Positions 1 to 64,000 of a DNA stretch of 64,000 nucleotides are shown here, piece after piece. Both the position numbers and the translations under genes were made by a program. This stretch comes from Tragulus kanchil. Lineage: Eukaryota > Chordata > Mammalia > Artiodactyla > Tragulidae. The first letter of the stretch is position 1. Every line of letters begins with the position of its first letter. The notes under the pieces are model-generated. The model made no database searches, had not been told where the DNA came from, and saw only the letters and a list, made by a program, of their open reading frames with translations. The stretch lies in the NCBI GenBank assembly GCA_022376925.1, contig JAIOJX010000002.1:41315501-41379500 (forward strand). Direction: 5' to 3'.

Positions 1-1199
1 TCTATTTTTGGTTTGCGGTTCGGGACTGCCCACATGATCAGTGTTGTGGTTTCCTCCAGGGGTTAAGTCCACAAAGGTACCGTCTAGAACTACGCCACCT
101 ACTCCACTTCCCTCCTCCAAAAGGCTTTTCCAGAGCCCTTAGACAATGTGTAAACACAGCTCAGCCAACTTTCCTTCTGAAGGCAGCATATAGGGGCCCA
201 AAGCCCACTTCCTGCAAAGGACTCAAAAATGCTGGAAGTAAGCCAGGTGCAGGAAGGTCTCCCTTGACCTTCCCAGCAATGCTCAAGGTTGTCAGAGCAA
301 GTGGCAGGAAGACAGGAGGCCCAGAGCCTCAGACAGAGGGAGCCCACGGAGCACCTGCAGAAGCGGTGAGCATGGGCCGGGATCATGAGCACATGTCCCC
401 ACCCCACCGACCATGCAAGACTTCCACCTGCGTACCTGCAGGCTCAGGTGCAGTGAGCTGCACCCCCAAGCCTCCCTCTCACCCTCTGCCCTCATGGATA
501 GAACCGGTGAGTGGATCAAAGGGGCCCTGGGGGTTGGGGGGCGGGCGCTAAAGTCCAGAAACCAAATCTGAACCAGGACTGGGTTCACCCGCAGACAGCA
601 CTTCCTCCTAGAGCTGCAGGGACAAACGCGTTCACCTTAACTAGGGCCTTGAGACAGTGACAGCTCTGGGACGGGGAGACGGGTGCGCGGGGATGCCAGC
701 CTCCCCCTCCCAGCAGCCCTGCCACCCGCCAGGGGTGCAAGATGGGACAAACGAGAAGGTCAGCTTCCCTGTTTCCAGGCCTCCCCTCCACACTCCCACC
801 CACTACCAGGTGCAAACCCCCAGTTTGCCCCAAGAAGACTGGTGCTCAGGGTTCTCTGGCCCCCCCGGGTGGGCTGGCTTGCTCTCCATGAGCGTAGTGA
901 GCAGACGCCACCCTGGGGCACGGCTTCCCTCAGCATCTCCCACCAACCTCCCCGTGCCAAGAGGTCCTCCTTTGCTGTGTCTTCAGGACACATCCCCGGT
1001 CCTGAGCCCTCCACAGCGCCCCCAATAGGCCGCTTGCAAGAGGCCTTGGCCCATGAGTGGGTCTTGAATGGCCTCCAGGTACCGCCTGTGGGTGGGCAGG
1101 TCCACTCCCTACTGTCGGCCACACCGAGCTAGTCCAGGACCACACCCTGCTGGCAAGTCCCTGGCATCTGTGCTGGACTCATGGCATTTAGGGTGCTTT

Positions 1200-1325
1200 T
1201 CAGGTGTCACCTCCTTAAGCCCAGGGGAACCTTGTGGCTCAGACACTATCACCCCTGACATTACAGGTGAGGACGGAGTGTCAAGGTCCGGCACAGGCCA
1301 CACAGCAAGGAAATGGCGGGTCTGA
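1200..1325 (+). repeat. Possible MIR SINE remnant
   Basis: The order of segments (balance-type 'cctgacattacaggtgaggacggagtg', then a cacaggccacacagcaaggaaatggc-like block) resembles the central core of MIR: the 'ttacagatgaggaaactgag' box followed by the 'gtcacacagctag' box. It is strongly diverged, so this is only a tentative call. Confidence 0.35.
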
Positions 1326-2434
1326 TGGCCTGGTCATCAGGGGCCATGACAGCTGGGCCAGAGGGTCCCGGGCTCCGTGCTGTCTCAGTCTGGCCTGGAG
1401 GGGGCCTCACGGGGACAACAGACACTAGGCCAGCTGAGACCATCCCAAATGGGCTCAGGACGATTAGAAAGTTTGGGTTGCCGTGGAAACGTAACGGTGG
1501 CACCTGGTGACCCCAGTGGCCTCCCTAGCCAGACACACAAACAGAGCCTCCTCCCCTCTGGACCGTGACCCCGACCAGAACACTCTCCATGTTTAATAAG
1601 GAGCTGAAGAAACACATCAAACCCTAAAATCTTTCACTGTTAATTTGCACTCAGCTAAAACTGAACAAAATGCTCACACACAGAATTCCGACCTTTTGAC
1701 AAATTCTGCAAAGTGACATCATTTACATTTTTTTCCAAGACAGTATACATTCCTATGAGTTAAAAAAACATTTGCCCGGAATTTAGAAACTAGAGTGGAA
1801 ATGAATCAATGCTGCTCCTGTGTCCTGTGTGCATTTTTCATTAGAACTTGACTTTCAGGGAAAACTGAGCTTTCAGCAAATATTTTCTGTCCTATGAAGT
1901 GGGGCTGGAGTGAGGAGGTGTCGACGGTGAAGCAGAAGAGGGAACTTGGCTCATTTGGTCTTTTACAGTGAGTTTTAAGTGATTTATCAAAGCCACTGAT
2001 CACACTGGAGCGCTTTAACTTCTCCGTGAGTTTCACTTCCTGGGCTTTGCTCATAGTCCCATCAGCATGTACATCCGCTCACGGGATAGCTAGGTCTTTT
2101 CCGTCATGGCCACCTCCTTGGAAGTGGGCCTGAGTCACCATGACCCCTCTGCGTCCTGGGAGCTTTGATCTGGTATCACCCTGCGCACAGAGAGCCCTGG
2201 TGGATGTCCCCCTCTTATGAGCAGCTCAGTGTCCTGATCTTCTCCTGGTTCCGGGGTGAGCTCCACATCCCTCCACACGAGCCGGGCTCGGGCCTCCTCT
2301 CCCACAGCCTGGCCAGAGAATCGCCTCCATGGCTCTAGCCTGGGTCTAGACCTGCAAGTGCATCCCCTGCTGTGCAGCCAGAGGCCCCCGTCCATGGCGT
2401 CTGCAGGCTGGAGCTGCAGCTCACACACCTGCTT

Positions 2435-2575
2435 TCTCTCATTTCATCCTCGTGGAAGCAGGTGAGTGGGCACTCTCCCCTCACCCAGTTACAAGGGAGA
2501 AGCTAAGGCCCAGAAAGGACAAGTGCCTGACCCAAGACTGCACGGGGTGCTGCTGTCCACACCGGGCTCTTGGAC
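2435..2575 (+). repeat. MIR SINE remnant
   Basis: The core of the ancient mammalian MIR element can be followed in order: a 'tctcatttcatcctc' block, then 'gagaagctaaggcccagaaagg', then 'aagtgcctgacccaagactgcac'. These correspond to the MIR consensus blocks for end-of-exponential-like 'tctcatttaatcctc', 'gaggaaactgaggcacagagagg' and 'aagtaacttgcccaaggtcacac'. The plus strand carries the sense orientation. Ends are uncertain. Confidence 0.6.
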
Positions 2576-5500
2576 CCCAAGTCCAGCAACTTGCCCGAGC
2601 TGCTGGGTGGGGCTATGACCTGGGCCACTGCACCAAGTGGCCCTTCTTTGTGCAGAGCCCAGCTGAGGCCCGGGGAGACAGGCCCCGGAGAGGCTGCAAT
2701 CCCAAACTTGTCCTCACACTCAGCATCTGGACAGCCGGCCTGCCGTTTCTAAGGGGCCATGACCCTTACTGTGTCTTGACCCCGATGCACAGGGTCAGAT
2801 GAGGTCCTGCAGAAGGACTGACCCCATGGAGGCCTCCTCCTCCTCAAGGAGCCTCAGGGACATGGGCCAGAGATGCAGGCACCCCCTAACACACAGCTCC
2901 CCAGGACCACCACAGGCCCTCTGCAGGTGCTGCTGGGGTGTCCCCGAGGCCCGTGACCCTGCTGGGACAGAATGAGCAAGTAGAGCCTGACCTGGACCAG
3001 CAGGTCCCTGAGGGGCCCCCACCCACAGCCTGGAGCCTGCCAACCTGCTCTTCTGAACTGCAGCTCCAGGGGCAGCCCCGGTGTCTGCTGGGAGTCTTCC
3101 GTGCAAGTCCCAGCCGACGGCAGGCCCCTGGTGGGGACACACGGTCGCAAACTGAGGGGCTCTGGAGGTGTGAGAGGAGTCAGCCGACCTGATCCAGCGA
3201 GGCAGTGAGGCAGGCATGCTCCAGAAGGGTCTCAACCCCGAGCACAGCCCTGCGCTCCTGCTGTGTCTGTTCACAGGGACAGGGGGCCTTAAATGGGGGG
3301 CACAGTTACCCTCTGCAGCCACGCCAGAGCAAGGCTGCTGCACCCGCTCCTGGGAGAACCAAACCCGAGGCTTCAGGAGCAGCTGTTGGGGGGCAGGGCT
3401 CGTCGCCTAACCAGGAACGAGCCTCCTCCTTCAGGGTCCCATGAGGCAATAAAGATCCATACAAAGTGGAACAAAGTGTGTGTCAAATACACCCAAAATG
3501 TACTTGTTAGAAATTCATTTCGTTTGAGTACAAAAGGAGGCACCAGTCAGCCAAGTCACCCCTGGGCTGCCTGCAGAACTCCCCGTGCCCCAGCCCCCCA
3601 CGACCACATGTTTACTGCCTGGCCCAGGCTCAGCCCACGGAGGCAGCCAGACGGAGTCCAGCCCCGACAAGCCAGGTCTGCAGCCTTGGGCCGTCTATAG
3701 TCCCTCAGCCTTGGTATTTTCATCCACAGAACAGAGAAATTAAAATGTACTTATTCCACGGGTCTCCTTATGAGATTTTAACAAGATAATTCATTTAATG
3801 ACACTTTGTAGAAATCCAGGATCTCAGTCAATGTCAGCTTTTCTCACAAGAGCACAGACGTTAAAAAACAGAGCACCATGTAACCAAAACAAGACAAGAT
3901 AAGGGCCCAAGCCCCACAGTGCTTGGTTGCTTTGAGGCAGAGAGCTATGCCCAGCTATTTTTCAGCCAACTTGGCTGGACCTGATCAGCTCGTACAGATA
4001 AAACAGGCATCACAGGAAATCGGGGAACGAAGGAGTTCACATGCTACAGACTAAAAGGGTCTCGCCCATGTTAACCTGAAAAGGTATCATATTATCTCAC
4101 TGGCGTCCTTTTCCCCAGCTCAAGTTCAAAGACAATAACCAAATGTACCAGCAGCCCACATGCCTGCACCTGCCAAGGCTGGGGCAGAGCCTTCCCTCTC
4201 CCTGCACCTCTCAGTCCAGGGCCGGGGACCCACACACCTGAGGCCCAGGTGCCTGCGACAGGGACATTTTGGGTGATGCTGGTGTTGCTTTCTCAGTGAG
4301 ACCTCCTGAAGTCCCAGAATTGTGGACTCTTGAGGCAAAGCCATGTCGTCTCCAACACACGTCAGCTCAGAGGCCCCCCCGACCCAGAGCTGACCCTGCG
4401 TCCCAGCAACGCACATTTGGAATAGGGGACAAAGGTTTCCCAAAAGGGACATTTTCCACACAGACGCTTCTGCACTTGGACAGGACAACGGACACCCCAC
4501 GGGTCATGGAGCAGTCAGAACAGGGAGGAAGAGGCGGCCCCAAACACCGCGGCTGGGACCACCAGGGGTGGGGGTGGGGCTGGTCCCTTCCTCACTCTGT
4601 GCCCCAAAGGATGGTCTCAGAAGGCGTGAAACTCACTTGTTCGGGTCTCTGAGTTTCATTAAACATTCACCAGGAACACAGCCTCCATGGCATCTGATGC
4701 CAGGATGAGAGGCCCCGGCTTCCCTGGTGACAGCACAGCCCGCGGGAAGCAGGACTTCACTGCCTGGAAGGTGCAGGAGCCAAATTCAACCCCATGAACT
4801 AGTTACCCACCTGCACAGACCGGCTGGCCTCATGGGAAACGCACAGTCCACACCTGCTAGGAGCTCACCCGATGAACAGGTTCCCCCGCCTCCAGAGCTG
4901 CCATGGGGCCCGGGAAGCGGCCACCCAGTGACGCACACACAGCCGATGAGGTTCCCCGCCCGCCCGACACCCTGGGAGAGGTTCTCACGCTGTCGACTGA
5001 CCAGAAGCTGGCGCAGCCTCGAAGCCGGAATCTGTCCTGGGAAATGACATTTATTGGGGTTCCTGCCTGATGAATTGTAATGCATAAAAGAAATACACAT
5101 TTAATACTGTTCGTAAAATGAAAAAATACACAGAAACACGACAAAATCCTGATGGTGAGACCCCTCTATTTTCTTCAGAGCATTTTTTTATTTTGCAAAG
5201 TAGGCACTAAGAAGCAGGAATCTAAGCCTTGATAAGTTTCTAAAGTAGCCAACTCATCTGCTCAAAATTTTTAATGAGTCTTAACCACAGAATCCAGAGC
5301 CTGAAAGAAGCAGGTCCTTGGCCACTGGGGCCACCTGACATCTCTTGTACCCCTCATGGGGGGTTTTCCAGGAGGAAATACGTCAATATGATGTATTATT
5401 TCACCATAGATGTTATACACATGCACATATATATACATAAAGAGAAAGAAACTAAGGTTCGCTTCAGTAGTGCTTTGAAATCCTCTGCTAGTGCAGGGCC

Positions 5501-5804
5501 TGGGGTGGGGGAGGCGCCAAGGGCAGGGACCACCGAGGCCTGAGCCCTCTTGCTCCTGTTCACTAAGCCTCTTTTCTCAAAGTTCCTGACTTCTTCATCA
5601 GCCAACTGATGACAGAATGAAATCATCAAACAGTACATCTAATTGTTCTACACATATTACTGGGCGCCTGCTGTGAGGTGGGAGCTGGTGGGTGGATGGT
5701 GGGGGCGGCAAGTTGGACCCCAGAGTCCACACGGTCCCCAAAACCTTAGCTTAAAAACTGCTTTATGCTTTAAACATATGTATGAAGAGTCTGAGGGACG
5801 GGGG

Positions 5805-6012
5805 TGGTGAGTCGTTCAGTCATGTTGGACTCTCTGCAATGCCGTGGACTGCAGTCTGCCAAGCTCCTCTATGCATGGGATTCTCCAGGCACTGATACTA
5901 GAGCGGGTTGCCATCTCCTTCTCCAGGAAATCTTCCCGAGCCAGGCAGGGGTGGAACCCGGGTCTCCTGCATTGCAGGCAGATTCTTTATCTTCTGAGCT
6001 ACCAGGGAAGAG
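5805..6012 (-). mobile_element. Bov-tA SINE, first copy
   Basis: On the minus strand this reads as a tRNA-Glu-derived head ('ccctggtagctcagaagataaagaatctgcctgcaatgcaggagacccgggttcca') followed by a BovA body ending near 'tgactcaccacc'. This is the ruminant Bov-tA arrangement. It lies at the start of the first copy of duplication 1. Short open frames over it are translated SINE, not genes. Confidence 0.85.
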
Positions 6013-6569
6013 CCTGTTGCCACAAAAAAGATGTGAACAGCCCTAGACATGAGTTGGAATATTCATCCCTGGAACCAGGCTGAGATGAGCTCTAAGATTC
6101 GGTGGCCACTTCGACACGTCAGTTCCACTGAGACTGCCCCAAAGTCAGTGTTATTTATAGACTGTCAGTAGATGGATTCAGAGCAGTAGACAGAGGGAAA
6201 ATACTAGATGTTTCCCACGCAGCTCATGATTGAAATTAATTTGAAACAAAAGCCAGCCGCACAAGATAGATCCAAGAAGAGGTCCACTGACGATGAAGTA
6301 TTATTATTTAAGTGCAGAGAACGTTCAAAGCCACATTGTAATATCATGCTAAGCCTTTTAGAGAAAAGCAAAATCGGTTTAATTTCTTGTATAAAAATTA
6401 ATCAATGTCTATTATTTCTGCCAACACATGCATTAAATAACAAAATCATCCCAAAACTGAAACTCAGGACTCAAGAAATCATCTTTACTCAAAGAACTAC
6501 TATCTAGGTTTCCAAACTTCACATTAAAACTAGATAGTTAACACAAAATATGTTTTGTCGTTTTTGTTT

Positions 6570-6725
6570 TTGTTTTTTTTTTTAATTGGATGTGCTGGGT
6601 CTTGGTCGTGGCGGATAAACTCTCAGTTACAGCCTGTGGGATCTAGCTCCCTGAACAGGGATCGAACCTGGGCCTCCTGCATTGGGAACTTGAGTTGTAG
6701 CCCCTGGACCACCACTGAAGTCCCC
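6570..6725 (-). mobile_element. CHR-type tRNA-Glu SINE, first copy
   Basis: A T-run at 6579-6593 is the reversed poly(A) tail. The right end, read on the minus strand, begins 'gggacttcagtggtggtccagg', the tRNA-Glu-like head of the cetartiodactyl CHR SINE family, followed by 'gttcgatccctgttcaggga'. Flanking AAAAT-rich sequence may be target-site duplication but is too simple to prove it. Confidence 0.75.
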
Positions 6726-6917
6726 AAAATGTATTTTTAAGTATGAAAGTGTGCAATACAAAAGAGGGCAAATCTCCACCACCGTCCATTTTCTGGCATG
6801 TGCTGATGGCGAATTTAGAAACTTATTGTTAAAGCACATGGTTGTCTCTGAAAGACAGATTGCATGGCACTCTCAAAGCCCGCGGTTTGTCTGTCTTAAA
6901 ACATCTGAGGAACGGGG

Positions 6918-7125
6918 TGGTGAGTCGTTCAGTCATGTTGGACTCTCTGCAATGCCGTGGACTGCAGTCTGCCAAGCTCCTCTATGCATGGGATTCTCCA
7001 GGCACTGATACTAGAGCGGGTTGCCATCTCCTTCTCCAGGAAATCTTCCCGAGCCAGGCAGGGGTGGAACCCGGGTCTCCTGCATTGCAGGCAGATTCTT
7101 TATCTTCTGAGCTACCAGGGAAGAG
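6918..7125 (-). mobile_element. Bov-tA SINE, second copy
   Basis: Same element as at 5805-6012, repeated because it lies inside duplication 1. The base sequence is the same over the SINE apart from the junction side, so it is not an independent insertion. Confidence 0.85.
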
Positions 7126-7682
7126 CCTGTTGCCACAAAAAAGATGTGAACAGCCCTAGACATGAGTTGGAATATTCATCCCTGGAACCAGGCTGAGATG
7201 AGCTCTAAGATTCGGTGGCCACTTCGACACGCCAGTTCCACTGAGACTGGCCCAAAGTCAGTGGTATTTATAGACTGTCAGTAGATGGATTCAGAGCAGT
7301 AGACAGAGGGAAAATACTAGATGTTTCCCACGCAGCTCATGATTGAAATTAATTTGAAACAAAAGCCAGCCGCACAAGATAGATCCAAGAAGAGGTCCAC
7401 TGACGATGAAGTATTATTATTTAAGTGCAGAGAACGTTCAAAGCCACATTGTAATATCATGCTAAGCCTTTTAGAGAAAAGCAAAATCGGTTTAATTTCT
7501 TGTATAAAAATTAATCAATGTCTATTATTTCTGCCAACACATGCATTAAATAACAAAATCATCCCAAAACTGAAACTCAGGACTCAAGAAATCATCTTTA
7601 CTCAAAGAACTACTATCTAGGTTTCCAAACTTCACATTAAAACTAGATAGTTAACACAAAATATGTTTTGTCGTTTTTGTTT

Positions 7683-7838
7683 TTGTTTTTTTTTTTAATT
7701 GGATGTGCTGGGTCTTGGTCGTGGCGGATAAACTCTCAGTTACAGCCTGTGGGATCTAGCTCCCTGAACAGGGATCGAACCTGGGCCTCCTGCATTGGGA
7801 ACTTGAGTTGTAGCCCCTGGACCACCACTGAAGTCCCC
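7683..7838 (-). mobile_element. CHR-type tRNA-Glu SINE, second copy
   Basis: Same element as at 6570-6725, 1,113 bp downstream, inside the second copy of duplication 1. Even the T-run length matches. Confidence 0.75.
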
Positions 7839-8018
7839 AAAATGTATTTTTAAGTATGAAAGTGTGCAATACAAAAGAGGGCAAATCTCCACCACCGTCC
7901 ATTTTCTGGCATGTGCTGATGGCGAATTTAGAAACTTATTGTTAAAGCACATGGTTGTCTCTGAAAGACAGATTGCATGGCACTCTCAAAGCCCGTCGGT
8001 TTGTCTGTCTTAAAACAT

Positions 8019-8550
8019 ACTGAATGCATGATACAAACTGGACACACCAGACTGGACATCCCCCCTTTCTGATGACAATGTTTGAGGACTCTGAGGGTGG
8101 GTCTGGCCTTGCTCCCCACCAGCCACGCACCCGTGCTTTCCCAGGAGGTTTGGGAATCCCACGGGAACCAGCCTGTGGGATCGTTTTTTATGAATCATTC
8201 TCACACCTCGCCCCTGCCACACCCCGAGATCCTGGCTGTTAGCAAAGAGTTATGCAACAAGAGGTGGCAGGCACCCCCCACGCTGGACCAGTCTGGTTCG
8301 AAAAGGGCCCTGGAGCCCCCGTGTTCGCACAAAGTCCTCCGGCCTTTGCCCACGCTCTCAGGAAGGAAATGGATTAAGTTGCTCAGTTAACATCGCCCCA
8401 AAACCGAGTTTTCTAGAAAAAGATGACTAACTTCTGATTTAAGGTGTCACCAGGAGGATGTCTTCACCCAGGATGCTAATTATTTACATTTTATTCTGTT
8501 TTCTTCTCTGCTGTTAAAAATGTTGATTTTTAGAATTAAGACTGAATGAG
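8019..8550. other. Unique noncoding DNA
   Basis: Single-copy sequence between duplication 1 and a CHR SINE. I see no gene, RNA or repeat in it, apart from the left target-site duplication of the following SINE at 8539-8550. Confidence 0.55.
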
Positions 8551-8880
8551 GGGCTTCCCCTGGTGGTCCAGTGGGTAAGGACACCGCCTTGCAGTGCAAG
8601 GGGTGCCAGTTCGAGCCCTGGCCTGGGAAGATCCCACGTGCTGCGGAGCGGCTGGACCGATGTGCTCAATTACCGAGCCAGAGCTCTGGAGCACATGCGC
8701 CCAGAGCCGGCGCTCTGCAACGACAGATGCCACCGCGATGGGAGGCCCACAGGAGCCAAAGAACAAAGACGTATGAAAATAGAGAAATGAAAGACCAATA
8801 GAAGTGGCCCGCCCGCTCCCCTCCCTCCCCAACCCGACCCCCACCCAAAATAAATAAATAAATAAATCTTTAAAAAAAAA
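8551..8880 (+). mobile_element. CHR-type tRNA-Glu SINE with target-site duplication
   Basis: Starts 'gggcttcccctggtggtcc', continues with the tRNA-like 'ggtgccagttcgagccctgg' box B region, then the long CHR body ('ggagcacatgcgcccagagccgg'), and ends in (AAAT)n and an A-run. It is flanked by a perfect 12-bp target-site duplication, AGACTGAATGAG, at 8539-8550 and 8881-8892. This shows insertion by LINE-type target-primed reverse transcription. Confidence 0.9.
8852..8867. repeat. (AAAT)n tail microsatellite
   Basis: Four AAAT units in the tail of the CHR SINE, followed by an A-run at 8873-8881. Confidence 0.8.
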
Positions 8881-9705
8881 AGACTGAATGAGGAAGGAAA
8901 ACATCATTTCAGAGCATAGAGGATGCAAGCCTGGCCCAGGCTTGCGCAAGGAACTGACCCGTCACTAAGGACGCCACACTGCTGCCGTTGCTCCAGCAAC
9001 AAGCCTGCCTTGGGGGAGGAGTGTGGGTGACACAGGGGATCTGGAGGGTGCCCCCACTCATGAGTTCTGTGCAGCTGATCAGGTCAGTGGGTCCAGGATG
9101 CAGCCTTCAAGGGACCCCAAGGGGCCCCAAGACCACCCTGGGGCCAGGAGTTGAACAGAGAACAGTCTCTCCGCCCCATCTGTCCAGCCAGCCTGCAAGA
9201 AATCCATGCAGACCATCAATCAATGCATCAGAGTTATGTGTAAAGAATTCTTTCTCCTTGCAAAGTTATCAGCTTGGCAGCCTCCTTCCAATTCTGCTTT
9301 AAGCTTCTTCTCCTCAAAATACAAACCAGAAGGAATCCTCCTGGGTCAGCAGGCAGGTATGAAGATGGACTGTGGCCCTCACAATGGTCCAGCCTCCCAG
9401 CCCACAACCCCGTCCACGTAGAGGGTGGTGTTAGGCAAGGCCATGGGCTTCCAGCTTCTCCCCGGGTGGCTCTGGACTACCTGGGACACAGGCCTGGGGC
9501 ACTCCTTCAAAGACGACTCCCAGAGCATCTCAGCAGACAGAGCAGCCCGGAGTCCTGGGCAGGGGGAGGGTCTGGAACCACACTTCCAATAAGGCTCCCT
9601 GTGGGTCGTGTACACTGACATCTGGGGAAAGAGTGAGGGTCCCTTAAGCCCTTCCCACATCCCATGTGTTTGCTCTGCTCTTCAGAAGAACTAAGGTTCC
9701 CCCCG

Positions 9706-9734
9706 ACACACACACACACACACAAACACACACA
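9706..9734. repeat. (CA)n microsatellite, first copy
   Basis: CA run interrupted by one AA step. The second copy of the surrounding duplication has one CA unit fewer. Confidence 0.9.
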
Positions 9735-9811
9735 TCCCAGAAAGAGCTTGTCCTGAGCCAGGATCTCACCCTCTGCAGTCTGCCTTGGTGTCAGTAACTC
9801 TACAGCGTACT

Positions 9812-10025
9812 AGGGCTCTCCTGGTGGCTCAACGGTAAAGACTCCGCCTGCAATGCAGGAGACTAGGGTTCAATCCCTGGGTCAGGAAGATCCCCTGGAG
9901 AAGTAAATGGCAGCACACTCCAGTATTCCTGCCTGGGAAATCCCATGGACAGAGAAGCCTGGCAGGTGCAGTCCACGGGATCGCAAACAGTTGGACATGA
10001 CTGAGCATGCATGGGCACACACACT
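9812..10025 (+). mobile_element. Bov-tA SINE, first copy
   Basis: Plus-strand tRNA-Glu head ('ctctcctggtggctcaacgg', then 'gggttcaatccctgggtcagg') followed by a BovA body with 'ctccagtattcctgcctggg' and ending 'ggacatgactgagca'. Lies inside the first copy of duplication 2. Confidence 0.88.
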
Positions 10026-10840
10026 GTGAAATTCATCCAGAAGTTGTCACCTGAACAGAATGGGTAGAAACACCATGCGCGTCCATGCCTGACCCGTCAC
10101 TAAGGACGCCACACTGCTGCCGTTGCTCCAGCAACAAGCCTGCCTTGGGGGAGGAGTGTGGGTGACACAGGGGATCTGGAGGGTGCCCCCACTCATGAGT
10201 TCTGTGCAGCTGATCAGGTCAGTGGGTCCAGGATGCAGCCTTCAAGGGACCCCAAGGGGCCCCAAGACCACCCTGGGGCCAGGAGTTGAACAGAGAACAG
10301 TCTCTCCGCCCCATCTGTCCAGCCAGCCTGCAAGAAATCCATGCAGACCATCAATCAATGCATCAGAGTTATGTGTAAAGAATTCTTTCTCCTTGCAAAG
10401 TTATCAGCTTGGCAGCCTCCTTCCAATTCTGCTTTAAGCTTCTTCTCCTCAAAATACAAACCAGAAGGAATCCTCCTGGGTCAGCAGGCAGGTATGAAGA
10501 TGGACTGTGGCCCTCACAATGGTCCAGCCTCCCAGCCCACAACCCCGTCCACGTAGAGGGTGGTGTTAGGCAAGGCCATGGGCTTCCAGCTTCTCCCCGG
10601 GTGGCTCTGGACTACCTGGGACACAGGCCTGGGGCACTCCTTCAAAGACGACTCCCAGAGCATCTCAGCAGACAGAGCAGCCCGGAGTCCTGGGCAGGGG
10701 GAGGGTCTGGAACCACACTTCCAATAAGGCTCCCTGTGGGTCGTGTACACTGACATCTGGGGAAAGAGTGAGGGTCCCTTAAGCCCTTCCCACATCCCAT
10801 GTGTTTGCTCTGCTCTTCAGAAGAACTAAGGTTCCCCCCG

Positions 10841-10867
10841 ACACACACACACACACAAACACACACA
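10841..10867. repeat. (CA)n microsatellite, second copy
   Basis: Same locus as 9706-9734, one dinucleotide shorter. The length change shifts the copy offset from 1,135 to 1,133 bp downstream of it. Confidence 0.9.
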
Positions 10868-10944
10868 TCCCAGAAAGAGCTTGTCCTGAGCCAGGATCTC
10901 ACCCTCTGCAGTCTGCCTTGGTGTCAGTAACTCTACAGCGTACT

Positions 10945-11158
10945 AGGGCTCTCCTGGTGGCTCAACGGTAAAGACTCCGCCTGCAATGCAGGAGACTAGG
11001 GTTCAATCCCTGGGTCAGGAAGATCCCCTGGAGAAGTAAATGGCAGCACACTCCAGTATTCCTGCCTGGGAAATCCCATGGACAGAGAAGCCTGGCAGGT
11101 GCAGTCCACGGGATCGCAAACAGTTGGACATGACTGAGCATGCATGGGCACACACACT
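10945..11158 (+). mobile_element. Bov-tA SINE, second copy
   Basis: Duplicate of the SINE at 9812-10025, carried by the second copy of duplication 2. Not an independent insertion. Confidence 0.88.
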
Positions 11159-11210
11159 GTGAAATTCATCCAGAAGTTGTCACCTGAACAGAATGGGTAG
11201 AAACACCATG

Positions 11211-11807
11211 ATCGATGCTACATTATTTCTCTGGACTTACATATTACTTCTTCTAGTGGAGACTAGTTTCCATGACTGGATTTTGGATCAAAACAGCATC
11301 CGACATGGAAAGGAAGCCTAGCCTTGCCTAGCCTCGTGTCATCTCAGAGAGATAAGGATGGTTGTCCTCTGAAGACAGTGACGTGAACCTCAGAGGTGCC
11401 ACATTGATGCCCCCAAGGTTGCACGGCCACTGATCAGAAAGGGAACTGAAGTAGGTCTGAGAGTGAAACTGGGGGAACACAGTGTCACAGTCCCTTATTT
11501 CTAGTGGTTACAGACCTCCACCTCCAGGAAGGTGCCTTCAGCCTTCCTGCCTGAGATCCCTCTGCAGAGCGTCTCCACCTCACCACGGACTCTTCCCTGG
11601 TTCTTCATAACCATCCTGGAATACATGGAGCTGCGTTAAGCTGCCACTAAGTACAGAACCTAAAAACAGAGAGCTGCCTCTGAAACTGGGGGATGGACCG
11701 GGCGACCTCTGTGGACGCTCTACCATTCCACACGGGCCTCTGTTCACTGGAGAAATCTGTAGGCTGTGACCATTGCTCCTGATGTCTTAGGCTGTTATTT
11801 ATGACTA
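11211..11807. other. Unique noncoding DNA with a possible MIR piece
   Basis: Single-copy sequence between duplication 2 and a SINE. A stretch near 11375-11460 (cctcagaggtgcc, then caaggttgcacggccactgatc) vaguely resembles the MIR core. No gene is recognised. Confidence 0.4.
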
Positions 11808-11938
11808 TTATTCATTTACTTGGCTGCACCAGATCTTAGTTGCAGCCTGTGGGATCTAGTTCCCTGACCAGGGATGGAGCCTGGGCTCCCCGCATCAGGA
11901 GCTCGAGTCTTAACCACTGGATCACCAGGGAAGTCCCT
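11808..11938 (-). mobile_element. CHR-type tRNA-Glu SINE fragment
   Basis: Read on the minus strand it starts 'agggacttccctggtgatcc', the CHR head, and continues through the 'ggctccatccctggtcaggg' region. The tail is short with no clear poly(A), suggesting an older or truncated insertion. Confidence 0.75.
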
Positions 11939-12182
11939 CTCAGGATGTATTTTTCTCACATTATGATCTTGTCTCTTCAGGTAACACCGATATTCCTCCC
12001 CCTCGCACATCCTAGGTCTCAAGGTCATGGCTGACCGCAGCTCCCTGGGACGACCTGCTCACGCGTGTGCTCCTGGAACCAGCTGCCAGCTTCTCTGCTC
12101 AGAACAGCGCGATGACTCACGGTGAGCACACACGGCTCCCACTGAGGAAGTGACCACCCTGCCACGTGCCAACCAGGTCTCG
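11939..12182. other. Unique noncoding DNA
   Basis: Short single-copy segment between a SINE and duplication 3. Nothing further is recognised. Confidence 0.5.
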
Positions 12183-12644
12183 TTTGTGGTTACAAGAAGT
12201 GAGTGAAAAGATGGTGCCAGAGGACAGAGCCGAGTTTTCAAATGTGTTTATTTTCAGTAAATGAAAAAACTCCTCCAATAAAATTTAAGTGGAAGCCCAA
12301 TATATGAAACAGATAAAAACAGGACTGCTTTGAGTTGGATGCTTAGGACGACGGCCTGGAGCCTCCCGTAGCGAACGTCCTTCGTAACCTTCCTGCAGAC
12401 CTCCCGGCCCTTCAGCCAACACCACGTAAACTGTCGTCCGGGTGGAAGCCGTCCTGGAAAAGCAGACAGGAAGCCCATGACCCACTCTGTCATAAAAGCC
12501 ATGGGAACACTGGGGAAAGCTCAGACTGAAAGTTGTCCAGACGATCACCACAGCACCGGGTGTGTGTACTCGGGAAAAAATGCCAAGTTTCAGGAACAAC
12601 CGGGAGCTGTGTGGCATTCTACCTGGGCTCTTCCAGGCTCCCAG

Positions 12645-12960
12645 GTACCAGTGTCTTATTGCTGCTGTAACACATTACCACATACCTGGTGCCTTGAAAC
12701 TGCGCAGATTTATCGTCTTGCATTTCTGCAGATCAGAAGTTAGACATGGGTCTAACCGGCTGACATCCAGCCGGTGGGAGAGCTGACTGCCTCTCTCTGC
12801 TGGATCCGGGACCACCTGTGTCCTCCCTGCCAAAGCCTCCGCAGGCATCCTTCCTCCTCTGCTCACGGTCCCTCACCCTCCAGGCCAGCGGTGCGGAGTC
12901 TCTCCATGTCAGCACACAAAGCCATCAAAGAGCAGACCGCAACCCTGCCTGTGGGAGCTA
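12645..12960 (+). repeat. Ancient mammalian dispersed repeat, first copy
   Basis: The run 'ttattgctgctgtaacacattaccac', then 'ttgaaactgcgcagatttatcgtcttgca', then a 'gatcagaagttagacatgggtc' block matches a familiar old mammalian interspersed repeat (consensus like 'gctgtaacaaattaccacaaac'). I do not assign its class with certainty. It is inside duplication 3. Confidence 0.5.
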
Positions 12961-12968
12961 GGGAGCTG

Positions 12969-13090
12969 GGGGGACGTCCCTGGTGGACCAGTGTGGACTC
13001 TGAGCTGCCACCACACTGGCCCCCGGCTCCATTCCTGGTTGGGGAACTAGATCCTGCATACTGTAATTTAAAAGATCCCTTGGTGCACAG
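12969..13090 (+). mobile_element. CHR-type SINE fragment, first copy
   Basis: Starts 'ggggacgtccctggtggacc' and includes 'attcctggttggggaactag', both diagnostic of the CHR SINE head. The middle is diverged and the 3' tail is missing or degraded. Confidence 0.65.
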
Positions 13091-13812
13091 ACATCTTGGG
13101 AGAAGAGGCACCGCAGAGAGGAGCCTCAACCTCAGGTACGCTGTGGAGGACGCGATGTGCCATTCACGGAGGGGAGGGCCTTGGCCAGCCTGGCCACGGC
13201 GACTCAGGCATGGACGCGGCAGGGAAGGTGACACAGGGAACACGAGCACTTTGAAGGCGGCCCCAGCCTTCATCACAAGCCCGATTCCCCGGTACCTGTT
13301 GGTTTCTACCTTCACACAAAGACAAAAGCGCTCAATTTGCCTGGATTCTTTTTGTGGTTACAAGAAGTGAGTGAAAAGATGGTGCCAGAGGACAGAGCCG
13401 AGTTTTCAAATGTGTTTATTTTCAGTAAATGAAAAAACTCCTCCAATAAAATTTAAGTGGAAGCCCAATATATGAAACAGATAAAAACAGGACTGCTTTG
13501 AGTTGGATGCTTAGGACGACGGCCTGGAGCCTCCCGTAGCGAACGTCCTTCGTAACCTTCCTGCAGACCTCCCGGCCCTTCAGCCAACACCACGTAAACT
13601 GTCGTCCGGGTGGAAGCCGTCCTGGAAAAGCAGACAGGAAGCCCATGACCCACTCTGTCATAAAAGCCATGGGAACACTGGGGAAAGCTCAGACTGAAAG
13701 TTGTCCAGACGATCACCACAGCACCGGGTGTGTGTACTCGGGAAAAAATGCCAAGTTTCAGGAACAACCGGGAGCTGTGTGGCATTCTACCTGGGCTCTT
13801 CCAGGCTCCCAG

Positions 13813-14128
13813 GTACCAGTGTCTTATTGCTGCTGTAACACATTACCACATACCTGGTGCCTTGAAACTGCGCAGATTTATCGTCTTGCATTTCTGCAGA
13901 TCAGAAGTTAGACATGGGTCTAACCGGCTGACATCCAGCCGGTGGGAGAGCTGACTGCCTCTCTCTGCTGGATCCGGGACCACCTGTGTCCTCCCTGCCA
14001 AAGCCTCCGCAGGCATCCTTCCTCCTCTGCTCACGGTCCCTCACCCTCCAGGCCAGCGGTGCGGAGTCTCTCCATGTCAGCACACAAAGCCATCAAAGAG
14101 CAGACCGCAACCCTGCCTGTGGGAGCTA
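13813..14128 (+). repeat. Ancient mammalian dispersed repeat, second copy
   Basis: Duplicate of 12645-12960 carried by the second copy of duplication 3. Confidence 0.5.
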
Positions 14129-14136
14129 GGGAGCTG

Positions 14137-14258
14137 GGGGGACGTCCCTGGTGGACCAGTGTGGACTCTGAGCTGCCACCACACTGGCCCCCGGCTCCAT
14201 TCCTGGTTGGGGAACTAGATCCTGCATACTGTAATTTAAAAGATCCCTTGGTGCACAG
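14137..14258 (+). mobile_element. CHR-type SINE fragment, second copy
   Basis: Duplicate of 12969-13090, 1,168 bp downstream, within duplication 3. Confidence 0.65.
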
Positions 14259-14520
14259 ACATCTTGGGAGAAGAGGCACCGCAGAGAGGAGCCTCAACCT
14301 CAGGTACGCTGTGGAGGACGCGCGATGTGCCATTCACGGAGGGGAGGGCCTTGGCCAGCCTGGCCACGGCGACTCAGGCATGGACGCGGCAGGGAAGGTG
14401 ACACAGGGAACACGAGCACTTTGAAGGCGGCCCCAGCCTTCATCACAAGCCCGATTCCCCGGTACCTGTTGGTTTCTACCTTCACACAAAGACAAAAGCG
14501 CTCAATTTGCCTGGATTCTT

Positions 14521-16867
14521 TTTTGAAAACAACCAAAATGGAGTGGAAAAGACTGCGACAGACACGCCCACCCCCACAGCCATGCGGGCTGAGCACTCAG
14601 AGGCCAGGCAAGGTCTATGGATCCAGCAAACCCGTGCATTAGACATCACGATTACCCCGTTTCACAGAGGAAAAGCCTAAAGGGTCAGAGGGTAAGGGTG
14701 AGCTTGCCCTGGTCACAGCTGCCGAGGGAGCTTGGTCAGTGTTTGAAACCTATGTCAGCCCATCCAAGCAGCACTGCTGGAGTGGGCCGTCACCACGGCA
14801 ACAACCCCAGGACGGCTCTTACTCCAGCTTCTTCCCCCACCCCCCGCCTTGCTGCCTAATTTAGTTCGGTTCCAGAGGGTCAATAAATTTATTATTTTAA
14901 AGGAAAATGAAAACATTCCAGAAGAACATTCGAGTATGATTCCAAGCTCAAAAGAACACAAGGATCACTTTACAAAGAAGTGCTCTAATGAATGAACTCT
15001 TCATGGGGGGTGGGGAGCAAGAGGAAAAATAAAGCTGGATTTCCTTGGGATCAGCTCAGCCCTTTAATTCTGACTCTCGGTTACTAACAAAACATTCTCC
15101 TGCATAGAGCTTCACCTCACGGCTTTATCAAACAGGAAACTGTGGGAACCTTCACCAAAATTGATTCTTACATTCTTCTAATAAATCATCAGCTTTTCCA
15201 TTGTCCTTTCAATAAATTTTTAGGAAAGAAAGGAAACTACAATAAATTCTCCAGAATTCGAGAGCTGTTGACGGATGCCGCTGTCTCTCCCGCCTTCCTC
15301 TGAAAAGGACTCCAGGAGAATCAAAGGAAAGATGCACTTTTTAAAAGAAAGAAAAAGGGGGGAAGAAAAAACCTAAATGAAGAATCTAAGTGGAAAGCAA
15401 GACTAAGAAACATTTATTTACAAGGAAAGAGGAAGCATCGGCTGACCTTTGTGACAGTGGAGGTCGTGGCCATCCCTCCCTCCAGCCGCTGCTCCCGGCC
15501 TCTGCTGGGCCCCTGGGAGGGTCTCCTTCCCACTCTCTCCTGGGAAACACCACCCCGCTTCATTTACCTTCACACAGATGATGCCCAGGTCTGTGTCTCC
15601 CGCCCCAGCCTCACTCTCAGGTTCTGGTCCTGGAGCTCAGACCGTCCGCCGGGCGTCCCCACAGCCTCTTACGGGCACCATCGCCCAGGAGTTCCACACC
15701 AGAGCCCCGTTCCCCACTCCTTACCCAGCAGCTCTGCAGCGCTGTCCATTCAGGCTCCAATGCAGGCCTGAGAGTCCCCCGGCAGCCATGCCCTCGTCCC
15801 TCCCAGGCCCAGCTCCACGGCATCCACACCACTTCTCTGCTCCGCGGCCTGTCCGTGCTGCCCGTTGAGTCCTGCTCATGCCCAACCACCCACCACCTTC
15901 CCTCCAGCTACGGATGCCGGAGGCCAGACTCGAGCTCCATGAAGCCTCCTCTACGCTGTGCGGCAGGCAGATGCACCCAGTGGACTCTGTGGGTGGAGGC
16001 AGGGGCAGGGTTCCCGGGCACTGCGGGCCGGCCTGACCACTCAGACGCACCAGGAATGGCAGGCAGGGAGGCGAAAGGCGGTGCTCCCGGGCTGGACTCA
16101 GGTGTGCGCAGGAGAGGCAGCTGGGGCCACACGGCCCAGTTCCCTAAACGCTGTCTGCCCCAGTTCTGAGGTCAGCACACTCAGTTACATCCACACCCAG
16201 TCCTCTAAGGGGCTCTCACACTCCGGGCCTCTCCACCACCCTCCTCCGCCGGCCAGGCCACAGCCCCAGACCCAACTAGAATCTTCATCATGATGGGCCT
16301 CATCCAGCTATCCCGCCCAGCTCAGTCCTTCCCACCACAGAGCTGCTCCCTCCAGACTGTAGGCGCCCCAGTTCCACTTCCTCCCCTGATGTGCAGCTGG
16401 CCTCCCCACCCCTAGCAAACCCTGTGAGGAAGACAGGCAGGCCGCCGGGGTCTACGACGTCAGCATCAGCTTGACCCCTCCTCGCAGGCGCTGCCCCCAC
16501 AGGCTGGCCAGGCAACTCACCTCTGGGGCCTACGTGAACCGCCTCTGGTCTAGACGAGCAAAGGCCACCCCTGCTCCTCTGCTCCAGTGCACCAGCTGCT
16601 GTCTAGCCCCCTCACCAGGGAAGGCAGCGGTCTCTTCCATCATCACTTCAAACTGTCACTTACATCTTCAGTGACAGCGTCTATCTCCAACCTCAGAGGT
16701 CTTCCTGCTGGAGGCAAAGCCCCCAGGACTGGGAGGGGCTTGGGTTTGGAGGAAGCAGCTACGGCCTGATGCCAGAAGTGTCCCTGGGAGCTCCAGCCAG
16801 GCTCCTCCCAGCCCTGGGGCTCTGCTGCCTCACTTCCACTTTGGAAACAACGAGGCTAGCCCCCCAA
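14521..16867. other. Unique noncoding DNA, AT-rich 14860-15420 then GC-rich
   Basis: The first part is AT-rich and repeat-poor, with runs such as taaatttattattttaaagg and caataaatttttagg. From about 15440 the sequence becomes GC-rich and cytosine-rich on this strand. No exon is recognisable. A MIR-like core lies near 14638-14740. Confidence 0.55.
14638..14745 (+). repeat. MIR SINE remnant
   Basis: Blocks 'attaccccgtttcacagagg', 'aaaagcctaaagggtcagag' and 'agcttgccctggtcacagctg' follow the order of the MIR core (cattttacagatg, gaaactgaggc, cttgcccaaggtcacacagct). Confidence 0.55.
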
Positions 16868-19025
16868 GATCGTGCTGACCCCACAGCCCTCCTGAGAGGC
16901 CAGCAGGGTAGACCCACCTGGGAGGCTGCCCACAGCCCATCGCGGCCACTTGTAACTCTGGTGGTGGCCTCTGGTTGAGGGCCCTCGCTGGCACACAAGG
17001 GTCGGTGGATGAGAAATTATCTGGAACAATTTCAGTGCTGCTCAGGGGTCTGACAGGTCACAAACGCTTTCCCTTCCTAAACCTTGAGTCCGCCCTCCTA
17101 TCCTCCTTTTCCCAGAATTCATCCTTCCGTGTCATGCTCTGTGAGCTCCTCTAATGTAAAAATATTTGGCAACTTTTTCCCCCCAAAAGATCAGCTGCCT
17201 AAAATCAAGAGTTTCTGTAATTTAATCTGGTTATGAAATCCCTTCAGGATAAATAATGATGAAAAGCTTTCTGGTAGGGAAGTTACATTGTGGAAAAATG
17301 ACTTTACTGCTTATGAAGTCAGGTTTACTCCTAAATAGCTAAATGTATGCCCAGAAATTTAAATATTCTGAGATGTGGTTTTGCTTTGAAGCACTGAGCT
17401 GTGCTGAGTGTGGGGCCTGTGGGGTCTCTTTGGGGTGATGCAAAGCAGATCAGACGTTCATCCCTAGGAGAAGGGCTGCCTCCAAAGCTGCCATCCAATT
17501 AGAGTCCTTTCACTCGAGGCTACAACTTTCTCAATGGAAAAACTGCTCCTCCAGAGTCAGGGTATATTTTTTTGAATTCAGTTTCTATTCTCACATAAAA
17601 GAACTAATCACAGGTTGTTTATAACATCACAAAGCATTCAAGGACTGATGAACAAAATACATTTGAGTCTTGACTTAGTAAGATGATGTCTGTTTTAACA
17701 AGTCTTCCTTGTTTGGAAGAGAATGACCATGCCCGATGCGATTTCCTGGAGGCACCTGAGAGATGCCTCCTGGCTTTTGTGTCCAGGACGCGGGTCTGCG
17801 GAGTCAAGATGGAGTCCCGTGTCCTCACTAGAGCCCCCTCACCTCCTTCCTCCCCACAGGACTCGCTTAGACCCACTCCCTTCCCAGACCAGGGTTCACG
17901 GGTCCACCTGCCACCACAGACTCGTAAGGCCTGAGAGAGCCGAGCAGAGGCTGGGGGACCCACCAATAGGATCGTGCTGACCCCACAGCCTCCTGAGAGG
18001 CCAGCAGGGTAGACCCACCTGGGAGGCTGCCCACAGCCCATCGCGGCCACTTGTAACTCTGGTGGTGGCCTCTGGTTGAGGGCCCTCGCTGGCACACAAG
18101 GGTCGGTGGATGAGAAATTATCTGGAACAATTTCAGTGCTGCTCAGGGGTCTGACAGGTCACAAACGCTTTCCCTTCCTAAACCTTGAGTCCGCCCTCCT
18201 ATCCTCCTTTTCCCAGAATTCATCCTTCCGTGTCATGCTCTGTGAGCTCCTCTAATGTAAAAATATTTGGCAACTTTTTCCCCCCAAAAGATCAGCTGCC
18301 TAAAATCAAGAGTTTCTGTAATTTAATCTGGTTATGAAATCCCTTCAGGATAAATAATGATGAAAAGCTTTCTGGTAGGGAAGTTACATTGTGGAAAAAT
18401 GACTTTACTGCTTATGAAGTCAGGTTTACTCCTAAATAGCTAAATGTATGCCCAGAAATTTAAATATTCTGAGATGTGGTTTTGCTTTGAAGCACTGAGC
18501 TGTGCTGAGTGTGGGGCCTGTGGGGTCTCTTTGGGGTGATGCAAAGCAGATCAGACGTTCATCCCTAGGAGAAGGGCTGCCTCCAAAGCTGCCATCCAAT
18601 TAGAGTCCTTTCACTCGAGGCTACAACTTTCTCAATGGAAAAACTGCTCCTCCAGAGTCAGGGTATATTTTTTTGAATTCAGTTTCTATTCTCACATAAA
18701 AGAACTAATCACAGGTTGTTTATAACATCACAAAGCATTCAAGGACTGATGAACAAAATACATTTGAGTCTTGACTTAGTAAGATGATGTCTGTTTTAAC
18801 AAGTCTTCCTTGTTTGGAAGAGAATGACCATGCCCGATGCGATTTCCTGGAGGCACCTGAGAGATGCCTCCTGGCTTTTGTGTCCAGGACGCGGGTCTGC
18901 GGAGTCAAGATGGAGTCCCGTGTCCTCACTAGAGCCCCCTCACCTCCTTCCTCCCCACAGGACTCGCTTAGACCCACTCCCTTCCCAGACCAGGGTTCAC
19001 GGGTCCACCTGCCACCACAGACTCG
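16868..19025. repeat. Direct duplication 4 (copies 16868-17924 and 17970-19025)
   Basis: About 1,057 bp repeated with 45 bp of filler between the copies (17925-17969), the longest filler in the window. The unit begins 'gatcgtgctgaccccacag' and ends 'ccaccacagactcg'. The difference seen is one C (cagccctcctg against cagcctcctg) about 20 bp into the copies, beside the second copy's outer edge. Content is a GC-rich start and a repeat-free AT-rich island. Confidence 0.94.
17130..17660. other. Repeat-free AT-rich island, first copy
   Basis: About 530 bp of AT-rich, SINE-free sequence inside GC-rich surroundings, with TAAT/ATTA-type cores (gtaatttaatctgg, gataaataatgatg) and TAAATA boxes. Such islands are sometimes conserved enhancers. 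I cannot test conservation, so this is only a candidate. The second copy is 18231-18761. Confidence 0.25.
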
Positions 19026-21417
19026 CGCTCCTGCCTCCTCCCTGCCACCCCACTCAGAATGGAATCCCCCACTGACCGTCCAGCACCTGACCTTGATCTG
19101 ACCTCTCACATCCCCAAGGCCCCGCCACCCTCAGGCTTCAGGCCTCTGTATCCATTTTCCTTGCAGTAAAAGGCCAACCAATAATAGACTTAAAAATGCA
19201 CCCTTGCGATCAGCTATTCTGGCAAGAAACAACAATGGCTGAGGCATGAGACTTTAAAACAGTCTCAAATGCATCTCTACACCAAACACTTCTCACTGCA
19301 GAGAGAACCTGAAGCAGCTTCATGGTGGAGGAAGCGAGCACAGAGCTTCTTAATCACATGGTCAAAGTCAGAGTCACCAGTAACAAGAAAAGTCAGTATC
19401 TCCAGCCACCTGAAAAGATCATGGCTCTGATGCTCTGGCCAAAACATGTACAGACCACGTGGAACCAAATTCTGGATCATCCCAGAGGGGAATTCTGGAA
19501 AATTACTAATTATAGTTTTTATAAAAGGTCAAGGTCACAAAAGCCAACGAAACGCAGAGTCCCTGTTGTATACAGAAGGCGGGTAAGGAGCTGGCAGGAG
19601 GGTGCAGAGGCCTGGGTCCCATGAAGGCTGTTGTTGGGACACTTGGACACGTTTGAATGGGACCTTGGAGCCACTCTGGCAAGCTTCGTAAGCTCCAAAT
19701 CATCCTTAAATAAAAAGCTTGCTTTAAAATGTCTTTTGCCCTTTCTCATTTTTGCCTGTGTCTGGTGAAATTGCTTCGTTGCACTTAAATGGATGCAAGT
19801 CATACTTTACAAATGTGTTTGAGTGTGTATGTGAGACAGATGGACAGACAAACAGACACACGGGTACCATCTTAGATTTCAGTTACATACACATGCATGT
19901 GACATCACAAACCTTTGGACACAAACACTTCCATACTTTACATCAGCTTAAATGTCTATTTCCGACACAGTGCTCCGAGCTCTACCTTGGAGAAGTAAAG
20001 GAGAAATTCAAAGTCACTGGCATTTCCAGAGGTCCCGAATCCCAGTCTCTTGGGAAACAGGGCCTCTGGGAGCTGCAGCAGTTTCTGTGTGGATTTCTGA
20101 AACGATGGTATCTTATTCCTAAAATGTGGACCCGGAAGTCCTTCGTTCTCTCTCTGATTTCACTTCAAAGATGGAAGCCCTGTGAGCTGACGTCACCAGC
20201 CCAGTGGGCTCTGACTCCAGGGCTCCCCCGAGGGTGACGGGGCCCAAAGCCCCCTACCACTGCCACATCCCGCTCCAGACTGAGCTGCTGCCAGTGCACC
20301 CCTGTCCCACTCCCAGCCCCCACCAGCCCTAGGAGTAGCACAGGACACACTCTTCAGGGGAAGGGGTGGGCTCCCATCCACACAGGCCCGGGAAGAGTCA
20401 GCACCTGCAAGGAATCCCGGGTGGACGCCCCTGCATGGACCATGCATGCACTCTATGTCTGGTAACGATGACTTTTACGGGCACTTTTCCAGAACCACTT
20501 CTTTATCAGCTGTCAACCTTGACAAAGTCATTCCTGGGACACTGATGCCAGCCAAGCCCTCGGAACAGAGCTTGTTCTTACTTAAATTCTGAGCAAACAC
20601 AGCTCCTCTGCCCAAGAGACTTAAACCCTCACTTTTTTCTCTTTCTGCCTCTCAGTCCTCAAACCTGTGCTCCAAATCTCTAAGATTTGCCCAAACTCTG
20701 AGAACCTGTGAGTCCTGTTCTCTGGCACCTCCCCAGCAAAACATCTCAACCAGCTGCATCTTAGGGGGTCTTTGGAAGCCCCTGGCTGGGCCAGCCATGC
20801 CCGCCCAGGCTCTGAACCGGGTCAGAGATGACTATGGCCGTAGGTGACTGGATGGCCACACCTGCTCCCACCCTCACCACAGGCTGGGGAGTGGCAGCAT
20901 CCCCTCCACCCAGTCACTACCAAAGTTTGCTGTTCCAGGAGGATTACAATCCATGGTTCTCATTCTTCTCCAAATATCTTGTTCTGAAGCCTGGACGTTG
21001 GTGTGGCTCAAGGATGAATCGAGGCCAGTGGGCAGGCTAGCGGAGGGCACAGGCCCCACAGCGCCCGGGGTTTTGTTTACTGGACTCAGCAACGCTGCAC
21101 ACTCAGGGATTTTGCAATCTTGTCCTGAAAGGCTTGAATGAAGTCTTTATCTGTCTATCATTCAGTCACCTCAGGGCTGGGCTGGCCCCCGGGCCTGGGT
21201 ATTTATTTTCACTTCTTGACCCGAGCTCCACTCATTCCTTGACTGCGACTGTGACCTGCTCCTTGGGGCCACCTCTGAGCTACGGAGCCCACCCTGGACG
21301 TGGACAAACATTCCCAAGAAAACCAAAACCAACTTCCTACATAGTGCCTTTACACAGAATCTTCGCCCTGGCATCCTAGCAGAAGGCAGCTGCCCGCCTT
21401 CCACATGGTGAGGAGCA
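19026..21417. other. Unique noncoding DNA
   Basis: Single-copy DNA between duplications 4 and 5. The 19140-20180 part is moderately AT-rich, and 20180 onward is GC-rich. No dispersed repeat with clear ends and no gene are recognised. Open frames up to 161 codons (19752-20237, plus) have no domain I can name. Confidence 0.55.
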
Positions 21418-21665
21418 GAAGGGCCGCCTGACGGCTCCAGCCAAGCGGCGGAAGGCTCAGGGGGTCCCTCTGCAGGCCCTGCTGTGGGGGCAGTGCCCTT
21501 CCCCGTGGAGAGGACGGGTTGGGGATAGTAGTCTGGCCCACGGAGGGGTCTCTGCGGATGCCCATTTCAGCCAGGTCACCTTCTCTCTCTTTCTCTGCTT
21601 GTTTTCAGTCCAGTGGGGCATTTACGGGCAGACCTCATTTTGTTTTTTGACTGTTCCTCAGTTTC

Positions 21666-21688
21666 TGTGTGTGTGTGTGTGTGTGTGC
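21666..21688. repeat. (TG)n microsatellite, first copy
   Basis: An uninterrupted TG run directly adjoining a BovA fragment, a common arrangement at BovA ends. Confidence 0.9.
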
Positions 21689-21795
21689 TCAGTTGTGTTA
21701 GACTCTTTCCATGGACTGTAGCTCACCAGGCTTCTCTGCCCATGGAATTTTTCAGGCAGGAATACTGGAGTGGCTTGCCATTTCCTGCTGCAGGT
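21687..21795 (-). mobile_element. BovA SINE fragment, first copy
   Basis: The plus strand reads 'gctcagttgtgttagactc', 'ccatggactgtagctcacc' and 'aggaatactggagtggcttgcc', the reverse complement of a BovA body. The tRNA head is absent. Confidence 0.85.
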
Positions 21796-22119
21796 GGTCC
21801 TCAGTTTTAAGTCAGATTCAAAGGGCACAGACACTGTGCACAGGAGGCCCTGCCTGTCTAGCCCCACAGGCTCCGCGGAGGCGTTGCTTGGTTTAGAGGA
21901 AGTGACCCCGTGTGCCACTGTCCCTTCCCTGGGTCTGTGAGAGCAAGGCCTTCTGGGTTGTCACTGTGGGCGCACCGGAAAGGCTTCATACTAGACGGGG
22001 GCTTCCTCCAAGGGGCTCACTGCAAGGCAGGCGCCTGTGGGGACAATGGCTCGCTGAGCCATGGGCACTATACGTGCAGAACGGTTCCTTGTGTTTTACT
22101 TCAAGGCCTTTTCTTCTGC

Positions 22120-22380
22120 CTTCTGGAGTGTTTGCGAATAAACAGTGTTATTTCAACATGAGTAGCTGAGAAAGAAGTCCTGCAGCAGAGCAGCAGCCGG
22201 CGGAAACTCACAGACCAAGTGGATCGAACGGCCAATTCTGCCTCATCCTCTCTCCAGCTCAGTAATGAATGGGAGATAAACAAAAGGTGTGCAAACAGTG
22301 AAACCAAATTAGATTTGAGGTTCCTGCTCCCTCTGATTTTATAATAAAGAATCCAAACAGTTATAGTTTGGGGGAGTAAG
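22120..22380. other. AT-rich, repeat-free segment, first copy
   Basis: Contains close-set motif-like words (gcgaataaacag, agtaatgaatggg, gagataaacaaaagg) without SINE sequence. Possible regulatory DNA, but conservation is untested. The second copy lies at 23228-23488. Confidence 0.2.
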
Positions 22381-22773
22381 GAAGTGATGCTAAAAAAGTA
22401 CACGCTCTCTCTGCCGGAGTCCTTCCTCCCTGAACCATCGCAGTGAGGACGGGCCCACGGCCACAGGCCCCCAGCAGGGAAGGTGGTTCTCTCAACCCAG
22501 TGTCCCCTCCTCCCACCAAAAATCTGGAAGGGCCGCCTGACGGCTCCAGCCAAGCGGCGGAAGGCTCAGGGGTCCCTCTGCAGGCCCTGCTGTGGGGGCA
22601 GTGCCCTTCCCCGTGGAGAGGACGGGTTGGGGATAGTAGTCTGGCCCACGGAGGGGTCTCTGCGGATGCCCATTTCAGCCAGGTCACCTTCTCTCTCTTT
22701 CTCTGCTTGTTTTCAGTCCAGTGGGGCATTTACGGGCAGACCTCATTTTGTTTTTTGACTGTTCCTCAGTTTC

Positions 22774-22796
22774 TGTGTGTGTGTGTGTGTGTGTGC
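22774..22796. repeat. (TG)n microsatellite, second copy
   Basis: Duplicate of 21666-21688 with the same number of units. Confidence 0.9.
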
Positions 22797-22903
22797 TCAG
22801 TTGTGTTAGACTCTTTCCATGGACTGTAGCTCACCAGGCTTCTCTGCCCATGGAATTTTTCAGGCAGGAATACTGGAGTGGCTTGCCATTTCCTGCTGCA
22901 GGT
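22795..22903 (-). mobile_element. BovA SINE fragment, second copy
   Basis: Duplicate of 21687-21795 inside the second copy of duplication 5. Confidence 0.85.
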
Positions 22904-23622
22904 GGTCCTCAGTTTTAAGTCAGATTCAAAGGGCACAGACACTGTGCACAGGAGGCCCTGCCTGTCTAGCCCCACAGGCTCCGCGGAGGCGTTGCTTGGT
23001 TTAGAGGAAGTGACCCCGTGTGCCACTGTCCCTTCCCTGGGTCTGTGAGAGCAAGGCCTTCTGGGTTGTCACTGTGGGCGCACCGGAAAGGCTTCATACT
23101 AGACGGGGGCTTCCTCCAAGGGGCTCACTGCAAGGCAGGCGCCTGTGGGGACAATGGCTCGCTGAGCCATGGGCACTATACGTGCAGAACGGTTCCTTGT
23201 GTTTTACTTCAAGGCCTTTTCTTCTGCCTTCTGGAGTGTTTGCGAATAAACAGTGTTATTTCAACATGAGTAGCTGAGAAAGAAGTCCTGCAGCAGAGCA
23301 GCAGCCGGCGGAAACTCACAGACCAAGTGGATCGAACGGCCAATTCTGCCTCATCCTCTCTCCAGCTCAGTAATGAATGGGAGATAAACAAAAGGTGTGC
23401 AAACAGTGAAACCAAATTAGATTTGAGGTTCCTGCTCCCTCTGATTTTATAATAAAGAATCCAAACAGTTATAGTTTGGGGGAGTAAGGAAGTGATGCTA
23501 AAAAAGTACACGCTCTCTCTGCCGGAGTCCTTCCTCCCTGAACCATCGCAGTGAGGACGGGCCCACGGCCACAGGCCCCCAGCAGGGAAGGTGGTTCTCT
23601 CAACCCAGTGTCCCCTCCTCCC

Positions 23623-24370
23623 CACCCCAGGAGGATGAGAAACTCTGGAAGCATTAGATGCTCTGTGTTCCTAGGGTTAGGAGTCTGTGTCCAAAACAAA
23701 CAGCAAGTCTCCTTTATTTTCTTTCATTTTTTTTTTTTAGGTCTTTTGAAAGTGAAAGATAAATTTGCTTTCACTTCCACTTATTTTTGTCTATAAAACT
23801 GACTTCTGGATGAAGAAAGATTCCATGTTAAGCATAGTCAGAAGTCAGCTTCCACATCACAGCTTGTCATCAGCATAACCTGCAAGATTCAGGCCACTCT
23901 GGAACGGGATGAAGCCGCTGGACCCAGCCTTGTCGCTCCTCCCCAAGTCCTGCTCCAGGACCAGCGGCCAGGACAGGAAGCCACCGATGGAGCCGCCAGC
24001 AGCCTGGGGGTTCAGCTGAGCCTCAGGCCCCGAGCCTCCAGCCCCGCCGGGCATCAGTCCGCACCGGCCACCAGCCGCAGTTACGGAGGAAAGGCGGAAT
24101 GCCGTCCCTGGGAAAATGGCTCACTGACCCTGCTCGCCTTGAGTGATTGTCTCTGCTTCCTGACACCGAAGCACAGCACCCCCAAACTATGCTGCTGGAT
24201 TTGGGGTTAAACAGCCTGTGTCCACAGCCCTCCAGACACACACTTTCTCCCCAGGCTCTTCTCTGCCGCGGGCACAGTCCAGGGTTGTGACTCCTTTCAG
24301 GAGGGACAATTTGCCCAATCACTCTGATCTGATTAAGGACAGAAGACAGAATTCTCCAGCGGCGTTAATT
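23623..24370. other. Unique noncoding DNA
   Basis: Single-copy sequence with a T-run at 23729-23740. No gene or clear repeat is recognised. Confidence 0.5.
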
Positions 24371-24545
24371 TGCTGCTGCTCAGTCTCTTGTGTCTGACTC
24401 TTTGCGACCCAATGGACGGCAGCACCCCAGGCTTCCCTGTCCTTCACCATCTCCCTGGGTTTGCTCAGACTCATGTCCATTGAATCAGTGATGCCATCCA
24501 ACCGTCTCACCCTCTGCTGCCCCTTCTCCTCCTGCCCTTAGTCTT
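24371..24545 (-). mobile_element. BovB (RTE LINE) 3' end / BovA-related fragment
   Basis: On the minus strand it encodes the familiar C-terminal tail of BovB translation (a WLDGITDSMDMSLSKPREMV-like stretch here starting RRLDGITDSM), then the terminal BovA-type sequence ending 'gactgagcagcagca'. On the plus strand it reads 'gctgctcagtctcttgtgtc' and 'catgtccattgaatcagtg'. It is a 5'-truncated RTE copy. Confidence 0.85.
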
Positions 24546-25400
24546 TAATGTTTTGTTTGCATCAGCTGAGCCCTTACATCACATGCAACGCTTCTCTTCT
24601 CGCCCACAGTCCACAGCTTCGGGGTCTGAGACTCAGGGGGTTGGGGGCAACAGAGGTGGGCTTGAACCTGTCGCCTATCCATGCCACCACGTTCCTGTAA
24701 GCGGGCGTTGGGATGCCTCCAGAAGGAAAACTGAGACACAGACATGAGCCCCTCGGCACTCGGGGCAGGTGGGGAGTGTCCGTCTCATGGAGAAACAGAG
24801 AGGCTAGCGGGGTTGAGCGCAAGCTCTGAGCCCCACACCACCTCCACCCAGAGCCCAGAGCGGTGAGCGTGAGGTGGAGCGCCGGCCCCGGATGGGAGAC
24901 ACTGGCTGGAACCCTGGCGTCAGAAGGCGTGGAACAGGATCGTATCTCCCAAAAAAGAAGGTCACCAGAAAGTGTTCAAGAGGAAAAGCTGCTATATAAA
25001 GAAAAAAATCACTTTCCTGGAAGTTGACTCGCTCTGACTCTGGACAATCAGCACTTCCCTCGGCCACGTCTCCACGGTCTCTGCCATGAGGAGTAATGGA
25101 CAATTCTGTGATTTTTCTTTCTTCCCTGAAACTTGCTATCACGGCTCAGACTTTTCTCAGGGGATTTGGGTGTAGGGCCCCAAACAGGCTTGTGCCGACC
25201 TTGACTGAACGTTTAGCACGTGCCTGGCCTGTGCTGGACATGACAGGAGTGACCCTGCCTGGCCTGGAGAGGGACACAGGTGGTGCTGCGGGTGACAGTG
25301 AGGAGACTGGGGTGGAGAGGTGAGCAGACGGCCCGAGCCAGGGAGGACCAGTCAGGACCAGCCCTCCCTCTCCCGCAGGAAGTGAGCTCTGGCCTCAGTC
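24546..25400. other. Unique noncoding DNA with a possible L2/MIR piece
   Basis: No gene is recognised. Around 25200-25330 the words 'tttagcacgtgcctggcctgtgctggacatgacagg' recall the 'tgagcacctactatgtgccaggcactgtgct' signature of old L2/MIR elements, but the match is weak. Confidence 0.4.
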
Positions 25401-25402
25401 AA

Positions 25403-25512
25403 TGAAAATGGCAACTCCAGTGTTCTTGCCTGGGGAATCCCACGGACAGAGGAGCCTGGCGGGCCTCAGTCCATAAGGTCGTGAAGAGTCGGACACGACT
25501 GAGTAACTAACA
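25403..25512 (+). mobile_element. BovA SINE fragment
   Basis: Reads 'gaaaatggcaactccagtg', 'cccacggacagaggagcctgg' and 'agtcggacacgactgagtaac' in sense orientation, the 3' BovA part of a Bov-tA SINE without the tRNA head. Confidence 0.85.
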
Positions 25513-26927
25513 TACTTATTTGTTGCTAGTTTTCATTTGTTTCTAGAAAGGAGGGAGAAAGAGAGAGGAGTTGAAAGGGGGACCCTAAACGGCCCTTTCT
25601 ATGGCTCCTTGTCACGAGAAGCTCTGCGTCACCACTAAGCCAGTGTCCAGGCACACGTCCCCGGGAGGGGGCCCGTAGCCCCTGAAGCAGCAGGAGCACC
25701 AGCTGCCCAGACACCGGGACTTCTGGGAGAGAAGACGAAAGAGGAGAGCCCAGGAGGAACCCCGCTGTCAGAGGGAACCACAGGAGAGCAGCCAGGCGTC
25801 TGGGGGAGGGGTCCCTATGGCCGGACATGACCTCCCAGAGGTCAGTCCTGCTCCACATGAGGCACCAGGCCCCAGGCACTGCTGATGTGACTGTGACCTA
25901 ACCCAGTTCATACCTACGAGCCTGCTTCTCCAGGTGGGGGGCAGGTGAGGGCCCTCCGAGGAGGTGGCCACCTGGCAGGGGCCCCACCTCCAGACGAACC
26001 TGAAGGTGCTATGAACCAGGCCCCAGGGAGGAGAGCTGAGATCCTGTGGGCTTAGCAGGCCAGCCTTACCCCCCCGCCCCAGATGATCGTCCAGGTGCCT
26101 CCCAGACAGATGGTCCCCTCAGGAGAAGCATTTGGAGGGGGCGCCCGCCTGGTGAACAGGGGCAGGGGCTGAGCCGTCCTCTGGCAGGAAAACATTCAAA
26201 GGGAACCTTTCCTAGAATTGTAAGAGGGAGCTGCTAAAAATGAGGCCCGGTTTGAAGGGGAACGTACTGGAAACAGGCTATTAATAGGTTCCTGCAGGAC
26301 GGCTGCCCGTGGACCTCGGCAGCCAGCCCGCCGGGTAGGGCTGGGAAGGAGCCCTCCTCGGACTGGCCTTGGTGGGGGGGCGCAGGGGAGCCTGCAGACC
26401 TGTCCCTGACAGCCAGTGACCACACTGGGACAGACGGCAAGCTGGAAGCTCAGGCGAGCCAAGACCAGAAGCCCCCCTCCACGTCAGAGACGGTCCACAG
26501 GACACACACACACACCCCGGAGCCTTAACCTTCAGAAACCGGTCTACGTCACTAGTGACTCTCCAGGGACCCTGGCTCAGCCTCGGACCAGCTCACGGCC
26601 TGGCCGCGGGGCAGGGTGATCCTGGCCCAGTTCTGCCTTCGCCTACCTGAGTGTGGCCTGACCCTAGGTGCTGGACCCGGGGGAGCCGCATCGCTGGGCA
26701 GCGTCTGGGAGGGTGGAGAGAAATCAGGCAGTGGACATGAGAACATGTGAACAGCAGCCGGATTCTCTCACAGGGCAAAACCCTGAACTCCCATGTGAGC
26801 AGTGGCTCCAGGCAGGTGCTCTGGAGGACCCTGGGCTTTCTGCCCAAGCACAGAGAATCCCACCCACCCCTGCTCTCACGTGACCTCGAGCAGCTGACCG
26901 GACCTTTCTGAGCCTGTTTCCTTAATT
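25513..26927. other. Unique noncoding DNA
   Basis: GC-rich single-copy sequence. Reading frames up to 117 codons on the minus strand near 25526-25879 have no recognisable domain. Confidence 0.5.
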
Positions 26928-27122
26928 CCTTGGAGACTCATACGGTAAAGAATCTGCCTGCGAAGCAGGGAAGCCAGGTTCGATCCCTGTGTCGGGAAGA
27001 TCCCCTGGAGAAGGGCATGGCCACCCTCTCCAGTGTTCTTGCCTGGAGGATCCCACGCGAGGACCCTGGTGGGCTCCAGTCCGTGGGGTCGCCAAGAGTT
27101 GGACAGGACTGAGTGACTCACA
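26928..27122 (+). mobile_element. Bov-tA SINE
   Basis: The tRNA-Glu-like head ('gactcatacggtaaagaatc', 'ggttcgatccctgtgtcgg') is followed by a BovA body ('ctccagtgttcttgcctgg') ending 'aggactgagtgactca'. A complete-looking plus-strand copy just upstream of duplication 6. Confidence 0.88.
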
Positions 27123-27550
27123 CTGCCCTGAAGTCTGGTGGCGAACAGGACGGGGCACCATAGGTTGACGTCAGCCCAGGGAGCCCCAGAAGTGACCCCA
27201 GACCCACATTTTCCAGGCAGAGGCACGGGCAGCCCCCCCACCCCCACCCACGGAACACGCGCGCCCTGTCTGTCCCTGCAGGTTGACCTCTGCTGAGCCA
27301 GTCATGCAGGAATCCTGCGAAGAATTTCTCCATCTCTCAGATGAACAGAAATTGTCTTTTAATCTTGTAGGTTTACTGTGTCTTCTCCATAGTGTGAGGA
27401 CGCTCAGCCAGCGGTGGGCCTCCTCGGGTGCCAAGACCAAGAAGCCCCCCAGGGTGACACGTCTCCTGCCGCTCCTCTCCTTAGCCCACACGACCCACCA
27501 AGCCAGGAGCTCCTCACCAGGGTCAGCCTGCGCCTGGGTCAGCCTCTGGG

Positions 27551-27628
27551 TGGCGGTGGCTTCGTTGTGTCCGACTCTTGCGCCCCATGGACGACAGCCC
27601 GCCAGGCTCCTCTGTCCATGGGATTCAG
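27551..27628 (-). mobile_element. BovA SINE fragment, first copy
   Basis: The plus strand reads 'cgttgtgtccgactcttgcg' and 'ccaggctcctctgtccatgg', the reverse complement of a short BovA segment. Confidence 0.8.
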
Positions 27629-28677
27629 CCTCTGGAAAGGGAATCTACGTGTGTCACAAAACCCACCAGCTCTCAAACCTGCCGAGCAAGCAGCAGATGC
27701 CCAACTTGTCTCCTCCCACCGGGAGGAAGTGAGTGGACGGCCTCCCGCTTTGACCTTGACGCCAAACATTGCCTGCTCCACCGTGTGGCGCGTCCAGCCC
27801 ACGGATGCAGCCCCTGCTCAGCCTGGCAGCTGCGGGAACAGGCGGAAGCGGGGCCGGGACATGGCTTGAGGGGGCTGCATCCCGGGGTGGGGCTCCTCCT
27901 CCCAGCAGACACACGAGCTCAGGAATTTCCTGACCGGAGGATCCAGCCCAGTTAGTGGTTGTATCTGTTAGTCTTCCAAGCGACTTTGCATAATTTTGAC
28001 AAAGGGAAAGAAGATACAAATCCAGACACAGGATGGACGGAGTTCTGAGGCTTTTGTTCTCGGGATGCCCGCAGGACAGACCACGGCGGAGGTGGGTCTG
28101 TGGTCCCAGCTGCACTACGGGGCAGCAGGATGTCGGAGGCTGGGCAGGGGGACGTCCTCAGACCAGGACACTGCCCAGACCGGGCCTAGGGTGCTGGGCT
28201 GTGTGGTGGCAGGGTGGGGGTAAGGAGCCGTCCTCAGACTGTGTTGTCAGACTCTTTCCAATACTTTTCAGAAAAGAGACTTATTTTCTAAGCTTGACCC
28301 GCTGACGCCATGTTCTCAGGGGTGACCCCAGACCCACATTTTCCAGGCAGAGGCACGGGCAGCCCCACCCCCACCCACGGAACACGCGCGCCCTGTCTGT
28401 CCCTGCAGGTTGACCTCTGCTGAGCCAGTCATGCAGGAATCCTGCGAAGAATTTCTCCATCTCTCAGATGAACAGAAATTGTCTTTTAATCTTGTAGGTT
28501 TACTGTGTCTTCTCCATAGTGTGAGGACGCTCAGCCAGCGGTGGGCCTCCTCGGGTGCCAAGACCAAGAAGCCCCCCAGGGTGACACGTCTCCTGCCGCT
28601 CCTCTCCTTAGCCCACACGACCCACCAAGCCAGGAGCTCCTCACCAGGGTCAGCCTGCGCCTGGGTCAGCCTCTGGG

Positions 28678-28755
28678 TGGCGGTGGCTTCGTTGTGTCCG
28701 ACTCTTGCGCCCCATGGACGACAGCCCGCCAGGCTCCTCTGTCCATGGGATTCAG
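28678..28755 (-). mobile_element. BovA SINE fragment, second copy
   Basis: Duplicate of 27551-27628 in the second copy of duplication 6. The long open frame over it is translated BovA. Confidence 0.8.
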
Positions 28756-29161
28756 CCTCTGGAAAGGGAATCTACGTGTGTCACAAAACCCACCAGCTCT
28801 CAAACCTGCCGAGCAAGCAGCAGATGCCCAACTTGTCTCCTCCCACCGGGAGGAAGTGAGTGGACGGCCTCCCGCTTTGACCTTGACGCCAAACATTGCC
28901 TGCTCCACCGTGTGGCGCGTCCAGCCCACGGATGCAGCCCCTGCTCAGCCTGGCAGCTGCGGGAACAGGCGGAAGCGGGGCCGGGACATGGCTTGAGGGG
29001 GCTGCATCCCGGGGTGGGGCTCCTCCTCCCAGCAGACACACGAGCTCAGGAATTTCCTGACCGGAGGATCCAGCCCAGTTAGTGGTTGTATCTGTTAGTC
29101 TTCCAAGCGACTTTGCATAATTTTGACAAAGGGAAAGAAGATACAAATCCAGACACAGGAT

Positions 29162-31310
29162 GGACGGAGTTCTGAGGCTTTTGTTCTCGGGATGCCCGCA
29201 GGACAGACCACGGCGGAGGTGGGTCTGTGGTCCCAGCTGCACTACGGGGCAGCAGGATGTCGGAGGCTGGGCAGGGGGACGTCCTCAGACCAGGACACTG
29301 CCCAGACCGGGCCTAGGGTGCTGGGCTGTGTGGTGGCAGGGTGGGGGTAAGGAGCCGTCCTCAGACTGTGTTGTCAGACTCTTTCCAATACTTTTCAGAA
29401 AAAGAGACTTATTTTCTATCCCTTAAAGCTAATTACAGTGTATACCTTTCAGACGTACTCTGTGGGCAGCGTGACCTGGTTGGGGCCATGCCTGTGTGTT
29501 GGGCAGATACGGCGTTGCCCCCGTCCCAACCCACAGCCCACGTTTGGTGACAGAACCTCCCGGAACCCAGGTCCAGCAGGTGGATTGCACGGGTCTGTCT
29601 CCCAACCTCGCACCCAGGACCCTGCCCCTTGGCCCCTCTGAGCTCTCCGTGCAGGCCCCGCCCTGGCACCACACTCAGTGACCTCTCACTGATAAAGCTC
29701 ACTTCCACCTGCCTAGACGTTAGAAATCGTTTCTACCTTTCTTCAAGGAACGCTCCTCATATTCTTCACTCCACTATCAAGTCAAGTCTTTTCCTCCCTC
29801 CCTCCATTCCTCCTTGCCTTCCAGCCCTCTGAGGACAGGCCAGGGCCTGCAGCAAGGAGTCCTCGGGGCTTGGAGCCCAGTGTGCTGGAGCCCCTGCAGG
29901 CAGGCTCTTCTCCCACCCAGTAAGTGCAGCCGGGGTGTCTGAGCTGAACCCCGTCCTCCTGTGTGCTCACAGACCACCGCCCACAGCAGGCCTCTGCCTG
30001 GGCCTGGGCTTGCCAGGAAAGAGGAATGTCCAGATGGGTGATGGCTGAGGAAACAGAACAGAGTCAGTGGCGGGGAGAGAATGTCCCCAAAGGAATCACA
30101 AGGAAAAGATGCCCCAGGACCTGGGGCTGAGCCTCCCCTCGAGCAGCTCCTGACCTCCCCGAGCTGGTGGATAAGTGCTGAAGGTATTAATAGGATGCAG
30201 ATGTAGGAAAGACGCTTAGAATTCACTGCACAAATCGCAGGACGGAGTTCTGAGGCTTTGTTCTCGGATGCCCGAGGACAGACCACGGCGGAGGTGGGTC
30301 TGTGGTCCCAGCTGCACTACGGGGCAGCAGGATGTCGGAGGCTGGGCAGGGGGACGTCCTCAGACCAGGACACTGCCCAGACCGGGCCTAGGGTGCTGGG
30401 CTGTGTGGTGGCAGGGTGGGGGTAAGGAGCCGTCCTCAGACTGTGTTGTCAGACTCTTTCCAATACTTTTCAGAAAAAGAGACTTATTTTCTATCCCTTA
30501 AAGCTAATTACAGTGTATACCTTTCAGACGTACTCTGTGGGCAGCGTGACCTGGTTGGGGCCATGCCTGTGTGTTGGGCAGATACGGCGTTGCCCCCGTC
30601 CCAACCCACAGCCCACGTTTGGTGACAGAACCTCCCGGAACCCAGGTCCAGCAGGTGGATTGCACGGGTCTGTCTCCCAACCTCGCACCCAGGACCCTGC
30701 CCCTTGGCCCCTCTGAGCTCTCCGTGCAGGCCCCGCCCTGGCACCACACTCAGTGACCTCTCACTGATAAAGCTCACTTCCACCTGCCTAGACGTTAGAA
30801 ATCGTTTCTACCTTTCTTCAAGGAACGCTCCTCATATTCTTCACTCCACTATCAAGTCAAGTCTTTTCCTCCCTCCCTCCATTCCTCCTTGCCTTCCAGC
30901 CCTCTGAGGACAGGCCAGGGCCTGCAGCAAGGAGTCCTCGGGGCTTGGAGCCCAGTGTGCTGGAGCCCCTGCAGGCAGGCTCTTCTCCCACCCAGTAAGT
31001 GCAGCCGGGGTGTCTGAGCTGAACCCCGTCCTCCTGTGTGCTCACAGACCACCGCCCACAGCAGGCCTCTGCCTGGGCCTGGGCTTGCCAGGAAAGAGGA
31101 ATGTCCAGATGGGTGATGGCTGAGGAAACAGAACAGAGTCAGTGGCGGGGAGAGAATGTCCCCAAAGGAATCACAAGGAAAAGATGCCCCAGGACCTGGG
31201 GCTGAGCCTCCCCTCGAGCAGCTCCTGACCTCCCCGAGCTGGTGGATAAGTGCTGAAGGTATTAATAGGATGCAGATGTAGGAAAGACGCTTAGAATTCA
31301 CTGCACAAAT
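29162..31310. repeat. Direct duplication 7 (copies 29162-30235 and 30240-31310), chained to duplication 6
   Basis: About 1,075 bp repeated with 4 filler bases (cgca). The first 50 bases of the second copy carry three single-base deletions relative to the first (cttttgtt/ctttgtt, cgggatg/cggatg, cccgcagg/cccgagg), after which the copies run together. Because 29162-29418 also belongs to duplication 6, that segment is present three times (28035-28290, 29162-29418, 30240-30493). Confidence 0.95.
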
Positions 31311-32677
31311 GACCCGCCTGGGGGGGTCGCCCTGTCCCCAGGGACATTCCTTAGGGGCCCAGCTGATGACCTCGCAGGGAAATGGCAGGCCAGGGACAGT
31401 CCCGCCAAAGAGAGCAGAACTGGGCTCCTCCGACTGCGGATAAATCACAAGGCAAAAGGCACCCCCACCCGACCACCCACCCCTCAAGGAAAACACAGTG
31501 AGGACAGGCTGCCCAGCCAAGCCGCCCAGGCGCCAGCCGGCCCGCAGCACAGACGGCGCCGCAGAGCCCGGCCTTGGGGCTGCGGCCGGTGTTCTCACTT
31601 CGCTGCAATTTGTTCCTGATCTTCAGTCAAATCCCTCCAAGGCTGGGGTCCCTGGAGAGTTTGTACTCTGACCTTGTGACAGCCCCGAGGCCGAGGGGAG
31701 ATGGGTAAGAGGGCAAGTCTGTCAGCGAGAGAGGGCGGTGGGGGCCGGGCGGCGGGTCGCGCGCTGAAGAAGTGCTGTGTGTGAAGTTAGCTCCCGTCCA
31801 ATAAAAAGAGCACAGTGTCTTTAAGGAGACAAGCTGCCAAGAGGGAAAGAAAGTCTTCTTTCAAAAACTGCCAGGCCTGGCCGTCCTCAGGTACCGTGTG
31901 TTCAGAAAAGGACATGAGTGAGCCGAGGCCAAAGGCCTTCTGCGGCTCCCAGAGCCCTGCCCTCCTGGCTCTGGCCGCGGGGACGAGGGCTTTGAGCCGT
32001 GGCCAATGCAGGGTTCCCGGCCACCCCAGCTATGGCGGGTGACAGGAGGAGCCCGGCAGGGCGAGTGGTATCTGCTCACACCTCTCAGATGAGACGTGGG
32101 GTCTCCAAGGAGGAGGACACAGTCCACGTGGCCACAGAAGGCGGAAATGATGGCCCCCTAGTCCCTCAACACAACCGCAGTTTCCCCAGATGTGGACGAG
32201 GTAACAGGCACCCCGGGCAGCCCAGTCAGTGCCCAGCCTGGAAGACCCTCCCACACAGGTAGATGCAGCCTGGGCCCCCAGCCCAGCCAGGCACCCATGC
32301 AGGCAAAGGCAGGCGGGGGCAGGGCTCCTGCTGATGGAATCCTGCTTCCTGTTAGCGCTCTTTGTCCTCCTCCGGGACACTGCCTGGGGGCCAGGGGAGG
32401 GGAGGAGTCTGGCCCGGATCTGTCGGGGAGAGAGAGGCGGATGTGGTGCCCCTTGGGTCCATGGGGATCTCAGCCGCCGCTCCCCAACGCTTCCGTGGAG
32501 GAGGCCCCGAGGGCTGCGGGCTGTTCTTTATAAAGCCTCCGCCCTGGGGAGCCCTGCGCAGAACAGGACAGATGTGAAACCGTCCCACCCACACAGAGCA
32601 GCAGAGCTGAACAGAGGCTAGTTTTCAGAAGGAATTCCAAGTGGAAAAGAAATAGCCAGAGTTACTTATTTTCCCCT
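31311..32677. other. Unique GC-rich DNA, CpG-dense 31500-31775
   Basis: CpG dinucleotides are clustered around 31520-31610 and 31720-31770 (for example ggcgccgcag and gtcgcgcgctg). No open frame has a recognisable product. A CCAAT followed directly by AAAAAG lies at 31796-31806; alone it is no evidence of a promoter. Confidence 0.45.
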
Positions 32678-32979
32678 GAGAATTTACCAAAAAGCAAGAT
32701 AGTTATCATCCTAAGCCGCTTTTTCAAGAAATAAAACATCCCTTTGACGGAGGAGGGCTCCTGGCTGGAGGGAGGGGGTACCAGCCGGGGCGGGGGTCTG
32801 CATGGTCCCCAGGAGAGTGAAGAGGGAGCGTCTGCACAGCCTCAGTCTGGCCCCCGTGACCTTCAGGTAAAGGGCAGGTGCAGGAGGTAGGGGAGGGGTC
32901 TGCAGGAGCAGTGACCATGCCCTATCACCGGAACAGAAAACATCAATGGTAGGCTTTTTCAGTCAGAAGTTTCACAGTG

Positions 32980-33570
32980 AAACACATGGAGGACATAAAA
33001 GTGGCCATTTTAGCCAGGCTAAGTGCACACTTCCGTGGTGTTAAGCACATTCACACGGTTGGGAAACCATCCCACCATCCCCTCCAAAACATTCTCAAAG
33101 TGGAGCTCTGTCCCCTCAGGACATGCCCCTTCTCCTGCCCTGCTGACTCCAGCGGCCTCCCGAGCGTGGAGGCACCCAGTGGCGTCCCTTTGGGCCTGGC
33201 GTGTCTGCCCCTATCCCAGGTGCGTCCACTCGGCCACACGTGCCCCAGCCTCTCCTTTCCAGGTGGGATCCTGCATCCTGCTCGTCCACTTGTCCCTGAC
33301 GGGCGTGGGCTCCTCCGGTAAGTGGTGTTGCCACAGACACGGCTGGGGAGGCAGGGGAGCAGCAGGCCTCTGTGCCAGACCCGCTTTCGATTCTTCAGGG
33401 CAACGTCTCGGAAGCGGTGACTGCATCCGCCGAAATGGTTGCTCCACGTGTGCGTTTGGAGCAGCCTCCTCGGTTTCCACAGCAGCTGCATCGTTTTTCC
33501 TTCCCACCGACAGCGCACCGGGGTTCCACTTTCTCCACATAGCCACCAGCACCTGCGGTAAGGATTGGAT
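32980..33570 (+). mobile_element. Degraded ancient L1 (L1M-type) remnant, first copy
   Basis: In order I can follow 'ggacataaaagtggccattttagcc', 'cacttccgtggtgttaagcac', 'acggttgggaaaccatccc' and, further on, 'cgaaatggttgctccacgtg', 'ttccacagcagctgcatcg' and 'gttccactttctccacatagcc'. These follow the order of an old L1 3' region. It is heavily diverged, so family assignment is approximate. Confidence 0.6.
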
Positions 33571-34095
33571 TCCCAGGAGAAAGCCCTCTGAGGGGTTTTC
33601 CAGCATCCACTGCGGAGGGTGGAGCGTTCCTCTTCTTAGGACACCGGCGCCGTGGGTCCACACGAGGCCCGCGGCTAGAATTACTCGATCCCACTAGTCA
33701 CCCTGCCCTCCAAAGGCTGTGTCTCTAAAATGTGTTTCTGCTTACTTAAATGTGTCCTGACAGAGTCCATTTTGTTATGCTCGTTTACTTTCTTAGAGAA
33801 TTTACCAAAAGCAAGATAGTTATCATCCTAAGCCGCTTTTCAAGAAATAAAACATCCCTTTGACGGAGGAGGGCTCCTGGCTGGAGGGAGGGGGTACCAG
33901 CCGGGGCGGGGGTCTGCATGGTCCCCAGGAGAGTGAAGAGGGAGCGTCTGCACAGCCTCAGTCTGGCCCCCGTGACCTTCAGGTAAAGGGCAGGTGCAGG
34001 AGGTAGGGGAGGGGTCTGCAGGAGCAGTGACCATGCCCTATCACCGGAACAGAAAACATCAATGGTAGGCTTTTTCAGTCAGAAGTTTCACAGTG

Positions 34096-34686
34096 AAACA
34101 CATGGAGGACATAAAAGTGGCCATTTTAGCCAGGCTAAGTGCACACTTCCGTGGTGTTAAGCACATTCACACGGTTGGGAAACCATCCCACCATCCCCTC
34201 CAAAACATTCTCAAAGTGGAGCTCTGTCCCCTCAGGACATGCCCCTTCTCCTGCCCTGCTGACTCCAGCGGCCTCCCGAGCGTGGAGGCACCCAGTGGCG
34301 TCCCTTTGGGCCTGGCGTGTCTGCCCCTATCCCAGGTGCGTCCACTCGGCCACACGTGCCCCAGCCTCTCCTTTCCAGGTGGGATCCTGCATCCTGCTCG
34401 TCCACTTGTCCCTGACGGGCGTGGGCTCCTCCGGTAAGTGGTGTTGCCACAGACACGGCTGGGGAGGCAGGGGAGCAGCAGGCCTCTGTGCCAGACCCGC
34501 TTTCGATTCTTCAGGGCAACGTCTCGGAAGCGGTGACTGCATCCGCCGAAATGGTTGCTCCACGTGTGCGTTTGGAGCAGCCTCCTCGGTTTCCACAGCA
34601 GCTGCATCGTTTTTCCTTCCCACCGACAGCGCACCGGGGTTCCACTTTCTCCACATAGCCACCAGCACCTGCGGTAAGGATTGGAT
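34096..34686 (+). mobile_element. Degraded ancient L1 remnant, second copy
   Basis: Duplicate of 32980-33570 in the second copy of duplication 8. Confidence 0.6.
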
Positions 34687-34930
34687 TCCCAGGAGAAAGC
34701 CCTCTGAGGGGTTTTCCAGCATCCACTGCGGAGGGTGGAGCGTTCCTCTTCTTAGGACACCGGCGCCGTGGGTCCACACGAGGCCCGCGGCTAGAATTAC
34801 TCGATCCCACTAGTCACCCTGCCCTCCAAAGGCTGTGTCTCTAAAATGTGTTTCTGCTTACTTAAATGTGTCCTGACAGAGTCCATTTTGTTATGCTCGT
34901 TTATTCTTTTCTTTTTTCAAGATTAACCCT

Positions 34931-35229
34931 CCTTTTTTTAATCTTGTTCTTTTATTTGGTTGTGCTAGGTCTTCATTGCTGCACAGGCTTTTCTCCAGGT
35001 GCGGTGCGTGGGTTTCTCATTGCCGTAGCTTCTTTTGTTGCAGAGCATGGGCTCTAGGCCTGTGGGCTTCAGTCGTTGCAACTCCTGGACTCTAGAGCAC
35101 AGGCTCAGTAGTTGTAGTGCACAGGCTTAGTTGCTCCGTGACATGTGGGATCTTTCCGGACCAGGCTTTGAACCCATGTCTCCTGCACTTGCAGGCAGAT
35201 TCTTCCCCACTGAGCCACTAAGGAAGCCC
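34931..35229 (-). mobile_element. CHR-type tRNA-Glu SINE (long form)
   Basis: The minus strand starts 'agggcttccttagtggctca' with a tRNA-like head, then 'gggttcaaagcctggtccgg', and a long body ending at 'agcacaaccaaataaaagaac'. The plus strand shows the usual 'gttgcagagcatgggctctagg'. Lies directly right of duplication 8. Confidence 0.8.
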
Positions 35230-35520
35230 TGCACATCTATTCTTGATTTGTATACCTGGGGGTCTCATTGCACTTCCTGTTTCTAAGCAAGCACTGTGTT
35301 TGCAGCAGTCCCCGTCCACACGCGACCCGCCTCTCCAGGCGGTTCCAATCCCTGCCCTCCGCACACCTGCAGACTGACAGGGATCTGCATGGGGGCCCTC
35401 GTAGAGCCCACTGCTGGTCCATGGAAGTCCTCACTTGATCGGGCAGGAGAGCACCCCGCTCGCCTAGAATGCAAGCACAGGAGGGCTCCCAGGCAGAGGA
35501 AGCTGCTGGGAGAGACTGTG
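35230..35520. other. Unique noncoding DNA
   Basis: Short single-copy gap between a SINE and duplication 9. Nothing is recognised. Confidence 0.5.
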
Positions 35521-37751
35521 CCCAAAGGTTGCGCCTGCGAACAGTGTGGGAAGGCGGAGGCCGAGGAAGCCGTCCACCCTTCGTGTCTAAACGCGACGTG
35601 GCCAGTTCCTTTCTCCCGCCACTCTCCTACCCCGAAGCCAGTGGACCCTGAGACTGACCCTAAATGGTATGTCAGAAGCAATTTTCTAATAAGAAACCAT
35701 AGTGGACTCGAGGACTGGGTTTCAGTCACGCTGGTCCACGGTCTCAGTCTGTTTCTGTCACTTCCTGTAGGATGATGGGGCAGGGGAGGACGGCAGAGGA
35801 GGACGGCAGGAAGTCTGCAAGAGGTGAGACTCTGGAGTAGAGGCTGAGCCACCTTGGAACAGAAGGTCGGGGTGGCCTTCCAGGGCCCACTCCTCCCCAC
35901 CATCCCTGCTTCCTTGGATAAATAGAAGGTACCCCACCCAGTGGCCCCACGTGGCCTCAATCTTCCCCACTCTCTACGGCTCCCTTCTGTTTTCTGTCTC
36001 AGAAAACACTGGGTGGGCAAGCCAGGCCCTGGTCGTCTTGTTGCTCCTGAGCCCCTACCCCAGATCTCGAGACCTTGATGCTGAGAACCGCCTGGTTTCA
36101 CCTTCCTTCACCTGCACAGCCACCCCAGCCCTCATCCCAGCACCTCCAGCCCCACCTGGCAACACTTGGGCAGCAGAGGCTCCGAGGGCACATGTGCATG
36201 TGCATCCCCATTGGAGACACCGCCACAATTCCCAGGACAGACAGAAGCCAAGACCCAGCAGGAGGGCCGGCCCCAAGTCCCTTCCTCTGCCTGAGATGCT
36301 CTCTCCTCCCTCTTCAACTTTCCTCCGACTACCCTGATCTGCCTTCAAGGCATCAAACTCCCCTCTGTGTGCTCAGACTGCACTCCAGCCCTACGTCTTC
36401 CAATCACACATGTGTTCTGACTGGGTTGGCGAACCATAGCCTATGGTCTAAAGCCACCTGCCACCACTTTGAAAGCAGGGTTTTTCTGGACAGAGCTCAG
36501 GGTACTCCGCGTTGTACAGGTGTCCACAGTGGCCCCAGTGAGTCTGGATGGAGTGTGAGGCCACAGAGCCCTGGACAGAGGAGTGGGCCGGTCTGGTTTT
36601 CTGTTAGATCCTCAAGCTCAAGCAGGAGGGCTCCGGGGTGCCTCCCAAAGGTTGCGCCTGCGAACAGTGTGGGAAGGCGGAGGCCGAGGAAGCCGTCCAC
36701 CCTTCGTGTCTAAACGCGACGTGGCCAGTTCCTTTCTCCCGCCACTCTCCTACCCCGAAGCCAGTGGACCCTGAGACTGACCCTAAATGGTATGTCAGAA
36801 GCAATTTTCTAATAAGAAACCATAGTGGACTCGAGGACTGGGTTTCAGTCACGCTGGTCCACGGTCTCAGTCTGTTTCTGTCACTTCCTGTAGGATGATG
36901 GGGCAGGGGAGGACGGCAGAGGAGGACGGCAGGAAGTCTGCAAGAGGTGAGACTCTGGAGTAGAGGCTGAGCCACCTTGGAACAGAAGGTCGGGGTGGCC
37001 TTCCAGGGCCCACTCCTCCCCACCATCCCTGCTTCCTTGGATAAATAGAAGGTACCCCACCCAGTGGCCCCACGTGGCCTCAATCTTCCCCACTCTCTAC
37101 GGCTCCCTTCTGTTTTCTGTCTCAGAAAACACTGGGTGGGCAAGCCAGGCCCTGGTCGTCTTGTTGCTCCTGAGCCCCTACCCCAGATCTCGAGACCTTG
37201 ATGCTGAGAACCGCCTGGTTTCACCTTCCTTCACCTGCACAGCCACCCCAGCCCTCATCCCAGCACCTCCAGCCCCACCTGGCAACACTTGGGCAGCAGA
37301 GGCTCCGAGGGCACATGTGCATGTGCATCCCCATTGGAGACACCGCCACAATTCCCAGGACAGACAGAAGCCAAGACCCAGCAGGAGGGCCGGCCCCAAG
37401 TCCCTTCCTCTGCCTGAGATGCTCTCTCCTCCCTCTTCAACTTTCCTCCGACTACCCTGATCTGCCTTCAAGGCATCAAACTCCCCTCTGTGTGCTCAGA
37501 CTGCACTCCAGCCCTACGTCTTCCAATCACACATGTGTTCTGACTGGGTTGGCGAACCATAGCCTATGGTCTAAAGCCACCTGCCACCACTTTGAAAGCA
37601 GGGTTTTTCTGGACAGAGCTCAGGGTACTCCGCGTTGTACAGGTGTCCACAGTGGCCCCAGTGAGTCTGGATGGAGTGTGAGGCCACAGAGCCCTGGACA
37701 GAGGAGTGGGCCGGTCTGGTTTTCTGTTAGATCCTCAAGCTCAAGCAGGAG
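35521..37751. repeat. Direct duplication 9 (copies 35521-36628 and 36644-37751)
   Basis: About 1,108 bp repeated, offset 1,123 bp, with 15 filler bases (36629-36643). I found no internal difference. The longest open frame of the window (272 codons, minus, 35283-36101) lies partly here, with a shorter version in the second copy; it has no recognisable domain. The last 66 bp of each copy recur as the start of duplication 10. Confidence 0.95.
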
Positions 37752-39848
37752 TGGGCAGGAACAAGGTCAATGTTGGTGAGACACTGATCACCAGCACACA
37801 GCTCCTCTGGCCCTGGGTGGGGCCCCGTGGCCACCGCACTTGTGCTCCGCATCCGTGAATGGAGGTCCGCTGAGCAGGGCCCTCCAGGGATCCAGCACGG
37901 CCACCTCACCTGTCCTCAGTGCCAGGTGTGACAGACCACCAGCACTTGGACCCGACGCACCTTCCCGAGCCCGTCACCAGTCCTAGGTCCCCCCACTGCC
38001 CTGAACGGCCACCCAAGGCTATGCATGAATGAAGCTGGAGAGGCGTACAGATGCTCTACGGGTCAGTCTTCCCCGGCCACCTGCTCTGTGCTCAATCCTG
38101 TTCGAGGCCTGACCCAGGAGATCCCAAGGTACTAGGCCTGAGGCAGCTCACAGCGCTCCACCATGAGGGCCATGTCCCCATCACTCACAGGTCGATGGTT
38201 TCCTGGAAACCTTGGAGACAGCTCACAGAACAGACCTGGTGGCTGGGAGCCCCCCAGAACCACAGCCAGGTTGCAGAGGCTGGCAGTATTCACAGGACGC
38301 TGGGGATTGTGAGGCAGCCAGCGAGGCTGGAGGGGCCATCTGAGTGTGGATGGTAGAGGTCCGGGGGTCAGCGTGGTGTGCCAACTTTGGCCAATGGGTA
38401 AAGGAAGTCGTGGGCGAGTTTTAGACTGTTATTACCAAGTTGATTAGATTTCGTTTAGGATGGAGATTCAGTCTGGAGAAAGCACCACGAAGGAAAAATT
38501 CTCTTTATCTGAAGACACTGGAACAAAGCCGTGCTTCCTACCCAGCATTGCCCTGAAAATGGATGGCAGCCCCCCACCCCCAGCAGGTGACACTGTGGTC
38601 TCAGCCAGGCTCTGGGGCACCACCCCCTCAGACTCTCTCCAACTGGCTCCCGAGGGCAAGGAGGAAAGGAGCACCCCCACCTCCCCTCCGCAGGCGTGGA
38701 GCACGTGCCGCGGCACCCCAGACACCGAGGCCCCGCACCGGCCGGCCCGCCAGTGCAGGAAGCCGGACAGAGCCCTGGACAGAGGAGTGGGCCGGTCTGG
38801 TTTTCTGTTAGATCCTCAAGCTCAAGCAGGAGTGGGCAGGAACAAGGTCAATGTTGGTGAGACACTGATCACCAGCACACAGCTCCTCTGGCCCTGGGTG
38901 GGGCCCCGTGGCCACCGCACTTGTGCTCCGCATCCGTGAATGGAGGTCCGCTGAGCAGGGCCCTCCAGGGATCCAGCACGGCCACCTCACCTGTCCTCAG
39001 TGCCAGGTGTGACAGACCACCAGCACTTGGACCCGACGCACCTTCCCGAGCCCGTCACCAGTCCTAGGTCCCCCCACTGCCCTGAACGGCCACCCAAGGC
39101 TATGCATGAATGAAGCTGGAGAGGCGTACAGATGCTCTACGGGTCAGTCTTCCCCGGCCACCTGCTCTGTGCTCAATCCTGTTCGAGGCCTGACCCAGGA
39201 GATCCCAAGGTACTAGGCCTGAGGCAGCTCACAGCGCTCCACCATGAGGGCCATGTCCCCATCACTCACAGGTCGATGGTTTCCTGGAAACCTTGGAGAC
39301 AGCTCACAGAACAGACCTGGTGGCTGGGAGCCCCCCAGAACCACAGCCAGGTTGCAGAGGCTGGCAGTATTCACAGGACGCTGGGGATTGTGAGGCAGCC
39401 AGCGAGGCTGGAGGGGCCATCTGAGTGTGGATGGTAGAGGTCCGGGGGTCAGCGTGGTGTGCCAACTTTGGCCAATGGGTAAAGGAAGTCGTGGGCGAGT
39501 TTTAGACTGTTATTACCAAGTTGATTAGATTTCGTTTAGGATGGAGATTCAGTCTGGAGAAAGCACCACGAAGGAAAAATTCTCTTTATCTGAAGACACT
39601 GGAACAAAGCCGTGCTTCCTACCCAGCATTGCCCTGAAAATGGATGGCAGCCCCCCACCCCCAGCAGGTGACACTGTGGTCTCAGCCAGGCTCTGGGGCA
39701 CCACCCCCTCAGACTCTCTCCAACTGGCTCCCGAGGGCAAGGAGGAAAGGAGCACCCCCACCTCCCCTCCGCAGGCGTGGAGCACGTGCCGCGGCACCCC
39801 AGACACCGAGGCCCCGCACCGGCCGGCCGGCCCGCCAGCTGCAGGAAG
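37686..39848. repeat. Direct duplication 10 (copies 37686-38766 and 38767-39848), chained to duplication 9
   Basis: About 1,081 bp repeated with no filler. Near the end of the first copy the GGCC-rich run is four bases shorter and one C is missing (ccggccggcccgccagtgc against ccggccggccggcccgccagctgc). The 66 bp at 37686-37751 are also the tail of duplication 9, so they occur at 36563, 37686 and 38767. Confidence 0.95.
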
Positions 39849-40841
39849 CCGGACAAAGCCGGGAAGGAAGAGGAGGGAATCCTCACCCTCGGGCGGAGCC
39901 CGGCCACAGGCCGAGGACCCTGGGCAGCTTGAGAAGAAAAAATTCTTGGAAGCTGACAAGGCCACAAGTGAAAACAAAAGATTCTATCGGGTAGGAAATC
40001 GGACAAAATGGAGAGAAATTTGTTTGCTTTAGGGAGATAAAATAAGCCACAGGACAGTGAACTCGGGTCAGGAGGGCAGAGCGGCCTCCCCGGGAGAGGA
40101 GGGCTCAAGACAACGCCTTCTGCAGCCAGCACGGCTCTTTCCCTTCGGGAGGTGCTCTGTGTGACCAGATGAGCCAGATCCGGGGACGGAGACTGGGCTT
40201 TCCCACCCATCTCGGCTAAGGGGGGACCTGTTCAGCATCTCCTGTAGATTCCCGCCCGAAGCCAGCCCTGGACACAGCACCCTGGTAGTGTCCCCAGGGT
40301 GGACCCCCACCACCGTCACCACCCGAGTCAGTCAGGGGCCGCGTTCCCACCCGGTCCTGTGCCCTGTGGCTCAAGGCCTAGAGGCCCAAGTCCAGATCCG
40401 AGTGGCCTCCCTCTGAAGACCCAGGAGCCTGGAAATGGACAGGCTTGGGGCCGCCTGCCATGGGCTCTGGAGCCACTGTTTCCACAGGACCATCCTGCCT
40501 GCAGTGATTCACCAACAGCTCCTGAGTAGAAGCTCCAGGAAGTGCACTTACCAAGGACCCACAAAGCAGACAAGCCCAGCAGCCAGCAGGCCCGGCCTCC
40601 TCCACCTGGCGGTTCCAGGAGTGAGGCGGCCCCTCACCTGACCATTCTCACCTGACCGCCTCCTGCAGGATGGCCGGAAGCTGCCCCAGTGCAGACCACT
40701 GACCCAAACACGCACAGTGACCTTCCTGGAAGATTCTGTCCCCAAGACACAGCCATCTTCACCTCAACAGAGAGTCCAGCCGAAATCCTGGCGGTTTGGA
40801 ACAGGACGTCCAGCAGAACGTGCACGTCTGAGCGTCTCACC
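39849..40841. other. Unique noncoding DNA
   Basis: Single-copy DNA between duplications 10 and 11. A purine-rich AT patch (39930-40050) sits within GC-rich sequence. No gene is recognised. Confidence 0.5.
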
Positions 40842-43064
40842 TGATGGACCTCCAAAGCCACACAAAGGCAGCTGCCTTAGGGGTCCGGGCAGTCGGACCT
40901 CTAGCTCAGGGCCGCCGGGACCCCATGCAGACTCCAGGCTACCCGGGCAGTGTGGTGCTCTCCAGTTCATGTCCTCCCGGTAATAAAATTGAAGCCATTT
41001 ATTTTCTCAGCTACTTCACAAAACCTTCTTTCAATTTATTCTGAAGGAGGAAAGGAAGGAGGGAACGTCATATTGGCTTTTCGACTGTGGCTTTCTTTTC
41101 CATAGACCTTAGGTCATGAGAGTGCGTGAGATACACAAACCCTTCCACAGTCCCTGTCTATGCGCAGAGCCCCTGTGCAGCTCCACCTCGAGGCTGGCGT
41201 GGGCGCGCACACAGCGTGGCCTGCAATGGGGCGGCGGAGGGGGTGGCGCTGTCTATGCGTGCACGCAGTAAGCTGGCCCAGGTTTCCCAAGGTCCTCTAG
41301 TCTGCAGAAGGCCTGCCCTCCCCTGTACCCCACCACCCTCACTCTCGACTCCCTGCCTGAGCACGTCAGGGACGCTTCCTGAGTCCAGACACGCAGGTCA
41401 CCAGTCTCTGCGCCACGCCAGCCCCACGCCAGCCCCATGGCACCTCCACATCTGCCCATGGGACAAGCGTTCTCACCGTAAGCGGAAGGCTGACGGTATT
41501 CCAAAACTTTGTCTTTATCAGGAGTCTAAGCAGGGACTATAAGATTCTTTAAGAGAACAGAAGAGCTGGAGTTCAGAGAGAAGCCCGCCTCTCCGCTGGT
41601 CCCCGGAGGGGACCTCCGCTGCCCTGATGCAGGCACCCTCCCCAGTTAGAGCTCCGGGAGGGGTCCAAACCCACATACAGGCTCCAGACATGAAGCCTGG
41701 GGCCCTGAGAACCACCTCAGAGGAGTCTGGGAACATCGGCACCCAGGGGCGCGTGGCCCTTAGGTGAGCCACAGGCATCAGAAATTGTCTGGACGTGTGC
41801 TTCGACCCTTGATAGCAATTATCGCGCAAAAACACAGGTCTGCCAAGTATGTCCTGACAGCAGCCAGGCGTCTGCTGTGACATCAAGCAGACTTCCTAAG
41901 CCCCAGCGCACACAGGAAAGTGCCGTAAATCCTTGCTCAGACCAGTGCCCTGGGTGATGGACCTCCAAAGCCACACAAAGGCAGCTGCCTTAGGGGTCCG
42001 GGCAGTCGGACCTCTAGCTCAGGGCCGGGACCCCATGCAGACTCCAGGCTACCCGGGCAGTGTGGTGCTCTCCAGTTCATGTCCTCCCGGTAATAAAATT
42101 GAAGCCATTTATTTTCTCAGCTACTTCACAAAACCTTCTTTCAATTTATTCTGAAGGAGGAAAGGAAGGAGGGAACGTCATATTGGCTTTTCGACTGTGG
42201 CTTTCTTTTCCATAGACCTTAGGTCATGAGAGTGCGTGAGATACACAAACCCTTCCACAGTCCCTGTCTATGCGCAGAGCCCCTGTGCAGCTCCACCTCG
42301 AGGCTGGCGTGGGCGCGCACACAGCGTGGCCTGCAATGGGGCGGCGGAGGGGGTGGCGCTGTCTATGCGTGCACGCAGTAAGCTGGCCCAGGTTTCCCAA
42401 GGTCCTCTAGTCTGCAGAAGGCCTGCCCTCCCCTGTACCCCACCACCCTCACTCTCGACTCCCTGCCTGAGCACGTCAGGGACGCTTCCTGAGTCCAGAC
42501 ACGCAGGTCACCAGTCTCTGCGCCACGCCAGCCCCACGCCAGCCCCATGGCACCTCCACATCTGCCCATGGGACAAGCGTTCTCACCGTAAGCGGAAGGC
42601 TGACGGTATTCCAAAACTTTGTCTTTATCAGGAGTCTAAGCAGGGACTATAAGATTCTTTAAGAGAACAGAAGAGCTGGAGTTCAGAGAGAAGCCCGCCT
42701 CTCCGCTGGTCCCCGGAGGGGACCTCCGCTGCCCTGATGCAGGCACCCTCCCCAGTTAGAGCTCCGGGAGGGGTCCAAACCCACATACAGGCTCCAGACA
42801 TGAAGCCTGGGGCCCTGAGAACCACCTCAGAGGAGTCTGGGAACATCGGCACCCAGGGGCGCGTGGCCCTTAGGTGAGCCACAGGCATCAGAAATTGTCT
42901 GGACGTGTGCTTCGACCCTTGATAGCAATTATCGCGCAAAAACACAGGTCTGCCAAGTATGTCCTGACAGCAGCCAGGCGTCTGCTGTGACATCAAGCAG
43001 ACTTCCTAAGCCCCAGCGCACACAGGAAAGTGCCGTAAATCCTTGCTCAGACCAGTGCCCTGGG
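40842..43064. repeat. Direct duplication 11 (copies 40842-41954 and 41955-43064)
   Basis: About 1,113 bp repeated without filler; the junction reads 'gtgccctggg|tgatggacctcc'. The second copy lacks three bases (gggccgccggga against gggccggga) about 70 bp from its start. Otherwise I see no difference. Confidence 0.95.
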
Positions 43065-43690
43065 TGGAGCGACCGGCCGCCAGAAATAGCTCCTTTCCTG
43101 CAAGCGACTCGAGATGGCAGGCGAGATAGGCTTGAGGAGTGGGTGTGGGCGGGGTGGGGGGGGAAGCTGGGCCTGTGAACCCTTGAAAGGGTCTCAGAAA
43201 CAGGCGGGCTGGGCGCCCACGGGAAGCGGGAGGCAGTGCTGGCACACGTGGCCGCGGTGCTAAATTAACTGTTAACACAAATAATCAAAGTGCAAGATCC
43301 CTCCAGCGGCTGGCGCCAGTGGAGCGCGGGGGCGGTGGTGGAGCGCAGGCGTCAGGGGTAGGCAGGAGGCAGGTGGAGGGACCCAGATGGGGGAAGGGCG
43401 CCCGTGAACAGAGGACGGGCACAGAGGGATGGGCCGGTCAGACTGGGAGGGGACACACTCGGGACCCTGGGCAGGGTTACAGCAGACAGGCGGGCCATGG
43501 GGTGGGGGCTTGCCCCTGGTGGTGCTCGCACAGGTGAGCCTCAGAGGCACCACCGCACTGGAAGCCTGGAGCCTAGGGGCACAGGTGTGAGGCTCTAAGA
43601 GGCCACAACCCAGGTGCGACTCTGCTGGGAAGGCTGGGTGATGGGAGCCAAGTCCTCCCCGGGGGCCCAGTGCCTCTCCATCCTGGTCCT
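43065..43690. other. Unique GC-rich noncoding DNA
   Basis: Purine-rich, G-rich on this strand around 43310-43500. No gene or repeat is recognised. Confidence 0.5.
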
Positions 43691-43692
43691 CG

Positions 43693-43817
43693 CATCCCTG
43701 GTCATCCCGTATAAATACAATAAAGAGAAAAGAAAAACCCCTCTGCTTGTGATGAGACTGTTAGGACTTACTCCCGCAGCATCATCTCAGCTCACAGATG
43801 GCCTCAAGGCATGCAGG
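43693..43817 (+). mobile_element. Ancient L1 3' UTR fragment
   Basis: The run 'tacaataaagagaaaagaaaaacc' followed by 'gtgatgagactgttaggacttactcc' nearly matches 48775-48850, where it sits in an L1M-type 3' UTR ('ttgatatatacatatattgtg' upstream). So this is a second fragment of the same old L1 type, into which the younger L1 below was inserted or beside which it landed. Confidence 0.6.
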
Positions 43818-43827
43818 CATAACTGAG

Positions 43828-44569
43828 GTTTTTTTTTTTTTAATTATTATTATTATTTTCTTTATTTTAAAGATTTTACAGTTTTGTTGTTCACCAACAT
43901 GTATGTTCCCAGATAATTCATATGCATATCCCTGGACCCTCCTCCCACCCAGATCCCCCCTCCCATCCCTCCAGACCATCGCCCCAAGTGGTTGTAGGTA
44001 CTCCTATTCCCCTAGGACAATGACAATAGCTATCTTTTCCACACATGACAGTATAGGTTTCCATGTTACTCCCTCCAAGCCTCCCTCCCACCGTTCGGTC
44101 TCCACAATGTCTTTATGCCTATTCTCTGTTTTTTCATGAGTTCACTGCATGTGTTATCATGACCATCCTACTAGATCCCATATATATGAGTTAGTATACT
44201 ACACTTGTCTTTCTCTTTTTGACTTACTTCACTTTTTATGATAGGTTCTAGAGCCAGCCACCTCATTAGGGACTGAGTCTTCTGCATTTCTTTTAACAGC
44301 TGAGTAGTATTCCATTGTATATATGTACCAGAGCTTCTGTATCCATTCATTTGTCGATGGACATCTAGGTTGCTTCCATGTTCTGCCTATTGCATAGAGA
44401 GCTGCAATGAACATTGGGGTACAGGTGCCTCTTTCATTTTTGATTTCATCAGGATATAGGCCTAATAGTGGGATTGCTGGGTCATAGGGTGCTTCTATTT
44501 TTAGTTTTTTAAGGTATCTCCATATTGTCTTCCATAGAGGTTGTATAAATTTACATTCCCACCAGCAAT
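43828..44569 (-). mobile_element. 5'-truncated ruminant L1 with target-site duplication
   Basis: A T-run at 43830-43841 with ATT repeats is the reversed poly(A) tail, followed by the L1 3' UTR and the end of ORF2 on the minus strand. A 10-bp target-site duplication, CATAACTGAG, flanks it at 43818-43827 and 44570-44579. Only the last ~740 bp of the element are present, typical of 5'-truncated reverse transcription. Confidence 0.92.
44171..44569 (-). pseudogene. L1 ORF2 C-terminal remnant
   Basis: The minus-strand frame encodes the C-terminal end of an L1 reverse transcriptase-endonuclease protein: a CWW...C cysteine-motif region (DCWWECKFIQPLWKTIWRY), then AIPLLGLYP, TCTPMFIAALYAIGRTWKQP and IYTMEYYSAVKRN. 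After this the conserved tail (LMRW...LEPII...SEVSQKEKDK...THIYGI) continues in another frame, so there is a one-step frameshift near 44277. The native stop is at 44171-44173. The endonuclease and reverse transcriptase domains are absent, so it is inactive. Confidence 0.9.
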
Positions 44570-44604
44570 CATAACTGAGTTTGTGTCTGTTTTTAAAAAC
44601 AATC

Positions 44605-44905
44605 TTAAAGGAAATCAGCCCTGAATACTCATTAGAAGGACTGGTGCTGAAGCTGAAGCCCCATACTTTGACCACCTGATGTGAAGAGACGACGACTCAC
44701 TGGAAAAGACCCTGATGCTGGGAAAGACAGAAGGCAGAAGGAGAAGGGGATGACAGAGGATGAGATGGTTGGATGGCATCATCGATGCAATGGACATGAG
44801 TTTGAGTAAGGTCCAGGAGATGGTGAAGGACAGAGAAGTCTGGCATGGTGCAGTCCATGGGATCGCAAAGAGTCGGGCGTGACTGAGCAACTGAACTGAA
44901 ATGTA
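44605..44905 (+). mobile_element. BovB (RTE LINE) 3' end
   Basis: Sense-strand match to the BovB terminus: 'aaaggaaatcagccctgaat', 'actggaaaagaccctgatgc', 'gatgagatggttggatggc', then the BovA-like end 'gcgtgactgagcaactgaac'. 5'-truncated, about 300 bp. It lies just downstream of the L1 insertion. Confidence 0.9.
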
Positions 44906-44959
44906 TTGAAAAACTAAATTAGTCTCATCAGTTAAATCAACTGACTTTAGTACATTTAT

Positions 44960-45175
44960 GGGGGCTTCCCAGATAGCTCATTGGCAAAGAATCTGCTTAC
45001 CAGTGCAGGAGATGAAAGAGACACAGGTTCGATCTCTGGGTCAGGAAGATCCCCCTGGAGTAGGAAATAGCAACCCCCTCCAGTATTCTTGCCCGGATAA
45101 TCCCGTGCACAGAGGAGCCTGGGGCCTACATGGCACAAGTGTTGGACGTGACTAAGCACACACGCAGGCACGCAT
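44960..45175 (+). mobile_element. Bov-tA SINE
   Basis: tRNA-Glu-like head ('ggggcttcccagatagctca', 'acaggttcgatctctgggtc') and BovA body ('ctccagtattcttgcccgg') ending 'ggacgtgactaagca'. Confidence 0.88.
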
Positions 45176-47238
45176 ATGTTTATACAGAGGTAGCCACTGG
45201 AAAACAAAATGTCTTCCTTTGAAAAATGCGTTAGAATCATGACATAGTGACTAGAAAAACTACAAAATGTCTGTTAGAGTCCCAAGACTTGTTTGAACAG
45301 AAAGAAGGCTTGTGGGGATGGCGGGAGCACTGTGGCCCCAGCTCCGCCTTGTCTCAGAGGCCCAAGCCCAAGGATGGGCAGCGGAACCTGGGAGGTAAGC
45401 CCCAGGCTGGAGCATGGAGGACGTTCTGGAAGGGCAGCAGGAGCGGGCTTTCCTTCTATAGGCATCCTTCACCAGACGGTTTGGCCAGGAAGTTCACTCC
45501 CCTCCTGCGTTACAAAATCGAGACCAAACTCTGCAGGTGGGACCTGTGTCTCTCGCACCATCTGTGCCTACAAACACACAATACACACCCATGAAGGAGT
45601 GAAGGATGAACGAACACCAGCCAACCACTGACAAGGTGAAGAAAGAGAAAATGTCAAAGCATGGTTAGTGGCAAGAAGCTTGTGTCGGGCGTGAATTTGA
45701 ATGACGATGGTGGTGGATGGAAGCAGTCACAGCAAATCTAAACCAAGCCCCATCTGCCCGCCTCTCGGAGGCAAAGTTGAACCAAGAGCCATGAGCTTGG
45801 GTGTGATCACTTAAAGTACCCTCTCGGCATTCTCTGCGCGGACCATGTCTCACACACACGGCAGGCTCTCCCGTGTAGGCTCGATTTCTGTTCAAGTGAG
45901 AAGTCCATGGTCGGCTGAATTTGAATCTCTGGTAGGATTCCAGAGATTCAAAGACTAATACAATGTAAGGCAAAGGGATTTTTTAAAAGACACTTTCCCA
46001 GGCAGTCTTCATGGTTGTCCTTCTACAGGAGAAAGAGCCAGGTGGACAGAGCCTGAAGGAGGGTGTAATCGGGCCATGAATCTGTTATAGTCAATACAGG
46101 TTTGCAGCTTTTCACAGCTCACCTGTTTGTTTGCAGTTTCGGAGAAAATAGGTAACTTTTTTGTTAAAGGAAGTTTTTTACATGTAAAAATGTTTTTATA
46201 TGAAAAATAGCACAGCAGTCGGAGACTCTCTGCTCTAAAGGAAGTGCTGCTGTTTCTGACTTTAGAAAGCACCCCAGGCGCCCTCGCCCCAGGGTTTTTC
46301 AGGATACGGCTGCATTCCCTGCTCCGGGGTTTCCCCAGATTTGAGACTGAGTCCCCAGGACTCGGTCCCTTAACTCCAGGGATTCCCTGGAAGTTTGTAC
46401 AGTTTAGGAAAATTTGGGGAAGGAGAAGGGAGGAGGATAGAGACGGGAAGCACTCCCTCCTCAGCCGGGCACTCTGTCCACAAACTGCAGAATCGAATGG
46501 CACCTCAGCCATTTGCTGCCGACCATTTTTTTTTTCCTGTCTAGAGATGAAAGGTTTTCCATTTTATTCTCCAAGAAGCAAAAAGGATTGCACATTTACT
46601 GTAACAAGCCCAAAGAAAATAATATCACAAACCAAATAAAATTAGAAAGCAAAATGGTAAGAAGTAGTAAAATAAGACAATTAGTCACCAAACTTTTACA
46701 GTTGAAAAGAAAGATGCCCTGTGCCCCACCTGCCATCCATGTGTTTTCATCCTGACTTCATTGTTAGCAAAGCAGCTGCATTTACCAGAAAACTGGTCTG
46801 AACATTAGAACAAAATCTTCCTGATATTTCAGTGTTGCCTAAAAAAGTCCTCAAAAGCTTCAAGATGTGTCTGCATCTTGACTTTGCTGGCAGGAGAGCC
46901 TAGATTTCCACAGAAATCACTCAAGTCTCTGAAGAGCTTCAGGGCCTGATGGACTCAAGATCCAAGTAATGTATTTCCACTTTGTTCTACACAAGTGATA
47001 AGGATCAAACCCTCAGAACCTCAGACACACACTCCCGGCTGCCAACCATGACTGAAAGACTACCTGTCACAAAGGGAAAGGGAGACGCGGGGCATTTCTG
47101 GAAGGCTGTGCATCTCCCAAGGGTGTGCAACAAGGGTTTTCACAAGTTTTGCACGTCTGTAGATTTGATGACCCCCACAGTGACAAAGCCCTGCTCAAGG
47201 CAATGACTTAGCTCTTATATAAATTACTTTTCTCACTT
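45176..47238. other. Unique noncoding DNA, AT-rich 46080-47250
   Basis: Single-copy. The right half is AT-rich with few CpGs. Frames up to 167 codons (minus, 46009-46512) have no recognisable domain. No repeat with clear ends is seen. Confidence 0.5.
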
Positions 47239-47252
47239 AAAAAAGTCATTGT

Positions 47253-47520
47253 GGGGCTTTCCCAGTGGTCCAGTGGATAAAGAGGTTGCCTTGCCATGCA
47301 GGGGGCACCGGTTCAGTCCCTGGTTCAGGAAGATCCCATGTGCCGCGAAGAGGCTTGGCAGATGTGTCCAATTATGAGCCATCTCTCTGGAGTGCATGCG
47401 CCCAGAGCCGGTGCTCGGCAACGAGAGAGGCCACTGCAAGGGGAGGCCCACACATGCCAAAGAATAAAGATGGATGAAAATAAATTAACAAATAAAACTA
47501 AAATGTTATTTAAAAAAAAA
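47253..47520 (+). mobile_element. CHR-type tRNA-Glu SINE with target-site duplication
   Basis: Starts 'ggggctttcccagtggtcc', has the tRNA-like 'caccggttcagtccctggtt' and the CHR body ('agtgcatgcgcccagagccgg'), and ends in an A-run. Flanked by AAAAAAGTCATTGT (47239-47252) and the same word ending at 47528, overlapping the poly(A). Confidence 0.9.
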
Positions 47521-47528
47521 GTCATTGT

Positions 47529-48650
47529 AAAAACCAGCCTTCTGTCTGCACACAGGCACGTGGGTCATGGCTTTCTGGTGTGAGCGTGTGTCTCCAGGAG
47601 GGCAGCCCGGCACCTCGGCCCTGGCAAGAACACGGGTCCTCTGGAGAGGACACAGCAGTGGTCATGTCCAGGGCTCTGGCATGTCATGCCTGTTGTTACA
47701 GAGGCGCTGTGCTGCCAGGCTCTTTCTCTATCTTCTGTTTGATGGTAGGAAGAGGCTGTCGAGGGTGTGGATAAGAGAGAGGCTCAGGGGGAAGAAAAGG
47801 AAAGAAACAAACAAAAATAGACAGAGACTCGCTGTCCGGAGGCCACAACCTGACCCCTGTTCTGATCACTGCTGGCCCTGAGTCCCCGTCACCTGCACCT
47901 CGCATGGAAGCCCAGCTGGTGAGCCAGCGCACATTCCGCGGTGGAGACGGCCAGCCCGGGCCTCAGTCTCTGAGGACAGGACAGGTCTGGTCCCGCGGCT
48001 GCGGCAGGAAGTGAATCAGAGGGTAAGATTCCGCTGTCATCCCTTCATCCCTCCCCGTGTGTGTTCTGGGCACCACAGCCGTGTGACTCATCTCCCTATG
48101 TTATGTTCAGAAGCACCGAGTTCCTTTCCTTCTCCACCCTCTTTTCCACAGCCAGACCTCAACCTACACACAGAGAAAGCCCTGGAACTGATGAAGCCTG
48201 CGGGCTCATCCCCTGCCTGCTACATCCATAGCTTCCGGGTGCACGGAAGTCAGCTGCAATGAAATCTGCCTTCGGACAATGAATCAGAAAAGTCACTTGT
48301 CACCTATGGGGAACACTATTAACTGACAGAGAGAAAATATAGTCCGGAAGAGGCGGGAAGAGCACCCCACTTCCACCACACCTTTAGCCCTGTGCATGCC
48401 CTGCCCTCATGGAAACAGCCACACTATCCTAGAAGAGCTCTGAACCCCCGCCGTGTGTCTAAAATAGCATCTGATGTCAATTTGTGGCTTCTTTGTTTTT
48501 TATTTTACTAAAGAAGGAAAGAAATCTTATCTATATTCTGGCCCACTCAGCAGATTCTTCACTAGCATCTGTAAAACCAAAGGCATGAACTGATTTATTT
48601 AAAGAGAGAGACTTGAGAATCTTATTTTTAGCATCCAAGAGGATTATTTT
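47529..48650. other. Unique noncoding DNA
   Basis: Single-copy sequence between a CHR SINE and an old L1. No gene is recognised. Confidence 0.5.
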
Positions 48651-49410
48651 TCCAATCTTATTGAGAAATAATTGACATCCACCACTGTATATGTTTAATG
48701 TGCACAGTACGATGGTTTGATATATACATATATTGTGAAATGATTACAGTTCCTTGACTAAAGTCCGTCATCCCCTATAGATACAATAAAGAGAAAAGAA
48801 AAACCTCTCTGTTTGTGATGAGACTGTTAGGACTTACTCCTGCAGCTTCCCTGTAATCACAGAGCAGGGCTGACCTATCACCTTCTCCTTAGTCATCTTA
48901 GGACAGATGCGGTGACACTGGGAGCACTGCCCTCAAATCTGTAACCACCCACCCGATCTCTTTTTCTATCAGCTTGACGGGTTGGAGGTTGTTGTCCTTG
49001 TTCTAATATTAAGAAAGATCACGCATCATTTGTCTTCACTTGTCTCACTCAGCATGAAGCCCTGAGGCCCACCCTTGCCGGCACGAGTGGTAGGCTTGCC
49101 TCCGCTTCATTGCTAAGTAGGATTCCATTCTGTGTGTGTGTGTGTGACTTCTTTACCTATTCATTCACCAGCAGGCCCATGGGTGGTTTCTATGTCTTAG
49201 CAATTGCAATGGATTAATGTTAAAATGAACCTGGGAATGAACATATATTTTTAAGTTATTGTTTCCATTTCCTTTGGATAAACACCTAGACATAGAACTG
49301 ATGAATTGCATGGTAGTTCTATTTTTCACTTTTGAGGAACCTCACACTGTTTCCACAGTGACTGCACAATTTACATTCATTTCAGGTCTAAAATGCCACT
49401 TTCACCAAAT
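48651..49410 (+). mobile_element. Ancient L1 (L1M-type) remnant
   Basis: Follows an old L1 3' region: 'ttgagaaataattgacatcc', 'gatggtttgatatatacatatattgtgaaatgattac', 'gtgatgagactgttaggac', 'acttgtctcactcagcatgaagccc', 'taagtaggattccattctgtg', a TG run, 'tttcctttggataaacacc', 'gcatggtagttctatttttcac' and 'aggaacctcacactgtttcc'. Diverged with small deletions. Its last ~200 bp lie in the first copy of duplication 12. Confidence 0.7.
49131..49146. repeat. (TG)n run
   Basis: Eight TG units inside the ancient L1. Confidence 0.85.
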
Positions 49411-49662
49411 TGTAAGCCCACCTCAACCTAGGGGTCAAAGTGCCTTAAAAGAAAACAGCAAGTCCCTAGTGGAAGCAGGCACATCTCTGAAGGGTGGCTT
49501 GGAGGAGAGTCCCTTCCTTTATCATTAAGGATTACACAGAGGAAAAGTAAATCTTTGCCATCTTCAAAACTTTACACACTCAGCGACTTCCTTGTCACAA
49601 GAGCGGATGTTAACTAACACACTTCTGGGCTTTAGTGCCATTGCTTAAAAGAAGAACAACAG

Positions 49663-49810
49663 GGGAAGTCCCTGGTGGTCCAGTGGCTAAGACTCTGTGC
49701 TCCCAATGCAAGGTGTCCAGGTTCGATCCGTGGTTAGGAAACTAGAGCCCACATGCTACAACTGAGAGCCAATGCAGCCAAATAAATATAAATAAAATAT
49801 TTTTTAAAAA
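49663..49810 (+). mobile_element. CHR-type tRNA-Glu SINE, first copy
   Basis: Begins 'gggaagtccctggtggtcc' and includes 'ccaggttcgatccgtggtta' and an A-rich tail. Target-site duplication AAGAACAACAG (49652-49662) and AAGAACAATAG (49811-49821), one mismatch. Confidence 0.9.
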
Positions 49811-50750
49811 AAGAACAATAGTTCACCTCTAGGCAAGTGTTTGTGCTGGCATTGAGCCACCCGTGTGAAGGGCCCACTGCCACCAGCAGAGCCTCCTCTG
49901 CACCCCCATGCCCCCCACACACCCCAGAGTGCTTCCCCTTGTGGAGTTCAGCTGCTGCCCTTGCCCTGGGGGCCACCATGCCCTCTGGGATCAGTCCTTA
50001 CTCGGTGACGGCTGTGCCCCCCCCAGGCCTGTGTCTCTGCTGAGGAGGGGCGGCACATGCTCACCTGGACCCTCCTGCTGCCACCACGATGACACCTCCA
50101 CCACCCCCAAACCACCAGGGACCACGCAGCCCAAGGGGGACACCTGTGCCTACAAACGTGCATGGAGACGGGCGCCGCCATCACAGGGCCACCGCCAGGC
50201 CGGGGACCCCTCCCTCCGCGGGAGCCACTGCACACTGGGTCGTCCGTGCCGGCGCGTGGACTGCCCGCCAGCAGAGGGTGGGCCACGCCCGCGACAATGG
50301 ATTAATGTTAAAATGAACCTGGGAATGAACATATATTTTTAAGTTATTGTTTCCATTTCCTTTGGATAAACACCTAGACATAGAACTGATGAATTGCATG
50401 GTAGTTCTATTTTTCACTTTTGAGGAACCTCACACTGTTTCCACAGTGACTGCACAATTTACATTCATTTCAGGTCTAAAATGCCACTTTCACCAAATTG
50501 TAAGCCCACCTCAACCTAGGGGTCAAAGTGCCTTAAAAGAAAACAGCAAGTCCCTAGTGGAAGCAGGCACATCTCTGAAGGGTGGCTTGGAGGAGAGTCC
50601 CTTCCTTTATCATTAAGGATTACACAGAGGAAAAGTAAATCTTTGCCATCTTCAAAACTTTACACACTCAGCGACTTCCTTGTCACAAGAGCGGATGTTA
50701 ACTAACACACTTCTGGGCTTTAGTGCCATTGCTTAAAAGAAGAACAACAG

Positions 50751-50898
50751 GGGAAGTCCCTGGTGGTCCAGTGGCTAAGACTCTGTGCTCCCAATGCAAG
50801 GTGTCCAGGTTCGATCCGTGGTTAGGAAACTAGAGCCCACATGCTACAACTGAGAGCCAATGCAGCCAAATAAATATAAATAAAATATTTTTTAAAAA
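50751..50898 (+). mobile_element. CHR-type tRNA-Glu SINE, second copy
   Basis: Duplicate of 49663-49810 at offset 1,088 bp, with the same one-mismatch target-site duplication, so it is not a separate insertion. Confidence 0.9.
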
Positions 50899-51382
50899 AA
50901 GAACAATAGTTCACCTCTAGGCAAGTGTTTGTGCTGGCATTGAGCCACCCGTGTGAAGGGCCCACTGCCACCAGCAGAGCCTCCTCTGCACCCCCATGCC
51001 CCCCACACACCCCAGAGTGCTTCCCCTTGTGGAGTTCAGCTGCTGCCCTTGCCCTGGGGGCCACCATGCCCTCTGGGATCAGTCCTTACTCGGTGACGGC
51101 TGTGCCCCCCCCAGGCCTGTGTCTCTGCTGAGGAGGGGCGGCACATGCTCACCTGGACCCTCCTGCTGCCACCACGATGACACCTCCACCACCCCCAAAC
51201 CACCAGGGACCACGCAGCCCAAGGGGGACACCTGTGCCTACAAACGTGCATGGAGACGGGCGCCGCCATCACAGGGCCACCGCCAGGCCGGGGACCCCTC
51301 CCTCCGCGGGAGCCACTGCACACTGGGTCGTCCGTGCCGGCGCGTGGACTGCCCCCCAGCACAGCCTGAGCCACGCCCGCGA

Positions 51383-53830
51383 CAGTGGCTCCCGCCCCGT
51401 GGACGCGCTCTGCTTCCTCACGTCTTCAGCCGCACGGCTCACAGATGCTTGATCCCACACCAGGTCCTGAGAGTCTGTCTTCCTGTCTCTTTTGCTGGTT
51501 TCCTCAAAACAGAGCTCAGTGTTCTTTTTTCTCTACGAACATTTTGAAGATTCTGGGTCTCCATTGCCCAGAAAGAACGCACCCTCCCCAAGCGTGACGC
51601 GTACCTCTCGGACATCCAGGACCCTCGTTCCCAGGCAGGGAAGGAGCCTGAAGCCTTGTGCCTTAGGGGGCCAGGAGGAGGTGAGCCTGCAGACCACCCT
51701 GGTCCCCATGGCTTGGCTTGGGAGGCACCCTCCTTGAGCCTGGAGACAGCAGCACGCCTGCAGCGCAAGCCCCGCCCAGCTCCCCACCCCTGTGCTCTGC
51801 CCCAGCCGTCCTCCCTCCTCCGCGCTGACGCACAAGCGTCCCCTGACTCAGCGCTCACCCTCAGGCTATGTCCTCTGCTCTCCCTCCCGTTTCTCAGTGT
51901 GGCAGGTCCCCAGCGAGGTCAGACCCTCCCTTGCCTCCTCCAGTCACTTCCTAAATCCACCTTCTCTCCCAGGAAAACCCTAAATGTGTCATCTCACGTC
52001 TGTTTTCTCTGTTAGTGCTTCTCTGAGACCCTGAAAGAAGCTGCGGATGCTGCCCTGGAGGAAGGCAAGCCTTGGGACTCGGGCCTCTGCGACATCCTCT
52101 CTTCTGAGCGCGGGGACAAGGGAGCGCGATGGCCAGTGCCCACGGACGGGCTCCCGAGCGCCTCCGTGTGGTGGGAGCCTTGGCCACCCTCCCCGCCCAG
52201 AGCCCGGGACAAACCTCCAAGAGAACAGAGCTGCTGAGCTGCCGGCTGGGAGAGAGGGCGGGATTACAGACTGTAATTCAAGCTAATATTTGAGGCTTGG
52301 CAAGTGCACCTCTGGGACTTCTTGAAAACCCCCGAATCTTTCTCGTTTCAGAGCAATTAAGCCGACCCCAGCGTCCTGGCTCCAGGAAGCCGCGAGGCTC
52401 CGGGTTTACTGCCATTTCCTCTCCCTAAGCCGCTCCAGCTCCATCCCGGCCGGTTGGTGCCACCGAGGGGCCCCAAGAGCCACCAGTGTGGGCCGGGGCG
52501 GGGGCGCGGGCGGCCACAGGTACATGTGGCTTCCAGGCCGCGGGCCGAGGCAGTGATGTGTGGTATAATCGAAAACATCCCGCAGTAATTTAATAGTTCC
52601 CACCAAGCACAGACACGAAGTCTAGCAGCCCTTCCCTCCACGCGCTGAACCCTGGGGCCCCGGTGGGGGGTGGGGGGGAGTCCAGAGCCAGTGCCAGGGA
52701 ACTTTCCTGCTTCCCTTTGAGTCTGGCTCTGATGTTACACAGAAAGATGTGAGCTCTGGAAATGTGCAGAAAGCAGAGACGGACGTGCAATGCCTTGTCC
52801 AGCTCTGGTGGTGGGACAGGGGCAGAGCGAGGACCCTCACACACTGGGGAAGCCCGGCCACCCGGAGGATGGAAAGGAAAGGCGCATCAGTCAGCACAGC
52901 AGCCAGCGGCAGCCTTTCATGAAAAGCACCTGAGTCCCATGTGGATGCAAGGGGAGCGAACTGACTGGAGGTACTCTGAGGCCACATTCCTCCTCCTCCC
53001 ACCTCTGAGAGCCATCTCTGGGGGAGGACACCAGGCAGCCCTGCCTGTGAGCGGATTCCATAGCCAGGCAGGTGACAAGTGGAGGCGCGAGCTTGGGAAG
53101 AAGTCTCTTCCGGTTATAAGCTTTCTTTTTAAATTACGATCAGTTTCCCTGAAATTAGTCACACACCATTGCCTAAACTTTCCGTATTTGATAAGATCAG
53201 TGGCTGCCCGAGGCTGTGGCTTGTGGTCTGATCTGTCTGAGGCTCTGCTGTTAAGGCCAGCGGACAGGGGTGTCTGCACACACGTGCACCGAAGCCTCCA
53301 GGGCACCCAGAACCGTCCTGCAGGGACCCCTGTCTGGCTTCCCCCAAAGCACTCAAGGAATGCAGACGAGAGTCCCTGACGCACTAAGGCGGGCTCTAAG
53401 CCACTTGCAGACTCCCTGGCGTCACCCCGCCTCGGAGCCAGGAGCCGCTGGCCTCCCCGGGGAGCTGGCCCCCGACGTGGGCGCAGGAGACCAGCTGGGC
53501 CGGTGCCCTCAGAGGGGCCTCTCTGGGCTCCCCTAGTGTATCTGCAGGGGGCTGATGTCCTGTTCCGGCTGGTGCGCAGGAGCCAGGGAGTGCTGGAGAA
53601 GCCCTGGGCACAGAACGCGGTGGCTGTGGGGCAGGGTGGGGCTCTCACGGCTTCACTGTGAGATGAGAGTTGGTGCTGAGGCAGCCCCAACCACGGGGGC
53701 CTCTAGAAAGCAGACGAGGCGGGCGGGGGTTCCTGAGGGAGCTCAGGGAGGCCCTGGCTACCCGGAGGCGAGAGAGCCCTCCAGCCAACAGAGCTGCGTA
53801 GCCGACGGACGGATCCACGTGACCGGAGGG
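51383..53830. other. Unique noncoding DNA with a CpG-rich patch
   Basis: Single-copy GC-rich DNA. Minus-strand frames reach 257 codons (52917-53690), but with no domain I recognise, so they are treated as chance frames. The CpG-rich patch is listed separately. Confidence 0.5.
52350..52570. promoter_or_regulatory. CpG-rich patch, possible small CpG island
   Basis: About 17 CpGs in about 200 bp (cgcgagg, ccggccgg, gggcgcgggcggcc, gccgcgggccg), repeat-free and flanked by AT-rich words (attacagactgtaat at 52264-52278; gcagtaatttaatagttcc at 52580-52598). It could be a minor regulatory island. No transcript is evident. Confidence 0.35.
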
Positions 53831-55998
53831 AATTAAGAGCGGACCCTACAGCAGCCCTAAGGGTGGGTCGTCCACCCCAGGCGCTGTGTCTGCCTCCCCA
53901 CCAGGCCCTACCCTGGGCAGAGCAACGGGTGGGGCACCTCAGGTGGGACAGAGCCTCTCAGGGATCACACGCCCGTCCCCCACCGGGTCTGACAGCCCAA
54001 ATCCCCCAAGTATCGGAACCAGGACCCCAGCCTGGACTAGGGCTGGGAGGAGCCTCCTCTCCAGACCAGGTTCTCGGTGTGGTGCCACCCTCCACGCTGT
54101 CTGATGAGAAAGTTCTCTATCAGATATAAGATATTTGGTATGCATTTATATAACACAAGATATGGTATTTGTGAATTGACATCTTTGATTAACACAGACA
54201 ACTTCACAAGAATACCATGTCGCTGTTGGGTGGGAAAAGTCGGGTTGGATGAGAACGTGGGTGTCAGCTGTGAAATGAATCCTGATGGCAGCATTCTGCA
54301 TCCCATCCCAGCGAGATCCACCTCCCAGAAGCCCTGGAAACCGAAACCATCAAAACCAGAGACTGAGCTGCGTCAGACTCATCTGGGCCTGTCTTTTCTC
54401 CACTTTCTTTGAGGTTAAACGTTGTTAAAACCATGATTCAGACTGAACCTGGCAGGGTCTGTGGTTCCTTTAGTGTGTTGCCACCTGCACCCCAGTCTCG
54501 AGGCCAGTGTTTCTGCTGTCCCTAGAGGACCCTGGGCAACTGGGGCTTTGAGCGTGTTTCCCTGGGTCCCTTAGAAACTCCCGACGCAGCCTCACCCTGA
54601 GCGTCCCCAGCACTGGGGTCGGGGGGGCGGGGTGTCCCTGCTAGGCAGGTGTTCCCACAGTCCCACGCCGAATTGGGCTGTGGTCCCTCCAACACAAGGT
54701 TGTGTGTCCCTGCATCCGCTCCCTCTCCCTGGAAGCCCCCGGCCACCTAGACAGGAACTGCTCCACTGCCCTTGGCTGAAGGCCACCAACTCCACTCGGC
54801 AGGCCGTGCCCGCATGTGCATCACCCCCCTGCATCTGACCTCACTCTGCTAAAGCCCCACGGCTTTTCCCATCAAGAGTCACTTTTCCCAGAGCCTCTTT
54901 GTGGCAGACGGAGTGTACAATTAAGAGCGGACCCTACAGCAGCCCTAAGGGTGGGTCGTCCACCCCAGGCGCTGTGTCTGCCTCCCCACCAGGCCCTACC
55001 CTGGGCAGAGCAACGGGTGGGGCACCTCAGGTGGGACAGAGCCTCTCAGGGATCACACGCCCGTCCCCCACCGGGTCTGACAGCCCAAATCCCCCAAGTA
55101 TCGGAACCAGGACCCCAGCCTGGACTAGGGCTGGGAGGAGCCTCCTCTCCAGACCAGGTTCTCGGTGTGGTGCCACCCTCCACGCTGTCTGATGAGAAAG
55201 TTCTCTATCAGATATAAGATATTTGGTATGCATTTATATAACACAAGATATGGTATTTGTGAATTGACATCTTTGATTAACACAGACAACTTCACAAGAA
55301 TACCATGTCGCTGTTGGGTGGGAAAAGTCGGGTTGGATGAGAACGTGGGTGTCAGCTGTGAAATGAATCCTGATGGCAGCATTCTGCATCCCATCCCAGC
55401 GAGATCCACCTCCCAGAAGCCCTGGAAACCGAAACCATCAAAACCAGAGACTGAGCTGCGTCAGACTCATCTGGGCCTGTCTTTTCTCCACTTTCTTTGA
55501 GGTTAAACGTTGTTAAAACCATGATTCAGACTGAACCTGGCAGGGTCTGTGGTTCCTTTGCGTGTGTTGCCACCTGCACCCCAGTCTCGAGGCCAGTGTT
55601 TCTGCTGTCCCTAGAGGACCCTGGGCAACTGGGGCTTTGAGCGTGTTTCCCTGGGTCCCTTAGAAACTCCCGACGCAGCCTCACCCTGAGCGTCCCCAGC
55701 ACTGGGGTCGGGGGGTCGGGGTGGCCCTGCTAGGCAGGTGTTCCTACAGTCCCACGCCGGGAATTGGGCTGTGGTCCCTCCAACACAAGGTTGTGTGTCC
55801 CTGCATCCGCTCCCTCTCCCTGGAAGCCCCCGGCCACCTAGACAGGAACTGCTCCACTGCCCTTGGCTGAAGGCCACCAACTCCACTCGGCAGGCCGTGC
55901 CCGCATGTGCATCACCCCCCTGCATCTGACCTCACTCTGCTAAAGCCCCACGGCTTTTCCCATCAAGAGTCACTTTTCCCAGAGCCTCTTTGTGGCAG
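53831..55998. repeat. Direct duplication 13 (copies 53831-54908 and 54919-55998)
   Basis: About 1,078 bp repeated, offset 1,088 bp, with 10 filler bases (cggagtgtac). Differences cluster in the last 450 bp of the first copy: ctttagtgtg/ctttgcgtgtg, gggggggcggggtgtcc/gggggtcggggtggcc, tgttcccac/tgttcctac and cgccgaatt/cgccgggaatt. Confidence 0.95.
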
Positions 55999-56258
55999 AG
56001 GCCAGTCCCGAGGTGGCCCCAGTCCCCAGGTGGCCCCATTCTCAAAGGGATCCCAGTACTGAGATGGCCAAAGTCATGAGGCAGCCCCAGTCCGGAGGTG
56101 ACCCCAGTCTCAAGGTGACCCCGGTCTGGAGGTGGCCCCAGTACTGAGGCAGCCCCAGTCCTGAGGCGACCCGTCTCGAGGTGACCCCAGTCCCAAGGGG
56201 GCCCCAATCTCGAGGTGACCCCAGTCTGGACTTGGCCTGTCCTGAGGTGGCCCTCCAT
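55999..56258. repeat. Minisatellite of about 18 bp period
   Basis: About fourteen imperfect units of the form 'gaggtgaccccagtctc' follow each other, with variants ggtggcccc and ggcagcccc. On the minus strand they translate to repeated GHLETG/GHLRTG-like words, which is only a by-product. Starts right after the second copy of duplication 13 ends. Confidence 0.85.
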
Positions 56259-57800
56259 TCTGTGGTCTGAAGCAGATGAGAAGAGCAAGGGACACGCAGA
56301 AACAGTCACTGACCGTGGGTGGACCCCACCTCCCTCCCACCCTCCCTATCCCCGGAGGCCGACTGCTTCCTAACTTCTTTCTGAAACTGAAACAACACGT
56401 TCATCCCGGAATCAAATCCCTTCAAGCCAGCGCAGTAATTCTCCAAGCATGTGCGTTTTCATCTTCATCTCCAGTGATTAAGTGGAAATTTCATGTCTTG
56501 TTACAGGAATGCCCGGTCAGGAGGAGAAACTCTGGGTGAAGCCTCCCTTCACCTAAACCCACAACGAGGGTTCTGCGAGGCCGGCCTGCGGGGCCGCGTG
56601 CCTGCACATTGCTCAGCCTGGCCCCACCCGCCCTCCGAGACCTCCCTCCTGCCCCTTCCCTCAGCCGGCTCCCACTCGGACCGCACATCATGGAGAACTG
56701 CTCTGACACCCCACACTCTTCCTGATTTCAGGACAGGGTGTGAAGGTGCCTTGCCGGGATGAGGGGACAAAGATGGGGAGATGAGAGGGGCCTCCAAAGG
56801 GCTGGGACCCCAGGAAGCCTCTGTCTTTGCCCGTGCGGAGCAGCAGCCCCCAGGAAAGTCGGAAGGACCTCAGGTCTGATGACCCCATAAGACAAGAGGA
56901 AGTGTGGAGAAGCACGGGTCTGTGCCACTATGCAGGTCGCAGTCACCGCGGGGCGGGGGGGGGGGACACAAAACAGGAGGTCTGAAGACGCAGGTCCCCG
57001 AAGAAGTGCTCCGGGGCCCCGCCCACCCCCGCGCATCTGCTCATGGGCGGGGATGCACACCACTGAGCGACTCTGACTTTCAAAGAAGCAGATTCCTCAT
57101 CACTTTGATAAATTCACAAATGCCGCCACAAAAGACATTTAAAGCAAGACTTGCCACTGAGCCAGCCCCTAGACCGGGCTAATGTCTCTGTAAACACCAT
57201 GAGGACACACCGCTTCATCTGTGGTCCCGTCCGCCGCGCAGGGTGCAGGGCTCATCCTTCCGAAAGTCAATATTTGCAGAGAAAGAAAAGAGTGGGATTG
57301 GCTAAGCCAGTTTTTCAGGCCCAGTGCAGAAAAGTAACAATCTGATTTATTTCTTCCCCTGTTCTGTTCTATTAAAATGAACCCGTGCAGAAAGTGGTCT
57401 TCCCATTCGCGTGTGTTTTATGAAGGGGAGGCACATGCTGAGTGAACGGCTCTCAAGGTACGAAGGTGCCCTTGGCAGCTGTTCCACACGAGGGGGACGG
57501 AAGCTGGGTTTCCTGGGAGAGTCTTGGTCAATAGCTGGCTGGAGCCAGCTTACCCCGCCCACCGGGGAAGCCCACTCTGCCCACCCCTTCACATCCCTGC
57601 TGAGGGACAGCACGCTGCGGGCTTAGATCAGCCATGGGAGGGGATCCCCACCACTGAAACCAGCAAACCTTACACCCGGCTCTGGTCCCCAGAGACCCAT
57701 CAACCCTTCAGCGGGGAAATCAAGGTCGAAGACCAGAAACAGACGAAGGCCTCTGCCTGACACGGGGCCCCAGTGACGAGGGGCTCTTGAGTTCCTTAAT
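56259..57800. other. Unique noncoding DNA
   Basis: GC-rich single-copy DNA with an 11-G run at 56955-56965 and AT-richer parts (56400-56500, 57330-57420). No gene is recognised. Confidence 0.5.
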
Positions 57801-57820
57801 GGCCTCAAGAATCACCCACA

Positions 57821-58295
57821 AACACTGTTATCAAACACTGAATGGCCTTGACGGCTAGCTCTTGCTGCAGGTTTAATAATGCTTCTTAAGAAATTCAACC
57901 TAATGACAGATACCGTATATTAACACATACATATAGAGTCTAGACAGATGCTACTGATGGTCTTTCACACAAAGCAGTCAAGGAGACACAGATGTAAAGA
58001 ACAGACTTTTGGACTCAGTGGGAGAAGGAGAGGGTGGGGTGATTGGAGAACGTCGTATTGAAGCATGTACCTTACCACATGTAGAATAGGGAACCCGTGT
58101 GAGTTTGATGCGTGAAGCAGGGCACCCAAGGCCGGTGCTCCGTGACAACCTGGAGGGACGGGTGGGGCGGGGCACCAGGAGGGAGGGGACACATGTATAC
58201 CTGTGGCCAATTCATACCGATGTATGGCAGACACCATCACAACGTGGTAAAGCAATTATCCTCCAATGAAAACAAATAAATAAAATTTTTAAAAA
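57821..58295 (+). mobile_element. Retroposon 3' end, probably L1 3' UTR type, first copy
   Basis: The common ruminant 3'-end sequence is recognisable: 'agtctagacagatgctactgatgg', 'agacacagatgtaaagaacagac', 'ctccgtgacaacctgg', 'ggacacatgtatacctgtgg' and 'gtaaagcaattatcctccaatg', ending in AATAAATAAAATTTTTAAAAAA. A near-match AGAATCACCCACA (57808-57820) and AGAAATCACCCACA (58296-58309) probably form the target-site duplication. The first ~90 bp of the span may not belong to it. Confidence 0.65.
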
Positions 58296-60171
58296 AGAAA
58301 TCACCCACACAGCTGCAAATCAGGATGTGGCTGATGGAAACCATCGCTAGCTAAAGCAGGAGCCCCTTCCTTGAGCCCACCCCTCACAACTGCTCTGCGC
58401 CTCCTGACAACCCCCTCGGCTCCCCTGGCCGGAGGTCAGAGTCAGAGAGCTGCAGCCCGCCCGGAGGCCACACAGACGGAGCCCAGAGTGGAGGCTCAAA
58501 TCCTGCCAGCCAGAGCAAACCCCCCCCACCACATTCAAAGGGCTCTTTCTGCTGTTGGCTTTGCCCCTCCTCAGCGCTGCTCTCGGACGACCTGATCCAG
58601 CCGTTTGTGTTCTGCGTGGCTCTCCATCAACACCTGCACTGTCACACGGTCACTGTTCTCTGTGCCGAGTCGGTTAGGACCTCAGGGTGTGGCAGAGCCT
58701 TGCCAGGATCTGGACGGTTGCCTCCTCACAGAAGTGTGGTCTAAAGTCCAGAAAAATGACGACCACGCGCTCAGGCCCCAGAGCTAGCTACACACGTCTC
58801 TTAAAAAAGACCTCTCATCCTTAAATGTCATACGCTTCCTGAAACAAAATTAGCGATCGCTTTGTAATGTCAGGGTTGAGAATAAGACCTTTTTATTAAC
58901 ACTCAAAACCCTGAAGGAGGGTCCAGATGCAACAGCAGATTCCTTGTAAATTACCAAAGGAAAGACGAGGCCTCCAAAAGGGACTCCTTAGAAAGAATTC
59001 CTTCCCAGTCCGATGAAATCCAGCTACATTGAGCAGGTGTTAGTGGAGCGGGAGGAGGGTTCCTGGCCCTCCTCCTCCAGACACAGATGTAAAGAACAGA
59101 CTTTTGGACTCAGTGGGAGAAGGAGGGTGGGGTGATTGGAGAACGTCGTATTGAAGCATGTACCTTACCACATGTAGAATAGGGAACCCGTGTGAGTTTG
59201 ATGCGTGAAGCAGGGCACCCAAGGCCGGTGCTCCGTGACAACCTGGGGGGACGCGTGGGGCGGACCACCCGGGGGAAGGGGACACATGTATACCTGTGGC
59301 CAATTCATACCGATGTATGGCAGACACCATCACAACGTGGTAAAGCAATTATCCTCCAATGAAAACAAATAAATAAAATTTTTAAAAAAGAAATCACCCA
59401 CACAGCTGCAAATCAGGATGTGGCTGATGGAAACCATCGCTAGCTAAAGCAGGAGCCCCTTCCTTGAGCCCACCCCTCACAACTGCTCTGCGCCTCCTGA
59501 CAACCCCCTCGGCTCCCCTGGCCGGAGGTCAGAGTCAGAGAGCTGCAGCCCGCCCGGAGGCCACACAGACGGAGCCCAGAGTGGAGGCTCAAATCCTGCC
59601 AGCCAGAGCAAACCCCCCCCACCACATTCAAAGGGCTCTTTCTGCTGTTGGCTTTGCCCCTCCTCAGCGCTGCTCTCGGACGACCTGATCCAGCCGTTTG
59701 TGTTCTGCGTGGCTCTCCATCAACACCTGCACTGTCACACGGTCACTGTTCTCTGTGCCGAGTCGGTTAGGACCTCAGGGTGTGGCAGAGCCTTGCCAGG
59801 ATCTGGACGGTTGCCTCCTCACAGAAGTGTGGTCTAAAGTCCAGAAAAATGACGACCACGCGCTCAGGCCCCAGAGCTAGCTACACACGTCTCTTAAAAA
59901 AGACCTCTCATCCTTAAATGTCATACGCTTCCTGAAACAAAATTAGCGATCGCTTTGTAATGTCAGGGTTGAGAATAAGACCTTTTTATTAACACTCAAA
60001 ACCCTGAAGGAGGGTCCAGATGCAACAGCAGATTCCTTGTAAATTACCAAAGGAAAGACGAGGCCTCCAAAAGGGACTCCTTAGAAAGAATTCCTTCCCA
60101 GTCCGATGAAATCCAGCTACATTGAGCAGGTGTTAGTGGAGCGGGAGGAGGGTTCCTGGCCCTCCTCCTCC
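57984..60171. repeat. Direct duplication 14 (copies 57984-59078 and 59079-60171)
   Basis: About 1,094 bp repeated without filler; the junction reads 'cctcctcc|agacacagatg'. The second copy differs in its first 200 bp: two bases lost (ggagagggtgg/ggagggtgg), and a run of changes in the G-rich part (58151-58190 against 59245-59281). After that the copies agree. The duplication cuts the retroposon 3' end, so the second copy has only its last part. Confidence 0.95.
59079..59388 (+). mobile_element. Retroposon 3' end, second copy (left part missing)
   Basis: The second copy begins inside the element at 'agacacagatgtaaagaac', because the duplicated unit starts there. The right end and poly(A)-like tail are as in the first copy. 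Confidence 0.65.
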
Positions 60172-62459
60172 CCACGCGGTACAAGCTCAGGCCTGGCTGC
60201 ACAGAGAAGATGCAGAGCCTCCCCCGAGGAGCAGGCCCAGGCCAGGCCCAGGGGAGGCGGCCACCTTCGCCCCGGGAGGCCCCTGGCTCCACACTGTGGG
60301 GGGACTCCTGAGGCAGCCTGGGGCTCACACGCATCTGTGCAACTGGCCTTCCTGCAGCCACGCTGAGGGTTCTCACTCACGCGGGCTTTGGCCGTGGCTA
60401 GGATAGACTCCCAGGGGAGAGGCCACCCACGGAGACCAGTGTAATCAATAGCCTCCCCAGCAGGTGCTGACAGAGCAAGCCCGAGCTGGAGCTGGTGTGG
60501 GCTCCCGGGGAGCCTGCGGAATGCAGCCCCACCTAGGGCTGGCAGAGGCCCCGGACCCCAGCCTCAGGGGCCCCCCCATCTCAGCTGGCTGGGCCCTGGC
60601 TTAGGGCTGCAAGGCCACACCACAGCCCTCATTTCCCCATTTGCTGGAAAAGAGTAAAGGCTTCTTGAGGAGCCAGTCGCTTCCCGCAGTGAGTAGCAAT
60701 AAGACACAAGTTTCGTCCTGAAAGAGCTGGTGGACTGGTGTGGTCAGAAGTGCACATGTGCAAACAGAACGCTGCCGTGAAAGCGCCACTTCCTCTTGTG
60801 AAGTTAAAGGTTTTCCTGAATCGTCATCAACTGCCCCTCCTGGACAGAAGTCATCTGGAAAGGGCTTCACGTGAGAGAGGAAGCATGCCTCTGAAGTCCT
60901 GAAGAAGAGGTCGGAAAGTGGTCCCAGGAAAGACTGGCCTCCGTGCAGACTGCTCCTGGGACCCTCCCTCTCCCCACCTGTCCTCCCTGGAGCTGGGCCC
61001 CAGCTCCAGCACTCGCTGGTGAGCACACCTGCACACCTGCCTACGGGTCCACCCTGCCCGCCTCTCCTGCACAGCGTCCCCCACCTCCCCGCCCTAGGGC
61101 CTGTCCAGACCCGGGACTGAAGCCGGTCCACTGGGAGGCATCACAGCCCTGAGGCTAGATCTGCTCCCGCAACCCCTCACTCCACCAACACTGCCCGCAA
61201 GTGATCAAGGCACATTCCAGCATGAGGAGGGCTACCTGGGCCCTGGAATGGGGCTGGAGCAGCAGGAATTCCACGACAGTAGGACTTCAAGGCAGTTAGA
61301 TTCAAGTACTTATGCAAACTTGTATGAGTTTAGAAAAAAGCAGATCAAGTAATTGGTAATTTATGTAAAGGTAAGAATTTATGAATTCCACAGCAAACAG
61401 GTCCTTCCCGGGCCGCCCATACCCCCAGCTCTCTCACTTACACAGAGAGAAACACTGTGCTGGGGCAGCAGTGCACCACTCCACGTGCTCCAGGTGTAGG
61501 AAATACACTCATAAGTCTCTCATGTGTGTATTTGTACGTTGTGTTTAACGTCTACTGCAAGGACGTCCAGATGCGAGGGGCAAGGCTCTGCTGTTCACCA
61601 GGTCCGGTCTGCACTGATTCGTTGTCTCCCCAGCAACAGAGCCAAGGACCCTGGCCCAGCACCTCCTCACGACACAGATGGGCCATCGGCGCCAGCCACC
61701 ACGCACAGAGCAAATGTGCAGCTACGCTTCCAACCCATGTCTCTCCTCTTGGCAAGAGCCGTTTCCACCCACAAGGCTAGTTTCCGTCCAGGTGGGGTGT
61801 GGGGCTCAGAGCAGCGCCTCCTCCAGGCAGTCCCAGGGCACCACCCAGCCCTCCCAGACCTGGCCAGGCCTCCTCTGACCTCTGCGCCACCCCTCCCTGG
61901 AAACACGCCAGCCTCCTCCGCAAGGGATGTAGCTCAGATCTGTCCCATGGCTCCTTACGTCTGTTTCTCTGCTTTAAGATTTGTCTCACTCCCCCTCCTG
62001 AGCTCCCCCATGGCCCCTGCTCAGCCTCCTCCAACCCACGCTTCCACTTGAGGGGAGCCACGCAGCTCCTACACCTGCCCTCTGTCCCCAGCACCCTCTG
62101 TAAGAACCAACCCCTCCCTGTGCTGAGGGAGGACCTCACACCTGCGCCAGGTGCAGGACTCCCACTGAAGGCCTCCGCCACCTCTCGAGGGAGGACCCTT
62201 CAAACACTGGACATCGGAGTCATCGCTTCACTCTGCTTCACGCCCTCCTCCTCCCACTTGGAGTCACCCTCGCAATTAGCAACACTCTGGGGAGAAGTTT
62301 CAAACATAATTTTAGGGATTAACTCTGCTCTTATTCTAAACTCAAGTCTGCATCTATTTCAGGAAGTGCTCAGTGACTCTAAATTCAAAAGTTTCATGTA
62401 CCTGGAAACGCCTTGAATGTGATCAAGTGTTGAATGTACTTAAGAAATGTTTGTTTAAA
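60172..62459. other. Unique noncoding DNA
   Basis: GC-rich single-copy DNA with an AT-rich stretch 61290-61390. Open frames up to 205 codons (61799-62416, plus) have no recognisable domain. Confidence 0.5.
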
Positions 62460-62530
62460 GATGGATGGGTGAATAAATGATTGGGTGGATGGTGGATGGA
62501 TAGATGGATGGATGGATGGTGGATGATGGG
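62460..62530. repeat. TGGA-type tetranucleotide microsatellite
   Basis: Imperfect ATGG/TGGA units, with a core of four to five perfect GATG repeats at about 62500-62520 and interruptions such as 'gtgaataaatgattggg'. The minus strand translation (HPSIHLSIHHPP) is by-product. Confidence 0.85.
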
Positions 62531-64000
62531 TGCCCGAAAGGAGGGATGGATGGACCCAACACGGAGCACTGCTGGGAAGACCAGCATCTCCTCACTTTGG
62601 GGTACAGTTCCAAGGAGGGAGGTAAGAGATGAGGGGTACGGGGCTGCTCCTGACCCAGGGGCGGGGCATGCTCTCCCTTGAGCTCTCTCGTCATTTCCAG
62701 AGGGCCTGCATATAGAGAGCCGCAGGGGCTTGAGCTGACCGCAACTACATAGAGCAGTCATCCCCATAAATAATAGCACCGTGGTGCCCCAGCCACATGT
62801 CCAGAGCTCGTGGCCGCCATACTGGCACATGTCATTTTCACATGAATCCTACTGGCCATTGTTGACACAAAAGTCACGGTCTGCAGGACCAGAAAAAGTG
62901 AGGAGGCCACTGGCAGCCCCCAAGACCCCAGCCCTGAACAGGGGCTTACCCCCCAGGGCTCTGGCCTCGTTCCTTTTTCCAACATGAGCTGGGAAAGGGA
63001 AGTAGCCTTCATTTGCATGTGTAGTAGGAAACACACGTCTGGTTTCCTTCCAGACTCCCGGCACAGTGCTCCGAGCACGCTTGGAATTTCCTGAGTAATG
63101 CGGGTGTTTCTTCTGTTCACAACAGGGCCCTTCTGAGCAAACCCCAATTCATGTAAATCTGCGGACCCTTGTGGGGCCCTGAGCAGCTTGAGGCTGTGCC
63201 CAGCCAGAAAGATCACATTTGCAGTTGAACAGGCAGAAGTGAGGGGGCCTGGCACCTGAGGTAGGGGACTGGTGACCTGAGCCCCTACCTGGGGGTTCTG
63301 CTCTCGCTCCAGGAGTCGAGGTCAGAACTGAATTGTTCACCCAGCCGGTGTTGGAGAATTGGAGAACTGACCACCACGAGGAAAAATCCTCTCCATTAGA
63401 AAAAGAAAATAATCTTCCATTTCTTCTCTGAATTGAGAGTTCTGGTCACCCAGTGCCTGTGAGGTGCTGCCCTTGGGGGCAAGGTGGGTCTCTGTGTGTG
63501 CACTGGCTGCAGGGAGCTTTGCTACCAGCTGCAAGGGAGGCTCTGTGCTCCTGCAGGGCCAGCGGCTGAAGGTGACCTTTCCTCCAGTCGTGTCCACCCT
63601 GATTAGCTGGGCTTAACTCAGTGGCTGGTGGACTGGGCAGACCAGCATGCTTTCACACAGAGGACTTGTGTTCTGACCTGAGAATTGTGAAAGCTATTTT
63701 CAGTTTGAGAGAGGAGGACATTTAAAATGCTTTTGCCAAAAACATGTAGGTTTATGCCCTCTTTTCTTTAAATACGGGTAGAATGAAATCCAGAAATAAA
63801 CATGGAAATAAAACTAAATGTTTTTCCAGAATCTTCCTTTCTGGATTTCCTCTCAAGGCTGAGCCTCCACTCAGATGAGCTGTGAACTGCTGCTTGAGAA
63901 AACTGGGGCTGCTGCCCACTCCACAGAGGGCCAGACCCACGCCATGGCTCAACCCGCCCGGACGTGCTCTCCTGAGACACACCAGGGTCAGCTCGCAGGA
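62531..64000. other. Unique noncoding DNA
   Basis: Single-copy sequence to the window edge. Moderately AT-rich parts at 63350-63420 and 63660-63840. No gene or clear repeat is recognised. Confidence 0.5.

Follow-up and report, generated by a model that had tools for sequence, protein, structure and literature searches.

Fourteen tandem duplications of nearly fixed length in a 64,000-nt window, very probably overlaps left unmerged during assembly

Introduction

How could 14 unrelated segments of DNA, each followed by a second copy of itself, come to have almost the same length within 54 kb? The question is raised by the stretch of 64,000 nt, apparently of ruminant origin, analyzed here in its full length, referred to below as the window. 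An earlier note had listed the duplications and their offsets, had explained them by abutted contig ends overlapping by about 1.1 kb, and had estimated that about 15.5 kb of the window is surplus. In this work, we describe the size, the internal differences and the junctions of the repeated units, and evaluate the processes, computational or biological, which might have produced them.

Results

Fourteen two-copy direct repeats, arranged head to tail, span positions 5,790-60,171 of the window. All the duplications of the earlier note were found where it had placed them, and its offsets were reproduced, that of unit 4 being 1101 rather than 1102 bp. The units are listed below with their offsets in bp; where more than one offset is given, the first is the one used in the calculations.

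Unit 1, 5790..8023: copy 1 5790-6908, copy 2 6904-8023 (strict core 5801-6882 / 6914-7995); offset 1113; 3 interior substitutions at 6119-6151
Unit 2, 8954..11210: copy 1 8954-10077, copy 2 10089-11210; offset 1135/1133; 1 interior difference of 2 bp, at 9706 within an AC run
Unit 3, 12183..14523: copy 1 12183-13353, copy 2 13351-14523; offset 1168/1170; 1 interior 2-bp indel at 13151
Unit 4, 16860..19025: copy 1 16860-17924, copy 2 17959-19025 (strict core 16888-17924 / 17989-19025); offset 1101; no interior difference
Unit 5, 21418..23651: copy 1 21418-22530, copy 2 22527-23651 (cores 21418-22514 / 22527-23622); offset 1109/1108; no interior difference
Unit 6, 27192..29418: copy 1 27192-28290, copy 2 28322-29418; offset 1130/1127; no interior difference; overlaps unit 7
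Unit 7, 29162..31310: copy 1 29162-30235, copy 2 30240-31310; offset 1078/1075; no interior difference; first part present again at 28035-28290 (three copies)
Unit 8, 32679..34908: copy 1 32679-33794, copy 2 33797-34908; offset 1118/1116; no interior difference
Unit 9, 35521..37751: strict core 35521-36628 / 36644-37751; offset 1123; no interior difference; extension to 35472 / 36619 degraded and hard to align
Unit 10, 37680..39875: strict core 37686-38747 / 38767-39828, with degraded extensions; offset 1081; no interior difference; first 66 bp of the core in three copies
Unit 11, 40842..43066: copy 1 40842-41956, copy 2 41955-43066; offset 1113/1110; no interior difference
Unit 12, 49207..51388: copy 1 49207-50300, copy 2 50295-51388 (strict core 49207-50266 / 50295-51354); offset 1088; no interior difference
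Unit 13, 53824..55999: copy 1 53824-54908, copy 2 54909-55999; offset 1088-1091; 6 interior differences at 54472-54670
Unit 14, 57984..60171: copy 1 57984-59078, copy 2 59079-60171; offset 1095/1093; 7 interior substitutions at 58154-58183

In blastn local alignments the copies are 99.2-100% identical, and all 14 units are adjacent and direct. Identical bases range from 1,063 to 1,191 per unit and aligned bases sum to 15,561, some alignments (units 3, 9, 10 and 12) overrunning the true unit ends by 1-30 bases; that of unit 3 continues, through chance matching, to 13379 and 14552. Small indels shift the offset by 1-3 bp between core blocks in nine units (2, 3, 5-8, 11, 13 and 14). Throughout the window, all distances between recurring 30-mers fall either within 1,050-1,199 bp or within 2,200-2,249 bp, the latter at the places where units nest; the first repeated 30-mer starts at 5,801, the last ends at 60,171, and none matches in inverted orientation. 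No N character is found anywhere in the window, junctions included. The surplus proposed earlier, about 15.5 kb, holds: 48,460 of the 64,000 bases remain, and the excess amounts to 32% of these 48.5 kb.

The offsets range from 1,078 to 1,168 bp, with a mean of 1,110, a SD of 24.5 and a CV of 2.2%, while the smallest CV among simulated sets (20,000 each from an exponential and from lognormal distributions with log-SD 0.5 and 0.25) was 8.7%. So narrow a range, in spite of unrelated content, speaks against real, recent tandem duplications of 14 segments, and we know of no process yielding tandem copies of unrelated segments at such a near-fixed length.

Two stretches, 28,073-28,275 and 36,563-36,628, are present in three copies, because the two overlaps of the piece lying there add up, in each case, to more than its length (1,914 and 2,169 bp). 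Nested triples on two short pieces are what overlapping pieces must give. Among the copies at 28,035, 29,162 and 30,240, the shared part contains 4 indels, all of them single-base losses in the copies at piece ends, one of which has 3 and the other 1. The interior copy agrees with the majority at all four. The 66-bp stretch at 36,563 shows no differences, and hence carries no information on polarity.

Differences between the two copies of a unit are unevenly distributed. Nine of the 14 units have no interior difference at all; across the 12,761 aligned bases of the interiors, 18 events were counted, all in the other five units, 16 of them clustered in units 1, 13 and 14. Such clusters are not predicted by the double use of one polished overlap, and could be heterozygous sites if the two haplotypes of the animal had been placed in tandem, a heterotype false duplication. 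Haplotype differences would be expected to spread along the units, however, and haplotype-specific variants of this kind were not found along the copies; nor do haplotypes give any reason for a fixed length of 1.1 kb. Two haplotypes in tandem were thus rejected, most interiors being identical, and we regard this origin as highly improbable.

Close to the unit ends the picture is different. Within 100 bp of the alignment ends 38 difference events were counted, against 18 elsewhere, corresponding to 1.36 versus 0.141 per 100 bp, about ten times denser; this count leaves out 16 events located where an alignment had continued into the other copy. Indels near the ends are polarized: the copy at the piece end loses bases in 24 events and gains them in 4 (p=1.8e-4, assuming independent events). 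When only cleanly aligned indels, with at least 10 matches on each side, are considered, there are 11 losses, distributed over 9 unit ends, and no gains (p=0.004 when ends are counted). Dropping this anchoring filter leaves 4 unit ends that oppose the polarity of losses, and counting by unit ends then gives a weak result: 12 to 4 (p=0.077), or 11 to 4 (p=0.12) if the unit 9 end that aligns poorly is omitted. With no filter at all, 54 end events include 29 losses and 6 gains (13 to 4 by unit ends, p=0.049); this count still contains the 16 run-in events, and the filtered one is relied on.

At 10 of the 14 junctions the true flank continues, in degraded form, into the spacer, which on at least one side aligns to that flank better than to any of 300 random flanks; by the same test, no flank continuation was detected at the other four (units 2, 3, 9 and 13). 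The unit 3 junction has no spacer. Taken together, the regularity of the offsets, the flanks within the spacers and the differences at the ends suggest that the junctions are boundaries between pieces. A biological tandem duplication would have copies alike up to clean breakpoints; here differences cluster at the ends and most spacers are degraded flank, unit 3 being the exception.

These observations bear again on real duplication, to which the five units with some interior differences might be ascribed. It was rejected on the near-fixed length, the concentration of differences at unit ends and the polarity of losses towards piece ends, degraded flank at most junctions pointing the same way, and appears scarcely credible. 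A local process in the germ line or in the cell source would have had to duplicate segments of about 1.1 kb in tandem at 14 places in 48.5 kb, very recently, since nine are identical inside, and to leave end differences as repair scars; this, too, is extremely unlikely.

As to gene and RNA content, ARAGORN calls a tRNA-Gly in both copies of unit 12. No Rfam match reached gathering scores. Pfam gave no match up to E 0.1 in the 10 open frames examined out of 137 of at least 110 aa; in 10 of 18 coding-like stretches, two matches were obtained, of which one narrowly exceeded its cut-off and the other fell short of its own.

Discussion

The duplications are almost certainly an artefact of assembly, in which overlapping pieces were abutted without being merged, whichever program was responsible. 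The stretch would be built of 15 consecutive pieces, neighbors covering the same genomic DNA over about 1.1 kb; at the 14 boundaries the pieces would have been written one after the other with the overlap unmerged, each overlap thus appearing twice, head to tail. The explanation by abutted contig ends, put forward in the earlier note, is supported by near-constant length, adjacency, nesting, identical interiors in nine units, losses at the ends and degraded flank in ten spacers.

Which step failed is a separate matter. The overlap might be one node of fixed length, common to neighboring consensus blocks in a wtdbg2-type long-read assembler, whose block stitching would have failed throughout the stretch, later polishing making the interiors identical. 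In wtdbg2 a node measures 1,024 bases, counted in raw-read bases, and a bin 256; adjacent layout units are expected to overlap by about a node and need stitching. The mean overlap observed lies 8% above that node and is near-fixed. No quantum of 256 or 277.5 bases was found in the lengths of the pieces (R 0.13 and 0.22, respectively; best period p=0.19), 13 complete pieces having little power. Taken alone, this cause is offered tentatively, as somewhat short of an even chance.

The same kind of error could have occurred at a different program step, if a scaffolder or gap closer abutted overlapping contig ends without Ns, the 1.1 kb reflecting a minimum overlap or a property of corrected reads. 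This version, already comprised in our confidence in the artefact as a whole, is possible, if rather doubtful: contigs of 1.9-8.3 kb, the lengths of the complete pieces, would be very short for a long-read assembly, more variation would be expected of an overlap governed by read length or by a minimum, and the window is free of N. Short pieces with one near-fixed overlap look more like unstitched consensus blocks of an assembler than independent contigs placed by a scaffolder.

The duplications are thus, with very high probability, a computer error and no biological feature. If the pattern held assembly-wide, genome size would come out about a third too large, and counts of exons, genes, copy numbers and segmental duplications would be wrong. 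End differences, loss polarity, the vote among three copies and degraded flank in spacers may together flag such artefacts without recourse to reads.

Comparison with published artefacts

wtdbg2/wtpoa-cns is described as producing first a contig layout with edge sequences and then a consensus (PMC8434745), in a two-binary design (PMC9915519). As noted above, the few complete pieces found here show no bin quantum in their lengths. No published description of wtdbg2 leaving such duplications was found in the literature searched, whose extracts describe only the general class, and those of PMC9668749 and PMC7367183 hold nothing decisive on them.

Some likeness exists to the false segmental duplications from mis-assembly of PMC2864568, in that a spurious near-identical duplication is created by assembly software. 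In the case described in the excerpted text, however, polymorphic diploid regions were assembled twice, whereas most units here have no interior difference.

The closest parallel is provided by the false homotype duplications of the VGP, which, in the relevant passages, arise from overlapping sequence at contig boundaries and stand in tandem after scaffolding (PMC8081667). In the published class, as far as the extracts describe it, a gap (N) or a gap in read depth mostly separates the copies (PMC8081667, PMC9516828); here, in contrast, there is no N gap, and 14 boundaries fall within 54 kb at one nearly fixed length. As in that class, the same locus lies in tandem at probable piece boundaries, apparently with poorer consensus there, and most units lack a haplotype-like spread of differences (PMC8081667, PMC9516828). 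Read depth, discordant pairs and k-mers serve as further criteria for the class, its copies being marked by reduced depth or by outnumbering what the read k-mers support. Near-identical adjacent copies, at what would be piece boundaries, were found in all 14 units.

Anatomy of the repeat series

A k-mer diagonal search, together with a repeat search of the window, identified 14 adjacent direct two-copy repeats between 5,790 and 60,171 (units 1–14, numbered along the window, with copy 1 preceding copy 2); limits of the copies and their differences were taken from local alignment. The count and coordinates reported in the earlier note were upheld, as was its list of offsets, apart from one value, found to be 1101 instead of 1102. 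The 14 offsets between copies have a mean of 1,110 bp (SD 24.5, CV 2.2%); in simulated sets of 14 unit lengths, exponential or lognormal (20,000 sets for each of three distributions), the CV was always at least 8.7%. Throughout the window, repeated 30-mers are spaced, without exception, by 1,050–1,199 or 2,200–2,249 bases, and no inverted recurrence of 30-mers was found. Within nine units the offset drifts by 1–3 bp.

We regard it as nearly certain that these duplications are an assembly artefact. Its kind is known, but it is denser and more regular here than usual. Each unit contributes one surplus copy, for a total of 15,540 bases, in line with the 15.5 kb previously estimated; the remainder is 48,460 bases.

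Differences between copies

If overlapping assembly segments ("pieces", 15 in the window) were abutted, the 3' end of copy 1 is a piece end and the 5' end of copy 2 the start of the next piece. Consensus errors would then be expected at these two places, whose counterparts in the other copy are piece-internal. The observed placement matches this prediction. Within 100 bp of alignment ends 38 difference events were found, versus 18 elsewhere (1.36 vs 0.141 per 100 bp), excluding 16 run-on events, where some alignments of units 3, 9, 10 and 12 had entered the other copy. With this exclusion, the piece-end copy shows 24 losses and 4 gains of bases. Keeping the run-on events raises the end total to 54 (18 elsewhere), including 29 losses and 6 gains; omitting, besides them, the 5' end of unit 9, which aligns poorly, leaves 33 end events, 19 losses and 4 gains. 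Since events sharing one end are not independent, polarity was also tested by unit ends, giving, with no anchoring filter, 12 to 4 (p=0.077), or 11 to 4 when unit 9 is dropped (p=0.12). Cleanly anchored events (at least 10 matches on each side) comprise 11 losses and no gains, at 9 unit ends (p=0.004).

Two three-copy stretches lie within the series. The piece at about 28,322-30,235 is too short to hold its two overlaps side by side, and one stretch of DNA is therefore present three times:

28,035-28,290, copy at a piece end
29,162-29,418, copy in a piece interior
30,240-30,493, copy at a piece start

Of four single-base losses, three are confined to the piece-start copy and one to the piece-end copy, and the interior copy sides with the majority at all four. 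Copies of the second triple (66 bp, at 36,563) do not differ.

Interiors are free of any difference in 9 of the 14 units (4 to 12). Against an artefact stand single interior differences in units 2 and 3 and clustered ones in three other units:

6119-6151, unit 1 cluster (3 interior differences in the unit)
54472-54670, unit 13 cluster (6 interior differences in the unit)
58154-58183, with its counterpart 1,093 bases further downstream, unit 14 cluster: 7 substitutions in 30 bp, G-rich, in copies otherwise nearly identical

The clusters of units 1 and 13 are not explained by a single polished overlap simply being used twice. The unit 14 cluster may reflect an error of the consensus at this spot or a group of heterozygous sites, and, more generally, interior differences in units 1-3, 13 and 14 may represent consensus errors, polishing errors or heterozygous sites.

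Junction spacers

Spacers, the bases separating the strictly identical cores of two copies, range from 0 to 87 bases, unit 3 having none. At 10 of the 14 junctions their alignment to the expected continuation, on one side or both, beats those to all 300 random flanks: the 5' continuation is matched in units 4–8, 11 and 14, the 3' one in units 1, 10 and 12. Unit 1 further gives p=0.017 on its 5' side. No flank continuation was detected against 300 random flanks in units 2, 3, 9 and 13. Judging from these alignments, spacers are mostly a low-quality, degraded continuation of the overlap, not inserted DNA.

Other sequence content

Outside the series, nested copies included, the self-similarity detected by blastn is limited to one minisatellite and to dispersed repeats (about 70–93% identity). 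We take the latter to resemble SINEs of ruminants, some parts being BovA/Bov-tA-like and the heads tRNA-derived. The tRNA-Gly genes predicted by ARAGORN at 49,669 and 50,757 are two copies of one such SINE-like head, in unit 12. The window is, in our reading, nuclear DNA of a ruminant. CpG is depleted in it (observed/expected 0.40), and no Pfam match was obtained in the 10 scanned of 137 open frames of at least 110 aa. Individual features include:

43701-43783 and 48767-48849, 83-bp direct repeat, 92.8% identity, 5,066 bp apart, outside the 1.1 kb series
46069-46230, minus strand, open stretch matching Pfam Feld-I_B (E 2.8e-5; 24.5 bits, cut-off 24.1), outside the duplicated units
56002-56253, minisatellite with periods of 17/34/68 bp, adjoining the end of unit 13

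Feld-I_B denotes a Fel d 1 chain, of the secretoglobin family. The stretch, for which no solved structure matched at E up to 1, is possibly a decayed secretoglobin exon, or a chance match.

Origin of the duplications

Complete pieces (n=13) measure 1,914–8,346 bp, with a mean of 4,013; such short pieces, combined with a near-fixed overlap, suggest that neighbouring consensus blocks have one node in common. A node in wtdbg2 spans 1,024 read bases, and the consensus program that goes with it assumes an overlap of about one node between neighbouring layout units; were reads to lose more bases than they gain, 1,024 read bases would become somewhat more genome bases. Blocks of the wtdbg2 type with a common node are a tentative proposal, to which we give somewhat less than an even chance; no bin quantum was found in the lengths of the 13 pieces, a sample of little power. 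Abutment without Ns, by a scaffolder or gap closer, of the overlapping ends of independent contigs would also be an artefact, and its probability, which we place on the doubtful side, is contained in that assigned to the artefact as a whole.

Whichever its cause, an assembly artefact has precedents. Homotype false duplications at contig boundaries, as outlined in the VGP paper (PMC8081667), arise from overlapping sequence and are tandem once scaffolded, with a gap between copies; one example was traced there to a FALCON bug. Criteria named in a follow-up (PMC9516828) are read depth, gaps and discordant read pairs. The window appears to fit the homotype class, except that its copies are not separated by N.
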